From NCBI GenBank assembly GCA_011390165.1, contig JAABSV010000018.1, positions 1 through 64,000 of the forward strand: a stretch of DNA of 64,000 nt, given 5' to 3'. The stretch comes from Desulfobulbaceae bacterium. Lineage in GTDB: Bacteria > Desulfobacterota > Desulfobulbia > Desulfobulbales > Desulfocapsaceae. The position numbers and the translations under genes are program-made. Under the pieces are notes generated by a model. That model searched no databases and was not told where the DNA came from. It saw only the letters and a list, made by a program, of their open reading frames with translations. How positions within the stretch are numbered: position 1 is the first letter of the stretch; each line of letters opens with the position of its first letter. This document shows positions 1-64,000 of the stretch, one piece after another.

Positions 1-2
1 TT

Positions 3-92
3 CGTGAAACGAGTAACGTCTGTACATTCGACAAAGACGGGAAACAATACTTGCACGAGAAAGATTGCCAAAAAAAATACATGAAAAAATGA
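3..92 (+). CDS. possible 3' end of an unidentified gene
   Basis: An open frame enters from the left edge and ends at TGA 90-92, giving 29 residues that are hydrophilic and rich in Lys, Asp and Cys, as at the end of a small secreted or soluble protein. The other two frames look less protein-like. No family is recognised. It could be chance; the beginning of the gene lies outside the window. Confidence 0.3.
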   Translation, partial: RETSNVCTFDKDGKQYLHEKDCQKKYMKK

Positions 93-434
93 TTTACTCT
101 TGGATCAAAATAACGAGATAGGATGGGAGTTATCTTTTATCTACTTCTCCGGTCTCTACTCTTTGACGTGAGACACTATCACTGGTAGTCGCAATCTGCC
201 TTACGCTGGCAAGGTTTGAGGCTATTCCTGAACACCCTCACGCTCGCCATTGTTTACCTCGCCGAACTCACCTCCCCACGCTCTCAGCCTTGTCCGGGTC
301 GGCTATTCAGTGGTTATAAGCCGTCTTGCCCGGTACACGGCAATCGAGGCGCGCGTGCTACCGGCGCTGGTGCCGCACCGGAGCCTGGTGAGCAAGGTGT
401 CTTCCCGGGGCCCCGTATGCCGATGGCGGAAGGA
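93..434. other. intergenic stretch with no recognised gene
   Basis: This stretch lies between the possible gene end at the left edge and the stop of the M42 peptidase gene. Open frames here are short and have no recognisable motif. I see no tRNA and no clear hairpin followed by a T-run. It should hold the 3' end signals of the minus-strand osmoprotectant operon, but none is obvious by eye. Confidence 0.5.
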
Positions 435-1571
435 TCAGCGATTGACGGGGCGGTCTTCGGAGGAATTCTGGATGAGCGGATAGCTCTTCTCCTCGCCGAT
501 AACGTTCTTCCCCTGAGAGAAAAGCGGCGCAGAGAGGAGATAGGCGGCAACCAGCGCGGCCACGCTGGTCAGGGAGTCGACATGGACCCGCTCATAGCCG
601 TGGGAGGCGTCGAGTCCGTAGCAGATCAGCGCGGTCCTGATATCGTTGCCCGCTTCCAGGGCGGCTGCGGCATCGCTTCGGTAGTGGAGAAAAACATCGC
701 GGCTGAACTTGATCTCCTGGTCCATGCAGAGCTGGAGGAGATGACCGGTCAGGTGCCGGTCAAACGGGCCGCTGGAATCTTTCATTGAGATGGTCACCCC
801 GAACTCACTGGTGTTCTGGTCCGGTGCGACGATGCCGTTGTCGACCGAGACCATTTCGGCGACGGTGCCGCGCAGGATATGCGAGGCGCCAACGCCAACC
901 TCCTCGGAGATGGTGAAGAGCAGCGAGCTGTCCAGCTCCGGCTTGGTCCCGCTTTCCATCAGTGCCCGTGCGGCGGCGAGGATTGCCGCAACCCCGGCCT
1001 TGTCGTCCAGGAAACGGGAATTGACAAAGCCGCTGTCGCTGATGGCCATCGCGGTGGAAAAGGAGATATAATCGCCGACCCGGATGCCAAGATCCCACAG
1101 GGTGTCGATGGAGGAACTGACTTCGTCGATGCGCACTTCCAGGTTCGACCAGGCCGACGGCTGTTGATCGACTTCCTCGTTATAACGGTGTCCCGAAGCC
1201 TTGAGCGGCAGGACCGTGCCGTCGACGATGCGCTCATTGTCACAATGGATACGCACTCGGGCGCCTTCGGCGAAACGGGCGGACCAGGTGCCGATAGGGA
1301 CGATGGCCAGGCGGCCGTTTGGCTTCAAGCTCCTGACCATCCCGCCCAAGGTGTCGAGGTGGGCGACCACGGCGCGGCGTGGTTTCTTGACCCGGCCCGG
1401 CAGATGGGCCCGAATGGCGCCCCGGCGGGTTAATTCGTAGGCGATGGACAGGGTGTCGAGTTCGCTGCAGACGGTCCGGACGATGTCGTCGGTCATGCCG
1501 CTCGGGCTGGGAATGGCCAACAGACGGCTGAGGACGTCAAGCAGATAGTCTTGGTTGATAGGCGTAATCAC
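435..1571 (-). CDS. NAGGN-system M42 family metallopeptidase
   Basis: This 378-residue protein belongs to the M42 (glutamyl aminopeptidase/cellulase M-like) family and matches the subgroup that always travels with asnO and ngs in osmoprotectant loci. Visible metal-site motifs are VVAHLDT (about residue 68), FLDDKAG (about 190), ISEEVGVG (about 221) and a late DASHGYERVH (about 330). The start ATG lies 6 bases after the ngs stop, so it is the third gene of the operon. Known family members are di-metal aminopeptidases; in this context it may turn over or edit the N-acetylglutaminylglutamine amide pool, but its exact substrate has not been shown to my knowledge. Family and context are clear; the role is inferred. 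Confidence 0.88.
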   Translation of the reverse strand: MITPINQDYLLDVLSRLLAIPSPSGMTDDIVRTVCSELDTLSIAYELTRRGAIRAHLPGRVKKPRRAVVAHLDTLGGMVRSLKPNGRLAIVPIGTWSARFAEGARVRIHCDNERIVDGTVLPLKASGHRYNEEVDQQPSAWSNLEVRIDEVSSSIDTLWDLGIRVGDYISFSTAMAISDSGFVNSRFLDDKAGVAAILAAARALMESGTKPELDSSLLFTISEEVGVGASHILRGTVAEMVSVDNGIVAPDQNTSEFGVTISMKDSSGPFDRHLTGHLLQLCMDQEIKFSRDVFLHYRSDAAAALEAGNDIRTALICYGLDASHGYERVHVDSLTSVAALVAAYLLSAPLFSQGKNVIGEEKSYPLIQNSSEDRPVNR

Positions 1572-1577
1572 GGAATA

Positions 1578-3320
1578 TCAGGCAAAGATGTTTTTGGTTT
1601 GCGGAAAGAGCAGGTCGAGAAATTTTTCCACGGTGGGCTGCGGTTCGTGGTTGGCCAGTCCCGGTCGTTCGTTGGCCTCGATGATGACATACTCCTCCTG
1701 ACCGACGTCGGGAACGAGAAAATCGAAACCGACCACCGGCATCCGCAAGACCTTGGCCGCGGTAACGGCCACCTCGCGCAGCGTGGGATGCAGGTCCGCC
1801 GTTACATCGTGAATAGTCCCACCGGTGTGCAGGTTTGCCGTTTTGCGGACCTGCAGTTCCTGGCCGGCGGGCAGGACATGATCCAGCGCGTATCCCTGAT
1901 CATCGATGGTGCGCCGGGTCTCCTCGTCGATTGGGATGGTGCTTTCGCCGCCCGTGGCCGCCGCTCGCCGCCGGCTCTGTTTCTCGATGAGCTGCGCTAT
2001 GGTCAACTCACCGTTGCCTCTGATCCGAGCCGGTTTGCGCACTGCGGCCGCAACTACCTCTTCGGCGATGACGATGATGCGCAGGTCGGCACCGGTGACG
2101 AATTCTTCCAGGATGACTTTGTCGCAGAGCCTTGCCGCCCGGCCAACCGCGGATTCGATTTCGGCCGGATTGGTCAGGTCGACGAAGACGCCGGCCCCCT
2201 GTTCGCCGCGGGCCGGTTTGACCACCACCCGGGGGTATGTTTTGGCAAAGGCCTTGATACTGTCGAGTCCGGCCGCGATCTCCTGGGCGGGGACGCGAAG
2301 ACCGGCACCCTGCAGCATTGAGCGTGTGACGGCCTTGTCGTCGCACCAGCTCATGGCCACTGCCGAGGTGAGTTCGCTGAGCGATTCGCGGCAGGTGATG
2401 GTTCGGCCGCCGAGCGACAGCCGGAAATAGCCGTTTTCCGCATTGATGACCTCGACGCCGATACCGCGTCGGCGCGCTTCATCGGTGATGATCCTGGCGT
2501 AGATATTGAGTTGCTCTTCCGGGTCGGGACCGATAAACAACGGGGCGTTGATCGAGTTCTTCTTCTTGATGCAATAGACCGGCACCTGCTCGAAGCCGAG
2601 TTTGGCGTAGAGCGCGATCGCCTCCTTGTTGCTGTGCATGACTGACAGGTCGATGAATCGGCGGCCGTTTTCGATGCAGGCCACGATCAGTTCGCGAACG
2701 AGCGCTTCGCCGACCTTCGGGATCCGGCATTGCGGATCGACGGCCAGGGCCCAGAGGCTCGAGCCGTTATCAAGATCGTTGAACACCCGCTGATGGTCGA
2801 CGCCGGTAACGGCGCCGATGATCTCGTCGACACTGTCGTCGACGGCGACAAAGATCTGCAAGCGTTCATCCCGGCAGGCCTTGGCATAGAACCCCTGGTA
2901 TGCCGGGACCATGCCCCGGGCCTGGTATATCCTGTTGATGGCCGTTTCGCTGTCGCCGTCCTGCAGCGGCCGTACGGTCAGGCCGTCGAGACTGCACGGA
3001 TGGGCCCGGTAATTGCGAAAATCGAGACGATAGGTCAGGGACGGGTCGAGAAACAACTCCTGCGGCGCATAGGACACCACGACATGGGGATCCCGTATAT
3101 ACATCGCGACATCGCGCCGCCCCCGCTGCTCATCGCGAAAACTTTTCGCCAGCTGGCGCGGGTCGTCATAGGTTTGGCCGAAGATCAGCCGGCCCCAACC
3201 GCAATCGACGGAAACATCGGCCGGCACGGTGCCGGATGCAGCATCTTTGAGCGGCTTTCCCCAATGTTTCAGGGAGCACATGCAGGTCGGGTCGAGCGGG
3301 TTCTTACAGGGCTGTTCCAT
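1578..3320 (-). CDS. ngs: N-acetylglutaminylglutamine synthetase
   Basis: A 580-residue two-domain protein. An N-terminal GNAT acetyltransferase domain (about residues 95-270) is followed by an ATP-grasp ligase domain (about 300-575) with the nucleotide-binding stretch KPARGEQGAG near residue 367. This architecture is diagnostic for Ngs, which acetylates glutamine and joins it to a second glutamine to make N-acetylglutaminylglutamine, the precursor of the osmolyte NAGGN. A short Cys-rich start (PTCMC) precedes the domains. The start ATG has an AGGAAAG ribosome site. It lies directly downstream of asnO and 6 bases upstream of the M42 peptidase, so the three genes form one operon. Length is normal for the family. 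Confidence 0.93.
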   Translation of the reverse strand: MEQPCKNPLDPTCMCSLKHWGKPLKDAASGTVPADVSVDCGWGRLIFGQTYDDPRQLAKSFRDEQRGRRDVAMYIRDPHVVVSYAPQELFLDPSLTYRLDFRNYRAHPCSLDGLTVRPLQDGDSETAINRIYQARGMVPAYQGFYAKACRDERLQIFVAVDDSVDEIIGAVTGVDHQRVFNDLDNGSSLWALAVDPQCRIPKVGEALVRELIVACIENGRRFIDLSVMHSNKEAIALYAKLGFEQVPVYCIKKKNSINAPLFIGPDPEEQLNIYARIITDEARRRGIGVEVINAENGYFRLSLGGRTITCRESLSELTSAVAMSWCDDKAVTRSMLQGAGLRVPAQEIAAGLDSIKAFAKTYPRVVVKPARGEQGAGVFVDLTNPAEIESAVGRAARLCDKVILEEFVTGADLRIIVIAEEVVAAAVRKPARIRGNGELTIAQLIEKQSRRRAAATGGESTIPIDEETRRTIDDQGYALDHVLPAGQELQVRKTANLHTGGTIHDVTADLHPTLREVAVTAAKVLRMPVVGFDFLVPDVGQEEYVIIEANERPGLANHEPQPTVEKFLDLLFPQTKNIFA

Positions 3321-3338
3321 GGGTCTTTCCTGTCGGCC

Positions 3339-5111
3339 TCAGATCTGGTTCGTTTGCAGCCACATTTCCAGGAGCGCCGCCTGCCAGAGTTTCGAGCCGC
3401 GCAGCGGCGTCAGGTGTGCCTGCGGTTCGGCGAGCAGCGACTCGATATAGTCCTGTTGATACAGACCGCGTTGCCGGGCCGTATCGTTGGTCAGATAGCG
3501 TCTGACCAAATCAAGGTACGGCCCGTCGATATGCTTGAGTGCGGGTACCGGGAAATATCCCTTCGGGCGATCGATAACAGTGTCCGGTACGACCTGTCGG
3601 GCCGCCTCTTTGAGGATCCATTTGCCCGATTTGCCGACCTTGATCTCTGGCGGCATGCGGGCGGCAAGTTCAACCAGTTCATGGTCGAGAAAGGGCACCC
3701 GGGCCTCGAGACTGGCGGCCATGGTCATGTTGTCCACCCGTTTGACCGGATCATCGACGAGCATCACCGTGGTATCGAGACGCAGCGCCTTGGCTACCGG
3801 GTGCGTGGCTCCGGGGCGGGCGAAAAAATCCGCGACGTAGGCGCGGCTGAAATCGTCGTGCACCAGATCACTGCGGACCATCCGGGAGAATTCATCGTGG
3901 TCGCGGTCGAAAAACGAGCGGCAGTAGTCATCGACCGGACTGGTGCTGTCCAGAAGTTCCCGGTACCAGTGGTAGCCGCCGAACACTTCGTCAGCCCCCT
4001 GGCCGCTCTGCACCACCTTGACATGCTTGGCAACTTCTTGGGAGAGCAGGTAGAAACCGATATTGTCGTAACTGACCATCGGCTCGGACATGGCCGCGAT
4101 ACATCCCGGCAGATTGTCGAGCAGTCGTGCGGACTTGACGAAAATCTGGTGATGGTCGGTGGCGAAGTGCTCGGCGATGATGTCTGAATAGAAGAATTCG
4201 TCGCCCTTTTCGCCGCCGGCCGATTCGAAGCCGACGGAAAAGGTGTTCAGGCCGTTCTGCCCTTCGTCGGCCAGCAGGCCGACCAGCAGGCTGGAGTCGA
4301 CCCCGCCGGAGAGCAACACGCCGACCGGGACATCGGCGACCATCCGTCGCTTGACGGCGCGGCGCAACGTTTCGAGGAGCAGATCGGCCCATTGCGTGGT
4401 GGGCAGCGAGTTGTCCCGTTCGTCCGGTTCGATGGTGAGCTGCCAATAGGTGTGGTCCGTGCATCTGCCGTCGGGTTCGTAGGTGCGCAGCGTGGCCGGC
4501 GGCAGCTTGGTGATGCCGTTGAGGATGGTATGCGGCGCGGGTACGACGGCGTGCCAGTGCAGGTAATGGTGCAGGGCCTGCGGATTGATGCTGCGGTCGA
4601 TCGACCGGTCGGTGAGCAAGGCCGGCAGGCTGGAGGCGAAACGGAGGCGCTGGCCGGTGACGGACAGATAGAGCGGTTTGATGCCGAGCCGGTCGCGGGC
4701 CAGCACCAACCGGCCGCTGTCCCGTTCGTGAATGGCAAAGGCAAACATGCCGTTGAAGCGTTGCAGGCAGTCGGTTCCCCAGGCATGATATGCCTTGAGG
4801 ATGACCTCGGTGTCACCTTTGGAAAAAAAACGGTATCCGGCCTGCTCGAGTTCCGTCCGTAATTCACGGTAGTTGTAAATACAGCCGTTGAAGACGATGT
4901 CGAGGCCGAGAAAGGGATCGCTCAGGGGTTGTCGCGACTGTTCGCTGAGGTCGATGATCTTCAGCCGGCGATGGCCGAGAATTGTCTCGTTCGTCAGCAA
5001 CGTACCGGCGGCGTCAGGGCCGCGCGGAATCATTGCCGCCATCATCCCCTCCATGGCCGCAAGCGATGCCTGTTGATGGTCAAAGCGAAATTCGCCAGCT
5101 ATCCCACACAT
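3339..5111 (-). CDS. asnO: N-acetylglutaminylglutamine amidotransferase (AsnO)
   Basis: An asparagine-synthetase-like protein of 590 residues. The start at 5111 is fixed by the sequence MCGIAGE: in this family Cys2 becomes the N-terminal glutaminase nucleophile. The open frame extends 32 codons further upstream, but that would bury the cysteine. The class II glutaminase domain covers about residues 1-210, and the PP-loop ATP site SGGVDSS lies near residue 265. In the NAGGN pathway it amidates the dipeptide made by Ngs. First gene of a three-gene minus-strand operon, with a promoter-like sequence about 200 bases upstream. Paralogy with asparagine synthetase AsnB is the main alternative, but the ngs and M42 neighbours settle it. 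Confidence 0.93.
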   Translation of the reverse strand: MCGIAGEFRFDHQQASLAAMEGMMAAMIPRGPDAAGTLLTNETILGHRRLKIIDLSEQSRQPLSDPFLGLDIVFNGCIYNYRELRTELEQAGYRFFSKGDTEVILKAYHAWGTDCLQRFNGMFAFAIHERDSGRLVLARDRLGIKPLYLSVTGQRLRFASSLPALLTDRSIDRSINPQALHHYLHWHAVVPAPHTILNGITKLPPATLRTYEPDGRCTDHTYWQLTIEPDERDNSLPTTQWADLLLETLRRAVKRRMVADVPVGVLLSGGVDSSLLVGLLADEGQNGLNTFSVGFESAGGEKGDEFFYSDIIAEHFATDHHQIFVKSARLLDNLPGCIAAMSEPMVSYDNIGFYLLSQEVAKHVKVVQSGQGADEVFGGYHWYRELLDSTSPVDDYCRSFFDRDHDEFSRMVRSDLVHDDFSRAYVADFFARPGATHPVAKALRLDTTVMLVDDPVKRVDNMTMAASLEARVPFLDHELVELAARMPPEIKVGKSGKWILKEAARQVVPDTVIDRPKGYFPVPALKHIDGPYLDLVRRYLTNDTARQRGLYQQDYIESLLAEPQAHLTPLRGSKLWQAALLEMWLQTNQI

Positions 5112-5631
5112 GGTAGATATCCCGTATATGAATTTGATAAGATTGATGAATAGAGGTACGGACCGGTTGTCGTACTCGCAGCGGTTGGCTCGGGTATATG
5201 GCGACACCGCATCCGCGGCTGTTCTCTGGCGCTAGGAGTGTAAAGCAAAAGATTCAGGCTGTCGGTGCGCTGGTTGCCGGAGAAAAAAGTTTGTACAAAA
5301 CAATTTTACAAGATATCTTTTCTGCCGCGATTTGTCAAGAGAGCGGCAAGCAGCTTCTCCTCTCTTTCAAGGTTTCTCCTCAAGATTCTGGAGAACTGTA
5401 CGTGAAAGGCCATATCCTGAAGGGGTCTCGGAAGCTGTGTGTCAATCGGTCACGCTAAACGATTTGATCGTGCCACCGCACCGATCACGGTCTTTTTTGC
5501 CAATGGACCAACTCTTGCGCCACTTGCTTGTCTTATGGCTCCAGCCTGCCGTTACCTGCAACAACAGTGAGTCTGCCTCAAAAGGTGGTCTGTAAAAAGG
5601 TTGGGTGTAGTTCATTTGCACAACCTGCGAG
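5112..5631. other. 520-base intergenic region upstream of asnO
   Basis: This region separates asnO from the downstream end of the nitroreductase gene. Apart from the promoter-like hexamers at 5310-5338 I see only short open frames without motifs. It is AT-richer than its neighbours around 5285-5325. Confidence 0.5.
5310..5338 (-). promoter_or_regulatory. putative sigma70 promoter of the asnO-ngs-M42 operon
   Basis: On the minus strand a perfect TTGACA (bases 5338-5333) is followed after 17 bases by TATCTT (5315-5310), four of six matches to the -10 consensus. Transcription would begin near 5303, leaving a leader of roughly 190 nt before asnO. Prediction by eye only. Confidence 0.5.
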
Positions 5632-6141
5632 TTACCAGTTTTCAGAATGAATTAACGAGTCGTTATACCTGTCCATCGCCTTGAACTCAGTATCAGGCCA
5701 GCCGACCGGTACTATGGCAAAAGGGTATATTGCAGCGGGAATGGCAAAGAGTGTTCTCATTCCCTCCATACGGTCTTTGAGCGGATAAACCCCAACCCAT
5801 ACGGTGCCAAGCCCAAGATCTCTGGCCGCCAATAGCATATTTTGCAGCGCTGCCGAGCAGTCCTGCGGCCAAAAGTCGGGCCATTTCGTATGATTCGGGT
5901 CCCCGCAGACAACTATTGCTACAGGTGCAATTTTGAGCATTGACGCGTATGGATGAAATTCCGGCACCTTTGCCATCTTTTCCCGGTCTCGTGTGACAAT
6001 GAAGTGCCATGGCTGTTGATTGCCGGCAGAAGGAGCCATCATTGCCGCCCTGATAATCTTATCTATCATTATCTCATTTACGTCTTTCTCCACGTAATTC
6101 CTGACACTTCTTCTTGTTGAAATAACATCGAATAATTCCAT
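5632..6141 (-). CDS. nitroreductase family protein
   Basis: A 169-residue FMN-dependent nitroreductase-family oxidoreductase. It has the N-terminal STRRSVRNY motif (FMN phosphate contact) at about residues 9-17, APSAGNQQPW near residue 37, and the C-terminal LGLGTVWVGVYP region near residue 108. Length is typical of the short single-domain type common in anaerobes. It stands alone, with a degraded IS66 remnant immediately upstream, so it has no operon context. The substrate cannot be told from sequence; members reduce quinones, flavins, nitro compounds or enones with NAD(P)H. Confidence 0.85.
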   Translation of the reverse strand: MELFDVISTRRSVRNYVEKDVNEIMIDKIIRAAMMAPSAGNQQPWHFIVTRDREKMAKVPEFHPYASMLKIAPVAIVVCGDPNHTKWPDFWPQDCSAALQNMLLAARDLGLGTVWVGVYPLKDRMEGMRTLFAIPAAIYPFAIVPVGWPDTEFKAMDRYNDSLIHSENW

Positions 6142-6665
6142 GTAAGCACCATGCGATAGATCTTTTTTGTCCGTATTCGGCGACTAAACCACACTGGCCC
6201 AGGGCATAATTGACGGCAATGCCCAGCAGGCTCCTTGGCACAACCTGGGTCGTTTTTTTTGCGTAGCCAGGTGAGGAAGCAGGTTAAGATTGGTTTGTCT
6301 TTTTCCCGGCGCAAGGCGAGCAGTTGGTCTGATGAAAGTTTCTTTTGTCTTGCCTCAGACTCGATTCGATAGACCATTCCGATATAGCTCTAGGCCACAT
6401 CGGCACTTCCTGTTTTGCCAGACACCTTGCCGCTGCCTTTCTTTGCCTCGTCGAAGTTCCGCCGTACATGGGCCAGGCTGCCGGCATGGGTAATATCCGG
6501 CTGCCGGTCAGATAATCATAGCCGCCATTACCATCGGTCTGTACGATTCCGTAATAGCCGTCAAGCAACTCCTTGGCCAGCGTTGCCGAACGGCTCGAAG
6601 CGTAATGGTACAAGATTCGAGGTGTTGCGGGCGACCCTCCCCCTCTTCAACTTTCTCCTCTTCCG
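6142..6665 (-). pseudogene. IS66-family transposase remnant (tnpC)
   Basis: Two out-of-frame pieces on the minus strand resemble the C-terminal half of IS66 transposases. The upstream piece reads LYHYASSRS then GYYGIVQTDGNGGYDYL, the typical IS66 stretch ahead of the second catalytic region. The downstream piece reads VYRIESEARQKKLS, LRREKDKPIL and then a degraded LLG-NYALGQ-like region. At least two frameshifts and several stops separate them. The N-terminal half and the small tnpA/tnpB partners are absent, and no terminal inverted repeats were recognised. A dead insertion sequence. Confidence 0.75.
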
Positions 6666-7157
6666 GCTCGATCTCAGCCGGACAATCATCCGTTTCAACT
6701 CTTCCGGGCATCGGGCAGGATGGTTTCGGCTTCAGCTCTCATGCCACAAACTTACTCCTATATCACGATCAATTCATTAATAATGAGTCGTTCCGGTTTT
6801 GAAAGGCTGGCCGGAAAGGACGAAAGGATGGGGGGGGGGCCGTCTCCTGTCGACACATGTGGAGGAATAAATATTGAGCCGTATGATGATGGGTGGCCAG
6901 AGTATGAGGAGCGCTTTGTTGATGTGCAAACATTGTGAGCTTGCATGGATCGGGCAAGTATTGTCACAGCAGAAAATTTGTAGAAATCCTGACATTCTGA
7001 GATGTTAATATTAATCAGTGATTTCTGTTTTATACGAATCAACCGATTGAAATATCCAGTGTGGAGGCGTGGCGGAAATGACAGTTGGCGGGTGTGATAC
7101 ACGAGTTGAGTTTTAACGAGAAAACCTTGCAAGATTGAGGTGGAACAGAGACGCTGA
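6666..7157. other. intergenic stretch without a supported gene
   Basis: This lies between the IS66 remnant and a truncated PAS gene. It includes a run of ten G at 6831-6840 and several short frames. None has a recognised motif; one of about 45 codons around 6866-7005 has a CKHC pair but no clear start signal. Probably scar sequence left by insertion and decay. Confidence 0.4.
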
Positions 7158-7568
7158 ATGTCAAAAGTAGAGCAGTTATTGCCAGAGAGCGAGGAAAAAT
7201 TTAAATGTATTTATCATCAATCGCCCATTGCCATTGAGATATTTGACGCCGAAGGAGTGCTGGTTGACGCGAATCCTCAATGCCTGGAAATCTTAAGCAT
7301 AAACGATTTGAGCGAAGTGAAAGGCTTCAAACTATTCGATGACCCGAATCTGCCGCAGGTTGCAAAAGAAAATTTTCTCCAAGTTGTTTCGGTTTCTTAT
7401 GCTCATGAATTTGATTCCTTGATCTTGAACGGAAATTCGAATATTTCAAGGAAGCCATCAAAGAGTACGGCCGGAACTGTGCAAAGGAGTCTGCACAGGC
7501 ACAGCGGATTTTTTGGAAAAGAGAGCGGATGTTTTGTTGTCGTATGCCCTGCCGATGGCCGTCCGTGA
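7158..7568 (+). pseudogene. truncated PAS-domain protein
   Basis: Residues 1 to about 85 form a PAS sensor domain (SEEKFKCIYHQSPIAIE, then VLVDANPQCLEIL), like the N-terminal input domain of a histidine kinase or diguanylate cyclase. The similarity stops after HEFDS, where a short sequence shared with repeats in the gap-pgk operon begins (about 7420-7455). The last 50 residues do not resemble a PAS continuation, and no output domain follows. I read it as a sensor gene cut off by a rearrangement. If translated, the product would be a 136-residue PAS-only protein. Function unknown. Confidence 0.55.
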
Positions 7569-7640
7569 GTGGATATGCCGCCTGCCGGGCAGTCCGGGTA
7601 AATTTCTTCTTGCTTGACGGGCTAGGGCGAAACGGGTAGT

Positions 7641-7740
7641 AGTGTTCCGTACCTGGGGGAGTCCTACGGACTGAGAGTTTCGCTGCCAGCGAACGACCCT
7701 TTGAACCTGATCCGGCTGATACCGGCGTAGGGAACGGACC
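7641..7740 (+). ncRNA. TPP riboswitch (THI element)
   Basis: The conserved THI-box cores are present: CTGAGAG at 7671-7677, and ACCCTTTGAACCTGATC followed by a short stem and GTAGGGAA at 7696-7734. GTTCC (7644-7648) can pair with GGAAC (7732-7736) as the closing helix. It lies about 100 bases upstream of the chosen thiC start, and is expected to shut off thiC when thiamine pyrophosphate is plentiful. Confidence 0.93.
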
Positions 7741-7844
7741 GATTGAGCAGCTCCTCCGCGCAGCACTTCTCGCCCCCGCCCCTGCATTTTCCGTTTGCCG
7801 TTGACGATTTTTATCCGCCATTTTACGCAACTGAAGGGGTGTTC

Positions 7845-9143
7845 ATGAAGACCCAGATGGAATACGCCCGTGCCGGCACGGTCACGGAAAAAATGCGCCT
7901 TGCCGCCCTCGAAGCGAGGATTGACCCTGATGAGCTTTGCCTGAATATTGCCAGTGGCAGTACCCTCATCTGCCACAACAACCGCCACAGCAACGGCAGA
8001 CCGTTAGCCGTTGGCAAAGGGATCCGGACCCGGGTGAACGCCAATATCGGCACAAGCAGGGACGACACCTCCATAGAACGCGAACTGGCCAAAGCGCATA
8101 CGGCGGTGCGGGCCGGCGCCGATGCCCTGATGGACCTCTCCACCGGTGGCCCCATCGACCAGATACGTCAGGCAATTATTCGGGAGATCCCGACCTGCAT
8201 CGGTTCGGTTCCCCTCTATCAGGCGGCCTGTGAATGCGTTCGCCAGGGCAAACCAATCGTGGCAATGACGGTCGACGATATTTTTGCCGGAATCAAAAAA
8301 CATCTCGACGACGGCGTTGATTTTATCACCGTCCATTGTGGGGTCACCCGCAGAACCCTTGAGATCATGGACCGGGAAGGGAGGGTCATGGAGGTGGTTT
8401 CCCGCGGCGGTTCCTTTACCTGTGCCTGGATGGAGCACAACAACCAGGAGAACCCGCTATACGAGCAGTTCGACCGCCTGCTTGACCTGGTTCGTCCGTA
8501 TGACGCAACCCTCTCCCTCGGCGACGGTTTTCGGCCCGGCTCGATCTGTGATGCCACAGACCGCGCCCAGATTCATGAACTGATGCTTTTGGGTGAGCTG
8601 ACTCAAAAGGCCTGGGAGAAAGATATCCAGGTAATGATAGAAGGCCCCGGCCATGTGCCCTTAAACCAGATACGGGCAAATATCGAGTTGCAGAAGAGGC
8701 TCTGCCATGGGGCACCCTTCTACGTCCTGGGCCCCCTGGTCACCGACATCGCGCCAGGCTATGACCATATCACCAGCGCAATTGGTGGGGCACTGGCCGC
8801 AGCGGCGGGAGCTGACTTCCTCTGTTATGTAACCCCCAGCGAGCACCTCTGCCTGCCAAACGAGGATGATGTCCACCAGGGCGTCATGGCAGCACGCATC
8901 GCCGCCCATGCGGCCGACATCGCCTTAGGTCTTCCAGGTGCGATGGCCTGGGATAAACAGATGTCAACCGCCCGCAAAGATCTTGACTGGCCGGCCCAGT
9001 ACGCACTGGCCCTGGACCCGGAACTGGCGAGAGCCAGGCGGCAGGCCACGGCGGAAAAGGCCGACAGCCATGGTGGCTGCACGATGTGCGGAGAGTTCTG
9101 CGCCTACAAGTTGATGAACAAAAGAAAAGAGAATACCTGCTGA
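7845..9143 (+). CDS. thiC: phosphomethylpyrimidine synthase ThiC
   Basis: ThiC is the radical-SAM enzyme that turns aminoimidazole ribotide into hydroxymethylpyrimidine phosphate for thiamine synthesis. The start is set at 7845 (MKTQMEYAR), which has GAAGGGG upstream; the frame runs 34 codons further back, but that part is not family-like and overlaps the riboswitch region. At 432 residues it is the short form common in anaerobes, without the extra N-terminal domain of the E. coli protein. The C-terminal cluster motif C-x2-C-x4-C is present in TMCGEFC, near residue 417. Controlled by the TPP riboswitch directly upstream. No other thi gene is adjacent. Confidence 0.96.
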   Translation: MKTQMEYARAGTVTEKMRLAALEARIDPDELCLNIASGSTLICHNNRHSNGRPLAVGKGIRTRVNANIGTSRDDTSIERELAKAHTAVRAGADALMDLSTGGPIDQIRQAIIREIPTCIGSVPLYQAACECVRQGKPIVAMTVDDIFAGIKKHLDDGVDFITVHCGVTRRTLEIMDREGRVMEVVSRGGSFTCAWMEHNNQENPLYEQFDRLLDLVRPYDATLSLGDGFRPGSICDATDRAQIHELMLLGELTQKAWEKDIQVMIEGPGHVPLNQIRANIELQKRLCHGAPFYVLGPLVTDIAPGYDHITSAIGGALAAAAGADFLCYVTPSEHLCLPNEDDVHQGVMAARIAAHAADIALGLPGAMAWDKQMSTARKDLDWPAQYALALDPELARARRQATAEKADSHGGCTMCGEFCAYKLMNKRKENTC

Positions 9144-9421
9144 TACTGTCATCGCAGCCATTGGCGCGATTCATGCGGCAAGCGCCAACCTGGTCTGATG
9201 TCCTGTATCCGAGCCCTGAGCCCCCTCACCGCCGCTGGATGCGGGCAACTATGGTGCCGGCAAGGTGCCGGAAAAATCGACGGAGCTTGACTCTCGGAGC
9301 GGCGGCTCCTATCGTGCTCTCGAGCTTCTCACCTGGGGAGCGTATTGAGGCCCCATCCGGTCGCGTTGAGGCGTGGCAGGTGGACGAAAAACCAAAGAGT
9401 GCAACGAGCTGAGGAACGAGG

Positions 9422-9616
9422 ATGAGTGGAAAAGAAAATGTTGCCCAGGGCAACAGCAATGACCCGTTTTGGAAATGCGACAAATGTGGCCATACCCTCC
9501 GGACGGCAACCCCGCCGGAAACCTGTCCCAGTTGCCGGGAAAAATGTCTTTTCAAGGATGTTTCCTGCTATACGCCGGACTGCGGTGGGCCCGGGTCAAT
9601 CGACCCCAGGCTCTGA
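9422..9616 (+). CDS. small rubredoxin-like iron protein
   Basis: A 64-residue protein with two Cys pairs arranged like a rubredoxin or the C-terminal domain of rubrerythrin (CDKCGHTL about 28 residues before the next feature, then CPSC), plus two later cysteines (VSCYTPDC). Such proteins bind one Fe(SCys)4 centre and carry electrons in strict anaerobes. The start ATG has a GAGGAACGAGG ribosome site. It lies between thiC and an acyltransferase without an obvious partner oxidase or reductase. The extra C-terminal cysteines are unusual for plain rubredoxin. Family is likely; partner unknown. Confidence 0.75.
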   Translation: MSGKENVAQGNSNDPFWKCDKCGHTLRTATPPETCPSCREKCLFKDVSCYTPDCGGPGSIDPRL

Positions 9617-9706
9617 TAACAGTTGGATTTTTTCTCATTCATGCTATTTTAGCTGACATATGGTTGCTGTGCCGGTACTCTCTCTCCCCTTTACCGAAAT
9701 GGCCTT

Positions 9707-10495
9707 ATGTCCAGCATGCCGTCCACCCACGACCACTATCGTACGGTCAAGCCGGTTATTTCCCTGCCTGCCCGTCTGGCACCGAGTCTAATCTTCTATT
9801 GCCACCTGTTTTGCATCATCCTGCGGGCGAGCAGGGTAGCCAGGGCAGGCGGCTATTCCAGTGAGCAGTGGGTCAACAGCAGCCTTGCGGTGATCAGACA
9901 ACTGGAAGAATGTGGTATGTGTCTGGATGTCGCCGGTATGGATCAGCTGCGTCAAATTAATGGACCGGTGGTTTTTATCGGCAACCATATGAGCATGATG
10001 GAAACCCTGGTTCTCCCCGCGATAATCGAGCCAATCAAGCCGGTGACCTTTGTGGTCAAGGAATCGCTGCTCTCCTACCCGGTGTTCAAGCATGTGATGC
10101 GGGCCCGTCAGCCGATCGCGGTGACGCGGACCAACCCACGGCAGGATCTGCAAACGGTTCTTGGCGAAGGGAGGGAAAAACTGGCCAGCGGTATCTCGAT
10201 CATTGTCTTTCCCCAAACCACCAGGTCACACCACTTCGAGCCGACGCAAATGAGTTCGATCGGGGTGAAACTGGCGAAGAAGGCCGGAGTGCCCATTATC
10301 CCCCTGGCCCTGAAAACCGACAGCTGGCAAAATGGCCGCTGGTTCAAGGATTTTGGCCGGCTGGACGTCGGCAGAACAGCCTTTTTTGCCTTTGGCCCGC
10401 CCCTGTCGGCTGCCGACAAAGAGGGTCAGATGGCGGTCAACCGCTTTATCGAGGAGAAACTTTCCACCTGGCAGGGGGCTTCCTGCCAGGATTGA
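9707..10495 (+). CDS. lysophospholipid/1-acylglycerol-3-phosphate acyltransferase family protein
   Basis: A 262-residue membrane-associated acyltransferase of the PlsC superfamily. Residues about 26-45 form a hydrophobic segment. Motif I reads NHMSMMET (near residue 91), so the usual H-x4-D catalytic pair appears as H-x4-E. Motif III is FPQTTRS (near 168) in place of the more common FPEGTRS, and motif IV is GVPIIPLAL (near 197). These replacements are consistent with one another and suggest a distinct subfamily rather than decay. Substrates cannot be assigned; phosphatidic acid synthesis or remodelling of an envelope lipid is plausible. The chosen start lacks a strong ribosome site; the second Met at 9716 is possible. 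Confidence 0.8.
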   Translation: MSSMPSTHDHYRTVKPVISLPARLAPSLIFYCHLFCIILRASRVARAGGYSSEQWVNSSLAVIRQLEECGMCLDVAGMDQLRQINGPVVFIGNHMSMMETLVLPAIIEPIKPVTFVVKESLLSYPVFKHVMRARQPIAVTRTNPRQDLQTVLGEGREKLASGISIIVFPQTTRSHHFEPTQMSSIGVKLAKKAGVPIIPLALKTDSWQNGRWFKDFGRLDVGRTAFFAFGPPLSAADKEGQMAVNRFIEEKLSTWQGASCQD

Positions 10496-10559
10496 TGAGA
10501 AACGAAGAAAGGGTCGGGGCAAGAGCGGGCGGATACCGGGGCGGGGTGGCTAAACTGTC

Positions 10560-10925
10560 TTAGAGTTCGTCGTCGAGGGTGGGATCGTCATCCTCGACCA
10601 GTTCGTCGTCGATTCCCTCATCGACCTCATCGACCTCATCTTCCACTTCTTCGTCCAGATCACTCCCCTCCTCGTCTTCCACTGGCTCGTCGATTTCCGG
10701 GTCGATTTCTTCTTGTTGCCGGATCGCCTTGGGAATTTTCGATTCGGGAAGGACCATTTCAGTGATTTTGGCCACCTCGTCCTTCAGGTCGGGGTCCTGC
10801 CGGCAGACCGGGCAAGAGCTGATATGCTGTTCCATGAAGGAAACCATACGGGCAGGGGCCATGGTCTCCTCTCGGACATGAAGATACCAGGACTTGATCA
10901 TTTGTATCAATCTGTCACACTGCAT
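10560..10925 (-). CDS. small protein with Cys/His cluster and strongly acidic tail
   Basis: A 121-residue protein of unknown function. The first 45 residues contain C3 and an H-x3-C-x2-C motif (HISSCPVC), a spacing seen in anti-sigma-factor zinc domains. A linker follows, and then from about residue 75 to the end a tail composed almost entirely of Glu and Asp. The opposite-strand frame over the tail is Ser-rich only because the acidic codons are mirrored. It could be an anti-sigma-like regulator or a nucleic-acid mimic, but nothing in the neighbourhood (acyltransferase, tRNA-Sec) supports a specific job. Confidence 0.6.
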   Translation of the reverse strand: MQCDRLIQMIKSWYLHVREETMAPARMVSFMEQHISSCPVCRQDPDLKDEVAKITEMVLPESKIPKAIRQQEEIDPEIDEPVEDEEGSDLDEEVEDEVDEVDEGIDDELVEDDDPTLDDEL

Positions 10926-11075
10926 GCTTTTCCGCTGTCGTCCTGCCAGGGTAAATGGTTACGGTCTTTGCCGGTTTTTTCCTCGTAACAGGCGGACCAA
11001 TATAATAACTAGTTGTTTTCAAGGTCAACAAATATTAGTATAGTGCCAACCTTTTGAGGCCTGTCAAAGGGCAGG

Positions 11076-11173
11076 GGAAGTGGATAGGGCACTGGTGGCT
11101 CTCCCGGACTTCAAATCCGGTGTAGCGGGTTAATAGCCTGTTAGGTGGGTTCGATTCCCATGCACTTCCGCCA
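11076..11173 (+). tRNA. selC: tRNA-Sec (anticodon TCA)
   Basis: A 98-nt tRNA with an encoded CCA end. The acceptor arms GGAAGTG and CACTTCC pair perfectly, the anticodon stem CCGGA/TCCGG encloses a loop with TCA at 11111-11113, and there is a long variable arm and a T-arm of GTGGG-loop-CCCAT. The long acceptor and variable arms and the UCA anticodon identify selenocysteine tRNA. selA, selB and selD are not in the window. Confidence 0.95.
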
Positions 11174-11275
11174 AGCTCAGGCCTTCTTCGGTCTCTTCTC
11201 CCAGCCCTCTCCCCAGCCCTTCACCCAGGCTTCTTTCGAACCTGCGGGCGTTACGGCGGTAAAGCCCACTCTCCT

Positions 11276-12169
11276 CTACTCCAGACCCTTTTCTCCCCCT
11301 CCCTGGCGCAACAGCGGGTGGCCCATACTCTGGCGCTGCTGAACGTAGCCCTCGGCCACCTTCCTGGCAATGTTGCGTATTCGGCCGATATACCTGGTGC
11401 GCTCGTTGACGCTGATCGCCTTCCGGGCGTCGAGCAGGTTAAAGGTATGGGAACATTTCAGGCAGTAATCGTAGGCCGGCAGGATAAGTCCCATCGCCAC
11501 CAGACGGAGTGCCTCCTCTTCGTAACTATCGAAAAAGATCAAGAGCTTTTCGACATTTGCCGCTTCGAAATTGAAGGTGGAGAATTCCACCTCCGCCTGG
11601 TGAAAGATCTCGCCGTAACTTATTTCGTTGTTCCAGGCGATCTGGTAGACGCTGTCCACCCCCTGCAGGTACATGGCGATACGCTCCAGTCCGTAGGTGA
11701 TCTCGACGGTGGTGGGGTGCAAATCAATGGATCCAGCCTGCTGGAAGTAGGTAAACTGGGTAATCTCCATGCCGTCCAGCCACACCTCCCAGCCGAGACC
11801 GGAGGCACCAAGGGTGGGCGATTCCCAGTCGTCCTCGACGAAACGGATATCATGCTCAAGCAGGTTGAGGCCGAAACGGCGAAGGCTGCCGAGGTAGAGT
11901 TCCTGGACATCAGGCGGGGAGGGTTTTATCACCACCTGATACTGGTAGTAGTGTTGCAGACGGTTGGGGTTTTCGCCGTAACGGCCATCGGTGGGGCGAC
12001 GAGAGGGCTGCGGGTAGGCTGCCTTCCAGGGCTCCGGCCCGAGGGCCCGCAGGAGGGTAGCCGGATGGAAGGTGCCGGCACCGACCTCCATATCGTAAGG
12101 CTGCTGGACGACACAGCCCTGCTCAGCCCAGTAGCTGCTCAGTTGGAAGATGATCTCTTGAAAATTCAT
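11276..12169 (-). CDS. glyQ: glycyl-tRNA synthetase alpha subunit
   Basis: A 297-residue class II aminoacyl-tRNA synthetase subunit of the bacterial alpha2beta2 type. It begins [19 protein letters not shown] and contains the family stretches [28 protein letters not shown] and [21 protein letters not shown] (quoted in part). The start at 12169 is chosen because the 32 upstream codons do not resemble the family and AGGAGAC precedes it. The beta subunit gene glyS, usually directly downstream, is not here: tRNA-Sec follows on the other strand. The partner must be encoded elsewhere. Confidence 0.95.
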
Positions 12170-12389
12170 GCAGTGTCCCAGTCTCCTGTTGTCCTTCGCC
12201 GGCGTAGTATCCGGCGGGGAGGTATGCTTCCGGCGGAAAGGAGCCAGCCGGCCGGGGGCCGGCACCGCCCCTGCGATGCCCTGCTAGTATAGTTGCTCTC
12301 TTGACTTTTGTCCATGGGATCATAAAGTATCGCCGCACTTGTCCCCGGACCGGGGATGACCACCTCTCCCCCATTACCTTAAGATACCC

Positions 12390-12821
12390 ATGCAACAACT
12401 TGCGGATATTCAACAGCAGGAAGCCATTCGGCAACTCCTCGGCGAGGCGCGATCCATTGCCATTGTCGGCCTCTCCCCCAAGGAGCAGAGGCCGAGCAAC
12501 ATGGTTGGCCGCTACCTGCTTGCCGCCGGTTACCGAATTTTTCCGGTCAACCCGGGCCAGGAGAGCATCTTCGATCTTCCCTGCTTTGCCGACCTGGCCT
12601 CGCTGCCCGAGCCGGTTGATATTGTCGATATCTTCCGTCGCAGCGAGGATATTCCGCAAATTGTCGAACAGGTCCTAGCCATGGCCCCGTTGCCCAGGGC
12701 AATCTGGATGCAGCAGGGCATTGTCCACCACGGGGCAGCCGAACTGGCCCGCCAACAGGGGCTGCTGGTGGTGATGGACCGTTGCCTGAAGGTAGACCAT
12801 CAGAACCTCTCTGCCAGGTAA
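12390..12821 (+). CDS. CoA-binding domain protein
   Basis: A 143-residue protein that is essentially one Rossmann-type CoA-binding domain (PF13380-like). The motif IAIVGLSPKEQRPSN near residue 20 is the nucleotide loop, followed by YRIFPVNPG and VDIVDIFRRSED. Such stand-alone proteins (YccU-like) resemble the N-terminal domain of ADP-forming acyl-CoA synthetase but lack the ligase domains. Their cellular role is not settled. It lies 9 bases upstream of uvrA and is likely co-transcribed with it, probably by position rather than function. Confidence 0.85.
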   Translation: MQQLADIQQQEAIRQLLGEARSIAIVGLSPKEQRPSNMVGRYLLAAGYRIFPVNPGQESIFDLPCFADLASLPEPVDIVDIFRRSEDIPQIVEQVLAMAPLPRAIWMQQGIVHHGAAELARQQGLLVVMDRCLKVDHQNLSAR

Positions 12822-12830
12822 CCGGTTCGC

Positions 12831-15665
12831 ATGGAACCACAACTCCTCACCATCCGTGGCGCACGGATGCACAACCTGAAGAATATCGATGTCGATCTGC
12901 CCCGCAACCGGTTGGTGCTGTTCACCGGCCTCTCCGGGTCGGGTAAATCGACCCTTGCCTTTGATACCCTCTATGCCGAAGGGCAGCGACGCTATGTCGA
13001 GTCACTCTCCACCTATGCCCGCCAGTTTCTCGGCCAGATGGATAAACCCGATGTCGATGCCCTGGAGGGGCTGTCGCCGGCGGTTTCCATTGAACAGAAA
13101 ACCACCAGCAAAAATCCCCGTTCCACGGTCGGCACGGTAACCGAAATTTACGACCACCTTCGTCTCCTCTACGCCCGCTGCGGCCGGCCGCACTGCCACC
13201 AGTGTGGCAATCCGATACAGGCCCAGTCCATTGAGGATATGGTCGACACCCTGCTTCGCCAGCCGGAGGGGCAGAAGGTGATCCTCTTGGCACCGCTGGT
13301 CACTGCCAGAAAGGGGCGGCACGAACAGCTGCTGGCCCGGTTGCGCAAGGAGGGTTTTGTCCGGGTGCGGGTCAACGGCGATATCCTCCATACCGACGAT
13401 GTCATCAATCTCGACAAGAACAAAAAACACTCCATTCAAGTGGTGGTGGACCGTCTGCTGATCAAGGGAGACATCCGCCGCCGGCTCACCGATTCGGTGA
13501 CCACCGCCGTGCAACTGGCCGAGGGGCTGCTCCAGGTCCTCTTCCCCGACGACGGCAGCGAGCAGCTGTTCAGTGAACATGCCGCCTGCCACAGTTGCGG
13601 TATCTCCTTGCCGCCGATCACCACCCAGCTCTTCTCCTTCAACAATCCGCAAGGGGCCTGTGTCGAGTGCGGCGGGCTTGGTGTGAAGCAGTTCTTTGAC
13701 CAGGCCCTGGTGGTCCCGGATGGTGAAAAGGCGATTCGCGACGGCGCCATCGCCCCCTGGGGATGGCGTCGGGACGACTCCTATACCGGCCATCTGCTGG
13801 AGGCGGTGGCCAGACACTATAAGGTCTCCCTGACTACCCCCTTTCGCCGCCTCCCCCCGAAGGTTCAGGAGGTTATTCTCTATGGCTCCGGCCAAGAGGA
13901 GGTCACCTTCCACTATCGCAACGGCCAGCGTAGCACCAGGGCGGTGAAGCGCTTCGAAGGGGTGATCCCTCAGTTGGACCGCCGTTTTCGCGAAACCCAG
14001 TCACCCATGGTCCGGGAAGAGCTGAGTCGCTACATGAACGAGCAGCGCTGCCCCCTCTGTGCCGGGGCCAGGCTGAAGCCGGAGGCGCTGGCGGTCCGGG
14101 TCGGCAGCTGGTCAATCCATCAACTCACCTCATTTTCCATCCTCCGCTTGCTGGAGGAGCTGCCGTTGCTCCCCTTTACTCCCCGGGAAAGGAAGATCGG
14201 CGAACCGATTCTGAAAGAGATTGTCGACCGCCTCTCCTTTCTGGAAGATGTCGGCCTCGGCTATCTCACCCTGGAACGGCGGGCCGGCAGTCTCTCCGGG
14301 GGGGAGGCGCAGCGGATCCGCCTTGCCTCGCAGATCGGTTCACGCCTCGCCGGAGTCCTCTATATTCTCGACGAACCCAGTATCGGCCTGCACCAGCGGG
14401 ACAACCACAAACTGATCAACACCCTGCTCGAACTTCGCGACCTCGGCAACAGTGTGATCGTCGTCGAACACGATACCGACACCATCCTCGCCGCCGACCA
14501 TGTCCTCGACATGGGGCCCGGCGCCGGGATACACGGCGGCAGGGTGGTCTACAACGGCAATGTCGCCGGCTTGCTCGCCAGCCCGGACTCGGCCACCGGC
14601 GCCTACCTTTCCGGTCGTCTGGCCATAGCCACCCCGGCCCGTCGCCGAACGGTCAACCTGGCCGCCAGACAATGTCTGCTCCTCCACAACGCCCATACCA
14701 ACAACCTCAAGCACCTTTCGGTCTCCTTTCCCCTGGGGGTGATGGTCTGCGTCACCGGGGTTTCCGGCTCAGGGAAAAGTTCTCTGGTCATGGAGACCCT
14801 CTACCGCCTGGCCCGCAGTGGCCTGAATACCCGGACGAACGAGGTACGCCAGGACGAGACGAGACTGAGCGGGCTCGCCCTGATCGACAAGATAATCGAT
14901 ATCGACCAGAGTCCCATCGGCCGCACCCCCCGCTCCAACCCGGCAACCTATACCGGGGTGTTCACCCCCATCCGCGACCTCTTCGCCCAGTTGCCGGAGT
15001 CGAGGTCGCGGGGGTACAAACCCGGTCGCTTCAGTTTCAATATCAAGGGAGGGCGTTGTGAGGCCTGTGAGGGTGAGGGGGTGAATCGCATCGTGATGCA
15101 CTTTCTCCCCGATATCTACGTGGAGTGCGAGAGTTGCAAGGGGCGTCGCTACAACAGCGCCACCCTGGAAGTCAGTTATCGTGGCCGAAACATCCACCAG
15201 ATCTTGGCGATGACCGTTGAGGAGGCGCTGGAGTTCTTCCAGAACATCCCGGTCATCAAAAATCGCCTGCAGACCCTTAACGATGTCGGCCTCGGCTACA
15301 TCTCCCTGGGCCAGTCGTCGGTGACCCTTTCCGGCGGTGAGGCGCAGCGGGTGAAACTTGCCAAGGAACTGTCCGGACGAAGCAGCGGCAAGACCCTCTA
15401 CATTCTCGACGAACCGACCACCGGCCTTCACCCCGCCGACATCCAGCATCTCCTCAATGTCCTCAACCGACTGGTGGATCAGGGCAACACGGTGGTGGTG
15501 ATCGAGCACAATCTTGATGTGGTCAAGACCGCCGATTGGATCATTGATATCGGCCCGGAGGGTGGCGATGGCGGCGGAACCATTGTTGCCGTCGGCCCGC
15601 CGGAAAAAATTCGTCAGATGCCGGAGTCGCACACCGGCCAGTTTCTCGACCAGGTATTGCCTTGA
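12831..15665 (+). CDS. uvrA: excinuclease ABC subunit A
   Basis: UvrA scans DNA for bulky damage and loads UvrB in nucleotide excision repair. This 944-residue copy has the full double-ABC layout: first Walker A GLSGSGKST (about residues 31-39), the interrupting UvrB-binding and zinc regions with CxxC pairs (CHQCG, CHSCG, CVECGG), the first signature LSGGEAQR (about 488), the second Walker A GVSGSGKSS (about 645), a zinc finger CEACEGEG and CESCKG, and the second LSGGEAQR followed by ILDEPTTGLHPAD. Length is normal. A single ATG start fits well with the upstream gene 9 bases away. Confidence 0.98.
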   Translation: MEPQLLTIRGARMHNLKNIDVDLPRNRLVLFTGLSGSGKSTLAFDTLYAEGQRRYVESLSTYARQFLGQMDKPDVDALEGLSPAVSIEQKTTSKNPRSTVGTVTEIYDHLRLLYARCGRPHCHQCGNPIQAQSIEDMVDTLLRQPEGQKVILLAPLVTARKGRHEQLLARLRKEGFVRVRVNGDILHTDDVINLDKNKKHSIQVVVDRLLIKGDIRRRLTDSVTTAVQLAEGLLQVLFPDDGSEQLFSEHAACHSCGISLPPITTQLFSFNNPQGACVECGGLGVKQFFDQALVVPDGEKAIRDGAIAPWGWRRDDSYTGHLLEAVARHYKVSLTTPFRRLPPKVQEVILYGSGQEEVTFHYRNGQRSTRAVKRFEGVIPQLDRRFRETQSPMVREELSRYMNEQRCPLCAGARLKPEALAVRVGSWSIHQLTSFSILRLLEELPLLPFTPRERKIGEPILKEIVDRLSFLEDVGLGYLTLERRAGSLSGGEAQRIRLASQIGSRLAGVLYILDEPSIGLHQRDNHKLINTLLELRDLGNSVIVVEHDTDTILAADHVLDMGPGAGIHGGRVVYNGNVAGLLASPDSATGAYLSGRLAIATPARRRTVNLAARQCLLLHNAHTNNLKHLSVSFPLGVMVCVTGVSGSGKSSLVMETLYRLARSGLNTRTNEVRQDETRLSGLALIDKIIDIDQSPIGRTPRSNPATYTGVFTPIRDLFAQLPESRSRGYKPGRFSFNIKGGRCEACEGEGVNRIVMHFLPDIYVECESCKGRRYNSATLEVSYRGRNIHQILAMTVEEALEFFQNIPVIKNRLQTLNDVGLGYISLGQSSVTLSGGEAQRVKLAKELSGRSSGKTLYILDEPTTGLHPADIQHLLNVLNRLVDQGNTVVVIEHNLDVVKTADWIIDIGPEGGDGGGTIVAVGPPEKIRQMPESHTGQFLDQVLP

Positions 15666-15770
15666 ACGGAGAAGGTTTCAGCCAGACTGACCGCAGATGG
15701 CTGGCGGTTACGGCTTGCTGCGAACCCTGGACTCTCCACCCCGATTCCAACCAGCCAACAAAGGAGTGTC

Positions 15771-16247
15771 ATGGCCGAACAGAATGGTACCACCCCCCCG
15801 GCAAAGCCGGAGTTCCGCATGCAGAAGATGTATCTGAAGGATTTCTCCTTCGAAAACCCCAACGCGCCGGAGGTGTTCACTAACCAGCAGAAGAAGGAAC
15901 CGGCAGTGGAGGTGAACCTTCAACTCAACCATCGGCAGATGGACCAGGATCACTGGGAGGTCAGCCTGGCTATCACCGCCAAGGTCTCCTCCCGGGAAGA
16001 TGAAAAAATCCTCTTCATTCTCGAGATAGAGCATGCATCGGTGTTTCTTTTAAAAAATATCCCCGAAGAGCATATGTCCATGCTCCTGGCGGTGGATTGC
16101 CCGACCCTGCTTTTCCCCTTTACCCGGCAACTGGTCAGTCAGGTCTCCCTGGATGGGGGCTTTGTTCCTTTCCTGATGGAACCGGTAAATTTCATGGCCC
16201 TGTACCAGAACTCGCTGAAGAAAAAAGAGGCGGCTCAGACAAACTGA
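15771..16247 (+). CDS. secB: protein-export chaperone SecB
   Basis: A 158-residue SecB homologue, the tetrameric cytosolic chaperone that hands unfolded preproteins to SecA. The family stretches are FRMQKMYLKDFSFENPNAP (start of the fold), VFLLKNIPEEHMSMLLAV and CPTLLFPFTRQLVSQVSLDGGF (in part). An AAGGAGTGTC ribosome site precedes the ATG. It ends against a strong hairpin that separates it from the convergent pilus operon. Its presence fits a Gram-negative cell with an outer membrane. Confidence 0.95.
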   Translation: MAEQNGTTPPAKPEFRMQKMYLKDFSFENPNAPEVFTNQQKKEPAVEVNLQLNHRQMDQDHWEVSLAITAKVSSREDEKILFILEIEHASVFLLKNIPEEHMSMLLAVDCPTLLFPFTRQLVSQVSLDGGFVPFLMEPVNFMALYQNSLKKKEAAQTN

Positions 16248-16261
16248 ACCGCCCTTCGTCA

Positions 16262-16304
16262 GCAAAAAAAAACCCGTGTCCCGCAACTGCATGGGGGACA
16301 CGGG
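16262..16304 (-). terminator. rho-independent terminator of the pilus operon
   Basis: A GC-rich hairpin (CCCGTGTCCC at 16273-16282 pairing with GGGGGACACGGG at 16293-16304) is flanked on its left by a run of ten A, which is a T-run on the minus strand. It lies 30 bases past the stop of the last minus-strand gene and between two convergent genes. Confidence 0.85.
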
Positions 16305-16333
16305 CCGTTTCCTGCCCTTGACTGGCTTGTCTG

Positions 16334-17338
16334 TTACAGGCCGTGGCTCACAAAGCTGTTCATCAGGGTATCGACCCCTTTCTCAATGGCCAGATTAAAG
16401 AGGGTGTCGTACTGGTTGTCGGCAAAAATCGATTCCGGCGAAACCAGCACCCGTACCCGATTGGTCCAGATGACGTTGCCGGTGGTCGCCTCCTGCACCC
16501 ATACCCGCATCTGCACAACTGCCTGGTCGACCTGGCCACTGCTCTTGGCGACATGGGCGAGCCCTGCCCCGGCAGCGGACCAGAATACGGTGTTGCCGCT
16601 GTTGTCGGCCATGCCGAGAAAGCTCTCGCCGTCATTCCACGGGAGAGTGGTGTAATTGTAGCCGATAATGCCGCCCAGCAGCATCCCGGCGAGCATTTCA
16701 TTTCCGGTATCGTAGCTGTCAGAGCCGGCAAAGCCGTTGAATATCCGGCTGGTGCCACCGAAAACGACCGGCAGTATCCCTCTTTTCCAGGGGATCCAGG
16801 TAGCCTCCTGCCTGGTCTTGTATTCGAGAATCCGCCCGCGAACCACGTAGTCGGCATTGAAGCGCCGCCCCATTTTTGCCAAGACTCCCGGATCGATGGC
16901 GTGGGTGCCGGGGGCGCTGGTAACCTGATTGTTCAGGTTCTGTTGGTAGCCTCTGAGGATACCCTTCATCGTCGACGACCATTCGTTGCCCAATTCGGCA
17001 GCTATACTTTCCGAGACATTGCCGTCATAGGGGGTGGGGCTGACGATCTCTTCAGCCACCAGGTAGCCGAAGATATCCTCCTGCACGACCATACTGAAGC
17101 CATGGTCTACCAGGCGGTCGGTCAGGGCCTCGGTGATGGTCAGGTTGCGCCGGTAGGCACCGGCCAGGTCATCGGCGGCGGTGTAGTCGGCAAAGGGGAG
17201 GATGAGGATGGTCTGCCCCTTGCCGGTGGCAGCCGGGCTCGGGCGGTCGGCTATCTGCAGGGTTTCAACCACTGTCTGGCCGCAACTGCTGAGGATCATC
17301 GCTGCCAGGAGGCAGAGTAAGCATGTGAACTTCCGCAT
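16334..17338 (-). CDS. predicted outer-membrane lipoprotein, last gene of the pilus operon
   Basis: A 334-residue lipoprotein. The start at 17338 (MRKFTCLLCLL) has GGGAG upstream and gives a clean type II signal peptide with lipobox LSSC at about residues 16-19; 13 upstream codons are probably not translated. After the signal comes TILILPFADYT, like the opening of CsgG/TolB-type periplasmic domains, then YVVRGRILEY and a Gly-rich hydrophobic patch (LAGMLLGGIIGY) near residue 215. It lies 52 bases downstream of the secretin gene. A pilot or accessory role for the pilus secretin is possible but unproven. No close family is recognised. Confidence 0.7.
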   Translation of the reverse strand: MRKFTCLLCLLAAMILSSCGQTVVETLQIADRPSPAATGKGQTILILPFADYTAADDLAGAYRRNLTITEALTDRLVDHGFSMVVQEDIFGYLVAEEIVSPTPYDGNVSESIAAELGNEWSSTMKGILRGYQQNLNNQVTSAPGTHAIDPGVLAKMGRRFNADYVVRGRILEYKTRQEATWIPWKRGILPVVFGGTSRIFNGFAGSDSYDTGNEMLAGMLLGGIIGYNYTTLPWNDGESFLGMADNSGNTVFWSAAGAGLAHVAKSSGQVDQAVVQMRVWVQEATTGNVIWTNRVRVLVSPESIFADNQYDTLFNLAIEKGVDTLMNSFVSHGL

Positions 17339-17390
17339 AGTGTTCTCCCTGAATGTTCTCGTTGTATCCCTGTGCAAGGTGTCCAGTTTC

Positions 17391-19325
17391 TCAGATGATC
17401 CGTGGTTGGAGCAGAATGATCAGCTCTCGCTTCCGTTCGGTTTTCTCTTCGTAACCAAAAAGGTATTTAAAGAAGGGGATTTTTTTCGTTCCGGGCAGGA
17501 AGGAACCGTCATTGGAGGAAGAATTGGATATCAATCCGCCAATAACCAGCATCTCTCCATTCTGGACCCTGACCGTGGTGCTCATCTCGCGGACATTGAT
17601 GATCGGCAATCCCACTTCGCCCAGTCCGATCTGCCGGTATTGAATCGGTTCCACCAACTCGGAGGTGACCGGCACCAGGTTGAGGATGATTTCATTGTTG
17701 TCCAGAACGTTGGCGGTCAGAGCCAGGCCCACTCCGGAGAGGGCCCTAGCCGTTTCGGCGGTATAGGTCACCGTCCCGGTTGTGCCGTCGGTGTCGGAAG
17801 TGATGCTATCAATATAGGTGACGTTCCGGCCGACAGTCATCAGTGCCGGTTGGCCGTTCAGGACGCTCAGTTTGGGGTTTGACAGCAGCGTCGCCTCACC
17901 CTGCTCGTCCACGGCATTGATGAACGAATCGAAGCTGAAGGCGGCCAGGGAAAGCGCCCCGCCGATGCTGCCGGTAAAGCCCTCGGTGATGATGGTGGCG
18001 GCGGAGACCCCTGCTGCGGCAACTGAGCTGGCTACGTCACTGACCGCATTGGAGAGGGCGGTGGTGCCGTCACTGCCGCTGTCGGTGGTTGTGGTCGTGG
18101 TCGTGATGCCGCCAGCCAGGCTTTCACTGGAGGCGCTGTCAAAGTCGCTGTTGCTGGTTGTGGTGGTTGTTCTGGTGTTCGTTCGGTCACGGGAACTTCG
18201 GTTGGAACTGTCGCTGCTGTTGGTGTTGGTCTTGTTGTAGGTCTGGCCGAGGGCCGCCTGGCCGCCGGCTACGGAGAGATTTTCCAGCAGTCGGTTCCAG
18301 TTCAGACCGATGGCGGAATGGTCATCGATCTGCACCTCTATGATTTTCGCCTCAATGGATATCTGTTTGTAGAGTTCCCGCTTCAACGTCGCAAAGTAGC
18401 CGTCCAGCCTCTGCAGGATGGGGCGTGGGGCGGTGACGGTGATCAGCCCAATCGGTTTGTCGATGAAGTAGGCGTTACCGCCGGTGGAGCGCCGGTAGGT
18501 GGCGGTTGCCGGTGGGGCGGCGGGTGTTGCCGCACCACCCTGGGCGGGCGCTGCTGTCTCTGCAGGTGGGGGAGAAGCTGTTTCCACAGTGGACCATATG
18601 TTCAGGATCGCATTGAGATTGTTTTCGATACTGTTCCAGGTATTGAATTCGATCCCGCCGGCAGTCCCGTCGCGCAGGTTATTGATGGCAACCCCCTCGG
18701 TGGAAAGAGAGATTTCGCCTGCTACGTTGGTGTTCGCGTCACCGCCACTGCTGCCGCCGAGGACATCCCCACCGGTGTTGGTCTTGTAGGTCTGCTTGAT
18801 AAACGGCATGGCAATATGGAATTGCCGAGTTTCCTTATATTTGACGACAATGGTCGAACCTTCCATCTCGTGGTAGTAATCCACCTGGCGGAGCAGGTTG
18901 TCCAGGGCCTGGTAAAAATCCTCGTTGGCGCTGATGTCCACATCGACCAGAACATTGCGGTCGACATCGCTGGCCCAGGAGACATTCATCCCTTTCAACG
19001 CCGCCAGTCTTTTGAGAATATCCCAGAGGGGTTGTGGGCCGCTGGTGGAACTGATCCGGGCGCCGACCTTGAGCACCGTCTCCTCAGCCAGGGCGATCTC
19101 CTCCTCCACTTCCTTGTCAACGAAGTAGGATGCGGACTGGTAGCGTACCGGCAGGGTAAGCGGGGCTGGTGGGGGAGGCGCCGGCTGGGTTGCACTCGGC
19201 TGTGCCGCTTCCGGAGTCAGGCTGGCCTCCTGCTTGACGTTTTTTCCGTCCGGGGTACAGGAGGTCGAGAGCAGCGCGAGCAGCAAGAGGCTACTGCAGA
19301 AAAAGAGTGTCTTCACGTACTTCAT
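17391..19325 (-). CDS. type IV (MSHA-type/PilQ-like) pilus secretin lipoprotein
   Basis: A 644-residue secretin. The start at 19325 gives the signal MKYVKTLFFCSSLLLLALL with lipobox LSTSC and an AAGAGG ribosome site. An N-domain with WDILKRLAALKGMNVSW and a secretin_N-like region (about 95-185) are followed by the pore domain with EAKIIEVQIDD, LLSNPKLSVLNGQPALMTVG (in part), VGLALTANVL, and the C-terminal GGLISNSS, PFFKYLFG and ELIILLQPRII. This layout matches MshL-type secretins. A Ser/Thr/Asn-rich insertion of about 60 residues (roughly 360-420) interrupts the pore domain. It forms the outer-membrane ring for pilus extrusion, with the AMIN/TPR protein encoded upstream. Confidence 0.88.
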   Translation of the reverse strand: MKYVKTLFFCSSLLLLALLSTSCTPDGKNVKQEASLTPEAAQPSATQPAPPPPAPLTLPVRYQSASYFVDKEVEEEIALAEETVLKVGARISSTSGPQPLWDILKRLAALKGMNVSWASDVDRNVLVDVDISANEDFYQALDNLLRQVDYYHEMEGSTIVVKYKETRQFHIAMPFIKQTYKTNTGGDVLGGSSGGDANTNVAGEISLSTEGVAINNLRDGTAGGIEFNTWNSIENNLNAILNIWSTVETASPPPAETAAPAQGGAATPAAPPATATYRRSTGGNAYFIDKPIGLITVTAPRPILQRLDGYFATLKRELYKQISIEAKIIEVQIDDHSAIGLNWNRLLENLSVAGGQAALGQTYNKTNTNSSDSSNRSSRDRTNTRTTTTTSNSDFDSASSESLAGGITTTTTTTDSGSDGTTALSNAVSDVASSVAAAGVSAATIITEGFTGSIGGALSLAAFSFDSFINAVDEQGEATLLSNPKLSVLNGQPALMTVGRNVTYIDSITSDTDGTTGTVTYTAETARALSGVGLALTANVLDNNEIILNLVPVTSELVEPIQYRQIGLGEVGLPIINVREMSTTVRVQNGEMLVIGGLISNSSSNDGSFLPGTKKIPFFKYLFGYEEKTERKRELIILLQPRII

Positions 19326-19376
19326 ACCAACCTCTTGGAGGTAGAGTTTTGGGAAAGGCATGGTCGTATCCTCTGC

Positions 19377-21263
19377 CTATTGCTGAGCCGCCAGCCGCCC
19401 CTCGATATACTTGCGCAGATCCGGCCGCAACTGGAAACCGGAGGCGAGCACCGACCGGTACTGCCGGTTGGCCTCGACCTGTCGGTCCAGTTTGTCGAGC
19501 AGCCTGGCCTTGGCGACCATGGTGTCGACATCTTCACTGTAGTACTGGTGGTAGCTTTCAATCAGTTTCAGTGCCGGTTCGTTGAGGCCGTTGTTTTCAC
19601 TGAAGGCGGCGTAGCTGAGCAGGGCCTCGCGCATCGGCGGCACGCCGCTGATCGCCTGGGTGAAGTACTCCTTGGCCTCCGCCAGCCGGTGCATGTTCGC
19701 CGCGGCGATGCCGGCGTAGAGGGCGGCCCGGTTGTCACCCGGGTCAAGACGCAGGCTCTCTTTGGCATAGAAGAGTGCCTTGGCATGCATGCCGAGGTCG
19801 GCCAGATAGATGGTGGCCAGCCGGTTGCTGATGCGGCTGTTTTCCGGCCAGAGTTTCAAGGCCTGCAGGTAGAGGTCAACCGCCTGTTCGTGTTCCTTCT
19901 TCTTCTCGAGGGCAGAGGCGCGGGCCATCAACTCCTTGGCCTGCATCACCTCCGGGGTATGGCTGGCGGTCTTTTCGATGACCAGGGTCTCTTCCTCCAT
20001 TACGGCGATATCCGCCTCGAAGGCCAGGTTGTCTTCGGCCCGAGTCGGCCAGACAAATTCCTTTTTACTGGGGTAGATGACGATGGTGTTGAAACGCTCT
20101 TCCTTCTTCAGATCCATCAGATTCAAAATGATGTCCAGGGCAAAATCCCAGGGGACGTCGTTCAAGGCGAGGGTGAGCGAGCCTTTCACATCCTCGTCGA
20201 CGATGATGTTGAGGTTGGTGATCTGGCGGAACAGCCGGAAGACGTTGTGGATGTCGATCTTGAAGAAGTCGACGCTGATCCGCTGTTTCTGGTACCCGGA
20301 GAAGGTGAAATCATCTTTCAGGGCGGCGGCCTTGCCAGCTGCGTCACTGGGCTGTGCTGGTTCCTGGTTGAGCAATTGCACCGTCGAATCAATCAGCTGG
20401 TCGAGGGTTGCATCGGTGGCGGCAGGTGCTGCAGCCGGTTTTACCGGGGCTGAGGAGCCTGCCACCTGCGGTGGGCCGGCCTCGTCAATCACCACATTAA
20501 GCCCTTCCGGGGAGGGGGCGACGGCGAACCGGAACATTTCGTCGCTGGCCGAATCGAAGACAATCCGCACCCCCGTGCCGCGCGGGGCGACCCGAATCTG
20601 TGCCACCGAAGCGCCAACTTTCTGTTCCCTGGCCAGTTCGTTACCGGCAACATTTTCGATGTCGATGTACATTCGTGGCGGACGCTCACCGTCGCCGTCG
20701 ATGGTGTCGACGACGTAGTTGTCAATCCGTCGGTCGGCGATGATGCCGATGGTGGTGCTGTTGGGGGTGCTGGAAATCTTGTAGTCCTGCAGGGTCAACT
20801 GGTCCGCCGGCTTTGTCGTTGCGGGAGCCGCCACCCCGGCCGCTGGGAACATCTCAACGCGCAGACGGTTCGGCTCGACGCTGCTGACCCGGTAGTCATG
20901 GCTGTCGGCGAGGGTGAAGATAAAACGCATTGCCGGCGGCTCCTGCTTGCTGCGGTCGGTCACCTCAAGGGTGACAAAGCCATTCTCCGGCATTTTTGCA
21001 CCCGCCACAGCGGGATCGGCGAAAAAGGCTCCGGCCACATCGACGACAATCCGAAACGGCGCAAAGCGCTCCGATACCGTATAGACCGGCTTGCTTGAAC
21101 CGCTCAGAGTGTAGTTCAGGGTCTTATCGGCGAGGCTGATATCGATGTCGGAAATCCCGTAGGAGACTGCCGATTCCGCCCTCAGTGGCGCTGCCAGGAG
21201 GACGAACACAAAGCAAAATGCGCAGAAAACAGCTGCCTGTCGTATCTTTAGCCATTTTAGCAT
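19377..21263 (-). CDS. AMIN / secretin-N / TPR pilus protein (PilQ N-terminal-like)
   Basis: A 628-residue periplasmic protein with a signal peptide (about residues 1-29). Two AMIN-like beta regions (about 30-270) match the peptidoglycan-binding front part of PilQ. A secretin-and-TonB N-terminal domain follows (about 330-425: VDFFKIDIHNVFRLFRQITN, LALNDVPWDFALDIIL). No pore domain comes next; instead residues about 455-628 form TPR repeats (LEKKKEHEQAVDLYLQALKL, and DPGDNRAALYAGIA). The true secretin is the next gene. PilQ is therefore divided between two proteins, and this one probably anchors and positions the ring. Seven bases separate it from pilP. Confidence 0.82.
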   Translation of the reverse strand: MLKWLKIRQAAVFCAFCFVFVLLAAPLRAESAVSYGISDIDISLADKTLNYTLSGSSKPVYTVSERFAPFRIVVDVAGAFFADPAVAGAKMPENGFVTLEVTDRSKQEPPAMRFIFTLADSHDYRVSSVEPNRLRVEMFPAAGVAAPATTKPADQLTLQDYKISSTPNSTTIGIIADRRIDNYVVDTIDGDGERPPRMYIDIENVAGNELAREQKVGASVAQIRVAPRGTGVRIVFDSASDEMFRFAVAPSPEGLNVVIDEAGPPQVAGSSAPVKPAAAPAATDATLDQLIDSTVQLLNQEPAQPSDAAGKAAALKDDFTFSGYQKQRISVDFFKIDIHNVFRLFRQITNLNIIVDEDVKGSLTLALNDVPWDFALDIILNLMDLKKEERFNTIVIYPSKKEFVWPTRAEDNLAFEADIAVMEEETLVIEKTASHTPEVMQAKELMARASALEKKKEHEQAVDLYLQALKLWPENSRISNRLATIYLADLGMHAKALFYAKESLRLDPGDNRAALYAGIAAANMHRLAEAKEYFTQAISGVPPMREALLSYAAFSENNGLNEPALKLIESYHQYYSEDVDTMVAKARLLDKLDRQVEANRQYRSVLASGFQLRPDLRKYIEGRLAAQQ

Positions 21264-21269
21264 TGTTGG

Positions 21270-21791
21270 TTATTCTCCCTCTTTCTTGAGTGCCATCACC
21301 ACCTCGGTGACGATCTTGTTGCCTGCTCGGGTCTCGGCAGTCTCTTCAATTATGACGTTGGTGCCGGTGATCTCTTTGACGACCCCTCGCCTGCCGATCT
21401 TGGTGCCTTCGTCGAGGGTATACCCCTTGCCGGTGAAGTCTTCGACCATGGCGATGCCCCGGGCCCCGCTCTGCAGAATGGCAACCAGGGTCAGCTGACC
21501 CGGTTCGAAAAGCTGCATGCCGGTAAGTGGCTCGTTCGGTTCGACAATCTCGTTCAGATCGGCGCTGGCGGTTGCGGCCTGTTCGTTGATAAAGGGCAGA
21601 AAGGGGTCGTTGCGATTGGCCAGCAGATACTCGAAGGCTACGGCGTCCTCCCCACTCCTTTCGCTGGTGGTGGCGAAGGCCTGGGGCGACGGAGCGGTAA
21701 GCAGCCAGACAAGGGCCGGGAGCAGAAGCAGGGCAGGTACGGCAACCAAGGCTGGGAGGTGGCGGGCTGGGGGGGCGGTAAGGCGGCTCAT
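21270..21791 (-). CDS. pilP: type IV pilus assembly protein PilP
   Basis: A 173-residue PilP-like protein: one N-terminal hydrophobic segment (about residues 10-33), a flexible linker, and a C-terminal beta domain with GQLTLVAILQSGARGIAMVED and DEGTKIGRRGVVKEI, the typical pilotin-like fold that links the inner-membrane PilNO complex to the secretin. The start at 21791 (MSRLTAPP) is preferred because the longer frame overlaps pilO by 35 bases without a ribosome site. Pilus operon order (M, N, O, P) is conserved. Confidence 0.85.
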   Translation of the reverse strand: MSRLTAPPARHLPALVAVPALLLLPALVWLLTAPSPQAFATTSERSGEDAVAFEYLLANRNDPFLPFINEQAATASADLNEIVEPNEPLTGMQLFEPGQLTLVAILQSGARGIAMVEDFTGKGYTLDEGTKIGRRGVVKEITGTNVIIEETAETRAGNKIVTEVVMALKKEGE

Positions 21792-21795
21792 GGCG

Positions 21796-22425
21796 TCATT
21801 TCTTTTTCGGCTCTTTGGGGAGCTCGACATTGGTGAATCGGTACGTTACCAGCCGGCAATCGGAGTTGAGAAACATCTCCGAGCCCTCTCTTTTCGGGGC
21901 ACTCATCCGGACATTAGAGACCGATACAATCCGTTCCAGTTTGCTGACCTGGTCGAAGAAGTAACCGACGTTGTGGTAGGGCCCTCTGACATTGATGGTA
22001 ACCGGTATTTCGGCGTAGAAATCCCTGGGGATGTCAGCCAGCGGGGTGAAGGTGAGAAAGTCGAGGTTGGCATTGCGCCCCAGGGCGGAGATGTCCCTGA
22101 GCAACTGGGGAATCTCTTTCTCTTTCGGGAGGAGAACCGCGGCCTGCTGGTAGAGTTCCTCGGCCTCGGCCAACTCCTTCTCGAACTTTGCCAGGTCTGC
22201 CGCCCGTTTCTTCACCTCGGCCAGTTCCTCGGACAAGGTGGTGCGGCGGGACTCCAACTGCTCGATCTGTTTCTCTTTCGGCTGGTAATAGGTGAAGTAG
22301 AAGAGCACCATTGGGACCAGAAGAAGGAGCACGGTGATGACAACCTTGGTGCGGGCTGCCATGGGAACGAATTTCTCATCGAGAAATTTCCCGAACGCTG
22401 GATTGGCGGTTTTGCTTGTTTTCAT
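21796..22425 (-). CDS. pilO: type IV pilus inner-membrane protein PilO
   Basis: A 209-residue protein with a short cytoplasmic start, one transmembrane helix (about residues 27-47), a coiled coil rich in Glu, Lys and Leu (about 50-100), and a ferredoxin-like periplasmic domain with DFYAEIPVTINVRGPYHNVGYFFDQVSKLERIVSV (in part), the most conserved PilO stretch. It pairs with PilN to form the alignment complex. Thirty bases separate it from pilN. Confidence 0.92.
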   Translation of the reverse strand: MKTSKTANPAFGKFLDEKFVPMAARTKVVITVLLLLVPMVLFYFTYYQPKEKQIEQLESRRTTLSEELAEVKKRAADLAKFEKELAEAEELYQQAAVLLPKEKEIPQLLRDISALGRNANLDFLTFTPLADIPRDFYAEIPVTINVRGPYHNVGYFFDQVSKLERIVSVSNVRMSAPKREGSEMFLNSDCRLVTYRFTNVELPKEPKKK

Positions 22426-22455
22426 GCTGTCATGGCCGGATGTCTGTGTAGATCC

Positions 22456-23034
22456 TTAATTCCCCCCTGACGCAGACGGATCGGCCGGGGCAGGCTGTCC
22501 GACAACGCAGGTCAACTCGAAACTTCTCAGGTTTCGCCCCGACACCACTTTCTGTGAGGATCTGGTCAGTGTGACCTCCTTGACAAAGGCCGATTCCTTC
22601 AGGCTGTCCATGAACTGGGCAACGGTCTGGTTATCGAGGGCCACCCCGGAGAGGCGCATCGATGCATCCTGCTGCTGCAGGGATTCGAGCCACATCCGCT
22701 TGTTGTCGACCCGGTTGGCCACCTCGTCGAGGACCCGGACAGTCAGGGAAGAGTTGGCTTTAAGCGTATTGATTATATCGGTCTTTCGCGCCAATTCTTC
22801 TTTATCTTTCTTCAGTTTGGTGATTTTATTTAGGGTCGGGGTATAGGAATCCTTTTCCTTGGTCAGGGCGGCGATGTTTTCCTGCAGCCCTTTGATTTTC
22901 TGGGCCTGCAATACGCCTACCCCGGCAAGCAGGCCAAGGACGAGAAGAAAGAGGAGGAACATCAGGATCAACTGCCTGACGGCCCTGGCCCTTTTTTTCA
23001 GTTGCCGGATTGGCAACAGGTTGATCTGCAGCAT
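22456..23034 (-). CDS. pilN: type IV pilus inner-membrane protein PilN
   Basis: A 192-residue bitopic membrane protein. It starts MLQINLLPIRQLKKRAR, containing the INLLP motif that binds the groove of PilM, then one transmembrane helix (about residues 22-42), a coiled coil (about 48-95), and a small periplasmic domain with VALDNQTVAQFMDSLKES and SFELTCVV. Gene order and spacing (17 bases from pilM) match pilMNOP operons. The residues after 175 are Pro/Ala/Ser-rich. Confidence 0.92.
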   Translation of the reverse strand: MLQINLLPIRQLKKRARAVRQLILMFLLFLLVLGLLAGVGVLQAQKIKGLQENIAALTKEKDSYTPTLNKITKLKKDKEELARKTDIINTLKANSSLTVRVLDEVANRVDNKRMWLESLQQQDASMRLSGVALDNQTVAQFMDSLKESAFVKEVTLTRSSQKVVSGRNLRSFELTCVVGQPAPADPSASGGN

Positions 23035-23051
23035 GGCGTACCCTGGCTGAA

Positions 23052-24110
23052 TTAGATGGCCGAACTGCGCAGCGCGATACCGGAGGCGATGGCCATTTCC
23101 GGTCCGATGCTGTTGAGATAGTTCGGATCAATTTTCTTTTTGTTGGCAGTCATCTTCAGAAACGGGTTGAACAACTCCACCGGCAACTCCGTCTCCCGGG
23201 CGAGAAACTCGACCAGCCCGGCTACCTTGGCCCCGCCGCCACTGAGGATCAGGCGGCTGAGCGGCTGGCCGGTATGGCTGACCTGGTACAGATCAATGGC
23301 CTTTTTCACCTCCAGGACCCATTGGGTACAGGTGGAGAGGAAGATATCCTCCACCTCCTCCTGCCCGTCCCCGACCGGTGTCGCCCCCAGTTTGATCGCT
23401 TCCGCCTCCTCGAACTCCAGGTCCAGGCTGTTCTGGATCTGTTCGGTCAGCTGGCGGCTGCCGACATTGACATCCCTTGCCACTACCGATATCCCGTTGA
23501 CGAGGATATTGATGTTCATCTTCGAGGCGCCGATATCGACCAGGGCGACGTTTTCGCCTTTATCGTAATTGTATTCGTAGCTGTTTTCTAGAGCAAAACC
23601 GTCAACATCGACGATTACCGGCTGTAGCCCCAAGCTGCGCAGGAGTTCGAGATAGTCGTTGACGATCTCCTTCTTGGCCGCCACCAGCATCACATCGGTG
23701 CGGTCACCTTCCCTGAGATTGGTTTTCAGGTCCTGAAAGTCGATGTAGACATCGTCGATATCAAAGGGGATGTACTGCTCGGCCTCGGAGAGGATGTGCT
23801 CCTCGAGTTTGCTTTCCTCCATGCTTTCCAGGCTCACCTTCTTGACGATCACCGAATAGCCGGAGATGGAGAAGCCCACCTTCCTGTTCTTGATCTTCAG
23901 ACCGGCCAGAAGTTCCTTGACCACCAGGGCGACGCTTTCGCCGTCAGTGATGGTCCCATCCTCCATGGCCCCCTCCGGCAGGATGGCACTGCCCAGGGAG
24001 AGTACGACATATCCGCCGGAGCCACGTTTCAGCTGACACACCTTGACGGCATGTGAACCGATATCGAGGCCCACAACCAGATCATTTTGCGAGACAAAGG
24101 GCAGTTTCAT
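23052..24110 (-). CDS. pilM: type IV pilus assembly ATPase-like protein PilM
   Basis: A 352-residue actin-like (ASKHA) cytoplasmic protein. The first phosphate loop is VVGLDIGSHAVKVCQL (about residues 12-27), the second VALVDIGASKMNINI (about 190), and the adenosine motif LILSGGGAKVAGL (about 288). PilM docks PilN on the cytoplasmic face and links the motor to the envelope complex. First gene of the minus-strand pilus operon. The motor genes (pilB, pilT, pilC) and pilins are not in the window. Confidence 0.94.
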   Translation of the reverse strand: MKLPFVSQNDLVVGLDIGSHAVKVCQLKRGSGGYVVLSLGSAILPEGAMEDGTITDGESVALVVKELLAGLKIKNRKVGFSISGYSVIVKKVSLESMEESKLEEHILSEAEQYIPFDIDDVYIDFQDLKTNLREGDRTDVMLVAAKKEIVNDYLELLRSLGLQPVIVDVDGFALENSYEYNYDKGENVALVDIGASKMNINILVNGISVVARDVNVGSRQLTEQIQNSLDLEFEEAEAIKLGATPVGDGQEEVEDIFLSTCTQWVLEVKKAIDLYQVSHTGQPLSRLILSGGGAKVAGLVEFLARETELPVELFNPFLKMTANKKKIDPNYLNSIGPEMAIASGIALRSSAI

Positions 24111-24505
24111 AACAGGAGAATCGGCATGTTGGGGGAATCGGCTCGGGCAACCACGGCCAAGTTTTTCCTAAAAATTTCCCTAAAAAGAGAGGTTTTTCAT
24201 ACAGATATGTCATTAGGTCACAAATGATCAATTTTGTCAAGAAAAACAAATCGGTTCTTGGCAGAAAAATGCTTATTTTACAGGACGTTAAAATACCGCT
24301 CCGGAAGATGGCTGGGCGATGCCCCACAACATGTGGAAGTATGAAGGCGGCGGGACGCTTCATCTGGTAGGGGAGGCGCCGATACTCGCTATTGGCCGAG
24401 AATTTCCAGCCACTGCGGGGAAGTTTCTTGTAATTGGTGGCCATTTCAAGTAGTTTTGCGGGGGTCCCGGGTACAGCAGGTTTCCCATCAGCGATGAGGT
24501 AGGTT
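24111..24505. other. 395-base divergent intergenic region pilM/lepB
   Basis: It should hold promoters for pilM (see 24212-24240) and lepB. The right half is open on both strands. A 44-codon plus-strand frame at 24319-24453 looks protein-like in composition but has no recognised family and no ribosome site, so it is not called as a gene. Confidence 0.45.
24212..24240 (-). promoter_or_regulatory. putative promoter of the pilM operon
   Basis: On the minus strand TTGACA (24240-24235) is followed after 17 bases by CCTAAT (24217-24212). Transcription would start near 24205, about 95 bases before pilM. Prediction by eye. Confidence 0.4.
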
Positions 24506-25150
24506 TTGGCCGGAAAAAAGAGTAACAAATCAGTTTTTCGTGAGTATTTCGAGGCGATAATCGTTGCGGTTCTGCTTGCCTTGTTTATCAGAACCTTTAT
24601 CGTTCAGGCCTTCAAGATCCCCTCCGGTTCGATGTTGCCCACCCTGCTGATCGGCGACCACCTGCTGGTCAACAAGTTCAGTTACGGGGTGCGGCTCCCC
24701 TTTGACGGACGGATGCTGATCCCCCTTGGAAAACCGGAACGGGGCGAGGTGGTTGTCTTTCGATTCCCCAAGGACCGCTCCATCGATTACATCAAGAGGG
24801 TGGTCGCGGTTCCCGGCGACACCATAGAAATCCGTGACAAGCAACTCTTCATTAACGGTGAACCGGTAGCCGATCCGCACGCCTATGTCAGTTCTCCAAC
24901 CATTCTCCAGCGGGCCGCCAGCCCGCGGGATAATTTCGGACCGGTGACGGTCCCCGAAGGGCGGGTCTTCGTGATGGGAGACAACCGCGACAACAGTTAC
25001 GACAGCCGCTTCTGGGGCTTCGTCGAAGAGAGGGATATCCTCGGTAAGGCCTTCATTCTTTATTGGTCATGGGATATCGACACCGCGTTGTTATCCAGCG
25101 AGCGCCTGGCCTCGATTCGCTGGGGTCGACTGGCCAACCTGATCGAATAG
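24506..25150 (+). CDS. lepB: signal peptidase I
   Basis: A 214-residue type I leader peptidase. It has one N-terminal transmembrane helix (about residues 13-32), then the catalytic serine in KIPSGSMLPTL (Ser about 41), the catalytic lysine in YIKRVVAVPGD (Lys about 96) and the C-terminal signature GDNRDNSYDSRFWG (about 158). The start is a TTG at 24506 with AGGTAGG just upstream; no ATG in frame fits. It cleaves Sec and Tat signal peptides at the outer face of the inner membrane. It stands alone upstream of pyrC. Confidence 0.95.
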   Translation: MAGKKSNKSVFREYFEAIIVAVLLALFIRTFIVQAFKIPSGSMLPTLLIGDHLLVNKFSYGVRLPFDGRMLIPLGKPERGEVVVFRFPKDRSIDYIKRVVAVPGDTIEIRDKQLFINGEPVADPHAYVSSPTILQRAASPRDNFGPVTVPEGRVFVMGDNRDNSYDSRFWGFVEERDILGKAFILYWSWDIDTALLSSERLASIRWGRLANLIE

Positions 25151-25486
25151 CTCCCGCCGCCTTGACAATTGCCGCCCCGGGGGATGCTTCCCGGCGGTGG
25201 ACCTTTCTGCAACAGTGGGCAACTGTCACCCGGATCTCCCGGACCCCCGCGATGACTGACTGGCATGAGCCTCCGTCGCCGTCGAGAGAGACATGTTTGG
25301 TTGTCGTGGCGACTGGTCCGGCCACTTCTGCGGCAGCTGGAACGCAGGCTGAAGCGCCTTGAGCAGCAGATCGTCCGGCAAAAGCAAGGAGACTGCCTGC
25401 CGGCGGGGGAGAGCGGCAGAGGCAGTGGTAGACAGCCGCCACCGGCGGCGACATGGTTGCGGCAAAAAAAGAAAGGGGGGGAGCAG

Positions 25487-26761
25487 ATGAGCAGGGTGAC
25501 GGTGCTGGCCAACGGACGGATCATCGACCCGGCCACGGGACGTGATGAAGTGGCCGATCTCTGGCTGCGGGACGGGCTGGTGGTCGCCCCAGGCGGTGAT
25601 CCGGGGGAGGCGGTCGAGCGGATCGAACTGCCCGGCTGCTGGCTGTTGCCTGGCTGTATTGATCTCCACGTCCACCTGCGCGAACCGGGCGATGAGCACA
25701 AGGAGACCATTGCCAGCGGCACCCGGGCGGCCGCGGCCGGCGGCTTTACCGCCGTCGCCTGCATGCCCAATACCCGACCGGTGAACGATTGCGCCGCCGT
25801 TACCGCCCGGATTCTTGAGCGGGCAGTCGGCTGTCCGGCCAGGGTCTACCCGGTGGGGGCGGTCAGTCTGGGGAGCCGGGGAGAGCAACTGACCGATTAC
25901 CGTCAGTTGCTTGAGGCCGGGGTGGTCGCCCTCACCGATGATGGACTGCCGGTGGTTGACAGCCAGATGATGCGGCAGGCCCTTGAACAGGCCGCATCGT
26001 TGGGCCTGCCGATCATGTCCCATTCTGAAGAGCGGTCGCTGAGCAAGGGCGGCTGCATGCACGAAGGGGAAGTCTCCCGCCGGCTGGGGCTGGCGGGGAT
26101 TCCGGCGGCGGCCGAGAGCATCATGGTATACCGGGAAATCGCCCTGGCCGAATTGACCGGGGCCAGGGTCCATATCTGCCATGTCAGCTGTGAGCAGTCC
26201 GTAGCCCTCATCCGCGCCGCCAAGGCTCGGGGCATTCCAGTGACCGCCGAGAGCGCGCCACACTATTTCACCCTCACCGACCAGGCGGTGGAGCAGTACG
26301 GCAGCAGGGCCAAGATGAGCCCGCCCTTGCGAGGGGAAGCCGACCGGCAGGCGATCCGGGCGGCCCTGGCCGACGGCACTCTGGATGCCATCGCCACCGA
26401 CCATGCCCCCCACTCGCCAAAAGAGAAGGATGTCGAGTTCAGTCAGGCCGCCAACGGCATTGTCGGCTTGGAGACCGCTCTTCCCCTCAGCCTGGCCCTG
26501 GTGCGGGAGAAGGTGATCGACGAGTCCCGTCTGGTGGAACTCCTCAGCCTCGGCCCGGCCAGGATACTGGGTGTTCCCGGCGGCAGCCTGGCGGTGGGGG
26601 CGGTGGCCGACATCACCGTCATTGATCCGGAGGAGCGGTTCACCTTCCGGGTGGCGGAGAGTTTTTCCGTTAGCGGCAACTCCCCCTTTGACGGCTGGCA
26701 GCTCCAGGGTCGGGCGGTGATGACCTTTCTGGCTGGTCGGCTCAGCCACCGGCTCCGCTGA
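25487..26761 (+). CDS. pyrC: dihydroorotase
   Basis: A 424-residue type I (class I) dihydroorotase, the zinc amidohydrolase that closes carbamoyl-aspartate to dihydroorotate in pyrimidine synthesis. The metal motif DLHVHLREPG is near residue 60, the substrate stretch MPNTRPVND near 92, and the last metal aspartate in ATDHAPHSPKEKD near 305. The start at 25487 has a strong GGGGGGGAG ribosome site; the frame continues upstream for 74 Arg-rich codons that are not family-like. pyrB, its usual neighbour, is absent. Confidence 0.94.
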   Translation: MSRVTVLANGRIIDPATGRDEVADLWLRDGLVVAPGGDPGEAVERIELPGCWLLPGCIDLHVHLREPGDEHKETIASGTRAAAAGGFTAVACMPNTRPVNDCAAVTARILERAVGCPARVYPVGAVSLGSRGEQLTDYRQLLEAGVVALTDDGLPVVDSQMMRQALEQAASLGLPIMSHSEERSLSKGGCMHEGEVSRRLGLAGIPAAAESIMVYREIALAELTGARVHICHVSCEQSVALIRAAKARGIPVTAESAPHYFTLTDQAVEQYGSRAKMSPPLRGEADRQAIRAALADGTLDAIATDHAPHSPKEKDVEFSQAANGIVGLETALPLSLALVREKVIDESRLVELLSLGPARILGVPGGSLAVGAVADITVIDPEERFTFRVAESFSVSGNSPFDGWQLQGRAVMTFLAGRLSHRLR

Positions 26762-26785
26762 CCCAACCAACCTCGCTTTGCCGTT

Positions 26786-27481
26786 TCAGAGGACGACCGG
26801 CAGGCGGCGAACCACTTCGATGGCGACCGGCGACACCGCCGCCTGGTAGGCCAGCACCCTGACCCCGGCGGCTTTCGCCCGGCGCAGTGCCTGGCCGTAT
26901 GCCGGGTCGATGTGGTCGGCAGGGGCGAAACGGTCAGCATCCAGGCGCTGGACCAGAAAGAAGATACAGGCATCGCAGCCGGTCGCCGCCAGCCGGCTCA
27001 GCTCGGCCAGATGCCTGCTTCCCCTGGCGCTCACCGCGTCGGGAAACCGGGCCACGCCCCCCTCCGCCAGAGAACAGTTTTTCACCTCGATGAAGCTGCC
27101 CCTCCCCTCAACGGTCAGTTCCAGGTCCAGCCGGGTATGGGGGGAGGTGGTAACCTCCCGCCGCAGACGGTCAAATCCGGCGTATTCGCTGATCTGTCCG
27201 GCTTCGAGGGCCTCCACCACCAGGGCGTTGGCCCGGGCGGTGTTCACCCCCACCCAGGTGCCGCCAACCTGGACCATCTCAAGGCCGAGCGGGTAGCGCC
27301 GCTTGGGGTTGGTCGCCTGAAACAGGCAGACCGGGCTTCCCGGTGTCGAGCAGGAGAGCATGCTGCCGGTGTTGGCACAGTGGGCGGTTGTGGTGGTACC
27401 GTCAGCCAGGCGCACATCGACCAGAAAACGCTGGTATCGACGCAGGAGGGTGGCGTATACTGGTGAGGCAGGGAGACGCAT
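26786..27481 (-). CDS. sfsA: DNA/RNA nuclease SfsA
   Basis: A 231-residue SfsA family protein. It has RYQRFLVDV with HCANTGSM (about residues 34-41), LGLEMVQV, NTARANALV, FDRLRREV, and the PD-(D/E)xK-like core RLDLELTVEGRGSFIEVKNCSL (in part) near residue 115-135. The family was first reported as a sugar fermentation stimulation factor, and later work points to nuclease activity. Convergent with pyrC and divergent from gap. No operon partner. Confidence 0.93.
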   Translation of the reverse strand: MRLPASPVYATLLRRYQRFLVDVRLADGTTTTAHCANTGSMLSCSTPGSPVCLFQATNPKRRYPLGLEMVQVGGTWVGVNTARANALVVEALEAGQISEYAGFDRLRREVTTSPHTRLDLELTVEGRGSFIEVKNCSLAEGGVARFPDAVSARGSRHLAELSRLAATGCDACIFFLVQRLDADRFAPADHIDPAYGQALRRAKAAGVRVLAYQAAVSPVAIEVVRRLPVVL

Positions 27482-27544
27482 AGTCGTTGGCAGGCACTAT
27501 CTATCGGTTGCGAAAAGTAAGCGAAAGTGTAACTAATTACCTTC

Positions 27545-27571
27545 AGGCTGCCTTGAAAAATTCGAATTTCG
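27545..27571 (+). repeat. single terminal-repeat copy upstream of gap
   Basis: A 27-base sequence beginning AGGCTGCCTTGAAAAATTCG matches the reverse complement of the right end of the intergenic element at 28847-28989 almost exactly. No second arm is seen here, so it is a solo end. It lies about 60 bases upstream of the gap start codon. Confidence 0.7.
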
Positions 27572-27630
27572 GCACCAGTTGGCAGGACGATACAAAACTA
27601 CCATGCTACTCAGAAAGGAGAGATATCGCT

Positions 27631-28848
27631 ATGAAATTGGGGATCAACGGTTTGGGCAGGATTGGGAAACTTTCTCTCTGGCACCACGTGTCGCGAAAAC
27701 ACTTCTCCGGGATCGTCGCCAATATCGGCCGGGATGTCGGGCAGAGTCTTGGCGACCTGGCGGCGATGCTGGAAAAGGATTCCACCTACGGCCGACTCGG
27801 GGCCTACCTCTATGGCCATCGCTGCCCGCGGGTGATCACCGAACTGAACGACGAGGCGGGGACAATGCTGGTCGACGGCATGCCGCTGACCATCCTCCGC
27901 CGGGACCGTAACCCAAAAGATATCCCCTGGCAGGAAAACGGGGTAAAACTGGTGGTTGACAGCACCGGCATGTTCACCGACCCGACCACTGATGCCGGCG
28001 ACTCTCGCGGCGGGCTGCGGGGGCATATGCAGGCCGGGGCCGAGAAGGTTCTCCTCTCCGCCCCCTTCAAGATCAAGTCGAAGGGGCTGGACATGCCGGA
28101 AGACGCGATCACCACGGTGATGGGCATCAACGAAGAGATGTACGACGCCGGCCGCCACTCGCTCATCTCCGCCGCCTCCTGTACTACCACCTGCCTCTCC
28201 TACATGATCAAGCCGCTGATGGAGAAGATCGGTGCCGACAAGATCCTCAGTGCCTCCATGGTCACCGTCCACGCCGCCACTGGCAGTCAGCAGGTGCTCG
28301 ACCGCCTGCCCAAGGCCGGGGCCAACGACCTGCGGAAGAGCCGGTCGATCTTGAACAATATCATCCTCACCACCACCGGCGCGGCCAAGGCGCTCTCCCT
28401 GGTCATCCCAGAGATGAGCAGCATCGGCTTCATGGCCGAGTCGGTGCGGATCCCCACCTCCTCCGGGTCGCTGATCATCCTGGTCATGAACCTTCAGGAT
28501 GATCTCGAAAACCCGATAAAACGGCGGGACATCAACGCCATCTACCAGCAGTTTGCCGCCGAAAACAGCTACCTCCTGTTCAGCGAGGAGCAAAACGTCT
28601 CCTCTGACATCCTCGGCATGCCAGTGGCTGCCGCGGTTATCGAGGGGACGGAGACCCATACCCGGACCGCCACCATCCAGGTCAACCTGGCCAAGGCGAG
28701 AGCGGACATTCTTGCCCCCGGCGCCGATCCACTCCTAACCGTCCCGGTCACCCAGGCGGTGGTGTACGGCTGGTATGACAACGAACTGGGCAGCTACACC
28801 AATATGCTCGGTGATCTCACCGTCCATGTCAGCGAGGGGATGCTCTAG
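27631..28848 (+). CDS. gap: glyceraldehyde-3-phosphate dehydrogenase, divergent type
   Basis: A 405-residue GAPDH-family protein, about 70 residues longer than the classic enzyme. The NAD fold starts INGLGRIGKLSLW. The catalytic cysteine is in AASCTTTC (about residue 188), where classic enzymes have SCTTN. The histidine is in VTVHAATGSQ (about 214), and RKSRSILNNIILTTTGAAKAL and the C-terminal WYDNELGSYTNM are conserved. It belongs to the longer class found in some anaerobes; cofactor preference is unclear. An AAGGAG ribosome site lies upstream of 27631, and the 48 earlier codons include repeat sequence and are not family-like. It heads gap-rimI-pgk-tpiA-secG. Confidence 0.9.
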   Translation: MKLGINGLGRIGKLSLWHHVSRKHFSGIVANIGRDVGQSLGDLAAMLEKDSTYGRLGAYLYGHRCPRVITELNDEAGTMLVDGMPLTILRRDRNPKDIPWQENGVKLVVDSTGMFTDPTTDAGDSRGGLRGHMQAGAEKVLLSAPFKIKSKGLDMPEDAITTVMGINEEMYDAGRHSLISAASCTTTCLSYMIKPLMEKIGADKILSASMVTVHAATGSQQVLDRLPKAGANDLRKSRSILNNIILTTTGAAKALSLVIPEMSSIGFMAESVRIPTSSGSLIILVMNLQDDLENPIKRRDINAIYQQFAAENSYLLFSEEQNVSSDILGMPVAAAVIEGTETHTRTATIQVNLAKARADILAPGADPLLTVPVTQAVVYGWYDNELGSYTNMLGDLTVHVSEGML

Positions 28849-28989
28849 GCCACCTTGAAAAATGGTATTTCCGCCCAATCTCTGCGTTGAACAAAAACAA
28901 TTTGTCCTCGGAATATCAACTATACCTGCGGGAAAATGTTTTCTTTCGCCATGATCTTGAACGGAAATCCGAATTTTTCAAGGCAGCCT
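28847..28989 (+). repeat. intergenic inverted-repeat (MITE-like) element, full copy
   Basis: A 143-base element that starts on the gap stop codon. Its ends are imperfect terminal inverted repeats: AGGCCACCTTGAAAAATGG on the left, and the reverse complement of AGGCTGCCTTGAAAAATTCG on the right. The middle can fold around ACAATTTG and a matching downstream arm. About 75 bases of its left part recur in inverted orientation at 30614-30709. It contains no gene; a frame through it would give an artificial N-terminus to rimI. Confidence 0.85.
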
Positions 28990-29004
28990 CTAGTCGCCGC
29001 CGGG

Positions 29005-29454
29005 GTGATTCGGTCGATGCGGCCGGCCGACCTGCCGGCAGTTGTTCTGTTGGAAGCGACCAGCCCCTCGCCCTGGTCGACGGCGGCACTGGCCGGAGAA
29101 CTGGCCTTTCCCGGTGGCCTGCAGTTGGTGGTTGATCTCCCGGAGAGCGGGGTGATCGGCTGGTGCGCCTGCCGCCTGCTTTACCCGGAGGCGGAACTTT
29201 TGAAGATTGCCGTCGCCCCCGCTTGGCGGCGGCGGGGGCTGGGCGGTGCGCTCTTGGCCCGGCTGCTGACCACTCTTGGCAAAGAGGGGGTGAAGAGCCT
29301 CTTCCTGGAGGTGCGGGGTGGCAACCGGACGGCCCGGAAGTTTTATGCACAACATGGTTTTATCGAGGTCGGGGAGCGGTTGCACTACTACACCGACCCG
29401 CCCGATCGGGCAGTGATTCTGAACAGGGAGCTTGGCAATGAAAACTTTGCATGA
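29005..29454 (+). CDS. RimI-like GNAT N-acetyltransferase
   Basis: A 149-residue single-domain GNAT acetyltransferase. The start is set at GTG 29005 (reading MIRSMRPADLPAV), because the upstream codons lie in the repeat element; ATG 29017 is the alternative. The acetyl-CoA loop reads WRRRGLGGALLARLL near residue 75, preceded by LLKIAVAP, and the C-terminus has NRTARKFYAQHGFIEVGERLHYY, very like RimI, which acetylates ribosomal protein S18. It overlaps pgk by 17 bases. A specific rimI assignment is likely but not certain. Confidence 0.8.
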   Translation: MIRSMRPADLPAVVLLEATSPSPWSTAALAGELAFPGGLQLVVDLPESGVIGWCACRLLYPEAELLKIAVAPAWRRRGLGGALLARLLTTLGKEGVKSLFLEVRGGNRTARKFYAQHGFIEVGERLHYYTDPPDRAVILNRELGNENFA

Positions 29455-30613
29455 CATCCAGCCGGCTGGCAAAAGGGTTCTTCTCCGTGCCGATTTCAAC
29501 GTGCCGATGGGGGAGGATGGGGAGATCAGCGATGACATCCGAATCCGCATGGTGCTGCCGACCATCCGCCACATCGTCGCGGCGGGAGGCCGACTGATCA
29601 TCTGTTCCCACCTCGGCCGGCCCAAGGGAAAAGTGGTCGCCGCTTTCAGCCTGGCCCCAGTGGCCCGGCATCTGGCCGGGCTGCTCGAGCGGCCGGTGGA
29701 TTTTATCGATGACTGTATCGGAGCCAAGGTCGAGGCGCGGGTACAGGCTCTCGTTGACGGCGAGATTTTGCTGCTCGAGAATCTGCGCTTTTATGGGCAG
29801 GAGACGACCAACGAAGCGGGTTTCTCGGCGGCCCTTGCCGCCCTTGCCGACATCTATGTCAACGATGCCTTTGCCGTCTCCCACCGGGCCCATGCCTCGG
29901 TGGTCGGGGTGGCCGAACTGGTGACCGAACGCTGCGCCGGTTTCCTCCTTCAGACCGAGATGGACTACTTCCACAAGGCCCTGGCCGCTCCGCGCCGCCC
30001 CCTGGTGGCGCTGGTCGGTGGCGCCAAGGTCTCCTCGAAGCTGGGGGCCCTGGAGAATATGCTCGACAAGGTTGACCGGATGGTGATCGGCGGAGCAATG
30101 GCCAACACCTTTTTGAAAAGTCAGGGGATCGAGGTGGGGGCCTCGCTGGTGGAGGAGGAGCTGCTGCCGGCGGCCCGGCAGCTGGTGGCAAGTGCCGAGA
30201 CCCGTGGCGTGCAGATCTACCTGCCGGAGGATGTGGTGGTGGCGGACCGTTTTGCCGCCGAGGCGGCGGTGCGAAATGTCAGGGTGGAGGATATCCCGGC
30301 CGGCTGGATGGCTCTCGATATCGGCCCCGCCACCATAGCCCGCTTCACCGGGGCCCTGGCCGATGCCGGGACGATCATCTGGAACGGCCCGATGGGGGCC
30401 TTCGAGATGGCCCCCTTTGCCCGCGGCACCATGGAACTGTGCCGAGCGGTGGCGGAGAGTCCGGCGCTCTCCATCGTCGGTGGCGGCGATTCCAATGCCG
30501 CGGTGAAGATGGCTGGACAGGAGGAAAATATCTCCTACATGTCCACCGGCGGCGGCGCCTTTCTCGAGTTGATGGAGGGCAAAACCCTGCCCGGGGTGGC
30601 CGCCCTTGAGTAA
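29438..30613 (+). CDS. pgk: phosphoglycerate kinase
   Basis: A 391-residue phosphoglycerate kinase, the ATP-forming step after GAPDH. Substrate motifs are RADFNVPMG (about residues 18-26) and SHLGRPKGK (about 57-65); then LENLRFY, DAFAVSHRAHAS, the hinge VGGAKVSSKLGALENML, and the C-terminal nucleotide stretch IVGGGDSNAAVKM with STGGGAFLELMEG. The start is ATG 29438 with GGGAG seven bases upstream; a TTG two codons earlier is possible. It overlaps rimI and ends exactly where the second intergenic repeat begins. Confidence 0.97.
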   Translation: MKTLHDIQPAGKRVLLRADFNVPMGEDGEISDDIRIRMVLPTIRHIVAAGGRLIICSHLGRPKGKVVAAFSLAPVARHLAGLLERPVDFIDDCIGAKVEARVQALVDGEILLLENLRFYGQETTNEAGFSAALAALADIYVNDAFAVSHRAHASVVGVAELVTERCAGFLLQTEMDYFHKALAAPRRPLVALVGGAKVSSKLGALENMLDKVDRMVIGGAMANTFLKSQGIEVGASLVEEELLPAARQLVASAETRGVQIYLPEDVVVADRFAAEAAVRNVRVEDIPAGWMALDIGPATIARFTGALADAGTIIWNGPMGAFEMAPFARGTMELCRAVAESPALSIVGGGDSNAAVKMAGQEENISYMSTGGGAFLELMEGKTLPGVAALE

Positions 30614-30709
30614 AACAATTTGCCGCAGTCATATATTTGGTATTCCGAGGACAAATTGTTTTCGCTCAACGCAGAGATTGGGCGGAAATACCATTTTTCA
30701 AGGTGGCCT
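30614..30709 (-). repeat. intergenic inverted-repeat element, partial inverted copy
   Basis: This 96-base copy begins right after the pgk stop codon and runs in the opposite orientation to the element at 28847-28989, ending with the inverse of AGGCCACCTTGAAAAATGG. AAAACAATTTG (30612-30622, overlapping the stop) and CAAATTGTTTT (30652-30662) form a perfect 11-bp hairpin. The far terminal repeat is missing. It separates pgk from tpiA. Confidence 0.85.
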
Positions 30710-30756
30710 GAAGAAGATTGGCTGACAACGGCAGCAGAAAACCAGAGGAGAAGATG

Positions 30757-31524
30757 ATGGCAACTCGCAAGGCGCTGATCGCTGGAAATTGGAAGATGTA
30801 CAAGACGGCCCGGGATGGATGCCAGCTGGCCGAAGCGGTGGCCAGGGGCTGCGGCCAGGTTGATCAACGCGGTGACCGGCAGGTCCTGCTCTGCCCTCCC
30901 GCCACCATCCTGGCGGCGGTGGCCGCCTCGGTTTCAGGAAGCACTATTCTGGTCGGGGCGCAGAACGTCTGCTGGGCCGGTGAGGGGGCCTTTACCGGCG
31001 AAATTTCGCCGACCATGGTACGGGATGCCGGCGGTCAGGCGGCCATTGTCGGCCATTCCGAGCGGCGGCAGCTGTTCTTCGAGAACGACGAACTGATCAA
31101 CCAGCGCTTGCGGGGCGGCCTGGCGCACGGTCTTCTGATGCTGCTCTGTATCGGCGAAACCCTGGCCGAGCGGGAAGAAGGGCGGACCTTTCCCATTCTG
31201 GAAGGGCAGTTGCGGCAGGCCCTGGCCGGGGTGACCACCGAGGAGATGGCCCGGGTGGTGGTGGCCTACGAACCGGTGTGGGCAATAGGCACCGGCAAGA
31301 CCGCCAGCAAGGAACAGGCGCAGGATGCCCATGCCTTTGTCCGTGGTGTGGTCGCCGAGATTTTCGAAAAAAGCGTTGCCGCCCAGACCCGTATATTGTA
31401 TGGTGGCTCGGTTAAACCAGGCAACGTCGATGAATTGATGGCCCAGGAGGATATCGACGGGGCCCTGGTTGGGGGTGCCGCCCTGGACCCTGAGGCCTTT
31501 ATCCGGATTGTCAACTTCCGCTAA
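30757..31524 (+). CDS. tpiA: triose-phosphate isomerase
   Basis: A 255-residue TIM-barrel enzyme interconverting dihydroxyacetone phosphate and glyceraldehyde 3-phosphate. It has AGNWKMYKT (Asn and Lys about residues 10-12), GHSERRQLF (His about 96), the catalytic glutamate in VVAYEPVWAIGTGKTAS (about 169), the loop-6 residues GTGKTA, and the phosphate motif YGGSVKPGN and GALVGGAAL. Two adjacent ATG codons (30754 and 30757) follow AGAGGAG; the second has the better spacing. Fourth gene of the glycolytic run. Confidence 0.97.
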   Translation: MATRKALIAGNWKMYKTARDGCQLAEAVARGCGQVDQRGDRQVLLCPPATILAAVAASVSGSTILVGAQNVCWAGEGAFTGEISPTMVRDAGGQAAIVGHSERRQLFFENDELINQRLRGGLAHGLLMLLCIGETLAEREEGRTFPILEGQLRQALAGVTTEEMARVVVAYEPVWAIGTGKTASKEQAQDAHAFVRGVVAEIFEKSVAAQTRILYGGSVKPGNVDELMAQEDIDGALVGGAALDPEAFIRIVNFR

Positions 31525-31574
31525 CGGCCTGATTCTTTTTACGTTATTCTTTTTGAAAGGTAGCTTGTTCCCTG

Positions 31575-31970
31575 ATGGATACCCTGCTTACAATCGTGCA
31601 CGTCTGTGTCTGCCTTTTTCTGGTTGGCATTGTTCTCCTCCAGCATGGCAAGGGCGCGGATATTGGTGCCACCTTTGGCGGCTCCAGCCAGTCCCTGTTC
31701 GGGACGGAGGGCCCGCTGCCGCTGCTCAACAAGATCACCACCGCTGCCGCGGTGATATTCATGTTGACATCGGTTACTCTTGCCTATATATCATCCCAGT
31801 CCAGCACCTCCTCGGTGATGAGCGGGGTGAGCATGCCTGCGGCGCCACCGGTGGCCCAGCAGGTGGCCGGTGAAGACAAGGTGATGGAACCAGTTGCTAC
31901 AAAAGCAACAGAAGCAGCGGATGCGGCTCCGGCCGCCCCGGCAGCTGCCACCGGCAGCGAGCAGAAATAA
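31575..31970 (+). CDS. secG: preprotein translocase subunit SecG
   Basis: A 131-residue SecG: first membrane helix (about residues 2-22, LLTIVHVCVCLFLVGIVLLQ), the conserved cytoplasmic loop GKGADIGATFGGSSQSLFG, and a second helix (about 50-72). It is followed by an Ala/Pro/Thr-rich tail of about 55 residues, an extension frequent in proteobacterial SecG. SecG aids the SecYE channel. It sits directly behind tpiA, a very common arrangement, and just ahead of tRNA-Leu. Confidence 0.95.
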   Translation: MDTLLTIVHVCVCLFLVGIVLLQHGKGADIGATFGGSSQSLFGTEGPLPLLNKITTAAAVIFMLTSVTLAYISSQSSTSSVMSGVSMPAAPPVAQQVAGEDKVMEPVATKATEAADAAPAAPAAATGSEQK

Positions 31971-31979
31971 GAGTTACGT

Positions 31980-32064
31980 GCCCAAGTGGTGGAATTGGTA
32001 GACGCGCACGCTTGAGGGGCGTGTGGGGAGACCCGTGCCGGTTCGAGTCCGGCCTTGGGCACCA
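31980..32064 (+). tRNA. tRNA-Leu (anticodon GAG)
   Basis: An 85-nt tRNA with encoded CCA. The acceptor GCCCAAG pairs with CTTGGGC; the anticodon stem CACGC/GCGTG encloses a loop with GAG at 32014-32016. The variable arm is long, as in class II tRNAs, and the T-arm contains GGTTCGAGTCC. It follows secG by 9 bases. Confidence 0.96.
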
Positions 32065-32097
32065 TTTGTAGATCCAGGACAGTCCAAAGAAGTCCAA

Positions 32098-32133
32098 AAG
32101 CCCGCGGCCGGTAACGGTTTGCGGGCTTTTTTT
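32098..32133 (+). terminator. rho-independent terminator behind tRNA-Leu (repeat copy 1)
   Basis: AGCCCGC (32099-32105) pairs with GCGGGCT (32121-32127), enclosing an inner CCGGTAACGG stem-loop, and is followed by seven T. It should end the gap-to-tRNA-Leu transcript. A 31-base stretch (32098-32128) recurs at 37264-37294 with one mismatch. Confidence 0.88.
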
Positions 32134-32302
32134 CGTCCAGTGCCAGCCAGTGTGATACGGTGAGATAATGATGCAGACCTGGGCCGACTACCTCGACGGG
32201 ATCAAGGTTGGGAATACATTTCCGCTTAGCCCTCGGGCGAGGTAGATTAACTCCAACCAGAGAAATTGCAGTTTCATTCCTCAGGGGGTAATCTTTGCAC
32301 CC

Positions 32303-32512
32303 GTGCCAGATATCGGCTTCACAGGTGGACATGATGAGAAGAGGTTAAGGGAAATGGCGGGATACGACTCCAAAAGCTGTACGGCACTACAGACTTTTTA
32401 TCGCCCCATTGAGGCAGCCATCCACTGGTGCGGTTTAACAGAGCACGAAGCGGCGATCATGGTGGCGATGGATAGGTCAGGGAGCAGAGGAGAACCCTCC
32501 CGGCAGGTATAA
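32303..32512 (+). CDS. short hypothetical protein, possibly truncated
   Basis: An open frame of 69 codons; translation may begin at the internal Met at 32354. The middle reads LQTFYRPIEAAIHWCGLTEHEA, which resembles the beginning of a family of conserved hypothetical proteins that I remember only loosely; those continue further, so this looks cut short. It lies between the tRNA-Leu terminator and the SLC13 carrier, at the left edge of a possible insertion. No function can be given. It may be a gene fragment. Confidence 0.35.
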   Translation: MPDIGFTGGHDEKRLREMAGYDSKSCTALQTFYRPIEAAIHWCGLTEHEAAIMVAMDRSGSRGEPSRQV

Positions 32513-32531
32513 TCTGGAGTACCGCATCGAT

Positions 32532-34307
32532 ATGGAAATACTCGTCGTCTCCACCTTCCTGCTGCTGACCTTCTACCTGCTGATCACCGAGCGGATCAGC
32601 GTCGACTTGACCGCCATCGGGATCATGGTGTTGCTGGTGGTGAGCAGGATCCTTTCGCCCAGGGAGGCGGTGGCCGGTTTTGCCAATCCGGCGGTGATCA
32701 CCGTTGCCGCGATGTTCGTGGTGTCAAAGGGGATGATGCGTACCGGCGGCGTCGAGTTTCTCGGCCGGGAAATTCTTAAACTTGCCCGCGGCAGTCATCG
32801 TCTGGCGATGTTGATCATTCTTTTTTCGGTCGGTGTCGCTTCAGCCTTTATCAACAATACCCCGGTGGTGATTCTCTTTATTCCGGTGGTGATGGCGATG
32901 TGCTGCCAGTTTGGCCTCAGTCCGTCGAAATTTTTGATCCCAGTCTCCTATGCCTCGATTCTGGCAGGCACCTGCACCCTGATCGGCACCTCCACCAATA
33001 TCATCATCAGCGATTTAAGTGTAACTTTTGGCCAGAGCGGCATCGGCATGTTTGAGCTGTCGATTGTGGCGGTGCCTCTGGCGGTAGTGGGGGTAACTTT
33101 TCTCTATATTGCCGCACCCCGTATTCTGCCTGCGCTTGCCAATCCGATCTGTCAGATGGAGGACAACGGCCACCGCCAGTATCTGGCGGAGCTCCGTGTC
33201 CCGGAGGGGAGCAAGCTGATCGGCAAAAACCCGACGGAAGCCTTCCTGGGAGACTATGCCAATACGCGGGTGGTCGAACTGGTTAGAAATTCACGTATTT
33301 ACTATCCAGGCCGTGGAGAGTTGCTGGTCGCGGCCAATGATATTCTGCTGGTGAAAGGCTCCTCTAATGATCTGGTGACGATTCTTCACAACGAAGGGGT
33401 GGAGCTTCCTTCGGCAGTGCAGAATCTTGTTCTGGGTGCACAGAAGGATGCGCCGGTGGTGGTGGAATTGATCGTCTCACCCCATTCGGTATATCGTGGC
33501 CAGAAACTCTCCCGCACCGAGCTGGCCGGAGACCCGCAGATCAATATCATCGCCGTCAAACGGAGCAACTTGCGCCTCAGTGAACGGCAGATCATGGACG
33601 TCCGGCTGAAGACTGGCGACATCCTGCTGGTCTGGTGCCCGGAGAGTAAACTGGCCGCCATCCGGGCCAGCGCCGATTTGATCGTGGTTGAAGATGTCCA
33701 TGAGGAGTTGGTGCACCATCGCAAGGCCTGGTGGGCCATCGCCAATTTTATCGGCATGGTGGGAACCGCCACTATCGGTCTGGCCGATATCATGACCTGT
33801 GCCCTTACCGCCGCCTTTCTGATGGTTATTACCGGCTGCCTGCAGATGCGCGATGCCTACCGGGCTCTGCAGGGGGATGTGCTGCTGTTGATTGCCGGGA
33901 CCATTGCCCTTGGTACTGCGATGCAAAAAACCGGCACTAGCCAGGTCTACGCCGAGGCCTTTCTCGGGCTCTTTGCCGGTGCTGAGCCGGTGGTCGTTTT
34001 GGGGGCGTTCATTCTGCTTTCTTCGATCCTCACCCAGTTGCTTTCCAACAACGCCACCGCGGTCCTGCTCCTGCCGATCGCCATTGCCACCGCCGCCGGG
34101 ATCGGCGTCGATCCGCGGCCGTTTATCATTGGTCTCTGTTTTGGGGCGAGTGCCTGCTATGCCACGCCGATGGGCTACCAGACCAACCTGATGGTCTACG
34201 GTCCCGGCGGGTACCGGTTTTCCGATTACCTCAAACTGGGAATTCCCCTGAATGTATTCGTAATTATCGCTTCAACTCTAGCCATCCCCTTAATCTGGCC
34301 GTTTTAA
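32532..34307 (+). CDS. SLC13-family permease with TrkA-C domains
   Basis: A 591-residue inner-membrane carrier of the DASS/SLC13 type. The N-terminal half has about five helices with the family signatures INNTPVVILFIPVVMA and LIGTSTNIIISDL (about residues 113-170). Two TrkA-C-like regulatory domains follow (about 215-300 and 305-385: PEGSKLIGKNPTEAF, GDILLVKG-type endings). The second membrane half has LSNNATAVLLLPIAIA and CYATPMGYQTNLMVYGPGGY. Members move sulfate, di- or tricarboxylates with sodium; the substrate here is unknown. It lies alone between the repeat at 32.1 kb and a sensor kinase. Confidence 0.88.
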   Translation: MEILVVSTFLLLTFYLLITERISVDLTAIGIMVLLVVSRILSPREAVAGFANPAVITVAAMFVVSKGMMRTGGVEFLGREILKLARGSHRLAMLIILFSVGVASAFINNTPVVILFIPVVMAMCCQFGLSPSKFLIPVSYASILAGTCTLIGTSTNIIISDLSVTFGQSGIGMFELSIVAVPLAVVGVTFLYIAAPRILPALANPICQMEDNGHRQYLAELRVPEGSKLIGKNPTEAFLGDYANTRVVELVRNSRIYYPGRGELLVAANDILLVKGSSNDLVTILHNEGVELPSAVQNLVLGAQKDAPVVVELIVSPHSVYRGQKLSRTELAGDPQINIIAVKRSNLRLSERQIMDVRLKTGDILLVWCPESKLAAIRASADLIVVEDVHEELVHHRKAWWAIANFIGMVGTATIGLADIMTCALTAAFLMVITGCLQMRDAYRALQGDVLLLIAGTIALGTAMQKTGTSQVYAEAFLGLFAGAEPVVVLGAFILLSSILTQLLSNNATAVLLLPIAIATAAGIGVDPRPFIIGLCFGASACYATPMGYQTNLMVYGPGGYRFSDYLKLGIPLNVFVIIASTLAIPLIWPF

Positions 34308-34585
34308 ATTCGGCAACGATCAGCAGGTGGAGTTTGATCTCATTGTCCAAAAACAACCGACCAATACCTCGCTGGGGAGTGAGTTGTCGGCGTAGATGAC
34401 GCACCTTGCAAATGATGCAGCAGTTGGAGAATATTGCGTTGCCGAAGAAGGTAATGGCTTCCAGGGAAAATTTGCCTTCATCGAGCATAAGGCCGTATCT
34501 TCCTTGCTTAGGCGGATATTATCCGATATTTGTTGTGCTTGTGTAGTTTTCATACACTCCACGTAAAAGACAGATGGTGTAGGCT

Positions 34586-37099
34586 ATGATTGAGAAGCGG
34601 CTGGATCATAGAGAGAAGTCCATCGACGCACTTGAGTTGCGCCAACGGGCCGAAGAACAGGCCCGGACCATGGAGCCGATCTCCCTGTCAGTACTGACAC
34701 CTGAAGAAATCCACTGGGTATTCCACGAACTGCGGGTGCGCCAGATCGAACTGGAGATGCAGAAAGAGGAACTTCGCAGCGCTCAGGCCCGGGTCGAGGC
34801 CGGACAGGCACGCTATTTCGAACTTTATGACCTGGCCCCGGTGGGATACTGCACCTTGTCTGAGCAGGGGTTGATCCTGGAGGCCAATCTCACCGCCGCT
34901 ACCCTGCTGGGTGTGACCCGAAGTGCACTGGTCATGCGGTCTATCTCCCGTTTCATCTGCAAAGAGGACCAGAACATCTATTACCAGCACCGCCTGCAGC
35001 TTTTGGAGACGGGGGCCCCCCAGAAATGTGATCTCCGACTGGTGCAACCGGATGGCGGCTTCATCTGGGCGCATTTCACAGGAGTTGTCGCTCAGGCGGA
35101 AGACGGTAAGCCTGTATGCCGCGTGGTGCTGAGCGACATCACCGAACGCAAGCAGGTCGAGGATGCGCTCCAGGCGACTATGTACGAGTTGAAAAAATCT
35201 CAGGAAGTTGCCAGGGTAGGCAACTGGGTCTGGCATGTCCCACAGAACCTGGTTGAGTGGTCAGACGAAATGTACAGAATCTTCGGCATCGAAAAAGACC
35301 AGTTTACCGGAGACCTGGCACAAGTAATCAGTGACAGTATCCATCCTGAGGACCGAGCCGGAGTCGACCGCTCAAACGCATCCGTTATGGAGTCGAATAC
35401 TCCGGTACCTCTGGAATATCGTGTTGTCAGGCCTGACGGTAGTGTCCGCTTCGTTTGGGCTGAAGCGGGGGAACTCGAATTGGACGGTGTTGGAAAGCCA
35501 CTGCTCCTGCGGGGTATCGTTCACGATATTACTGACCGCAAAGAGGCCGAAGTTGCCCTGCGGGAGAGCGAGGAAAAATACCGCTCTTTGTTCAGCCAGT
35601 CAACGGAGGGCATTTATCTGCACGATTTCGAAGGCCGTATTCTCGATGTCAACCAGATGGCTTGCACCCAGTCCGGCTATTCCAGAGAGGAATTGCTTGG
35701 TCTCACCGTGTTTGACTTTCACCCGAGCAAAAACACAACGAACCTGCTTAAAGATGAGATTCTACTCGCCTGGCGCCAATTGACGCCGGATCAGCGGGTT
35801 GTCGTTAATATAGAGCACCAACGCAAGGACGGCACCGTCTATCCAGTTGATATTTCGACGGGGATCGTATGCTATGGTGGCACAAATGCTGTGCTGGCAA
35901 TCGTAAAAGACATCACTGAACGTAAAAAGGGTGAGGCCGAACAGGAAAAACTGCAGGCCCAACTCGCCCAGGCCCAGAAGATGGAATCGGTGGGCCGACT
36001 GGCAGGTGGCGTGGCCCACGACTTCAACAACATGCTTGGGGTCATCCTGGGCCATACGGAGATGGTCCTCCAGCAGGTGTCTTCGGACGAACCCCTGCAC
36101 GCCAACCTGGAAGCGATTCAAGAAGCAGCCAAGCGCTCAGCCGACCTTACCGGACAACTGCTGGCCTATGCCCGCAAGCAGACCGTGGCCCCAAGGGTAG
36201 TCGATCTCAACGACACCATTGAAAAAATGCTGAACTTGCTGCGGCGGCTTATCGGCGAGGACATCGACTTGGCCTGGCAACCGGGCCGGCGAGTCTGGCC
36301 AATCAAGATGGATACCGCCCAGATCGACAAGATCCTCGTTAATCTCGTCGTCAACTCCCGGGATGCCATCGCCGGTGTGGGCAAGGTGACCATCGAGACC
36401 GGCAATGCCTCCTTTGACGAGGAGTACTGCAGCCGCAATGCCGGCTTTGTCCCCGGCGACCATGTACTGCTGAGTGTCAGCGACAACGGCTGCGGCATGG
36501 ACGCCCAGACGCGAGCGCAGATATTTGAGCCCTTCTTCACCACCAAAGAGATTGGCAAGGGCACCGGGCTGGGCCTGGCCACGGTCTACGGCGCCGTCAA
36601 GCAGAACAACGGCTTTATCAACTTCAACACTGAGCCGGGCCTGGGCACCACCTTCATGATCTACCTGCCGCGCCATGCGCTGAAAGCGGGTCTTGAAACG
36701 GAGGAAAACCGACCGAAAGTGGCGGCTCGGGGCAGCGAGACCGTCCTGCTGGTGGAGGACGAACCGGCGATCCTGACCATGACCACGATGATGCTGCAAA
36801 GGATGGGTTACACCGTGCTGGCCGCCGGCACCCCGGACGAGGCCATCCGTCTGGCCCAGGAACACCCCGGCCGCATCGATATGCTTATGACCGATGTGGT
36901 CATGCCCGAGATGAACGGCCGCGATCTGGCCAAAAACCTGCTATACATCTATCCAGACATCCGGCGGTTGTTCATGTCCGGTTACACGGCCGACGTCATC
37001 GCCCACCACGGGGTGCTGGACGAAGGCGTCCACTTCATCCAGAAGCCGTTCACGCTGAAGGATCTTGAGACGAAACTGCGCGAGGTTCTGGAGAGGTAG
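34586..37099 (+). CDS. PAS-rich hybrid histidine kinase with receiver domain
   Basis: An 837-residue soluble sensor. Residues 1-75 are a coiled-coil start, then three PAS/PAC modules (about 78-195, 208-320 and 325-450, each ending DITERK or DITDRK). A HisKA domain has the phospho-accepting His in GGVAHDFNNMLG (about 476), and an HATPase domain has NLVVNSRDAI, VSDNGCGMD and GTGLGLATVYG (about 580-690). A C-terminal receiver has the phospho-acceptor Asp in MLMTDVVMPEMNG (about 770). No transmembrane helix is seen, so it senses a cytoplasmic signal. No DNA-binding response regulator is adjacent, so its output partner is elsewhere. Confidence 0.93.
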   Translation: MIEKRLDHREKSIDALELRQRAEEQARTMEPISLSVLTPEEIHWVFHELRVRQIELEMQKEELRSAQARVEAGQARYFELYDLAPVGYCTLSEQGLILEANLTAATLLGVTRSALVMRSISRFICKEDQNIYYQHRLQLLETGAPQKCDLRLVQPDGGFIWAHFTGVVAQAEDGKPVCRVVLSDITERKQVEDALQATMYELKKSQEVARVGNWVWHVPQNLVEWSDEMYRIFGIEKDQFTGDLAQVISDSIHPEDRAGVDRSNASVMESNTPVPLEYRVVRPDGSVRFVWAEAGELELDGVGKPLLLRGIVHDITDRKEAEVALRESEEKYRSLFSQSTEGIYLHDFEGRILDVNQMACTQSGYSREELLGLTVFDFHPSKNTTNLLKDEILLAWRQLTPDQRVVVNIEHQRKDGTVYPVDISTGIVCYGGTNAVLAIVKDITERKKGEAEQEKLQAQLAQAQKMESVGRLAGGVAHDFNNMLGVILGHTEMVLQQVSSDEPLHANLEAIQEAAKRSADLTGQLLAYARKQTVAPRVVDLNDTIEKMLNLLRRLIGEDIDLAWQPGRRVWPIKMDTAQIDKILVNLVVNSRDAIAGVGKVTIETGNASFDEEYCSRNAGFVPGDHVLLSVSDNGCGMDAQTRAQIFEPFFTTKEIGKGTGLGLATVYGAVKQNNGFINFNTEPGLGTTFMIYLPRHALKAGLETEENRPKVAARGSETVLLVEDEPAILTMTTMMLQRMGYTVLAAGTPDEAIRLAQEHPGRIDMLMTDVVMPEMNGRDLAKNLLYIYPDIRRLFMSGYTADVIAHHGVLDEGVHFIQKPFTLKDLETKLREVLER

Positions 37100-37608
37100 T
37101 GTGCCGAATTGATAATCGATCTGCTTTGACTTTTCGGGGTCTTTCTCGGGGCTCTCAACAGTGTATCTTTAAATAATACAATATAAACAGTTAGTTGCCG
37201 TCAAGCACGGAATCCGTCCTTACCTGTACACGGTACGGGTACGTTGCAGTTCGATAAGCAAATAAGCCCGCAGCCGGTAACGGTTTGCGGGCTTATTTTA
37301 TGAATTGCCCCGTTGTGCTCGGCGAACAGGTGGAGATTGCCATGGCCATCATGAAAGGGTTGGGCCCACAGAGAAATATTCTTGCCGAGTGGTAGGGAAG
37401 CCCCTAAAAAAACTAAGCAGGCCCCTGGGCGCCAATGAAAAGGGATTCTCAGCCGCCTGCCCCAGGCGATGAATGACTCCTGGGTAAAAAGCCAAGAGCG
37501 AACATGATACCGACAACTGATGGCTCCACGTGATGCTTTACACTAATGAAATGGAGCGGTACAGTAGGTTGTCTACACCCCGCTTCTCCAATGATATTGG
37601 CAGAAATC
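37100..37608. other. intergenic stretch with repeat copy 2 and a coding fragment
   Basis: It holds the second copy of the terminator-like repeat (37264-37294). Just behind this, a frame of about 27 codons ends at TAG 37393-37395 and reads VVLGEQVEIAMAIMKGLG, which looks like the end of a lost gene but is not recognised. Nothing else is supported. The upstream part is AT-rich. Confidence 0.4.
37264..37300 (+). terminator. terminator-like hairpin (repeat copy 2)
   Basis: The same AGCCCGC / GCGGGCT hairpin with inner CCGGTAACGG as at 32098-32128, one mismatch over 31 bases, followed by TTATTTTA. It lies about 165 bases past the hybrid kinase stop and could end its transcript. Together the two copies bracket a 5.1-kb segment. 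Confidence 0.7.
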
Positions 37609-38658
37609 ATGATCCTTTTGCGAAAACGCTCGTTTTTCCTTGCCCTGTTGATCTGTTTCCCGGCACAGGTCGGGGCGGCCGACAGCACAAATTCCCTTGC
37701 GCCACACATGCCGTACCGGGAAATGACGCTGGAGCGGGAGGAGGCATTGGTCCGGGCCAAGGCCGCTGGGGAGGAGATGGCCCGTCAGACGGCACTGGTT
37801 GCGCGGGAAATGCTTGAAAGCAAGCGCAAGGCCGCCGAAGAAGCGGAATATGCGCAGTTTGACAAGGACTATCTGAAAAGCGTGGTGGTGATCGAAGGCG
37901 ACCTGATGGACGGCACGGGATTTCTTGCCGAGTTCAAAGGTAAGAAGGTGATTTTTTCAAACGCCCATGTGCTCTTCGGCAATCGAATAATTCGCTTTCG
38001 TACCATAGACGGCAAGGAACTCAAGCACACGCGGATCAATATCTGCCAGGTCCGTGACATTGTTGCTTACGAGTTGGAAAATACTGATGATCTGACTTGG
38101 CTGAGCATCCACCAGGACATGGGCAACGTCACCAATCAGGAAGCCATTGTCGTCTTCGGCAACAGCTCCGGGGCCGGTGTGGTCACCACCCTGCGTGGCC
38201 GAATGCTCGGCATCGGCCCGGATAAAATTGAAATTGACGCAGCTTTCGTCGATGGCAACTCGGGCAGCCCGATCATCGCCTACCCCTACAACGCAGTGGT
38301 CGGCATGGCCACCTACGTGTCGCAAACTCCCGAGGTCGCCTGGACCACGCGGAGCACCCGGTTCGTCGACGTCAGGCGCTTTGGCGTTCGCATCGACAAT
38401 GTCGGCTGGGAGGATTTCTTTCCGCTCAATACCGAAGAGTATGAGCCAGCTCTTCAACTGTACGAACAAATCATAGCCTTTACCGACAAGGAAGTGCTGA
38501 AGGCGCAGTGGCAGGGCGACGCCTACCAGGCCACGGAAAGCGTGAAAATCAAAGCGGCGGAGCTGCTGCAGCAGTATAACGCCACGGCTCTGTGGATGCG
38601 TAAATATGCCGATGAGGCCGCCCTGGCGGCCCACGTGTGTGCCCTGATTTTGCAGTGA
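37609..38658 (+). CDS. secreted trypsin-like serine protease
   Basis: A 349-residue exported protein. The start at 37609 gives a clean signal peptide (MILLRKRS, hydrophobic core, cleavage near VGAADS); ATG 37591 is an alternative. A Glu/Lys/Ala-rich helix (about residues 42-82) precedes a chymotrypsin-fold domain with the His of the triad in FSNAHVL (about 123), a probable Asp in VRDIVAYEL (about 152) and the Ser in DGNSGSPII (about 219). The last 90 residues are helical and have no PDZ domain, unlike DegP. Target unknown. It stands alone. All triad residues are present, so it is probably active. Confidence 0.75.
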   Translation: MILLRKRSFFLALLICFPAQVGAADSTNSLAPHMPYREMTLEREEALVRAKAAGEEMARQTALVAREMLESKRKAAEEAEYAQFDKDYLKSVVVIEGDLMDGTGFLAEFKGKKVIFSNAHVLFGNRIIRFRTIDGKELKHTRINICQVRDIVAYELENTDDLTWLSIHQDMGNVTNQEAIVVFGNSSGAGVVTTLRGRMLGIGPDKIEIDAAFVDGNSGSPIIAYPYNAVVGMATYVSQTPEVAWTTRSTRFVDVRRFGVRIDNVGWEDFFPLNTEEYEPALQLYEQIIAFTDKEVLKAQWQGDAYQATESVKIKAAELLQQYNATALWMRKYADEAALAAHVCALILQ

Positions 38659-38729
38659 GGTAGTCGAGTCGGGTCGGACCGAGCCAACCTGTTGTAATAA
38701 AAGGGATATGCTGGTGAAAAGGGTCGCTA

Positions 38730-38781
38730 ATCGAGCTTAGGCGACCATTTTTGCCATCGAAAATGCTCGTCTAAGCTCGAT
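38730..38781. terminator. inverted repeat between convergent genes
   Basis: ATCGAGCTTAGGCGA (38730-38744) and TCGTCTAAGCTCGAT (38767-38781) form a 15-bp stem with one mismatch and a 22-base loop containing ATTTTT. It lies downstream of both the protease and the LysE gene, so it may act as a bidirectional transcription stop. Confidence 0.55.
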
Positions 38782-38886
38782 GTCGGCGAAGGTTGCGCAA
38801 GAGAGAGCCACCACCGGCGTCTGTGCCCTCTCCATGGCAATGCCCTCTTCATCACGTTGTTACCCATATCGGCGGTAAAACTGTTC

Positions 38887-39528
38887 TCAGTTGGCCAGGA
38901 GCAGTCCCACTCCATCCCGAAACAGGATGAAGGCCAGGAAAAAGAGCAGCCCACCCAGGCAGCGGATAACCCACTGGTAGGCGGTACTGCTCAGCAGGTT
39001 CTGCGATTGACCGGCCAGCACTGCCAGACCAATTTTTGAACCGAGCAGACAACCGTAAAAGCCAACGAGGAAAGAGAGGGCCATCGCCAGGCTCTGATTG
39101 TTCGCTCGACTGATGATCGGGGCACCTACGGTCAGCCAGAAGAGGTAGGGGTGGGGGCTGAGCATGTTGGTCAACACCCCCTTACCAAGAGAGTTGATCG
39201 GGGGGGCAGCGGCATTGGCCTGTGGCACCGGCCTTTTGATGTTCTCGTAGCCCATCCAGGCCAGGAAACAGCCACCGACCAGCGAAATCGAGCCGAGGAT
39301 CGGTTGCAATTCGGCGAGGTGGGAGAGCAGGTAGAGGGTGGCCAGGATTATCGGCAGATCGGTGATAATTGGCGACATGGCTACTTTGATCCCAGAACGA
39401 ACCCCATGCCGGAGTGTTTCGGAAAGGACCAGCATCAACAGGGGGCCGGGGGCAAAGCCTGCCGACAATCCCATCACACTGCCGATCAGCAGCAGTTGAA
39501 AAGAGCTCTGCTCAGTCACTTGTACCAC
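38887..39528 (-). CDS. LysE-family amino acid exporter
   Basis: A 213-residue inner-membrane protein with about six hydrophobic segments. The family signature near residue 20 reads GLSAGFAPGPLLMLVLSETLRHG, and GGCFLAWMGYENIK (about 84) and LSPHPYLFWLTVGAP (about 122) are also typical of LysE/RhtB exporters. It would move an amino acid or similar small solute outward. It is divergent from the ornithine cyclodeaminase-family gene (241-base gap), which suggests that both may respond to the same amino acid; this is inference. Confidence 0.88.
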   Translation of the reverse strand: MVQVTEQSSFQLLLIGSVMGLSAGFAPGPLLMLVLSETLRHGVRSGIKVAMSPIITDLPIILATLYLLSHLAELQPILGSISLVGGCFLAWMGYENIKRPVPQANAAAPPINSLGKGVLTNMLSPHPYLFWLTVGAPIISRANNQSLAMALSFLVGFYGCLLGSKIGLAVLAGQSQNLLSSTAYQWVIRCLGGLLFFLAFILFRDGVGLLLAN

Positions 39529-39769
39529 CCTGTCTGCTGCCCTTTGAAGACGGTTGAAGCCGTTGCATCGTGCGAAACTACCTCAAGCCTCCCCCAAGGT
39601 CAAGGGGGCGCTGCTGGGCAGTGGCTGCGACCTTTTTCCGCGCATCCTCCTGTCGCCCTGTGGTATCATTGCATGGCCTTGTATTGCGGTGGTCACGGCC
39701 AGGCGCCATCCTTCCCCGGCCGGTTCAGCCATCCACACCCACATGAAGATCAACACTCAGGGAGTTCCC

Positions 39770-40726
39770 ATGCACATTCTTGATGCCGCCGCCGTTCGAA
39801 ACAATCTGCAGTGGACCGATACCGTGGAAGCACTCCGTCGGATGTTTGCCGAGGGGTGCGAGGCGCCGGTGCGCCACCACCACCCGCTGGCGGTACCCGG
39901 TGAGGCGGAGGAGGCGACCCTGCTGCTGATGCCGGCCTGGGTGCCGGGGCGCTATCTGGGCCTGAAAATGATCGGGGTCTACCCGGGGAACGCCGGCAAA
40001 GGGCTGCCGACCATCCAGGGCAGCTACCTGCTCATGGAGGCGGGCACCGGCACCCCGCTGGCGGTCCTTGATGCCGGCGAACTGACCGCCCGGCGCACCG
40101 TGGCCGCCTCCGCCCTGGCCGCCGACTATCTGAGCCGGGAAGACGCCTCCAGGCTGCTCATCGTCGGCAGCGGCCGGTTGGCCGCCTACCTCGGATTTGC
40201 CCACAGCTGCTGCCGACCCATTCGTGAGATCAGGGTCTGGGCGCGAAACCCGGCGAAGGCCCGGGTCATCGTGGCCGGCTACCAGGAGGCCGGGTATGCC
40301 GCCTCGCTGGCCGAAAACCTTGCCGAGGCGGCTGCCTGGGCCGATATCATCAGCTGCGTCACCCCGTCGACCAGCCCGCTCATCCTGGGCAGATGGTTGC
40401 GCCCCGGAGTCCATGTCGATCTGATCGGCGGCTTCAAACCAACCATGCGCGAGGCCGATGACGAGGTTATCGGCCAGGCGACGGTCTTCGTCGATACCCG
40501 CGAGGGGGTGCTGGCCGAGGCGGGGGATCTGCTCCAACCCATGGCCGCCGGTCTCTTCACCCCGGACGATATCGCCGCCGAACTGAGTGAGCTGGCGGCA
40601 AAACGCCACCCGGGACGGACCTCCCCCGATGAGGTGACGCTGTTTAAATCGGTGGGGGCCTCCCTGGAGGATCTGGCAGCGGCGATCTGCTGTTACCAGA
40701 ACGCCTTGCCGGCAGCCGGCTGGTAA
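39770..40726 (+). CDS. ornithine cyclodeaminase / mu-crystallin family protein
   Basis: A 318-residue NAD(P)-dependent enzyme of the OCD/mu-crystallin family. Substrate residues are in RYLGLKMIGVYPGN (about 63) and AGELTARRTVAASALAADYL (about 104); the dinucleotide loop is IVGSGRLAAYLGFAH (about 130), with Arg where many have Gln. The C-terminal VDLIGGFKPTMREADDEV is conserved. Family members include ornithine cyclodeaminase, alanine dehydrogenase and imine reductases, so the reaction is open. The start at 39770 has GGGAG upstream; 72 earlier codons are not family-like. It lies upstream of the nicotinate operon but has 305 bases and a separate promoter between. Confidence 0.85.
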   Translation: MHILDAAAVRNNLQWTDTVEALRRMFAEGCEAPVRHHHPLAVPGEAEEATLLLMPAWVPGRYLGLKMIGVYPGNAGKGLPTIQGSYLLMEAGTGTPLAVLDAGELTARRTVAASALAADYLSREDASRLLIVGSGRLAAYLGFAHSCCRPIREIRVWARNPAKARVIVAGYQEAGYAASLAENLAEAAAWADIISCVTPSTSPLILGRWLRPGVHVDLIGGFKPTMREADDEVIGQATVFVDTREGVLAEAGDLLQPMAAGLFTPDDIAAELSELAAKRHPGRTSPDEVTLFKSVGASLEDLAAAICCYQNALPAAGW

Positions 40727-40875
40727 CTCCCCCGCCCCCGGGTTGGCCGTATCGGCACCGGGGGCGATTATTCATCGCTTCGCCGTCTTGGTTTTCCGGT
40801 TGGAAAAGGGCGGCCGGCCACGCCTGGACGCTCTCTCGGTGAATCCATTACCTACCGATTGCGCTGTGTTTCCCC

Positions 40876-40905
40876 TTGACAAAACTCGAATGTATACTGT
40901 AGACA
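40876..40905 (+). promoter_or_regulatory. putative sigma70 promoter of the hgd-mocA operon
   Basis: A perfect TTGACA (40876-40881), an 18-base spacer and TAGACA (40900-40905). The same hexamer pair, with a 17-base spacer, occurs upstream of dml. The -10 box is buried in the operator-like palindrome. Transcription would begin near 40912. Confidence 0.55.
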
Positions 40906-40911
40906 ATAGTC
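40894..40911 (+). promoter_or_regulatory. putative GntR/FCD operator at hgd
   Basis: An imperfect palindrome ATACTGT-AG-ACAATAG (40894-40909) overlaps the -10 box. Fourteen consecutive bases (TGTAGACAATAGTC, 40898-40911) are identical to the site upstream of dml. The TNGT...ACNA half-sites fit what FadR/FCD-type GntR regulators usually bind. Confidence 0.6.
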
Positions 40912-40926
40912 GAAAGTTCACGTTGG

Positions 40927-40991
40927 GGGCCCCTCATTGTGCACCGGCAGACACCACCTGGATGAGTATCGGCTGGGAGGATCAGGGGCCC
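40927..40991 (+). promoter_or_regulatory. structured 5' leader of the nicotinate operon
   Basis: GGGCCCCT (40927-40934) and AGGGGCCC (40984-40991) are perfect complements 49 bases apart, and CTCAT (40933-40937) can alternatively pair with ATGAG (40962-40966). These allow competing folds in the untranslated leader 40 bases before hgd. No T-run follows, so it is not a plain terminator. No known riboswitch class was recognised. Confidence 0.35.
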
Positions 40992-41031
40992 GTCAGCCAC
41001 ACATTCCACAAGAACGGATACAGGTACCTTC

Positions 41032-41928
41032 ATGCAGATCGGATTTATCGGCTTGGGTGCGATGGGCAGTCCGATGGCCGGCAGGCTGCTGGCCGCCGGC
41101 CACCAGTTGTCGGTCTTCGACCTCAATGAGGCAGCGGTGGCGGCAGCGACCGCCGCCGGCGCCGTCGGCTGCTCCACCCCGGCGGCGGTGGCCACCACCG
41201 CAGAGATGGTGCTGCTCAGCCTGCCCAATTCGGCCATTGTCAACCAGGTGGTCAGCGGCGCCGATGGAGTCCTGGCCGGGGCGGTGGCAGGGTGTACGGT
41301 TATCGACCTGAGCAGTGTCGACCCCCAAACCACCAGAACCTTGGCGGGGATGGCGGCGGCGCAGGGAGTGAGCTATCTTGATGCACCGGTCAGCGGCGGG
41401 GTGGCCGGGGCCGAGGGGGGTACCTTGACCATTATGCTGGGTGCGCCGGAACGGGCCCTGCCGGCGGTCCTGCCGCTTCTCCGGATTCTCGGCAAAAAAA
41501 TTATCCATGTCGGGGAGGTGGGGGCAGGAGATGCGGTGAAGATCGTCAACAACCTCCTCCTCGGCGCGAACATGGCGGCCCTTGCCGAGGCCCTGGTCCT
41601 GGGGAAAAAACTGGGGCTGACCGCCGAAGTAATGTTGGAGGTGATTGGCCAGGGCTCCGGGAAGAGCTATGTTCTTGATGCCAAAATGGAAAAATTCATC
41701 ATGGCCGGGCAGTTTCAGCCTGGCTTTGCGGTGGAGTTGCAGTACAAGGATCTCGGTCTGGCCCTGGATGCGGCAAGGGAGGTCCGACAGCCCCTGCCCA
41801 TGGCCAGCCAGGCCCGTCAACTGTTCGAGATGGCACGGGCGATGGGCTTTGGTCAGGAAGATATCTCCGCTGTGGTCAAGGTCTGGGAAGAGGTGTCGGC
41901 AACCACGGTCCGGGCGGAACAGAAGTGA
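41032..41928 (+). CDS. hgd: 2-(hydroxymethyl)glutarate dehydrogenase
   Basis: A 298-residue beta-hydroxyacid dehydrogenase. The NAD loop is GFIGLGAMGSPMAG (about residues 4-17), the substrate motif DAPVSGGVAGAEGG is near 117, and the catalytic lysine lies in GDAVKIVNNLL (near 170). By itself it could be a 3-hydroxyisobutyrate or tartronate semialdehyde enzyme. Its position at the head of a nicotinate operon, just before the dehydratase and mutase, fits the enzyme that reduces 2-formylglutarate to (S)-2-(hydroxymethyl)glutarate with NADH. Length is nearly the same as expected for the E. barkeri enzyme. First gene of the operon; the dehydratase begins 9 bases later. Confidence 0.87.
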   Translation: MQIGFIGLGAMGSPMAGRLLAAGHQLSVFDLNEAAVAAATAAGAVGCSTPAAVATTAEMVLLSLPNSAIVNQVVSGADGVLAGAVAGCTVIDLSSVDPQTTRTLAGMAAAQGVSYLDAPVSGGVAGAEGGTLTIMLGAPERALPAVLPLLRILGKKIIHVGEVGAGDAVKIVNNLLLGANMAALAEALVLGKKLGLTAEVMLEVIGQGSGKSYVLDAKMEKFIMAGQFQPGFAVELQYKDLGLALDAAREVRQPLPMASQARQLFEMARAMGFGQEDISAVVKVWEEVSATTVRAEQK

Positions 41929-41937
41929 GGTAAAGAC

Positions 41938-43353
41938 TTGGATGCAATAAGCGAATGGATTAGTCGTAAAGGGCTGACCGCAGGGGCGTTGTCGCTGGGG
42001 GACTGTATTGATATCGCCGTGGCCACCGGCAAGCGGTTGAGTGATGTGGTGGTCTTCGAAGCGATGGAGCGGGAGGGGCTGAGTTTTGCGGCGGTGCAGG
42101 AAGCGGTGCTGGAGAGCTTCGGCCACAACTTCAAGGCGCTGGCCGCCGGGCTGGCCGGTGAGGCGAGTTTTCTCTTCGGTACCGCCAGCCATGACCTGGT
42201 GGCCGAGGGGGCGCCGCCGGTGGTGGCCGACCCCCTGCTCAACAAGATGCTGGTTTACACCCTCGCCGCCCAGGCCGGCAACCATAGTGTCGGCCTGCAG
42301 CCCTGTGCCGGCACCGGTGACTCCTGCCCCTATTCCGGCTTCATGCGGGCGGTGCTGGAGCACTATCCGCGTCCGGAGGCGGCCAGGGCGGCGGCGGTGC
42401 TGCTGAAGATCGGCACGCTCTTCCGGGTCGGCAAGACCACCACCGGCTGCAACATGGAGGGGCTCGGGGCCGGTTCGGCGGCGACCGCGGCGGCCTTCGT
42501 CGAGATTGCCGGCGGTGATCCGGCAGCAGTGGGTCGAGCGGTGGTGCTGGCCATCTCGCCCACCCTCGGTACCCCCTGTACCCCGCGGGTGATGGTTCCC
42601 GGCCTCTGCGCCACCCACATCGGTGGGGCGATCATGAACGGCCGGCTGGCCAGCCACCTGGCGATGCATACCTCTCTGCCGGTGAACGTGCCGGTGGATG
42701 TGATGATTGCCCTGGCGGCGGCGGTCCACCCGCTTGCCGCGAAAAGCATCGTCCCCGAGGTGATCCGCTACATGGAACCCTATTTTCGTACCAACCAGGC
42801 GGTGGAGGCCTACGTTGACGACGGCGTCAAGGCCGCCGAGTCCGCCCGCAAGGCGGGGATTGCCGACCAGGCGCGGGAGGAGGTCCGGGCCCTGGCCCGC
42901 CGTGCCAACCCCATTGTCAAACCCTTCGGGACTGCCGTGGTCGGTGGTTCAAGCCAGGCGGTGGGGTCGCCCACCAACACCGGCCGGCTGGCCCATTTTC
43001 TGGCCAGGGGGAAAATACGCAGGGTGGTGATCGATCTTTATCCGGAACTGTTCGCCAGGCGTGGCATCAATGTCCCCGGCATTCTGATGGGGGCGGTGTA
43101 CGGTGCCTCGACCGCCGATGGGCTGATGTACCGAGAAGTGATGACACGGGTCCAGGCCGACGGGGTGGAGGTTGTGATCAACCAGGTGGACGAGTACCAG
43201 ATGCAGCGAGTGACCATTGAGGCCAGCGAAGGCGGCAGCATGGTCGATGCCAGAAACCGTGGTGGTGGTCGTCTTGCCCTGGTCCATGCCGAACCGGACC
43301 CGCGCCGCTGCCGGGAACTGGCCGCCACCCTGGAGATTGAGATTGTTGACTGA
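41938..43353 (+). CDS. hmd: 2-(hydroxymethyl)glutarate dehydratase, fused single-chain form
   Basis: A 471-residue iron-sulfur dehydratase related to anaerobic L-serine dehydratase. Residues about 90-290 carry the alpha-type domain with AGNHSVGLQPCAGTGDSCPYSG, KTTTGCNMEGLGAGSAATAAAF and LGTPCTPRV; four conserved cysteines can ligate a [4Fe-4S] cluster. Residues about 310-471 look like the beta-type domain. In E. barkeri the activity is described from two genes (hmdA, hmdB); here both parts seem to be in one chain. It would remove water from 2-(hydroxymethyl)glutarate to give 2-methyleneglutarate. Start codon TTG at 41938 with GAGG upstream. Oxygen-sensitive by analogy. Confidence 0.82.
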   Translation: MDAISEWISRKGLTAGALSLGDCIDIAVATGKRLSDVVVFEAMEREGLSFAAVQEAVLESFGHNFKALAAGLAGEASFLFGTASHDLVAEGAPPVVADPLLNKMLVYTLAAQAGNHSVGLQPCAGTGDSCPYSGFMRAVLEHYPRPEAARAAAVLLKIGTLFRVGKTTTGCNMEGLGAGSAATAAAFVEIAGGDPAAVGRAVVLAISPTLGTPCTPRVMVPGLCATHIGGAIMNGRLASHLAMHTSLPVNVPVDVMIALAAAVHPLAAKSIVPEVIRYMEPYFRTNQAVEAYVDDGVKAAESARKAGIADQAREEVRALARRANPIVKPFGTAVVGGSSQAVGSPTNTGRLAHFLARGKIRRVVIDLYPELFARRGINVPGILMGAVYGASTADGLMYREVMTRVQADGVEVVINQVDEYQMQRVTIEASEGGSMVDARNRGGGRLALVHAEPDPRRCRELAATLEIEIVD

Positions 43354-43386
43354 GCCCAACCTTGAGTTTGCCTAAAGGAAGAGACC

Positions 43387-45237
43387 ATGCAGGAAAAAAC
43401 CATCAAGATACTTGTTGAAGACCAGAAAGGGCTGCAGGCCTATGAAGAGACGTTCGGGGTGGAGATGCCCAAGGTGGCCGGTGATGGCAGCGTCACCGGC
43501 CTGCCCGCGCCCTATCCCCGGATGGTGGACGGCGTTGTCCGTGACGGCTACCGGATCCACGCCCTTGCCCGGCAGGCAGAAGAGAGTGGTATCCCGGTGC
43601 TCAACCCGATCCTTGGTCGGAACAGTGCCGAAGAGACCTACCGGGAGTCCCTGGAACTCTACCGGATGGCCGACCAACTGGGGATCACCATCTTCCATTT
43701 TGTCCATGCCGAGGCAACCAGGCATATCGACCCACTGCACGGGCGGGAGCTGATCGAACAGTCCCGGGGGAAGGGGGGAATCACCCCGCGCGGCGAGCGG
43801 GAACTGGTCGCCCTCGGTGCCGGCCGGCAACACCCGATGCGGGTCAACGCCACCGGTGATACCCCCCATTGGACCATCATCAACGCCTTCATCGCCGGCT
43901 TCGACGGTACCGATATCGGCCCGGTGATCCATGTCCATTTCGGTGGCCGGGGGATTCACGACTACAAGACCAAAGTGACCAACGGCTACAAGGCCCTTGA
44001 AGTGTGTGCCGACAACAACATCTTTGTCCAGACCGATTCCCACAAGCATCTCAACAACCTCGACGGCACCGATGGGATGGCCCTGGCCATGTGTCTGCTG
44101 GCCGAGGGCTTGGCGGTGAAGGCGGGGTTGCCGCGGCAACTGAGCGCCCTGCAGATGAACGTTGCCGGGATCAACCTGCTTGCCGACCTGGCGGTGATTC
44201 GCGCCTTCAAGGAGAGCATGTGGAGCGACTCGCTGGTGGTGGTGCCGGAGACCTTCCAGAATCCGCCGGGTGACCTGATTGCCGAGGCTGCCCACTTTGC
44301 CCGGATGGCGGTGAGCGCCAGGCTGGGAGGTGCGCACTTCTTCCGCCCGAAGGCGGCCGAGTCGGTGGGTATCCCCACCGGCGCCTCCATGGCCAAGGCG
44401 ATGTGGGCGGCGCAGAACGTCTTCGAAAACACCTATGCCATCGACATTGCCGACCCCTACATCGATCACCGTAAGGAGGAGATTCTCGCCGAGGCGATGG
44501 CAGTGCTCGGCAGGACCCTGCACCTTTCCGGCCAACTCGACCCGAAGGCTGTCGACGCCGGGTTCTGGCAGCAGTTCGACTCCGAGGTGTTGATCGACCT
44601 GATCGTCAACGCCGGTAAGGCGGGGATCCTTGATGCACCCAAGGCCGGTGGCTGGGATCTGAAGCGGCATGTCAAGACCCACCGCGATACCGACGGGATC
44701 CGACGCTATCTTCCCGGCTACTCTCCTCTCGGGATGCCAACGAAGCATTTTGCCTTCAGCCAGGCACCGGTCAAGGTGGTCGCCGCCCCACCGGCCACCC
44801 GCAAGCAGAAGGTGGTGCTGGCAACGGTGGGTGCCGATGCCCATGTCTCCGGGGTCAACCTGATCAAGGACGCCTTGGAGAATGCCGGTTTCGAAGTGGT
44901 CTTCCTGCGCGGCATGAATCTCCCGGAGACAGTGGCCGAGGTGGTGGCGGAGACCAATGCCGATATTCTCGGGATGAGTAATCTCCTCGGCCTGGGGCTC
45001 GACCTCTTTCCCCGGGCCAGCCGCCGCTTGCAGGAACTGGAACTGCGCGACAAGGTGATCGTGGTCGCCGGCGGCAGGATCACCGAAAAAGAGGAGGAAC
45101 ATTCTCTCTTTACAGAAAAAATTCGCCAGGAGGGGGCCGGCTTTCTCGGGGTGGACGGCTTTTTCGGGCCGGGTACCGACCCGGCTGAATTCATTTTGTG
45201 GCTCGACCGGGCCATTGCGGCCAGGGAGTCAAAATAA
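43387..45237 (+). CDS. mgm: 2-methyleneglutarate mutase (adenosylcobalamin-dependent)
   Basis: A 616-residue B12 enzyme. The N-terminal part (about 1-450) is a TIM-barrel-like catalytic domain with [53 protein letters not shown] and [21 protein letters not shown] (in parts). The C-terminal domain (about 475-610) is a B12-binding Rossmann fold with the base-off motif D-x-H-x2-G (DAHVSG, about 484-489) and later IVVAGGR. It isomerises 2-methyleneglutarate to 3-methylitaconate by a radical carbon-skeleton rearrangement. Size and order between the dehydratase and the isomerase match the nicotinate pathway. Ribosome site AAAGGAAGAG. Confidence 0.92.
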
Positions 45238-45249
45238 GGAGTGTCAGAT

Positions 45250-46395
45250 ATGGGTGAGATGCAGCGCATTCCCTGTGTGATCATGCGGGGCGGTACCAGT
45301 AAGGGGATTTTTCTCAAGGAGAACGACCTGCCCCGGGACAAGGAGCGACGAGACCGGACCATCCTGGCGATCTTCGGCAGTCCGGATGTTCGTCAGATCG
45401 ACGGTCTCGGTGGTGCCGACCCGCTGACGAGCAAACTGGCGATCATCGGCCCGGCCAGCCACCCGGAGGCGGACATCGATTACACCTTTGCCCAGGTGGG
45501 AATCGGTCAACCGGTGGTCGACTTCTCCGGTAACTGCGGCAATATCTCGGCGGCGGTCGGCCCATTTGCCATCGACGAGGGGTTCGTTGCCGCCGTCGAA
45601 CCGCTCACCCGGGTACGGATCCACAACACCAACACCGGCAAGATTCTCGTCGCCGAGGTGGCGGTGGTCGGTGGCCGGGCAAGGGTGGCTGGCGATTGCC
45701 GGATCGCCGGGGTGCCCGGCAGCGGTTCCCGGATCATGCTCGATTTTGCCGGCACCGCCGGGTCGGTGACCGGTAAACTCCTCCCCACCGGCAAGGTGCG
45801 GGAGGAACTGAACACCCCCTCCGGCACCGTTGAGGTGTCGATTGTCGATTGTGCCAACCCGATGGTTTTTGTCCGCGCCGCCGACATGGGGATTGCCGGC
45901 ACCGAGTCGCCGGCCGAGATCAATGGCAACCAACCCCTGCTCACCCGGCTGGAGGAGATCCGGGCGGCGGTGGCGGTACGGATCGGCATGGCCTCCACCC
46001 CGGCCGAGGCGACCGCCAAGAGCCCCGCCTTTCCCATGATTGCCATGGTTTCCCGGCCGGCTGACTACCAGGATTTCACCAGCGGCCGCACCATAGCCGC
46101 CGCCGACCTCTCTCTGGTTTCCAGGCTGATGTACATGCAGGTGCTGCATAAGACCTATGCCGGCACCGGTACCGTCTGTACCGGTGCGGCAGCAAAGATT
46201 CCCGGCACCATTGTCAACGAGATGATTGCTCCGGCCGATGCCGCCGAGACGGTGCGCATCGGCCATCCGGCCGGTATCATTTCCATCGAGGCCCGGGTGC
46301 GGGACGGCCGGGTCGAGCGGGCCGCCTTTGCCAGAACCGCCCGAAGGATTCTGGAGGGAGCGGTCTGGGTGGTTGCGGACAGGGTGGCGGGGTAG
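45250..46395 (+). CDS. mii: 3-methylitaconate delta-isomerase (PrpF family)
   Basis: A 381-residue PrpF/diaminopimelate-epimerase-fold isomerase. It starts RIPCVIMRGGTSKGIF (family signature), with SGNCGNISAAVGPFAI near residue 95 containing the active-site cysteine and KTYAGTGTVCTGAAAKIPGT near 305. It has no metal or cofactor motif. It would move the double bond of (R)-3-methylitaconate to give 2,3-dimethylmaleate. The start is ATG 45250, with AAGGAG eight bases upstream; an in-frame GTG at 45241 overlaps that site. PrpF itself (2-methylaconitate isomerase) is the main alternative, disfavoured by the mutase next door. Confidence 0.9.
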   Translation: MGEMQRIPCVIMRGGTSKGIFLKENDLPRDKERRDRTILAIFGSPDVRQIDGLGGADPLTSKLAIIGPASHPEADIDYTFAQVGIGQPVVDFSGNCGNISAAVGPFAIDEGFVAAVEPLTRVRIHNTNTGKILVAEVAVVGGRARVAGDCRIAGVPGSGSRIMLDFAGTAGSVTGKLLPTGKVREELNTPSGTVEVSIVDCANPMVFVRAADMGIAGTESPAEINGNQPLLTRLEEIRAAVAVRIGMASTPAEATAKSPAFPMIAMVSRPADYQDFTSGRTIAAADLSLVSRLMYMQVLHKTYAGTGTVCTGAAAKIPGTIVNEMIAPADAAETVRIGHPAGIISIEARVRDGRVERAAFARTARRILEGAVWVVADRVAG

Positions 46396-46400
46396 TTTCG

Positions 46401-47963
46401 ATGCAGGCAAATCTTTTGGTCTACGATGTCGGCAGTACCTACACCAAGGTGTCGGCCTTCGTCCTCACCGCCACCGGTCTCGAGCTGCTTGCCCGCGACC
46501 AGGTGCCGACGACGGTGGCGGACATCCAGGCCGGCATCGCCAGGGCCGACGCGGCGGTGGCGGCGGCCGGGGTTGTTCTCGCCGCCGATCCCCTGATTCT
46601 GGCCACCAGCAGTGCTGCCGGCGGTCTGCGGATGGTGGCGATGGGCTACATGCCCAGGGTGACCGCCAAGGCGGCCAAAGAGGTATCGATGAGCGCCGGT
46701 GCCCGGGTGCTGGAGATCATTACCCACGAAGACCTGCCGGAGTACCGGGTCGAGATCCTCCAGGAGATCAAACCGGACATCATCCTGCTGGCCGGCGGCA
46801 CTGATGGTGGTGACAGTGCCAACCTGGTGGAGAACGCCCGTTACATTGTCGCCTCCCGGGTGAAGGCGGTGGTCATTGTCGCCGGCAACAGCCAGGCCCA
46901 GCCAATAGTGGCGGAGATACTCGAGAAGGCGGCAGTGCCGGTCCGGCGAGTTGCCAATGTCATGCCGACCATCCACGAACTGCGGGTCGGGCGGGCTCGG
47001 GAAGCGATCCATGAAGAGTTCATCAAGCAGATATCCCAGGCCAGGGGGTTGAACAAGCTCCTTGATGTCGTCTCCGACCGGCTGGTGGTGCCAACCCCCG
47101 GGGCGATCCTGATGGCGGCGGAGCTGCTGGCCGGCGGGACCTATGCCGAGGAGGGGGTAGGTGACCTGGTGGTGATCGATATCGGCGGTGCCACCACCGA
47201 TATCCACTCTATCCTGCCCAGCCTGGAGCAGCTCGCCATAGAGGAGAGGGGGCTGGTGGTGACCAACGAAAAGCAGGCCGCCTACCGGACGGTGGAGGGG
47301 AATCTGGGACTCAGGATCAGCGCCACCGGTATCGTTGAGACCGTCGGCCCGCTCGGGGTGCTGGCTAAGGTCGGCTTGCAGGGCGAAGAGCTGGCCGAAA
47401 AACTCCATCAATACACCGTCTTTCTCGAAAAGGAACCTGAGCATGTGGCGGCAAAGGGGTTGGAAGAGCGCTTTGACCAGGCTCTGGCCATTGCCGCCAT
47501 CGAGGTCGCCCTGAAACGCCATGCCGGCCATCTGGCTCAGGAGTATAACCCGGTGATGGGGATTGCCCCGGGCACCCCGATGGGACGCGATCTGCGCGGG
47601 GTGAAGACGGTTATCGCGGTGGGTGGCATCTTCACCCATGCCGAGCCGGTGCAGCGCGAGGCCATCGTCGCCGCCGCCATGCGGGAGCGGGGAATCTCCC
47701 TGCTGCCTGAGGAGTACAGTGTCTATTTTGACAGGCAGTATCTGCTCTATGCCATCGGGGCGCTGTCGCGCCGGTGGCCGGATATTGCCCTACGCTTTGC
47801 CAGGGAGTATCTTGGGCTACCGGCGGCACTGGCCTCCGGGCAAAGCCACTGTTCGGTTGGGGCCGGAGGGGAACGGGTGAGGGGATTGTGCCATGGTAAT
47901 AACGAAACAGATGAACGGGACAATGGTGACAGCAGCCATGACAGGCAACACGGCAGTCGGTAG
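46401..47963 (+). CDS. MutL-like B12 mutase partner protein
   Basis: A 520-residue ASKHA-fold ATPase of the glutamate mutase L (MutL) family. Phosphate loops are YDVGSTYTKVSAF (about residues 8-20) and VVIDIGGATTDIHS (about 257-270); a middle region has ILLAGGTDGGDSANLVENARYI. MutL genes sit with coenzyme-B12 mutases such as glutamate mutase and are thought to act as repair or reactivation factors. Here glutamate mutase genes are absent and the partner is almost certainly 2-methyleneglutarate mutase. The last 40 residues are hydrophilic and poorly conserved in look. Six bases follow mii. Confidence 0.87.
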   Translation: MQANLLVYDVGSTYTKVSAFVLTATGLELLARDQVPTTVADIQAGIARADAAVAAAGVVLAADPLILATSSAAGGLRMVAMGYMPRVTAKAAKEVSMSAGARVLEIITHEDLPEYRVEILQEIKPDIILLAGGTDGGDSANLVENARYIVASRVKAVVIVAGNSQAQPIVAEILEKAAVPVRRVANVMPTIHELRVGRAREAIHEEFIKQISQARGLNKLLDVVSDRLVVPTPGAILMAAELLAGGTYAEEGVGDLVVIDIGGATTDIHSILPSLEQLAIEERGLVVTNEKQAAYRTVEGNLGLRISATGIVETVGPLGVLAKVGLQGEELAEKLHQYTVFLEKEPEHVAAKGLEERFDQALAIAAIEVALKRHAGHLAQEYNPVMGIAPGTPMGRDLRGVKTVIAVGGIFTHAEPVQREAIVAAAMRERGISLLPEEYSVYFDRQYLLYAIGALSRRWPDIALRFAREYLGLPAALASGQSHCSVGAGGERVRGLCHGNNETDERDNGDSSHDRQHGSR

Positions 47964-48003
47964 GCGGGTATCGGGGGCCCTCGAGCAGAGGAGGTCTTTG
48001 GGG

Positions 48004-48690
48004 ATGGAGGTCGCCTCCCTGGCCGACCTGGTTACCCGGCAGATACGTGAGGCGATCATCACCGGTGAATTCAAGCTTGGCAAACAGCTCAAGGAGGATG
48101 AGTTGTGCAAGCTGTTTGCCATCAGTCGGCCACCGATCAGGGAGGCATTCAAGACCCTGGAGGCCAACGGCCTGGTGACCCGCAAGCCCCGCCGGGGGGT
48201 CTTCGTCGCCGAATTCACCGCCAAAGATGTCGAGGAGGTGTACACCATTGTGGCGATGATCTACCAGAAGGCCACCTCACTGGCCCTTGACGCCCTTGAT
48301 GAACAGTCGCTGGCCGAGCTGGCGGCGCAGGTCGAGTCGATGGAGCGCCATGCCGGTGAGGATCCTCCCAATCTCCGCGATTACCAGGCCGCCCACCTCG
48401 CCTTCCACGAAATCATCATGGATCTGGCCGGCAATCGCCGAATGAAGGAGCTCGAGAAGCAGCTTCGCTACCAGATCACCATCATGAGTTACAAATCGTT
48501 TCAGGAGCCGGAGCACCTGCAGTCGTCGCTGAACTACCACCGCCAGATTCTGGCCGCCTTCCATCGCCAGGACAAGGAGGAGGCCCTGGCCCTGATGGAA
48601 GAACATGTCCTCAGGGCGATGGCCTTCCTGATGAAGAAGATTTCCCAGCTGAACCTGGTGGCTGCCGGGCAGGACGACCACCAGGAGTGA
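48004..48690 (+). CDS. GntR-family (FCD domain) transcriptional regulator
   Basis: A 228-residue regulator. The winged helix-turn-helix spans about residues 5-70 (LADLVTRQIREAIITGEFKLG, LCKLFAISRPPIREAFKTLE), followed by a seven-helix FCD ligand domain with HLAFHEIIMDLAGN, YHRQILAAF and EEHV, whose Asp/His residues commonly bind a metal that holds an organic acid. The start at 48004 has GAGGAGG nine bases upstream; a longer frame overlaps the previous gene by 71 bases. It sits inside the operon it probably controls. Likely sites are the TTGT-centre-ACAA palindromes at hgd, dctP and dml; nicotinate or a pathway acid may be the inducer (inference). Confidence 0.88.
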   Translation: MEVASLADLVTRQIREAIITGEFKLGKQLKEDELCKLFAISRPPIREAFKTLEANGLVTRKPRRGVFVAEFTAKDVEEVYTIVAMIYQKATSLALDALDEQSLAELAAQVESMERHAGEDPPNLRDYQAAHLAFHEIIMDLAGNRRMKELEKQLRYQITIMSYKSFQEPEHLQSSLNYHRQILAAFHRQDKEEALALMEEHVLRAMAFLMKKISQLNLVAAGQDDHQE

Positions 48691-48720
48691 ACCCAACCAG
48701 AATAGATTGGAGGATTCCCG

Positions 48721-49305
48721 ATGAAACCGAAAATACGAGCGATCCACACCATCGTCGAAGAAACCCACGCCGATGGCGTCAGGTCCCTGGAGAGGCCGGT
48801 GCGCAAGGCGGCCTGCGCGGTGGTCTTTACCAACCCCTACGCCGGAGTGTACCAGGAGGACCTCACGCTGCTCTACGAGTTCAGCAAGGAGCTGGGCACC
48901 ATGCTCACCCGGAAGGCGGTGGCGGCCCTGGGGATCAGCCCCGACCAGGTGGAGAGTTACGGCAAGGCGGCAATCGCCGGTCTGGCCGGTGAGCGGGAGC
49001 ACTGCGCCGCCCTGATGCACCCCGCCCTCGGTACCCCCATCCGTGACAACGTTGGGGGCGGCAAGGCCCTGCTGCCCTCGGCGAAAAAAATGGGCGGGCC
49101 GGGCACGGCCATTGATCTGCCGCTTGGGCACAAGAATGCCGCCTATGTCCGCAGCCACTTTGATGCCATGGAGGTACGGATTGCCGATGCCCCCAAGGAT
49201 GACGAACTGGTGCTCATTGTCGGAGTCACCGACTCCGGACGGCCCTTCCCGCGGATAGGTGGTCTGACTGTCGCCGAGGTGAAGGGGGAGGACGGGCTCC
49301 GCTAG
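48721..49305 (+). CDS. DUF1185 / amino acid synthesis family protein
   Basis: A 194-residue protein of the AA_synth (PF06684, earlier DUF1185) family. Stretches FTNPYAGVYQEDLTLLYEFSKELG (in part), GEREHCAALMHPALGTPIRDNVGGGKALLPS and HKNAAYVRSHFDAMEVRIADAP are visible. Despite the family name, no enzyme reaction is established for it that I know. It lies between the regulator and the nicotinate dehydrogenase small subunit with a good GGAGG ribosome site, so it is co-transcribed. A role in handling a pathway intermediate or in dehydrogenase maturation is possible. Confidence 0.82.
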   Translation: MKPKIRAIHTIVEETHADGVRSLERPVRKAACAVVFTNPYAGVYQEDLTLLYEFSKELGTMLTRKAVAALGISPDQVESYGKAAIAGLAGEREHCAALMHPALGTPIRDNVGGGKALLPSAKKMGGPGTAIDLPLGHKNAAYVRSHFDAMEVRIADAPKDDELVLIVGVTDSGRPFPRIGGLTVAEVKGEDGLR

Positions 49306-49317
49306 CCCGGTTGGCTG

Positions 49318-49791
49318 ATGCAGACGGTACACATCGAATTTATGGTCAATGGCAAAGAGGTTGCCCTGGATGTTCCGGCCGGCGCCACTGCCCTGCAGGT
49401 GATTCGCGAGATGTTGGGGCTGAAAGGGAGCAAAGAGGGGTGCGGCATCGGCGAGTGTGGCGCCTGTACCGTCGTGGTGGATGGTAAGGCAGTCAATGCC
49501 TGCCTGCTGCTCGCCGCCCAGTTGGACGGTTGCCGCTTGCTGACGGTGGAGGGACTGGCCGATCCTGCCGGCCTCCACCCTCTGCAGGAGAAGATGATTG
49601 AGCACCATGCCGTGCAGTGCGGTTTCTGCACCCCCGGCGTGCTCATGAGCAGCTATGCCCTCTTTGCCGAAAAGGCCAATCCGAAGCGGGAGGAGATCGT
49701 CGCGGCGGTGGCCGGCAACCTCTGCCGCTGCACCGGCTACCAGCAGATTATCACCGCCATCGAGGCGGCAGTGCCGGGGGAGAACCGATGA
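49318..49791 (+). CDS. ndhS: nicotinate dehydrogenase, [2Fe-2S] small subunit
   Basis: A 157-residue iron-sulfur subunit of the xanthine oxidase family. Plant-type ferredoxin cysteines are in CGIGECGACT (C42, C47, C50) with C62. The second cluster, close to the molybdenum site, uses CGFC (C101, C104) and CRC (C136, C138). Electrons pass from the molybdenum centre through both clusters to FAD. It is followed by the FAD subunit with a 4-base overlap. The family alone would fit many N-heterocycle or aldehyde hydroxylases; the operon makes nicotinate the likely substrate. Confidence 0.92.
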   Translation: MQTVHIEFMVNGKEVALDVPAGATALQVIREMLGLKGSKEGCGIGECGACTVVVDGKAVNACLLLAAQLDGCRLLTVEGLADPAGLHPLQEKMIEHHAVQCGFCTPGVLMSSYALFAEKANPKREEIVAAVAGNLCRCTGYQQIITAIEAAVPGENR

Positions 49792-50648
49792 ACCGAGATT
49801 GCACCTACCATCGTCCGTCGACCCTCGCCGAGGCCGTGGACTATCTGGCCACCAAGGGCGGGGAGACTACCATTATCGCCGGTGGTACCGATGTCATGGT
49901 CGACCTTCGTGCCGGTAAACTGGAGCGGCGGAACCTGCTTGATGTCAGCCGTCTTGACGAGTTGCGGGGCATTCGCCTGGAAGGGGAAAAGCTTGTGGTG
50001 GGTGCGGCGGTGACCCTCGCCGAGATCCACCGTTCGCCCCTCCTGGCCAATCATGCCCCGGCCCTGCAGAAGTGTGCCCGTAACTTTGCCAGCGCCCAGA
50101 TCCGCAACAAGGCGACCATCGGTGGCAACGTCGGCCACTGCTCCCCCTGCGGCGACACCATCCCGCCGCTGGTGATCCATCAGGCCGAAATGGTCTGCAC
50201 CGGCAGCAGCGGCCAGCGGCGGCTGCCGATCACCGAGGTTGCCACCGGCGCCTACCGCTGCCAGATCGCCCGGGACGAGATCATCACCGCCTTTGTCCTC
50301 GAACCGGTAGGCGCCGATTTCGCCGATTTCCAGAAGATCGGCAGGCGGCAGGCCCTGGCCATTTCGCGGATGAGCATGGCCGCCATGCTCAACCAGGACC
50401 AGGAGGGGCGGATTACCATGCTCCGCCTCGCCCTCGGGGCCTGTACCCCGACCCCCTGTCGGCTCCGCCTGGTCGAGGAGTTTCTGCTCGGCAAAAAACC
50501 ACAGCCCGCTCTCCTTATGCAGGCAGGTGAACTGCTTGCTGAACAGATGATCGCCATCACCGGCCGACGCTCGTCGATCATCTACAAGGAGCCGGCGGTC
50601 CAGGGGCTCTTCAGGCGAATTCTCTCCCCGGTGGCGTGCCATGACTGA
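49788..50648 (+). CDS. ndhF: nicotinate dehydrogenase, FAD subunit
   Basis: A 286-residue FAD-binding subunit (PCMH-type fold) of a molybdenum hydroxylase. Flavin contacts are in TTIIAGGTDVMVDLRAG (about residues 27-43) and IRNKATIGGNVGHCSPCGDTIPPL (about 103). The C-terminal CO-dehydrogenase-flavoprotein-like domain covers about 175-280. It would pass electrons to NADP+ or NAD+ as in E. barkeri. The start overlaps ndhS as ATGA and the end overlaps the molybdenum subunit by 8 bases, so the three subunits are translationally coupled. Confidence 0.92.
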   Translation: MNRDCTYHRPSTLAEAVDYLATKGGETTIIAGGTDVMVDLRAGKLERRNLLDVSRLDELRGIRLEGEKLVVGAAVTLAEIHRSPLLANHAPALQKCARNFASAQIRNKATIGGNVGHCSPCGDTIPPLVIHQAEMVCTGSSGQRRLPITEVATGAYRCQIARDEIITAFVLEPVGADFADFQKIGRRQALAISRMSMAAMLNQDQEGRITMLRLALGACTPTPCRLRLVEEFLLGKKPQPALLMQAGELLAEQMIAITGRRSSIIYKEPAVQGLFRRILSPVACHD

Positions 50649-52932
50649 GGAACGCTATGCTGTGATTGGACAAAGTGTTCTCCGCAAGGGGGCCAGAGAG
50701 AAGGTGTTGGGCGCAGCGGTCTTTGCCGCCGACATCGATCTTGGCCGGCCACTGGTGCTGCTGGCCAGACGGAGCGACCACTCCCATGCCCTCATCCGGC
50801 AAATAGATGTGGCGGCAGCCCTGGCCATCGACGGGGTAAAAGGGGTTTTTACCGCCCGCGACATCCCAGGCGTCAACCTGCTCGGGATCATCAACAAGGA
50901 CCAGCCGCTGCTGGCCGACGACAAGGTCCGCTCCCGGGCCGATGCCGTGGCCCTGGTTGTGGCCGAGAGCCAGGCGGTGGCAGAGCAGGCGGCAGAGGCG
51001 ATCAGCATCGATTACCAGCCACTGCCGGCATTGTTCGAACCGCTGGAGGCCCTGGCTGAGGGGGCGCCGCCGATCCACAAAAAGGGCAATCTACTCCTAA
51101 CCCGGGTGGTTCGCCGCGGTGATGTCGACAGCGCCTTTGCCGCCGCCGCCAGCCTGATCGAAAAGGAGTACGAGACCGGCTTCATCGAACACAACTACCT
51201 CGAGCCGGACGCCGGTATAGGCCATGTCGATGCCGACGGGACCCTGGTGATCTACGCCTCCACCCAGAACCCCCACTACGACCACAAGGAAGTGGTCGGC
51301 CTGCTTGACCTCCCCGATGAGAAGGTGCGGATCATCCAGGCGGCCACCGGTGGCGGTTTCGGTTCGAAACTTGATCTCAACGTCCAGGGTTTCATCGGCC
51401 TCGCCCTCCACCATCTTGGCCATCTCGGTCGGCCGGTCCGCTACATATACAGCCGGGAGGAGGCCTATCTGGCCACCTCCAAGCGGCACCCTTTCCGGAT
51501 TCGGATGACGACGGCCTGTGACCGGAGCGGTCGGCTCACCGCCATGCGCGTCCGGGCGGTGTGCAACACCGGCGCCTATGGCTCCTACGGTATTGCCGTC
51601 GCCTCCAGGGCGGCGGTGCACGCCACCGGCCCCTACGCCATCGACAATGTCGATGTCGAGGTGCAATGTGTCTACACCAACGCCACCTACTGCGGGGCGA
51701 TGCGAGGTTTCGGTGCTCCGCAGATGGCCCTGGCCCACGAGAGCCAGATCGACTTGCACGCCGAAGAACTGCACATTGATCCTCTGGCGATGCGCACCAT
51801 GAACGCCCTGCAGGTGGGGGCAACCAGCAGCACCGGCCAGATTCTCACCGCCAGCATCGGCTACCGGCAATGTCTGGAAGCGGTTGCCCCCTACTATCGA
51901 CAGGCCTGTGACCACTGGCTGCCGGCGCCGACCCTGCCGCATCGGCGGCGGGGGGTGGGGCTCGGCGGGATGTGGTATGGAATCGGTAACACCGGCGTGC
52001 AGAACCCGTCGACAGCCCGGATCGAAATGGCCCCGGACGGTTCGGTGACCCTGTTCACCGGTTGTGCCGACATCGGCCAGGGCTCCACCACTGTCCTCAG
52101 CCAGATCGCCGCCGAAATCCTCGGCCTCTCCCCGGAGGCGATCCGGATGGTGGTGGCTGACACCAAGTACACCACCAGCGCCGGGGCAACTTCGGCCAGT
52201 CGGCAGACCTACATCTCCGGCAACGCGGTTGCCAACGCCACCAGAAACCTGGCCAACGTCCTCCTCACCGAGGCGGTGAACCGCCTGCGGGCCCCGAAAA
52301 ACTCGCTGCTGTTCAGTGGCGGTGAAATCGTCGTGGCCAGTAAACCGGAGGTACGGGTAGCCATGGCCACCCTGGCCAGGCGGATCCATGACAAAGGAGG
52401 AACCCTCTCCTGGCAGGGTTTTTTCGACCCGGAGACCGTTCCCCTTGATCCCCAGACCGGAGAGGGGGTTCCCTACGCCACCTATGCCTTTGCCTGCCAC
52501 CTCGCCGAGGTAGAGGTGGACACCCTTACCGGTGAGGTGCATGTGGCCCGGGTGGTGGCGGCCCACGATGTCGGCCGGGCGATCAACCCGGCCAGCGTGG
52601 TCGGCCAGATCTGTGGCGGGGTCGCGATGGGGGTGGGTTTTGCCTTGATGGAGGAGTTCGAACAGGGGCGGACCGAGTCGATGAAGGACTACCACATCCC
52701 CACCGCCGCCGATATGCCGGAGGTGGTGCCGATCATCATCGAGGCAGCCGAACCGAGTGGGCCTTTTGGGGCCAAGGGGGTGGGCGAACCGGCACTGATT
52801 CCCACTGCCCCGGCCATTGTCAACGCCATCAGCGCCGCCCTGAACCGGCGCATCTATGCCCTGCCGGCCAGCCTGGAGCGGGTGCTGGCGGCAAGTATCG
52901 ACGCGGGCCATTATCGCCGCAAGGAGAGATGA
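50641..52932 (+). CDS. nicotinate dehydrogenase, molybdopterin subunit (unsplit L+M)
   Basis: A 763-residue catalytic subunit of the xanthine oxidase family. The first domain (about 15-120) includes LRKGAREKVLGAAVFAADI. Molybdopterin contacts are in QAATGGGFGSKLD (about 235), YCGAMRGFGAPQMA (about 355) and GCADIGQGSTTVLSQ (about 475), and the active-site glutamate is in FGAKGVGEPAL (about 708). In E. barkeri the same region is divided into two proteins, NdhL and NdhM; here it is one continuous chain. It adds a hydroxyl from water to C6 of nicotinate. With yqeB and yqeC in the operon, the molybdenum site probably carries a labile selenium ligand. Confidence 0.9.
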   Translation: MTEERYAVIGQSVLRKGAREKVLGAAVFAADIDLGRPLVLLARRSDHSHALIRQIDVAAALAIDGVKGVFTARDIPGVNLLGIINKDQPLLADDKVRSRADAVALVVAESQAVAEQAAEAISIDYQPLPALFEPLEALAEGAPPIHKKGNLLLTRVVRRGDVDSAFAAAASLIEKEYETGFIEHNYLEPDAGIGHVDADGTLVIYASTQNPHYDHKEVVGLLDLPDEKVRIIQAATGGGFGSKLDLNVQGFIGLALHHLGHLGRPVRYIYSREEAYLATSKRHPFRIRMTTACDRSGRLTAMRVRAVCNTGAYGSYGIAVASRAAVHATGPYAIDNVDVEVQCVYTNATYCGAMRGFGAPQMALAHESQIDLHAEELHIDPLAMRTMNALQVGATSSTGQILTASIGYRQCLEAVAPYYRQACDHWLPAPTLPHRRRGVGLGGMWYGIGNTGVQNPSTARIEMAPDGSVTLFTGCADIGQGSTTVLSQIAAEILGLSPEAIRMVVADTKYTTSAGATSASRQTYISGNAVANATRNLANVLLTEAVNRLRAPKNSLLFSGGEIVVASKPEVRVAMATLARRIHDKGGTLSWQGFFDPETVPLDPQTGEGVPYATYAFACHLAEVEVDTLTGEVHVARVVAAHDVGRAINPASVVGQICGGVAMGVGFALMEEFEQGRTESMKDYHIPTAADMPEVVPIIIEAAEPSGPFGAKGVGEPALIPTAPAIVNAISAALNRRIYALPASLERVLAASIDAGHYRRKER

Positions 52933-52933
52933 G

Positions 52934-54097
52934 ATGTCAACCGTACTACTGAAGAATATTGGCACCCTGGTCAGTGGCGACATCACCGAGCCGCTGCTCG
53001 CCGCCGATGCCATTTTAATAGATGAAGGCCGGATTGTCCGGGTTGGCAGGCTGGCCGAGTTCGGTGCGCCGGTTTGCGACATGGTGATCGACTGCAACGG
53101 TACCACCGTCACCCCGGGATTGATTGATTCCCACTGCCACACCATTTTCGGTGACTACACCTCCCGACAGAATCAGGTCGGCTTTCTCGAGAGCGAACTG
53201 CACGGCGGGGTGACCACGATGATTTCCGCCGGCGAAGTGCATCTGCCCGGCCGGCCTAAGGATCCCGCCGGCACCAAGGCCCTGGCGATTCTTGCCGCCA
53301 AGTCCTTCAACAACTTTCGCCCGGGCGGGGCGAAGGTGCTCGGCGGGGCGGTGATCCTGGAAAAAGGGCTCACCCGCGACGATTTTGCCGAGATGGCCCG
53401 GGAAGGGGTGCGGACAGTGGGGGAGATCGGTCTCGGTTCGGTAAAGGACCCCCAGGATGCGGCGCCGATGGTGGGCTGGGCCAAGGAGTTCGGCATGACG
53501 GTGATGATGCACACCGGCGGTACCTCGATTCCCGGCAGCTCCACGGTGACGGCCGAGATGGTGCAGGCCACCGGCCCGGATATCGCCTCCCATGTCAATG
53601 GCGGCCCCACCGCGGTCAGCCTCGAGGAGGTCGAAAAACTCATTGAACAGAGCGACATCGCCCTGGAACTTGTCCACTGCGGCAACCCGCGGATGACCAG
53701 CGAGGCGGCCCGCCTCAGTTTTGAGAAGGGGGCTCTCGAGCGGTTGATCATCGGTAACGATGCCCCCTCCGGCACCGGCGTGGTTCCTTTGGGAATCCTG
53801 CGGGTGATCTGCCACCTGGCCAGCCTCACCCCGATATCGGCGGCCCAGGCCATTGCCATGGCCACCGGCAACACCGCCCGGGTGCACAAGCTGGCAACAG
53901 GTCGGGTTGCCCCCGGCCTCTGGGCCGACCTGGTGGTCATGGATGCACCGCTCGGTTCGGTGGGCGGTGATGCCCTGGCCGCCATCACCGCCGGTGATCT
54001 GCCCGGGGTGTCGCTGGTGCTGGTTGAAGGCAGGGTGGTGGTCAACAAGAGCCGCAACACCCCACCGGCAACCAGGATGGCGGTGGTCGGCAAATAA
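52934..54097 (+). CDS. ena: enamidase (6-oxo-tetrahydronicotinate hydrolase)
   Basis: A 387-residue metal amidohydrolase. The first metal motif is LIDSHCH (H67, H69), a probable bridging residue lies in the ILEKGL/GEIGLGSVKDP region (about 140-180), further ligands are in MMHTGG (about 195) and LVHCGNPRM (about 247), and the late Asp is in IIGNDAPSGTG (about 275). Length and motif order fit the E. barkeri enamidase, which opens the ring of 1,4,5,6-tetrahydro-6-oxonicotinate to 2-formylglutarate and ammonia. The start at 52934 has AAGGAGAG upstream; 26 earlier codons overlap the previous gene. Dihydropyrimidinase-type enzymes are the alternative. Confidence 0.9.
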   Translation: MSTVLLKNIGTLVSGDITEPLLAADAILIDEGRIVRVGRLAEFGAPVCDMVIDCNGTTVTPGLIDSHCHTIFGDYTSRQNQVGFLESELHGGVTTMISAGEVHLPGRPKDPAGTKALAILAAKSFNNFRPGGAKVLGGAVILEKGLTRDDFAEMAREGVRTVGEIGLGSVKDPQDAAPMVGWAKEFGMTVMMHTGGTSIPGSSTVTAEMVQATGPDIASHVNGGPTAVSLEEVEKLIEQSDIALELVHCGNPRMTSEAARLSFEKGALERLIIGNDAPSGTGVVPLGILRVICHLASLTPISAAQAIAMATGNTARVHKLATGRVAPGLWADLVVMDAPLGSVGGDALAAITAGDLPGVSLVLVEGRVVVNKSRNTPPATRMAVVGK

Positions 54098-54156
54098 AAG
54101 AGGTGCTGGTAAACGGCTGCATCCGACAGATGGCTCGGCAGATGGAGGGGAAAACA

Positions 54157-55683
54157 ATGCGAGTAGATCTGGAAAAATGTATCGGCTGCGCCTTCTGCCT
54201 GCGGGACTGCCCGGTGGCGGCGGTGCGGATCAGCGGCAAGAAGGCCTCTATCGACCCGCTTCGCTGCACCAGCTGTAAGGCCTGTCTGCGCTCCTGTGAG
54301 GCAGGCGCGATCCTCTTTGAGCCGGATATGCCGGCGGCAGCGATGGTCTGTGAGGCCTGCCCGATCCGCTGCTGGATTCAGCCCGGCATGGTCGGTGCCT
54401 GCCATCGCTATGCCCAGCATGACGGCCGGCTGGTGCGGACCACCCCCCTGCACCGCTACGCCGAGGTGGCCGAGATTGTCGGTTCCGAGCCACGGCCGGA
54501 GATTCGCCGGCCACTGCTCACCGCCATCGGTGCCGGCACCACCTACCCCTGCTGCAAACCGGCCCCACACATTGTTAGCGACCAGTGTGGCGACCTGGAT
54601 GTGGTCACCGTGGTCACCGAAGTGCCCCTCAGCTACAGTTCGGTGCTGGTCAAGGTGGACACCGATCTGCCCATCGGCAGGGAAGGGGCGGCGGTACTGG
54701 TCGGCAAGCAGGTGGTCGGCATGGTGGAGACCGAGCAGTACGGCTCGAAGATGCTCCATATCGGCGGCGTGAACCGACTCACCGGCAGGGACGGCTTCAC
54801 CGTGGCGAGGACCATTACCGATATCGCCAACCGCCGGCCGGTGAAGCTGCGCATTGAAAACGGCAGCCGACTGACCGTTCAGGTCGGTCGGCCACCGCTC
54901 ATCGATGGCCGTCAGGTGGCGAAGATGCGGGTCGGCTGCGGCAGTGCCACCCTGGGGATCTTCGCCCCCCTGCTCAAGGAGGCGGCGGACGAGGTGGTAG
55001 TCCTTGATGCCCATGTCACCGGCCTTCTCAGCCGGCATGTCGCCGGCAACTACGTCGGAGTCCGGCCTACCGGGGTGGAACTGGTCTTTCGGGAGAGTAC
55101 CCCGGGCCGCTATTTCGGCGTCCATGGCGACGGCTGGGGGGGAACCTCGATTACCGAACCGGCGGCGGCGGTGGCCGCTGTCGACATGGCGGTGGCCTGG
55201 CCGGGCATGACCATACTGATCACCGAGACAACCGGCCAGAACGGCGCGATGTACTCTCTGGCCGCCGATGGCAGCCTCGTTTCCCGTCCCCTGTCCGAGA
55301 AGGCGGCCTCTGCTCTGGCGGCGATCGCCGCCTCCTGCGAGCCTTCGCTGGTGTCGGCGGTGTACACCGCCGGCACCGGCGGCAGTGCCAGGGCCGGGGT
55401 GACCAGGTACCCGATCAAGCTGACCGAGGCGGTGCACGCCGGCAAGGCCTGCCTCACCGTCGGTGGTTCACCAACCTTTGTTCTCCCCGGCGGCGGCATC
55501 TCCTTCATGGTCGATGTCGGCCGGGTCAAGCCCGGTTCCTTCAGCTGGACCCCGACCCCGGCCACCATCTGCCCGGTGGAGTACACCATGGAAAAAGGGG
55601 ACTACGAGGCGATGGGTGGCCATGTTGCGGCGATGAAGCCCTTTTCTCTGCCCGGGGGTGACCCCGATGGCGGTACTGACTAG
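54157..55683 (+). CDS. hnr: 6-hydroxynicotinate reductase
   Basis: A 508-residue iron-sulfur protein. An N-terminal bacterial ferredoxin domain holds two clusters (C8, C11, C14, C18 in CIGCAFCLRDCP, then CTSCKACLRSCE), followed by a third Cys group (CEACPIRC and GACHRY). The large C-terminal part (about 130-508) has Gly-rich runs such as PTFVLPGGGISFMVDVGRV and no nucleotide motif that I recognise. Its place between enamidase and the maturation genes fits the ferredoxin-dependent enzyme that reduces 6-hydroxynicotinate to the tetrahydro-oxo compound. The start at 54157 has GGAGGGG six bases upstream; an earlier GTG at 54103 is less likely. Confidence 0.87.
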   Translation: MRVDLEKCIGCAFCLRDCPVAAVRISGKKASIDPLRCTSCKACLRSCEAGAILFEPDMPAAAMVCEACPIRCWIQPGMVGACHRYAQHDGRLVRTTPLHRYAEVAEIVGSEPRPEIRRPLLTAIGAGTTYPCCKPAPHIVSDQCGDLDVVTVVTEVPLSYSSVLVKVDTDLPIGREGAAVLVGKQVVGMVETEQYGSKMLHIGGVNRLTGRDGFTVARTITDIANRRPVKLRIENGSRLTVQVGRPPLIDGRQVAKMRVGCGSATLGIFAPLLKEAADEVVVLDAHVTGLLSRHVAGNYVGVRPTGVELVFRESTPGRYFGVHGDGWGGTSITEPAAAVAAVDMAVAWPGMTILITETTGQNGAMYSLAADGSLVSRPLSEKAASALAAIAASCEPSLVSAVYTAGTGGSARAGVTRYPIKLTEAVHAGKACLTVGGSPTFVLPGGGISFMVDVGRVKPGSFSWTPTPATICPVEYTMEKGDYEAMGGHVAAMKPFSLPGGDPDGGTD

Positions 55684-55686
55684 TCG

Positions 55687-56595
55687 ATGGATGACCGGCG
55701 GGTGGTGAGGTTGGCCGGCGGCAGGGCGGTTCTGGTGGAAAACGGGCCGATGCGGCTGGTCATCCAGGCCTATTCCGGCAACCAGGCCCGGGTCGAACTG
55801 GCCGAGGCGGTGGCCGGCTTCGCCTTCACCTGTCTGGCCCGGGTGGCGGCTGCCCAGCCCATGCTCCGTCGCCCCCATGGCGAGATTGCCACCGTCCTCA
55901 ACGACCGGCTGGCGGCGATGATGCTGGCCAGTGTCCGGCGGGTGGGGGCAGCCGACCTCACCCCGATGGCGGCGGTCGCCGGGACCATCGCCGATTTCGT
56001 TGCCGACCGGCTGTTTCTGCCGGGGGTGACCAGGGTCATCGTCGACAACGGTGGTGATATCGCCATCCGGCTCCGCGAACATGAGGTGGTTCGGGTGGGC
56101 ATCCGACCCGAGGTCGGCAGTCCGGGCGTCAGCCACACTCTGCGGCTTGACGGCCGCCATTCGACCTGGGGGGTCAATACCAGCGGCCTGGGCGGCCGCA
56201 GCCTGACCCGGGGCATTGCCTCGGCGGTGACCGCCGTTGCCGCCAATTCCTCGCTGGCCGATGCCGCCGCCACCGCCCTTGCCAACGCCTGTTTTGCCCC
56301 GGATCCGGCGATCTGCCAGGTGCCGGCAGCCACCATCGATCCAGCTTCCGATCTTGGCGACCTGCCGGTTACCATCCGTGCCGCCGGTCTCTTACCGGCC
56401 ACCATCGACCAGGCCCTGGCCAATGGCCTGCAGCTGGCGGCAAGACTGCAGGAGCAGGGCACGATCCGGGGAGCAGTGCTGGCTGTTGCCGGAAAAATCG
56501 CCCTGACCCCTGGTTTTTCGGAAGCGGTGGGCGAGATCAGCCGGTACGATGGGCAGAACCGCTGGCTGGGTGGAGGAGGAGATGGTGACATTTGA
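55687..56595 (+). CDS. UPF0280 family protein (ApbE-like fold)
   Basis: A 302-residue protein of the UPF0280 family, assigned to the ApbE superfamily. Recognisable stretches are RVIVDNGGDIAIRL (about 117) and STWGVNTSGLGGRSLTRGIASAVTAVA (in part, about 158), the latter like the flavin/metal region of ApbE-type proteins. ApbE attaches FMN to proteins or handles flavin; the role of UPF0280 is unknown to me. It overlaps yqeB by 14 bases and follows the reductase by 3, so it is firmly part of the operon. A task in flavin or cofactor delivery to the reductase is a reasonable guess. Confidence 0.85.
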   Translation: MDDRRVVRLAGGRAVLVENGPMRLVIQAYSGNQARVELAEAVAGFAFTCLARVAAAQPMLRRPHGEIATVLNDRLAAMMLASVRRVGAADLTPMAAVAGTIADFVADRLFLPGVTRVIVDNGGDIAIRLREHEVVRVGIRPEVGSPGVSHTLRLDGRHSTWGVNTSGLGGRSLTRGIASAVTAVAANSSLADAAATALANACFAPDPAICQVPAATIDPASDLGDLPVTIRAAGLLPATIDQALANGLQLAARLQEQGTIRGAVLAVAGKIALTPGFSEAVGEISRYDGQNRWLGGGGDGDI

Positions 56596-57457
56596 CTGCC
56601 AGCGGCTACTGGTTGCCATCAAGGGGGGTGGCGAGATGGCCAGCGGTATTGCCCTGCGGCTGTACCGTGCCGGCTTTCGCCGACTGCTCCTCCTTGAGCG
56701 GGATGAGCCCTTGGCCGTTCGCCGGACTGTCTGCTTCTGCGAGGCGGTTCATGACGGTACGGCGTTGGTCGAGGGGGTCGAGGCGGTGCGGCTGGAGGGG
56801 CTGGAACAGCTGGCGGCTGTCTGGGCTGCCGGCAAGGTTGCGGTGCTGGTCGACCCCACCTGGCAAAGCCTGGCCCAGGTCCGTCCGCACGTACTGGTCG
56901 ATGCCCTGCTCGCCAAGAAAAACCTCGGCACCACTCTGACCGAGGCCCCTTTGGTGATCGGCATCGGGCCGGGCTTTACCGCACCGGTGGATGTGCACCG
57001 GGTGGTAGAAAGCAACCGCGGGCATGATCTCGGTCGGGTGCTTGCCAACGGCCGGGCCCAGGCCAACACCGGCATCCCTGGCGAAACAGGCGGGTACACA
57101 ATTGAAAGGCTGCTGCGTGCCCCGGCGAGCGGGCTCTTCACCGGCCATCGCCAAATCGGGGAATTAGTCACTGCCGGACTCCTGGTTGGAGACGTTGGCG
57201 GAACTCCGGTTCTTGCCGCGATTTCCGGCACCCTTCGTGGGCTGATTCGGAGCGGCACCCGGGTGCGGGCAGGGGTGAAAATCGGCGATATCGATCCTCG
57301 CGGGGTAGTTGCCCACTGTTGGACGGTATCGGATAAGTCGCGGGCGATCGGCGGCGCGGTCCTTGAAGCCATTCTCGAGGCGATGGTAATCCACTCCGCC
57401 CCGGCTCGCCTGGCTGCTGACCTGGGCGGTAACGATACCGGTGATGTCGCTCAGTGA
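56582..57457 (+). CDS. yqeB: selenium-dependent molybdenum hydroxylase system protein YqeB
   Basis: A 291-residue protein of the YqeB/EF2563 family. It starts LLVAIKGGGEMASGIALRLYRAGF, a Rossmann-like nucleotide loop (about residues 10-33), and has LLAKKNLGTTLTEAPLVIGIGPGF (about 105) and ESNRGHDLGRVLANGRAQANTGIPG (about 142). The family occurs only with molybdenum hydroxylases that carry a labile selenium, together with yqeC. The ATG at 56582 follows GGAGGAGGA closely. Its biochemical step is not established. It is the best marker in the window for selenium use by the nicotinate dehydrogenase. Confidence 0.9.
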   Translation: MVTFDCQRLLVAIKGGGEMASGIALRLYRAGFRRLLLLERDEPLAVRRTVCFCEAVHDGTALVEGVEAVRLEGLEQLAAVWAAGKVAVLVDPTWQSLAQVRPHVLVDALLAKKNLGTTLTEAPLVIGIGPGFTAPVDVHRVVESNRGHDLGRVLANGRAQANTGIPGETGGYTIERLLRAPASGLFTGHRQIGELVTAGLLVGDVGGTPVLAAISGTLRGLIRSGTRVRAGVKIGDIDPRGVVAHCWTVSDKSRAIGGAVLEAILEAMVIHSAPARLAADLGGNDTGDVAQ

Positions 57458-58232
57458 AGCGCTTGCCCTTGGCGGCAGCGGGGTGATCAGTCTGGTTGGT
57501 GCCGGCGGCAAGACCACTCTGCTCTACAGTCTGGCCGCTGAACTGGCGGCAGCCGGCCAGCGGGTGCTGACCACCACCACCACGAAAATCTATCCGCCGG
57601 CAGCACACCAGTCACCGCATCTGGTGCTGAGCGATGATCTGGATTTTCTCTGTGCCACCCTGCCGGCGGCTTTGGCCAAATATCGTCATCTAACCGTTGC
57701 CGCCGGCCGTGAGGCGAAGAGTGGCAAGCTGTACGGGCTTCCTGCCAAAACGGTCGACCGGTTGTTCGCGGGCCGGCTGGCCGACACTATCATCGTCGAG
57801 GCCGACGGTGCCGCCGGCCGGCCGTTGAAGGCCTTTGCCCCCCATGAGCCGGTGGTGCCGGTTAGTACCGGCAGGCTGGTTTATCTCCTGGGCCTTACCG
57901 CATTGGGAAGGCCGCTCTCTGAAGAGTGGGTGTTTCGCGCCGGGCAGTACAGCCGTTGCACCGGTCTGGCGGCGATGGCGGCAGTGAGCGAAGAGTCGGT
58001 GGTGGCCATGCTTGACCATGATCTGGCCGGCATTGTCCTGGCCGGTGGTGCTCTGCGGATACTCCTCTGTACCCAGGCGGAGAGCGAACAGGCCATCGCT
58101 GCCGGCCATCGCCTGGCCGAACTGCTTGCCGGCCGGCAGCCACCCCGCTGTTTTGACCGGGTGGTTGTCGCGACCCTTGCCGGATCTTCGCTGATCCGCC
58201 ACATTGGTAACCTGAAGGAGAGGGTGGTTTAA
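57444..58232 (+). CDS. yqeC: selenium cofactor biosynthesis protein YqeC
   Basis: A 262-residue P-loop protein of the YqeC family. The Walker A loop is VGAGGKTTLLY (about residues 18-28), with TTTTTKIYPP (about 44) and IIVEADGAAGRPLKAFAPHEPVVP (about 114) as family signatures. The start is taken at ATG 57444, 14 bases inside yqeB; GTG 57441 is possible. The family is tied to selenium-dependent molybdenum hydroxylases and probably acts on the molybdenum/selenium cofactor with ATP or GTP. It overlaps xdhC by one base. Confidence 0.9.
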   Translation: MSLSEALALGGSGVISLVGAGGKTTLLYSLAAELAAAGQRVLTTTTTKIYPPAAHQSPHLVLSDDLDFLCATLPAALAKYRHLTVAAGREAKSGKLYGLPAKTVDRLFAGRLADTIIVEADGAAGRPLKAFAPHEPVVPVSTGRLVYLLGLTALGRPLSEEWVFRAGQYSRCTGLAAMAAVSEESVVAMLDHDLAGIVLAGGALRILLCTQAESEQAIAAGHRLAELLAGRQPPRCFDRVVVATLAGSSLIRHIGNLKERVV

Positions 58233-59323
58233 TGAATGGCCAACTGTACGCAAGCCTGCACCAGCTTCTTGAACAGGGGAAGGATGTCGTTCTGGTCCGG
58301 GTGGTCCGCCACAGCGGTTCCGCCCCCCGGGGCACCGGTAGCGGCTGCCTGCTTACTGCTGCTGGTAAGATGTACGGCAGTATTGGTGGCGGCATACTCG
58401 AGTACCGGGCGATGGAGCGGGCGCAGGCCCTGCTGACCAGTGGCGAGACCGCCCTTGCCACCGTTGAACTGAGCGCCGTCGAGGTGGCTGCCGAGGGGAT
58501 GATCTGTGGTGGCCGGGTCGATCTTTTTTTTGAACCGATTCTGGCCGCTGACCTTGCCGCCAGAGACTGCTTTGCGGCAATCCATGCGCTCATTGCCGGT
58601 GGTGGCAGCGGTATCCTGCGGACCCGACTGGCCGATGGCGTGCCGGCGGTGGTGGTGGAGCGGCTGCTGCTCAGCGATGCCGGCGAGGTGCTGGCCGGAG
58701 TTGCCTCGCTGGGGTCGGCGGTCGGTGTCAGACCGGCAACCACTCCCCGGCTGGAAGAGGTCGATGGCGGCGCCCCATTTTTTCTCGAGCCGGTCGCGCC
58801 AGAGCCGGAGATTGTTCTTTTTGGCGGAGGCCATGTCGGCGAGGCGGTCGGCCGGCTCGCCGTGCTGACCGGCTTTCGCCTGCAGGTGATCGATGATCGC
58901 CCTGAATTTGCCAGCCGGCAGCGGTTTCCGGAAGCGGAGCAGGTTGTGGCCCTGCCCTTTGCCGAGGCCCTGAAGGTGGTACGATCAGGCCGAGCCAGTT
59001 ACGTGGTGATCATGACCCGGGGCCATCTCAGCGACCTGGAGGTTCTGGAGATGGTACTCCGCTCACCACAGGCGCCTGCCTATATCGGCATGATCGGCAG
59101 CCGCCGCAAACGAGATACGCTCTTCGCCGCCCTGCGTCGGCAGGGGGTGACAGAGGCGGCTCTGGCGGCAGTCCACTGCCCCATTGGCCTGGACATCGGT
59201 GCCCAGACCCCGGCAGAGCTTGCGGTGAGTATTCTGGCCGAGATCATCGCCCACCGCAAGGGGCGGGGTGGTGGTGCCGAGGTGGCGGAAAATCCGGGGC
59301 GGAGCGGGAGGGGAGGGCGGTGA
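58232..59323 (+). CDS. xdhC: XdhC/CoxI family molybdenum hydroxylase maturation protein
   Basis: A 363-residue two-domain maturation factor. The N-terminal XdhC/CoxI domain (about 12-110) has RHSGSAPRGTGSGCLL and GSIGGGILEYRA with MICGGRVDLFFEP. The C-terminal Rossmann domain (about 190-340) has VLFGGGHVGEAVGRLA, DDRPEFA, MTRGHLSDLEVL and YIGMIGSRRKR. Such proteins bind molybdenum cofactor and help install the terminal sulfur (or possibly selenium) before insertion. The tail beyond residue 340 is Gly/Arg-rich. It overlaps yqeC and mocA. Confidence 0.92.
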   Translation: MNGQLYASLHQLLEQGKDVVLVRVVRHSGSAPRGTGSGCLLTAAGKMYGSIGGGILEYRAMERAQALLTSGETALATVELSAVEVAAEGMICGGRVDLFFEPILAADLAARDCFAAIHALIAGGGSGILRTRLADGVPAVVVERLLLSDAGEVLAGVASLGSAVGVRPATTPRLEEVDGGAPFFLEPVAPEPEIVLFGGGHVGEAVGRLAVLTGFRLQVIDDRPEFASRQRFPEAEQVVALPFAEALKVVRSGRASYVVIMTRGHLSDLEVLEMVLRSPQAPAYIGMIGSRRKRDTLFAALRRQGVTEAALAAVHCPIGLDIGAQTPAELAVSILAEIIAHRKGRGGGAEVAENPGRSGRGGR

Positions 59324-59937
59324 GCATCAGCGGGGTGATCCTCGCTGCGGGTACCTCCCGGCGGATGGGGAGGAGCAAGGCCCTTCTCCCCTGGCGGGGC
59401 CTTCCCCTTCTCGGCTGGGTAATCGCCAATGCCCGTCGGTCGCGGCTCGACGATCTGGTGGTGGTTCTTGGCCATCAGGCGGATATGGTCCGTCGACAGG
59501 TCGATTTTCAGGGTGCGACGGTGGTTACCAATCGCGAGTATCGGCGCGGGCAGAGCAGTTCCCTGCAGGCCGGCCTGCAGGCAGTGCCGGCCGGGTGCAC
59601 CGCGGTGCTCTTTCTGCTGGCCGACCAGCCCCTGGTCGATGCAGCGATCATTGACCCCCTGCTCGATGCCTTCCACCGCCAGCCGGCCTCCCTGATTCTC
59701 CCGGTTCATCAGGGCAGACGGGGAAACCCGGTTCTCGTTGCCCGTGCGCTCTTTCCACAGGTGCATTCGCTCAGCGGGGACACCGGGCTGCGGCCGCTCT
59801 TTCCCGCCTTGCAGGGGCAACTCCGGGAAGTGGCTGTGCCCGGACCGGCGATCCATCTCGACCTGGATACCCTGGAAGAGTATCGACAGCTTGCCGCCGT
59901 CTGGTCCGCCGCTGACCCGCCCCTGCAGGGAAATTGA
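59320..59937 (+). CDS. mocA: molybdenum cofactor cytidylyltransferase (MocA-like)
   Basis: A 205-residue nucleotidyltransferase. The NTP motif is GVILAAGTSRRMGRSKALL (about residues 5-23), with GQSSSLQAGL (about 76), LLADQPLVD (about 98) and RGNPVLVAR (about 130). MocA makes the cytosine dinucleotide form of the molybdenum cofactor, the form used by many hydroxylases of the xanthine oxidase family, including E. barkeri nicotinate dehydrogenase. Start GTG at 59320 behind GGGAGGGGAGGG, overlapping the xdhC stop. Last gene of the plus-strand operon. Confidence 0.9.
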   Translation: MSISGVILAAGTSRRMGRSKALLPWRGLPLLGWVIANARRSRLDDLVVVLGHQADMVRRQVDFQGATVVTNREYRRGQSSSLQAGLQAVPAGCTAVLFLLADQPLVDAAIIDPLLDAFHRQPASLILPVHQGRRGNPVLVARALFPQVHSLSGDTGLRPLFPALQGQLREVAVPGPAIHLDLDTLEEYRQLAAVWSAADPPLQGN

Positions 59938-60135
59938 GGTATCCTTTCGGGCAAACGCCCACCATTTTCGACATTCCCCGGTAGTACCCCCCCTTGCCGT
60001 TCCCAAAAAGTCGTGGCCGGAAGGTGGACTTATGCGCTGCGGGTCCGTTTTTTTAGGGTACTGGCCGGTTTTGTGCGGCGGCAGCTGCCTTCAACGCTGT
60101 CGAGGCGCCGGTGGATCCTTGGGAAGTGTCGCGGT
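59938..60135. other. convergent intergenic region mocA/dctM
   Basis: This 198-base region should contain the ends of both the hgd-mocA and TRAP operons. A T-run at 60045-60051 follows a short GGAC/GTCC stem (plus strand), a weak terminator candidate. No gene is supported. Confidence 0.35.
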
Positions 60136-61443
60136 TCAGCCGGTCATCTTCGAGGGCAGGTAGGTGGCGATGGCCGGGAAGATGATCAGCAGTCCGGTCA
60201 CTACAAAAACCGCCAGGAGGAAGGGGACAACGCCGCGGAAGATCGTTTCCACCTTGACGTTTTTTGCCACCCCGGCGATGGTGAAGATGTTCAGACCAAG
60301 GGGAGGGGTGATCAGCCCGGCCTGCATCATCAGCACCGCCACCACCCCGAACCAGATCGGGTCATAGTGGAGGGCGGACATCACCGGGAAGACCACCGGC
60401 AGGGTCAGTACCATCATGGAGATGGCATCAAGGAAGCAGCCAAGAAAAAGGTAGACGACGATGATCGCCAGGAGAATGACTAAGGCGGGGACATCCAGGC
60501 TGGTCACCCAATTCGCCGCCTGCATCGGGATGGTGGAGAGGGCGAGAAAATAGGTGAAGATGCTGGCCCCGGCAACCAGGAAGAGGACCATTACCGAGGT
60601 GCGCAGGGCCTCTTGCAGCGCCCCGACCAGTTTCTGCCAGGAAAGTTTGCCCTTGATCAGCACCGACAAAAGGAGCAGGGTAGCCCCGACCGCCCCCGCT
60701 TCGGTGGGGGTGAAGAGGCCACCATAGATGCCCAACATCACCAGGAGAAAGAGCCCGAGAGGCTCCGCCACCCCGCGCAGCAGCAGCAGCCGCTCCCTCC
60801 AGGAGACCTCGCGAACCTGCTGGGGTGCCGCCTCCGGGTCCAATTTCACCCAGATCACCACCACCGCACAGAAGGCGATCGCCAGCATAAAACCGGGGAT
60901 GATGCCGGCGACCAGCAGTTTGCCGATACTCTGCTCGGTGAGCATGCCGTACACAACAAAACCGAGGCTGGGAGGAATCAGAAATCCCAGGGTACCACCG
61001 GCGGCAACTGCGCCGGTACTCAGTTTGTCGGAGTAACCGTAGCGTTTCATCTCCGGCAGGGCGATATTACCGAGGGTGGCGGTGGTCGCCACCGCCGAGC
61101 CGGAGACAGCGGCAAAAGCGGCGCAGGCGGAGATCGAGGCAACCGCCAGTCCGCCGGGCAGACGGCCTAACCACTTGTCGAGGCAGGTGTAAATGTCTCT
61201 GGTCATTCCGGAGGCACCGGCAAACGAACCCATGATGATGAACAACGGGATCACCATGTACGGGTAGGTGGCGGCCTCGTCGTAGACGGTTCTCGCCGAA
61301 ACCGGCAGCGCCGCGTCGATACTGGAGAGGAAGGCAATGCCGCTGAAGCCGACCATCATCAGGGAAAAGGCGATGGGCATGCCGAGGGCAAGGAGAATAA
61401 AGACAGCACAAATTCCCAGAACGCCAATGGTCATCGGCTCCAT
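60136..61443 (-). CDS. dctM: TRAP transporter large permease (DctM)
   Basis: A 435-residue membrane protein with about twelve hydrophobic segments. Typical DctM stretches are FIIMGSFAGASGMTRDIYTCLDKWLGRLPGGLAVASISACAAFAAVSGSAVATTATLG (in parts; about 68-125), LIPPSLGFVVYG and GLITPPLGLNIFTIAGVAKNV (about 380). It forms the substrate channel of a sodium-driven tripartite uptake system. Two bases separate it from dctQ. The transporter shares operator-like sites with the nicotinate genes, so nicotinate is the likely cargo (inference). Confidence 0.95.
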   Translation of the reverse strand: MEPMTIGVLGICAVFILLALGMPIAFSLMMVGFSGIAFLSSIDAALPVSARTVYDEAATYPYMVIPLFIIMGSFAGASGMTRDIYTCLDKWLGRLPGGLAVASISACAAFAAVSGSAVATTATLGNIALPEMKRYGYSDKLSTGAVAAGGTLGFLIPPSLGFVVYGMLTEQSIGKLLVAGIIPGFMLAIAFCAVVVIWVKLDPEAAPQQVREVSWRERLLLLRGVAEPLGLFLLVMLGIYGGLFTPTEAGAVGATLLLLSVLIKGKLSWQKLVGALQEALRTSVMVLFLVAGASIFTYFLALSTIPMQAANWVTSLDVPALVILLAIIVVYLFLGCFLDAISMMVLTLPVVFPVMSALHYDPIWFGVVAVLMMQAGLITPPLGLNIFTIAGVAKNVKVETIFRGVVPFLLAVFVVTGLLIIFPAIATYLPSKMTG

Positions 61444-61445
61444 GA

Positions 61446-61922
61446 TCAGCTCCGCAGTTCTTTCAGTTGGTCAATGATATCGAGGAGAATCTCCAGGGCA
61501 AAGGAGAGGCAGCCCACGGCCAGGGCCATCCGGAAGGGGTTTTCGGGAATACGCAGCATATCGGAGACGGTGGTCTCCTCAACGGCGATGATGTATCCCT
61601 GCCAGACCAGGACCAGCAGCATGGTGATACAGAGAGTGTTGAGCAGTATGGCGATGACCGTCTGCACCTTGGCCGGCATCAGGTCCACCAGAAAGGAGAC
61701 CCGTACATGGGCCCGACACTGGTGGGTATAGGAGAGGCCAAGGAGAATGAACAGGGCAAGCATGTAGGAGGACAGTTCCATGGTGCCGGGAACCGTGGTG
61801 GTGAAAAACTTGCGGAGAAAGACATCGGTGGTGGAGAGCAGCATCATAGGTAAGAGCAGGAACATCGCCGCAAAGGAGATTGTCCGGGTAAAGCCCTGCA
61901 CCACTGTTCTGAATTGTGCCAT
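61446..61922 (-). CDS. dctQ: TRAP transporter small permease (DctQ)
   Basis: A 158-residue membrane protein with four predicted helices. The DctQ signature appears as STTDVFLRKFFTTTVPGTMELSSYMLALFILLGLSYTHQCRAHVRVSFL (in parts; about 30-80). It forms the small membrane part of the TRAP complex with DctM. It lies between dctP and dctM, 87 bases from dctP. Confidence 0.92.
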   Translation of the reverse strand: MAQFRTVVQGFTRTISFAAMFLLLPMMLLSTTDVFLRKFFTTTVPGTMELSSYMLALFILLGLSYTHQCRAHVRVSFLVDLMPAKVQTVIAILLNTLCITMLLVLVWQGYIIAVEETTVSDMLRIPENPFRMALAVGCLSFALEILLDIIDQLKELRS

Positions 61923-62009
61923 AAGAAAACCTACTGGCGGTTCTGACGCCGTCGCATGATATTACGGGCGGGCGGCAGGCTCGAACTGAACCTGCCGCCC
62001 GGCAGGTCT

Positions 62010-63038
62010 CTACTCTTTCCACTCGGGGGGGATGGCGACGGCATCGCTGCCATGCTTTTTCACCACCCGGGCCAGTGTTCTGACAACTTCTTCAGCCTGT
62101 TTGGGATCCTTCTGGGCGGCAACCCAGTCCCTGGTTACTTGCTGGAAGGAAGCAAACCACTCTTCCTGTTCGGCCGGGTTCAGGTCGTGCAACTGCACTC
62201 CCTTTTCCTTCAATTCGACGATCATCTCCGCGTAGGATTTGTGGTCGAGACCACCGGTATGGGCAAAGGGGTTGTTGGCGACTTTGGTGATGATTTCCTG
62301 TGAGCCGGCATCCAGTTTGTCCCACTTGCTCTTATTCATGGCTACCCCTTCGGTGACACAACCAAAGGTGGCTACCACCCCGTACTTGGCCACTTCATAC
62401 AGTTTAAAGGAGAGAACCAGTGGCGGGCAGGTCACCACGCCGTCGATGGCACCGGTATCAAGGGAGGTGTAGACATCGCCCAGCGGCATGAATACCGGTT
62501 CGGCACCGAGATTCTTGATGTACTGGGTCTGCAGCCCACCAGGAGTGCGGATCTTTAATCCCTTCACATCGTTAAGGGATTGCACCGGCTTTTTGGTCCA
62601 TAGAAAGGACTGGATGCAGCCGTTCAGTTCGAGCATATGGACATCCTCGAACTCATGTTTCAGGGCCAGTTCGAACATCTCGTTGCCGATGGCGACAGCC
62701 TTGTCCTTACCATCGATCCACATCGCCGAGGAGAGTATCTCGGAGAGGGGGAATTTCCCGGGGGTCCAGGTGGCGGTGAAGTAGCCCATGTCGCTCATTC
62801 CGTTCTTGACGATGTCATAATGGGCAGGTCCTTTGCCAAGGGCACCGCCGGCGAACATGGTGTAGTCAAGTTTCCCGTCGCTCTCCTTTTTGATCGACTC
62901 CATCATCGGTATCCAGACGGTCTGCACTTCCCGGCCTACGGCGGCGTGCCAGGTACTGAATTTGAGGTTTTCGGCAACGCTGAAGGTACTGCCGAGCAGC
63001 AGCAGCGACAGGGTGACACCCAAAGCAAATTTTCTCAT
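62010..63038 (-). CDS. dctP: TRAP transporter substrate-binding protein (DctP)
   Basis: A 342-residue periplasmic solute receptor. The signal peptide is about residues 1-22 (MRKFALGVTLSLLLLGSTFS). DctP-family features include the arginine that clamps a substrate carboxylate in LKGLKIRTPGG-like sequence (about 163-172), YTATWTPG-type early loop and VFMPLGDVYTSLDTGAIDGVVTCPP (in part, about 185). AGAGGAG precedes the ATG. The carboxylate-binding Arg fits nicotinate as cargo. First gene of dctPQM, divergent from dml. Confidence 0.94.
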   Translation of the reverse strand: MRKFALGVTLSLLLLGSTFSVAENLKFSTWHAAVGREVQTVWIPMMESIKKESDGKLDYTMFAGGALGKGPAHYDIVKNGMSDMGYFTATWTPGKFPLSEILSSAMWIDGKDKAVAIGNEMFELALKHEFEDVHMLELNGCIQSFLWTKKPVQSLNDVKGLKIRTPGGLQTQYIKNLGAEPVFMPLGDVYTSLDTGAIDGVVTCPPLVLSFKLYEVAKYGVVATFGCVTEGVAMNKSKWDKLDAGSQEIITKVANNPFAHTGGLDHKSYAEMIVELKEKGVQLHDLNPAEQEEWFASFQQVTRDWVAAQKDPKQAEEVVRTLARVVKKHGSDAVAIPPEWKE

Positions 63039-63100
63039 TTTTCTTCTCCTCTGGTTGGTTGACGGCTGTTGACTACACCGGGCGGCATATCCGCCATTTT

Positions 63101-63155
63101 GTATATTGTATACAAAAAGGCGAACAAAATGGTATATTGTATACGGATGTATACC
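63101..63155 (-). promoter_or_regulatory. two putative GntR operator sites at dctP
   Basis: GTATATTGTATAC occurs twice as a direct repeat (63101-63113 and 63132-63144), 31 bases apart, about three helical turns. The first includes the perfect palindrome TTGTATACAA (63106-63115). The second lies inside a larger dyad, GGTATA (63131-63136) to TATACC (63150-63155). They cover the region from the -10 box to just past the likely start of transcription. Confidence 0.65.
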
Positions 63156-63177
63156 GGCCGCCGGGCGGTGGTGTCAA
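63148..63177 (-). promoter_or_regulatory. putative sigma70 promoter of dctPQM
   Basis: On the minus strand TTGACA (63177-63172), an 18-base spacer and TATACA (63153-63148). Transcription would start near 63140, inside the operator repeats, about 100 bases before dctP. Confidence 0.6.
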
Positions 63178-63264
63178 TCTTTTTTGCTATTTCGGTTTGA
63201 AACTGCCGAAAGGAGATGCCATTTGGCCGGTCTTTTGCCCGACTCTTGCATGGCCGATTTTGCC

Positions 63265-63293
63265 TTGACAGGAGAATTAGTCTATTGTAGACA
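63265..63293 (+). promoter_or_regulatory. putative sigma70 promoter of dml
   Basis: TTGACA (63265-63270), a 17-base spacer and TAGACA (63288-63293), the same hexamers as at hgd. Transcription would start near 63300, about 55 bases before dml. Confidence 0.55.
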
Positions 63294-63299
63294 ATAGTC
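63282..63299 (+). promoter_or_regulatory. putative GntR/FCD operator at dml
   Basis: CTATTGT-AG-ACAATAG (63282-63297) has perfectly complementary arms and covers the -10 box. It shares 14 identical bases with the hgd site. Binding there would block RNA polymerase, so the regulator is probably a repressor released by an inducer. Confidence 0.65.
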
Positions 63300-63354
63300 C
63301 ATAGACAGAAAATGGGGATCTCCACTCCAGCCAAGGCATATACTCTATTCAGAC

Positions 63355-64000
63355 ATGAAGACAACAACAATGCTCCGGCAGGCACTGCTTGACCACACCC
63401 TGGTGGTCGCCCCCGGGGCTCATGATGCGCTCACCGCTCGAGTTGTGGAGAGCTGTCAGTTTCCGGCCGTCTACATGACTGGGTATGGCCAGGCTGCCAG
63501 CCACTTGGGCCGACCGGATATCGGTTTGCTGTCGATGACCGAGATGGTCAGCCGGGCCAGGAACATGGCGGCGGTGGTCGAGATCCCGGTAATTGCCGAT
63601 GCCGATACCGGCTTTGGCAACGTGATCAACGTGATCCGCACTGTCCGCGAGTACGAGGCGGCCAATGTAGCGGCAATTCAGTTGGAAGACCAGGTGCTGC
63701 CGAAGAGGTGCGGCCATATGCTCGGCCGCGAGGTGATACCCCGCCAGGAGATGGCCGGGAAGATCAGAGCGGCGGTGGCAACGAGAAACGACCCGGACCT
63801 GATGATCATAGCTCGGACCGATGCCCGGACCCTGCACGGCATCGACGAGGCGATTGACCGGGCCAGGGCCTATGAGGATGCCGGCGCCGATATCATCTTT
63901 GTCGAGTCTCCGGAAAGCATCGACGAAATGCAGCGGATCAACCAGTCCCTGAGCAAACCGACCCTGGCCAACATGGTGGAGGGGGGGAGGACCCCGCTAC
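63355..64000 (+). CDS. dml: 2,3-dimethylmalate lyase (partial, cut by window end)
   Basis: The first 215 codons of an isocitrate lyase/PEP mutase superfamily protein with a TIM-barrel fold. Metal residues are in IADADTGFGN (about 79-88), the mobile active-site loop is KRCGHMLGRE (about 118-127) with the catalytic cysteine in RCGH, and IARTDARTLHG and IIFVESPES follow. Relatives include methylisocitrate lyase and oxaloacetate hydrolases. Next to the nicotinate genes, under a shared operator, it is most likely the enzyme that splits 2,3-dimethylmalate into propionate and pyruvate. The C-terminal part lies beyond base 64000; dmdAB may follow. Confidence 0.85.
   Translation, partial: MKTTTMLRQALLDHTLVVAPGAHDALTARVVESCQFPAVYMTGYGQAASHLGRPDIGLLSMTEMVSRARNMAAVVEIPVIADADTGFGNVINVIRTVREYEAANVAAIQLEDQVLPKRCGHMLGREVIPRQEMAGKIRAAVATRNDPDLMIIARTDARTLHGIDEAIDRARAYEDAGADIIFVESPESIDEMQRINQSLSKPTLANMVEGGRTPL

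Follow-up and report, generated by a model that had tools for sequence, protein, structure and literature searches.

The stretch of DNA analysed here, 64,000 nucleotides of a contig from a Desulfobulbaceae bacterium (the window), ends in a gene cluster that very probably serves to import nicotinate and degrade it by the route of Eubacterium barkeri. Nicotinate fermentation in E. barkeri involves nicotinate dehydrogenase (NDH), 6-hydroxynicotinate reductase (Hnr), enamidase, 2-(hydroxymethyl)glutarate dehydrogenase (Hgd) and dehydratase (Hmd), 2-methyleneglutarate mutase (Mgm), 3-methylitaconate isomerase (Mii) and a lyase of the isocitrate lyase family, and the locus carries a counterpart or candidate for each. 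There are differences, however. The locus is without the hydratase pair, genes for a CoA-transferase (CaiB) and an HMG-CoA-lyase-type protein (HMGL) follow the lyase gene, and the host possesses dsrA. Genes for selenium-molybdenum maturation, a PF06684 protein and a UPF0280-type protein also lie inside the locus, which may be a further difference. The pathway is thus a known one, here apparently in a new form. To our knowledge, the mutase route is known from one clostridial species, and the titles and abstract openings listed from the open-licence literature contained no mutase pathway outside E. barkeri. Its occurrence in sulfate reducers and related bacteria would give the route an evolutionary history and provide new enzymes for study.

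Layout of the locus and the front end

The plus-strand pathway genes occupy positions 41032-59937, followed by a TRAP transporter on the minus strand (60136-63038) and a lyase gene beginning at 63355 on the plus strand. The transporter consists of DctM (60136..61443; TIGR00786, 339 bits), DctQ (61446..61922; PF04290, 91.7 bits) and DctP (62010..63038; PF03480, 143.8 bits). A GntR/FCD regulator (47893..48690, plus strand; Pfam FCD 69.5 bits, GntR 66.5 bits) is encoded in a frame that overlaps the preceding gene, so its true start is uncertain. Reading frames and domain matches bear out the gene positions given in the original prediction, including the presence of a transporter and a regulator. 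A scan of 47500-63400 for promoters gave four candidate sites against an expectation of 3.0, and for terminators 20 against 11.1; neither result is used as evidence.

The first step, hydroxylation of nicotinate to 6-hydroxynicotinate, would be carried out by a selenium-dependent molybdenum hydroxylase with three subunits, all encoded on the plus strand: a 2x[2Fe-2S] subunit (49318..49791; Pfam Fer2_2, 109.6 bits), an FAD subunit (49788..50648) and a molybdopterin subunit (50641..52932). The last of these matches both halves of the 3hrd enzyme, chain A at 362 bits (residues 5-414) and chain B at 265 bits (435-751), as one fused chain bearing GVGEPAL at 713; its rival among PDB chains is full-length 4-hydroxybenzoyl-CoA reductase at 345 bits. 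For the FAD subunit the margin is small (3hrd C 116 bits versus 105 for CO dehydrogenase). The enzyme is thus of the 3hrd type, clearly by its molybdenum subunit and narrowly by its FAD subunit. In E. barkeri, by contrast, the molybdenum subunit is split into NdhL and NdhM, according to an excerpt of PMC10331938.

Four maturation genes lie at the end of the plus-strand run: YqeB (56549..57457; TIGR03309, 335.6 bits, cut-off 220), YqeC (57441..58232; TIGR03172, 150.8 bits, cut-off 73), an XdhC-related factor (58232..59323; NF045664, 318.9 bits, below the cut-off of 350) and a MocA-type molybdenum cofactor cytidylyltransferase (59320..59937; TIGR03310, 172.8 bits, below the cut-off of 186.5). 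YqeB and YqeC, both above their curated cut-offs, mark selenium-dependent molybdenum hydroxylase maturation. This agrees with the selenium bound to molybdenum in nicotinic acid hydroxylase, as stated in an excerpt of PMC2432076, and supports the assignment to nicotinate.

Ring reduction is ascribed to an Hnr candidate (54103..55683, plus strand), in which profile searches detect only 4Fe-4S domains, a family-level assignment. The adjoining UPF0280-type protein (55687..56595, plus strand) may attach flavin to Hnr; it scores 205 bits against NF003322 (below the cut-off of 290) and 41.5 bits against PDB 2o34, with NGGD and ADAAAT conserved. Enamidase (52934..54097, plus strand), possibly aided by the PF06684 (DUF1185, AA_synth) protein (48721..49305, plus strand; 235.7 bits; PDB 2qtp 224 bits, 3byq 112), would then open the ring to give 2-formylglutarate and ammonia. 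Enamidase matches PDB 2vun at 487 bits and the next chain at 31.5, and in the alignment with 2vun an HxH motif, a Glu, two His and an Asp, presumably the functional residues, are identical. In this way two protein families with no assigned function, PF06684 and UPF0280, gain candidate roles.

The proposed mutase branch

The next enzymes are encoded in a plus-strand run that opens the cluster. Hgd (41032..41928) and an Fe-S serine-dehydratase-like Hmd candidate (41938..43353) would lead to 2-methyleneglutarate, which the Mgm candidate (43387..45237), a B12 mutase, would convert to 3-methylitaconate with the help of a GlmL/MutL-type protein, a probable mutase helper or reactivator (46401..47963; TIGR01319, 300.6 bits, cut-off 204). 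Mii (45241..46395) would then yield dimethylmaleate. Among PDB chains, Hgd matches 3cky at 338 bits (next 206) and Mii matches 3g7k at 550 bits (next 261). The chains 3cky, 2vun, 3g7k and 3hrd are ones that we take to derive from E. barkeri. Enamidase, Hgd and Mii are accordingly nearest to characterised enzymes of the nicotinate pathway, as is NDH by its best PDB matches. The original prediction of a near-complete nicotinate pathway rests well on the wide margins of these three enzymes and on the molybdenum subunit that covers both 3hrd halves; the unrelated families it had named as a contrary outcome are avoided clearly by all four proteins and narrowly by the FAD subunit.

The remaining assignments are less direct. 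The Hmd candidate lies barely above the Pfam SDH_alpha threshold (PF03313, 27.6 bits, cut-off 26.4). In the Mgm candidate only the C-terminal B12-binding domain is recognized (residues 475-575, 61.8 bits, with DAHVSG at 484-489), and the N-terminal part has no match in Pfam, NCBIfam or PDB searches. Structure predictions from three-row alignments were unusable (mean pLDDT 36 for Mgm and 49 for Hmd). Hmd, Mgm, Hnr and the dimethylmalate lyase (Dml) are thus candidates placed by family and neighbourhood, which leaves some room for a chance grouping of ordinary genes from unrelated families such as xanthine dehydrogenase, serine dehydratase and glutamate mutase. We consider such a grouping highly improbable in view of the PDB matches of Hgd, enamidase, Mii and the NDH molybdenum subunit, and because the same gene set, mutase included, recurs in four other genomes (G442, G565, Smac51 and Nc350_bin113; two of these relatives are labelled Deltaproteobacteria). 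Across these four, identities are 55-67% for Hgd, 52-76% for Hmd and 69-83% for Mgm. Moreover, among 395 genomes sampled from the phylum, 60 have enamidase and a single one has the B12 mutase, namely the genome with this locus. The gene families, their order and their conservation can be read directly from these comparisons; for every reaction in this organism we infer the activity from them.

The missing hydratase and the exit

Between dimethylmaleate and dimethylmalate the pathway calls for a hydratase, and the locus contains no aconitase-family dimethylmaleate hydratase pair. The original prediction counted all but one step as present, and this count is right. In G442, an aconitase-type pair (L092:7763-9585) lies between DctM and MocA, the place of a 198-bp gap in the present locus (59938..60135), and neither a hydratase of the G442 type nor a close homologue occurs anywhere in the assembly. 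The pathway could accordingly be blocked or shortened, with methylitaconate or dimethylmaleate as its end point, or the locus could be decaying. This is unlikely, however: all genes are open reading frames, and at 91% completeness, spread over 108 contigs, the assembly may simply lack the pair, or one of its LeuCD pairs may do the work. Smac51, where the gene run extends to Dml and a LeuCD-type pair, indicates that pairs of this kind can form part of the gene set.

The assembly contains two LeuCD pairs (C61 and C98), both on contigs other than that of the locus. The C61 pair was considered as the hydratase because its large subunit shares 54% identity with the one in Smac51, and was then rejected: in the tree it falls in a clade with relatives that have no enamidase match (among them G448, G505, G512 and G546), so its link to the pathway is weak. 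The G442 pair groups with G565 (contig 74) and G512 in a clade of paralogues (support 91/89), separate from the family's usual short-type LeuC. Since G512 has no enamidase match, this clade is not strictly linked to nicotinate either.

The full pathway remains the preferred reading, and its last step would be cleavage of dimethylmalate to pyruvate and propionate by the Dml candidate (63355..64000 in the window, plus strand, with its stop at contig position 64245). This protein belongs to the PEP mutase/ICL family, and its assignment goes no further than the family (its prpB score of 299 bits falls short of the cut-off of 354). It is found in all five mutase genomes at 63% identity or more; a search of nine other genomes found it in two, with identities no higher than 52%. 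Two more genes, CaiB (contig 64349-65581) and HMGL (65622-66542), follow before the contig ends at 67532, and the order Dml-CaiB-HMGL is kept in the three mutase genomes of this bacterial order; in G565 the trio is on a different contig from the remaining pathway genes. The conserved trio suggests an exit, in addition to or in place of direct cleavage, in which a CoA ester of dimethylmalate would be split into pyruvate and propionyl-CoA. Citramalate cleavage in Chloroflexus employs a CoA-transferase and a lyase of the HMG-CoA lyase family, and the same two families are encoded here by adjoining genes, although the pair sits beside Dml and dimethylmalate is the presumed substrate. The CoA exit, together with the helper roles, is the least certain part of the scheme.

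The genome carries dsrA (569 bits, cut-off 393), so the host is probably a sulfate-reducing bacterium and the electrons would probably pass to sulfate. Niacin also serves as a substrate of the sulfate reducer Desulfococcus niacini, a likeness at the level of physiology only. The original prediction left fermentation and oxidation side by side; given dsrA, oxidation with sulfate is likelier. Its route via propionate and pyruvate is supported as a predicted pathway, with propionyl-CoA perhaps replacing propionate as the end product.

Relatives, mutase-free loci and trigonelline

The front half of the pathway (NDH, Hnr and enamidase) is common in the phylum in loci lacking the mutase. Alhapel et al. 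(2006) reportedly found the enzymes of the first three steps in nine Proteobacteria already, so we make no claim of novelty for finding them in this phylum. Of 38 mutase-free loci, 31 have Hnr together with enamidase and the molybdenum subunit, and in 33 the PF06684 gene shares a stretch with enamidase. An acylating dehydrogenase of the methylmalonate-semialdehyde type is present in 29 of the 38; all 27 scanned from these match TIGR01722 at E 1e-100 or better (for example, 469 bits, cut-off 448.5). It is predicted to convert 2-formylglutarate to glutaryl-CoA, which suggests a second niacin pathway in the relatives. In Azorhizobium caulinodans the nicotinate route continues via glutarate and glutaryl-CoA. 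That continuation is not encoded in the present locus, whereas the relatives' mutase-free loci may reach glutaryl-CoA through the acylating dehydrogenase; the front ends are alike in 6-hydroxynicotinate, tetrahydro-oxonicotinate and hydrolytic ring opening. For nicotinate catabolism in A. caulinodans, an excerpt of PMC9304392 names Kitts et al. 1992. As a point against the preferred reading, enamidase and UPF0280 of mutase-type loci are not monophyletic in trees, suggesting that parts were exchanged or put together separately. A contig scan with exact peptide patterns from one sequence did not return E. barkeri, and given such patterns nothing is inferred about other phyla.

An MttB-like methyltransferase of one clade occurs in seven of 64 genomes, five times beside the nicotinate cluster, and a divergent TRAP transporter adjoins its gene in six of the seven; in G565 the transporter is at the cluster's other end. 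The likeness to the MttB superfamily lies in the TIGR02369 match of three members, yet their scores (276-286 bits) are below the cut-off of 525 and none of seven close matches has an in-frame TAG codon, so these proteins differ from the pyrrolysine-type trimethylamine methyltransferase MttB. The gene's position beside the cluster leads us to predict trigonelline demethylation, and use of trigonelline by these relatives is possible. In an excerpt of PMC10805028, trigonelline is mentioned among aromatic compounds that might feed methyl-group metabolism but are not yet known to do so.

The compound imported here could instead be a different pyridine, for instance a nicotinate that is substituted or N-methylated, with nicotinate itself at most an intermediate. 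The five relatives with an MttB-like gene beside the cluster point that way, and the transporter may accept other substrates. We consider this quite improbable: this genome has no MttB-like match, the PDB margins of enamidase, Hgd and Mii are wide, and nicotinamidase homologues occur in six of the 38 mutase-free enamidase loci (the one scanned scored above its cut-off).

With nicotinate retained as the likely substrate, a broader scheme for the Desulfobacterota can be offered tentatively, its parts taken jointly being possible but short of probable. One anaerobic niacin front end would feed two exits. In the first, which uses the B12 mutase, sulfate reducers would finish by splitting dimethylmalate in a CoA-dependent reaction that yields propionyl-CoA and pyruvate; in the second, which has no mutase, the acylating, decarboxylating dehydrogenase would form glutaryl-CoA directly from 2-formylglutarate. 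In some members the distinct-clade MttB corrinoid methyltransferase would first demethylate trigonelline (N-methylnicotinate), while PF06684 would act at the 2-formylglutarate stage, as an enamine hydrolase or isomerase, and UPF0280 would flavinylate Hnr. The scheme predicts how niacin, and perhaps trigonelline, is oxidised without oxygen.

Identity and layout of the locus

Seventeen closely packed plus-strand genes span 41032-59937, in the order Hgd, Hmd, Mgm (the candidate B12-dependent 2-methyleneglutarate mutase), Mii, a GlmL-type protein, a GntR/FCD regulator, a PF06684 protein, three nicotinate dehydrogenase (NDH) subunits, enamidase, Hnr, a UPF0280-type protein, YqeB, YqeC, an XdhC relative and a MocA-type enzyme. 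Downstream of this run lie a minus-strand TRAP transporter (60136-63038) and a plus-strand Dml candidate of the PEP-mutase/isocitrate-lyase family (63355-64245), which ends past the window. Outside the window, on the same strand as Dml, follow the class III CoA-transferase CaiB (64349-65581) and an HMG-CoA-lyase-type gene, HMGL (65622-66542). The contig comprises 67532 bases, the window being its first 64000, in a 3.59 Mb assembly of 108 contigs that is 91% complete.

The original prediction of a nicotinate fermentation set as in Eubacterium barkeri is borne out, as the best hits do not lie in unrelated families and the solved structures matched are those of the pathway enzymes. In PDB searches, Hgd matched 2-hydroxymethylglutarate dehydrogenase (3cky) at 338 bits (runner-up 206), enamidase matched enamidase (2vun) at 487 bits (runner-up 31.5), and Mii matched 3-methylitaconate isomerase (3g7k) at 550 bits (runner-up 261). 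Both halves of nicotinate dehydrogenase (3hrd) cover the NDH molybdenum subunit, at 362 and 265 bits, versus 345 bits for full-length 4-hydroxybenzoyl-CoA reductase, whereas for the FAD subunit 3hrd leads by a small margin (116 bits versus 105). In enamidase, the amidohydrolase site residues (an HxH motif, one Glu, two His and one Asp) align identically with 2vun. Mgm has a C-terminal B12 domain bearing a DxHxxG motif and an N-terminal part without a match in profile or PDB searches; Hmd only just passed a serine dehydratase model and matched nothing in the PDB at E 0.001; and 4Fe-4S domains were detected in Hnr. Mgm, Hmd, Hnr and Dml are candidate assignments, based on family and neighbourhood. 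The finding is real and was rightly read, the locus probably encoding the known nicotinate pathway in a new variant.

The maturation proteins YqeB and YqeC, both above curated cut-offs, are encoded within the cluster, which fits NDH being a selenium-dependent hydroxylase. Its molybdenum subunit is a single chain of 763 residues, whereas E. barkeri divides the protein between NdhL and NdhM (PMC10331938). A tRNA-Sec gene at 11076-11173 of the window indicates that this genome uses selenocysteine too. The window also holds a TPP riboswitch at 7645-7750, above the gathering score (63.5 bits).

Distribution and proposed alternative exits

The loci of relatives open a wider, testable picture of nicotinate breakdown. 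Enamidase occurs in 60 of 395 phylum-sample genomes, including this one (E 1e-60), and the mutase in this genome alone (1/395; E 1e-40). Three of 193 order-sample genomes carry enamidase: this genome, G442 of the same family and G565 of the same genus, the mutase adjoining enamidase in both relatives. A single mutase scan of the species-genome collection, using exact peptide patterns from one sequence, returned two loci, in Deltaproteobacteria bacterium Smac51 and MAG Nc350_bin113. Smac51 encodes the whole route, each step, within one gene run (PF06684, three NDH genes, enamidase, Hnr, UPF0280, Hgd, Hmd, Mgm, Mii, GlmL, Dml and a LeuCD-type pair). The Nc350_bin113 stretch holds PF06684, enamidase, Hgd, Hmd, Mgm, Mii, GlmL and Dml, with neither NDH nor Hnr lying between these genes. 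In FastTree trees, mutase-type loci are monophyletic for PF06684 (support 1.0), Hnr (1.0) and the molybdenum subunit (0.86), and not for enamidase or UPF0280.

The missing step, between the Mii and Dml reactions, is that of the aconitase-family dimethylmaleate hydratase pair. Between DctM and MocA, G442 encodes an aconitase-type pair of 433 and 174 residues, at a place occupied by 198 bp in this genome; the locus here lacks such a pair, which the organism may still encode, the assembly being 91% complete. The G442 large subunit scores 585 bits against a cut-off of 385 for the aconitase/isopropylmalate dehydratase subfamily model, and forms with G565 and G512 a paralogue clade separate from the family's usual short-type LeuC. 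Among six other genus members examined, four have the usual short-type LeuC (G448, G505, G543, G546) and two show only the paralogue (G512, G565). Two LeuCD pairs of the long type are present in this genome, as is an AcnA-type protein; no short-type LeuC gene was found in its assembly. One LeuCD pair (L008:3852-5885) is divergent, with a tree branch length of 0.99, and a neighbouring frame resembles, by eye, aldehyde:ferredoxin oxidoreductase.

This genome, G442 and G565 share a Dml-CaiB-HMGL trio of constant order (in G565 on a separate contig); within the fetched stretches of Smac51 and Nc350_bin113, Dml occurs without CaiB and HMGL. The sulfate-reduction marker dsrA is above cut-off in the former three genomes and in neither of the latter two, and the host probably couples the nicotinate pathway to sulfate reduction. 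In Chloroflexus, citramalate is cleaved by a CoA-transferase and an HMG-CoA-lyase-family lyase. From these five genomes, and partly by inference, we propose an exit in sulfate reducers in which dimethylmalyl-CoA would yield propionyl-CoA and pyruvate; such CoA-dependent cleavage would spare propionate activation.

Of the 59 further phylum-sample genomes with enamidase, 39 supplied stretches around the gene, many stopping at a contig end. One, from G241, is of the mutase type, with the front end and then Hgd at the contig end, and no mutase match in the phylum sample (E 1e-40). In the 38 mutase-free stretches, no Hgd, Hmd, Mgm, Mii, GlmL, Dml, CaiB or HMGL was found; enamidase is accompanied by PF06684 in 33 and by both Hnr and the molybdenum subunit in 31, and is divergent (38-52% identity) in three. 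A methylmalonate-semialdehyde-type aldehyde dehydrogenase is present in 29 (among L040-L078; for example L050:4175-5692), lying on the same strand and at most 300 bp from the nearest cassette gene in 26, and was not found in the fetched stretches of nine. All 27 scanned matched TIGR01722 at E 1e-100 or better, two at region edges being left out. None was found in 55 control stretches (359,255 bases), most of which belong to members of this genome's family and not to the genomes that supplied the loci. Since 2-formylglutarate is a 2-substituted malonate semialdehyde, the dehydrogenase is predicted to turn it into glutaryl-CoA and CO2. In Azorhizobium, glutarate is an intermediate. Nicotinamidase homologues in six of the 38 loci (one scanned, above cut-off) independently support niacin as substrate.

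Proposed helper proteins and a trigonelline lead

Two published PF06684 (DUF1185) structures have a chorismate-mutase-like fold, and for this family of no assigned function a role in amino-acid metabolism has been suggested (PMC2954203). The protein (48721-49305 here) is a regular cassette member with both pathway types, and its sequences divide accordingly. Given the related fold of RidA-type enamine hydrolases, we propose that PF06684 may act as an enamine hydrolase or isomerase at the 2-formylglutarate stage. The UPF0280-type protein (55687-56595), mostly encoded after Hnr, has one significant PDB relative, 2o34, which is ApbE-like, and conserves NGGD and ADAAAT, reminiscent of ApbE. As E. 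barkeri Hnr carries covalent flavin, this likeness suggests that the protein could attach flavin to Hnr.

An MttB-like protein was surveyed in 64 genomes, namely the five that carry the mutase (this genome, G442, G565, Smac51 and Nc350_bin113) and the 59 other enamidase genomes. Seven encode one with at least 40% identity to that of G442, itself counted (L093:11934-13403, L094:9836-11278, L102:11119-12564, L105:9790-11232, L099:13590-15038, L103:371-1828 and L104:138-1595), and this genome had no match. The next proteins are at most 30% identical, several bearing TAG, a codon found in none of the seven; for the G565 match one TGA and one TAA were reported, and an open frame of 480 codons spans nearly all of it. 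The gene lies within 5 kb of nicotinate genes in five (G442, G565, G244, Smac51, G241) and on other, short contigs in G123 and G151. It is adjoined by a divergent second TRAP transporter in six of the seven, by a corrinoid protein in G442 and G241, and by a methyltetrahydrofolate-transfer-like protein in G442 and G123 (cut by the contig end in G123). Known non-pyrrolysine MttB relatives act on methylated quaternary amines, and N-methylnicotinate (trigonelline) is such an amine, whose demethylation would give nicotinate; the clade is therefore a candidate trigonelline demethylase, in relatives only. In G123, a xanthine-dehydrogenase-family pair (L103:6412-9253), with only 28% identity to the NDH molybdenum subunit, adjoins the MttB and TRAP genes.
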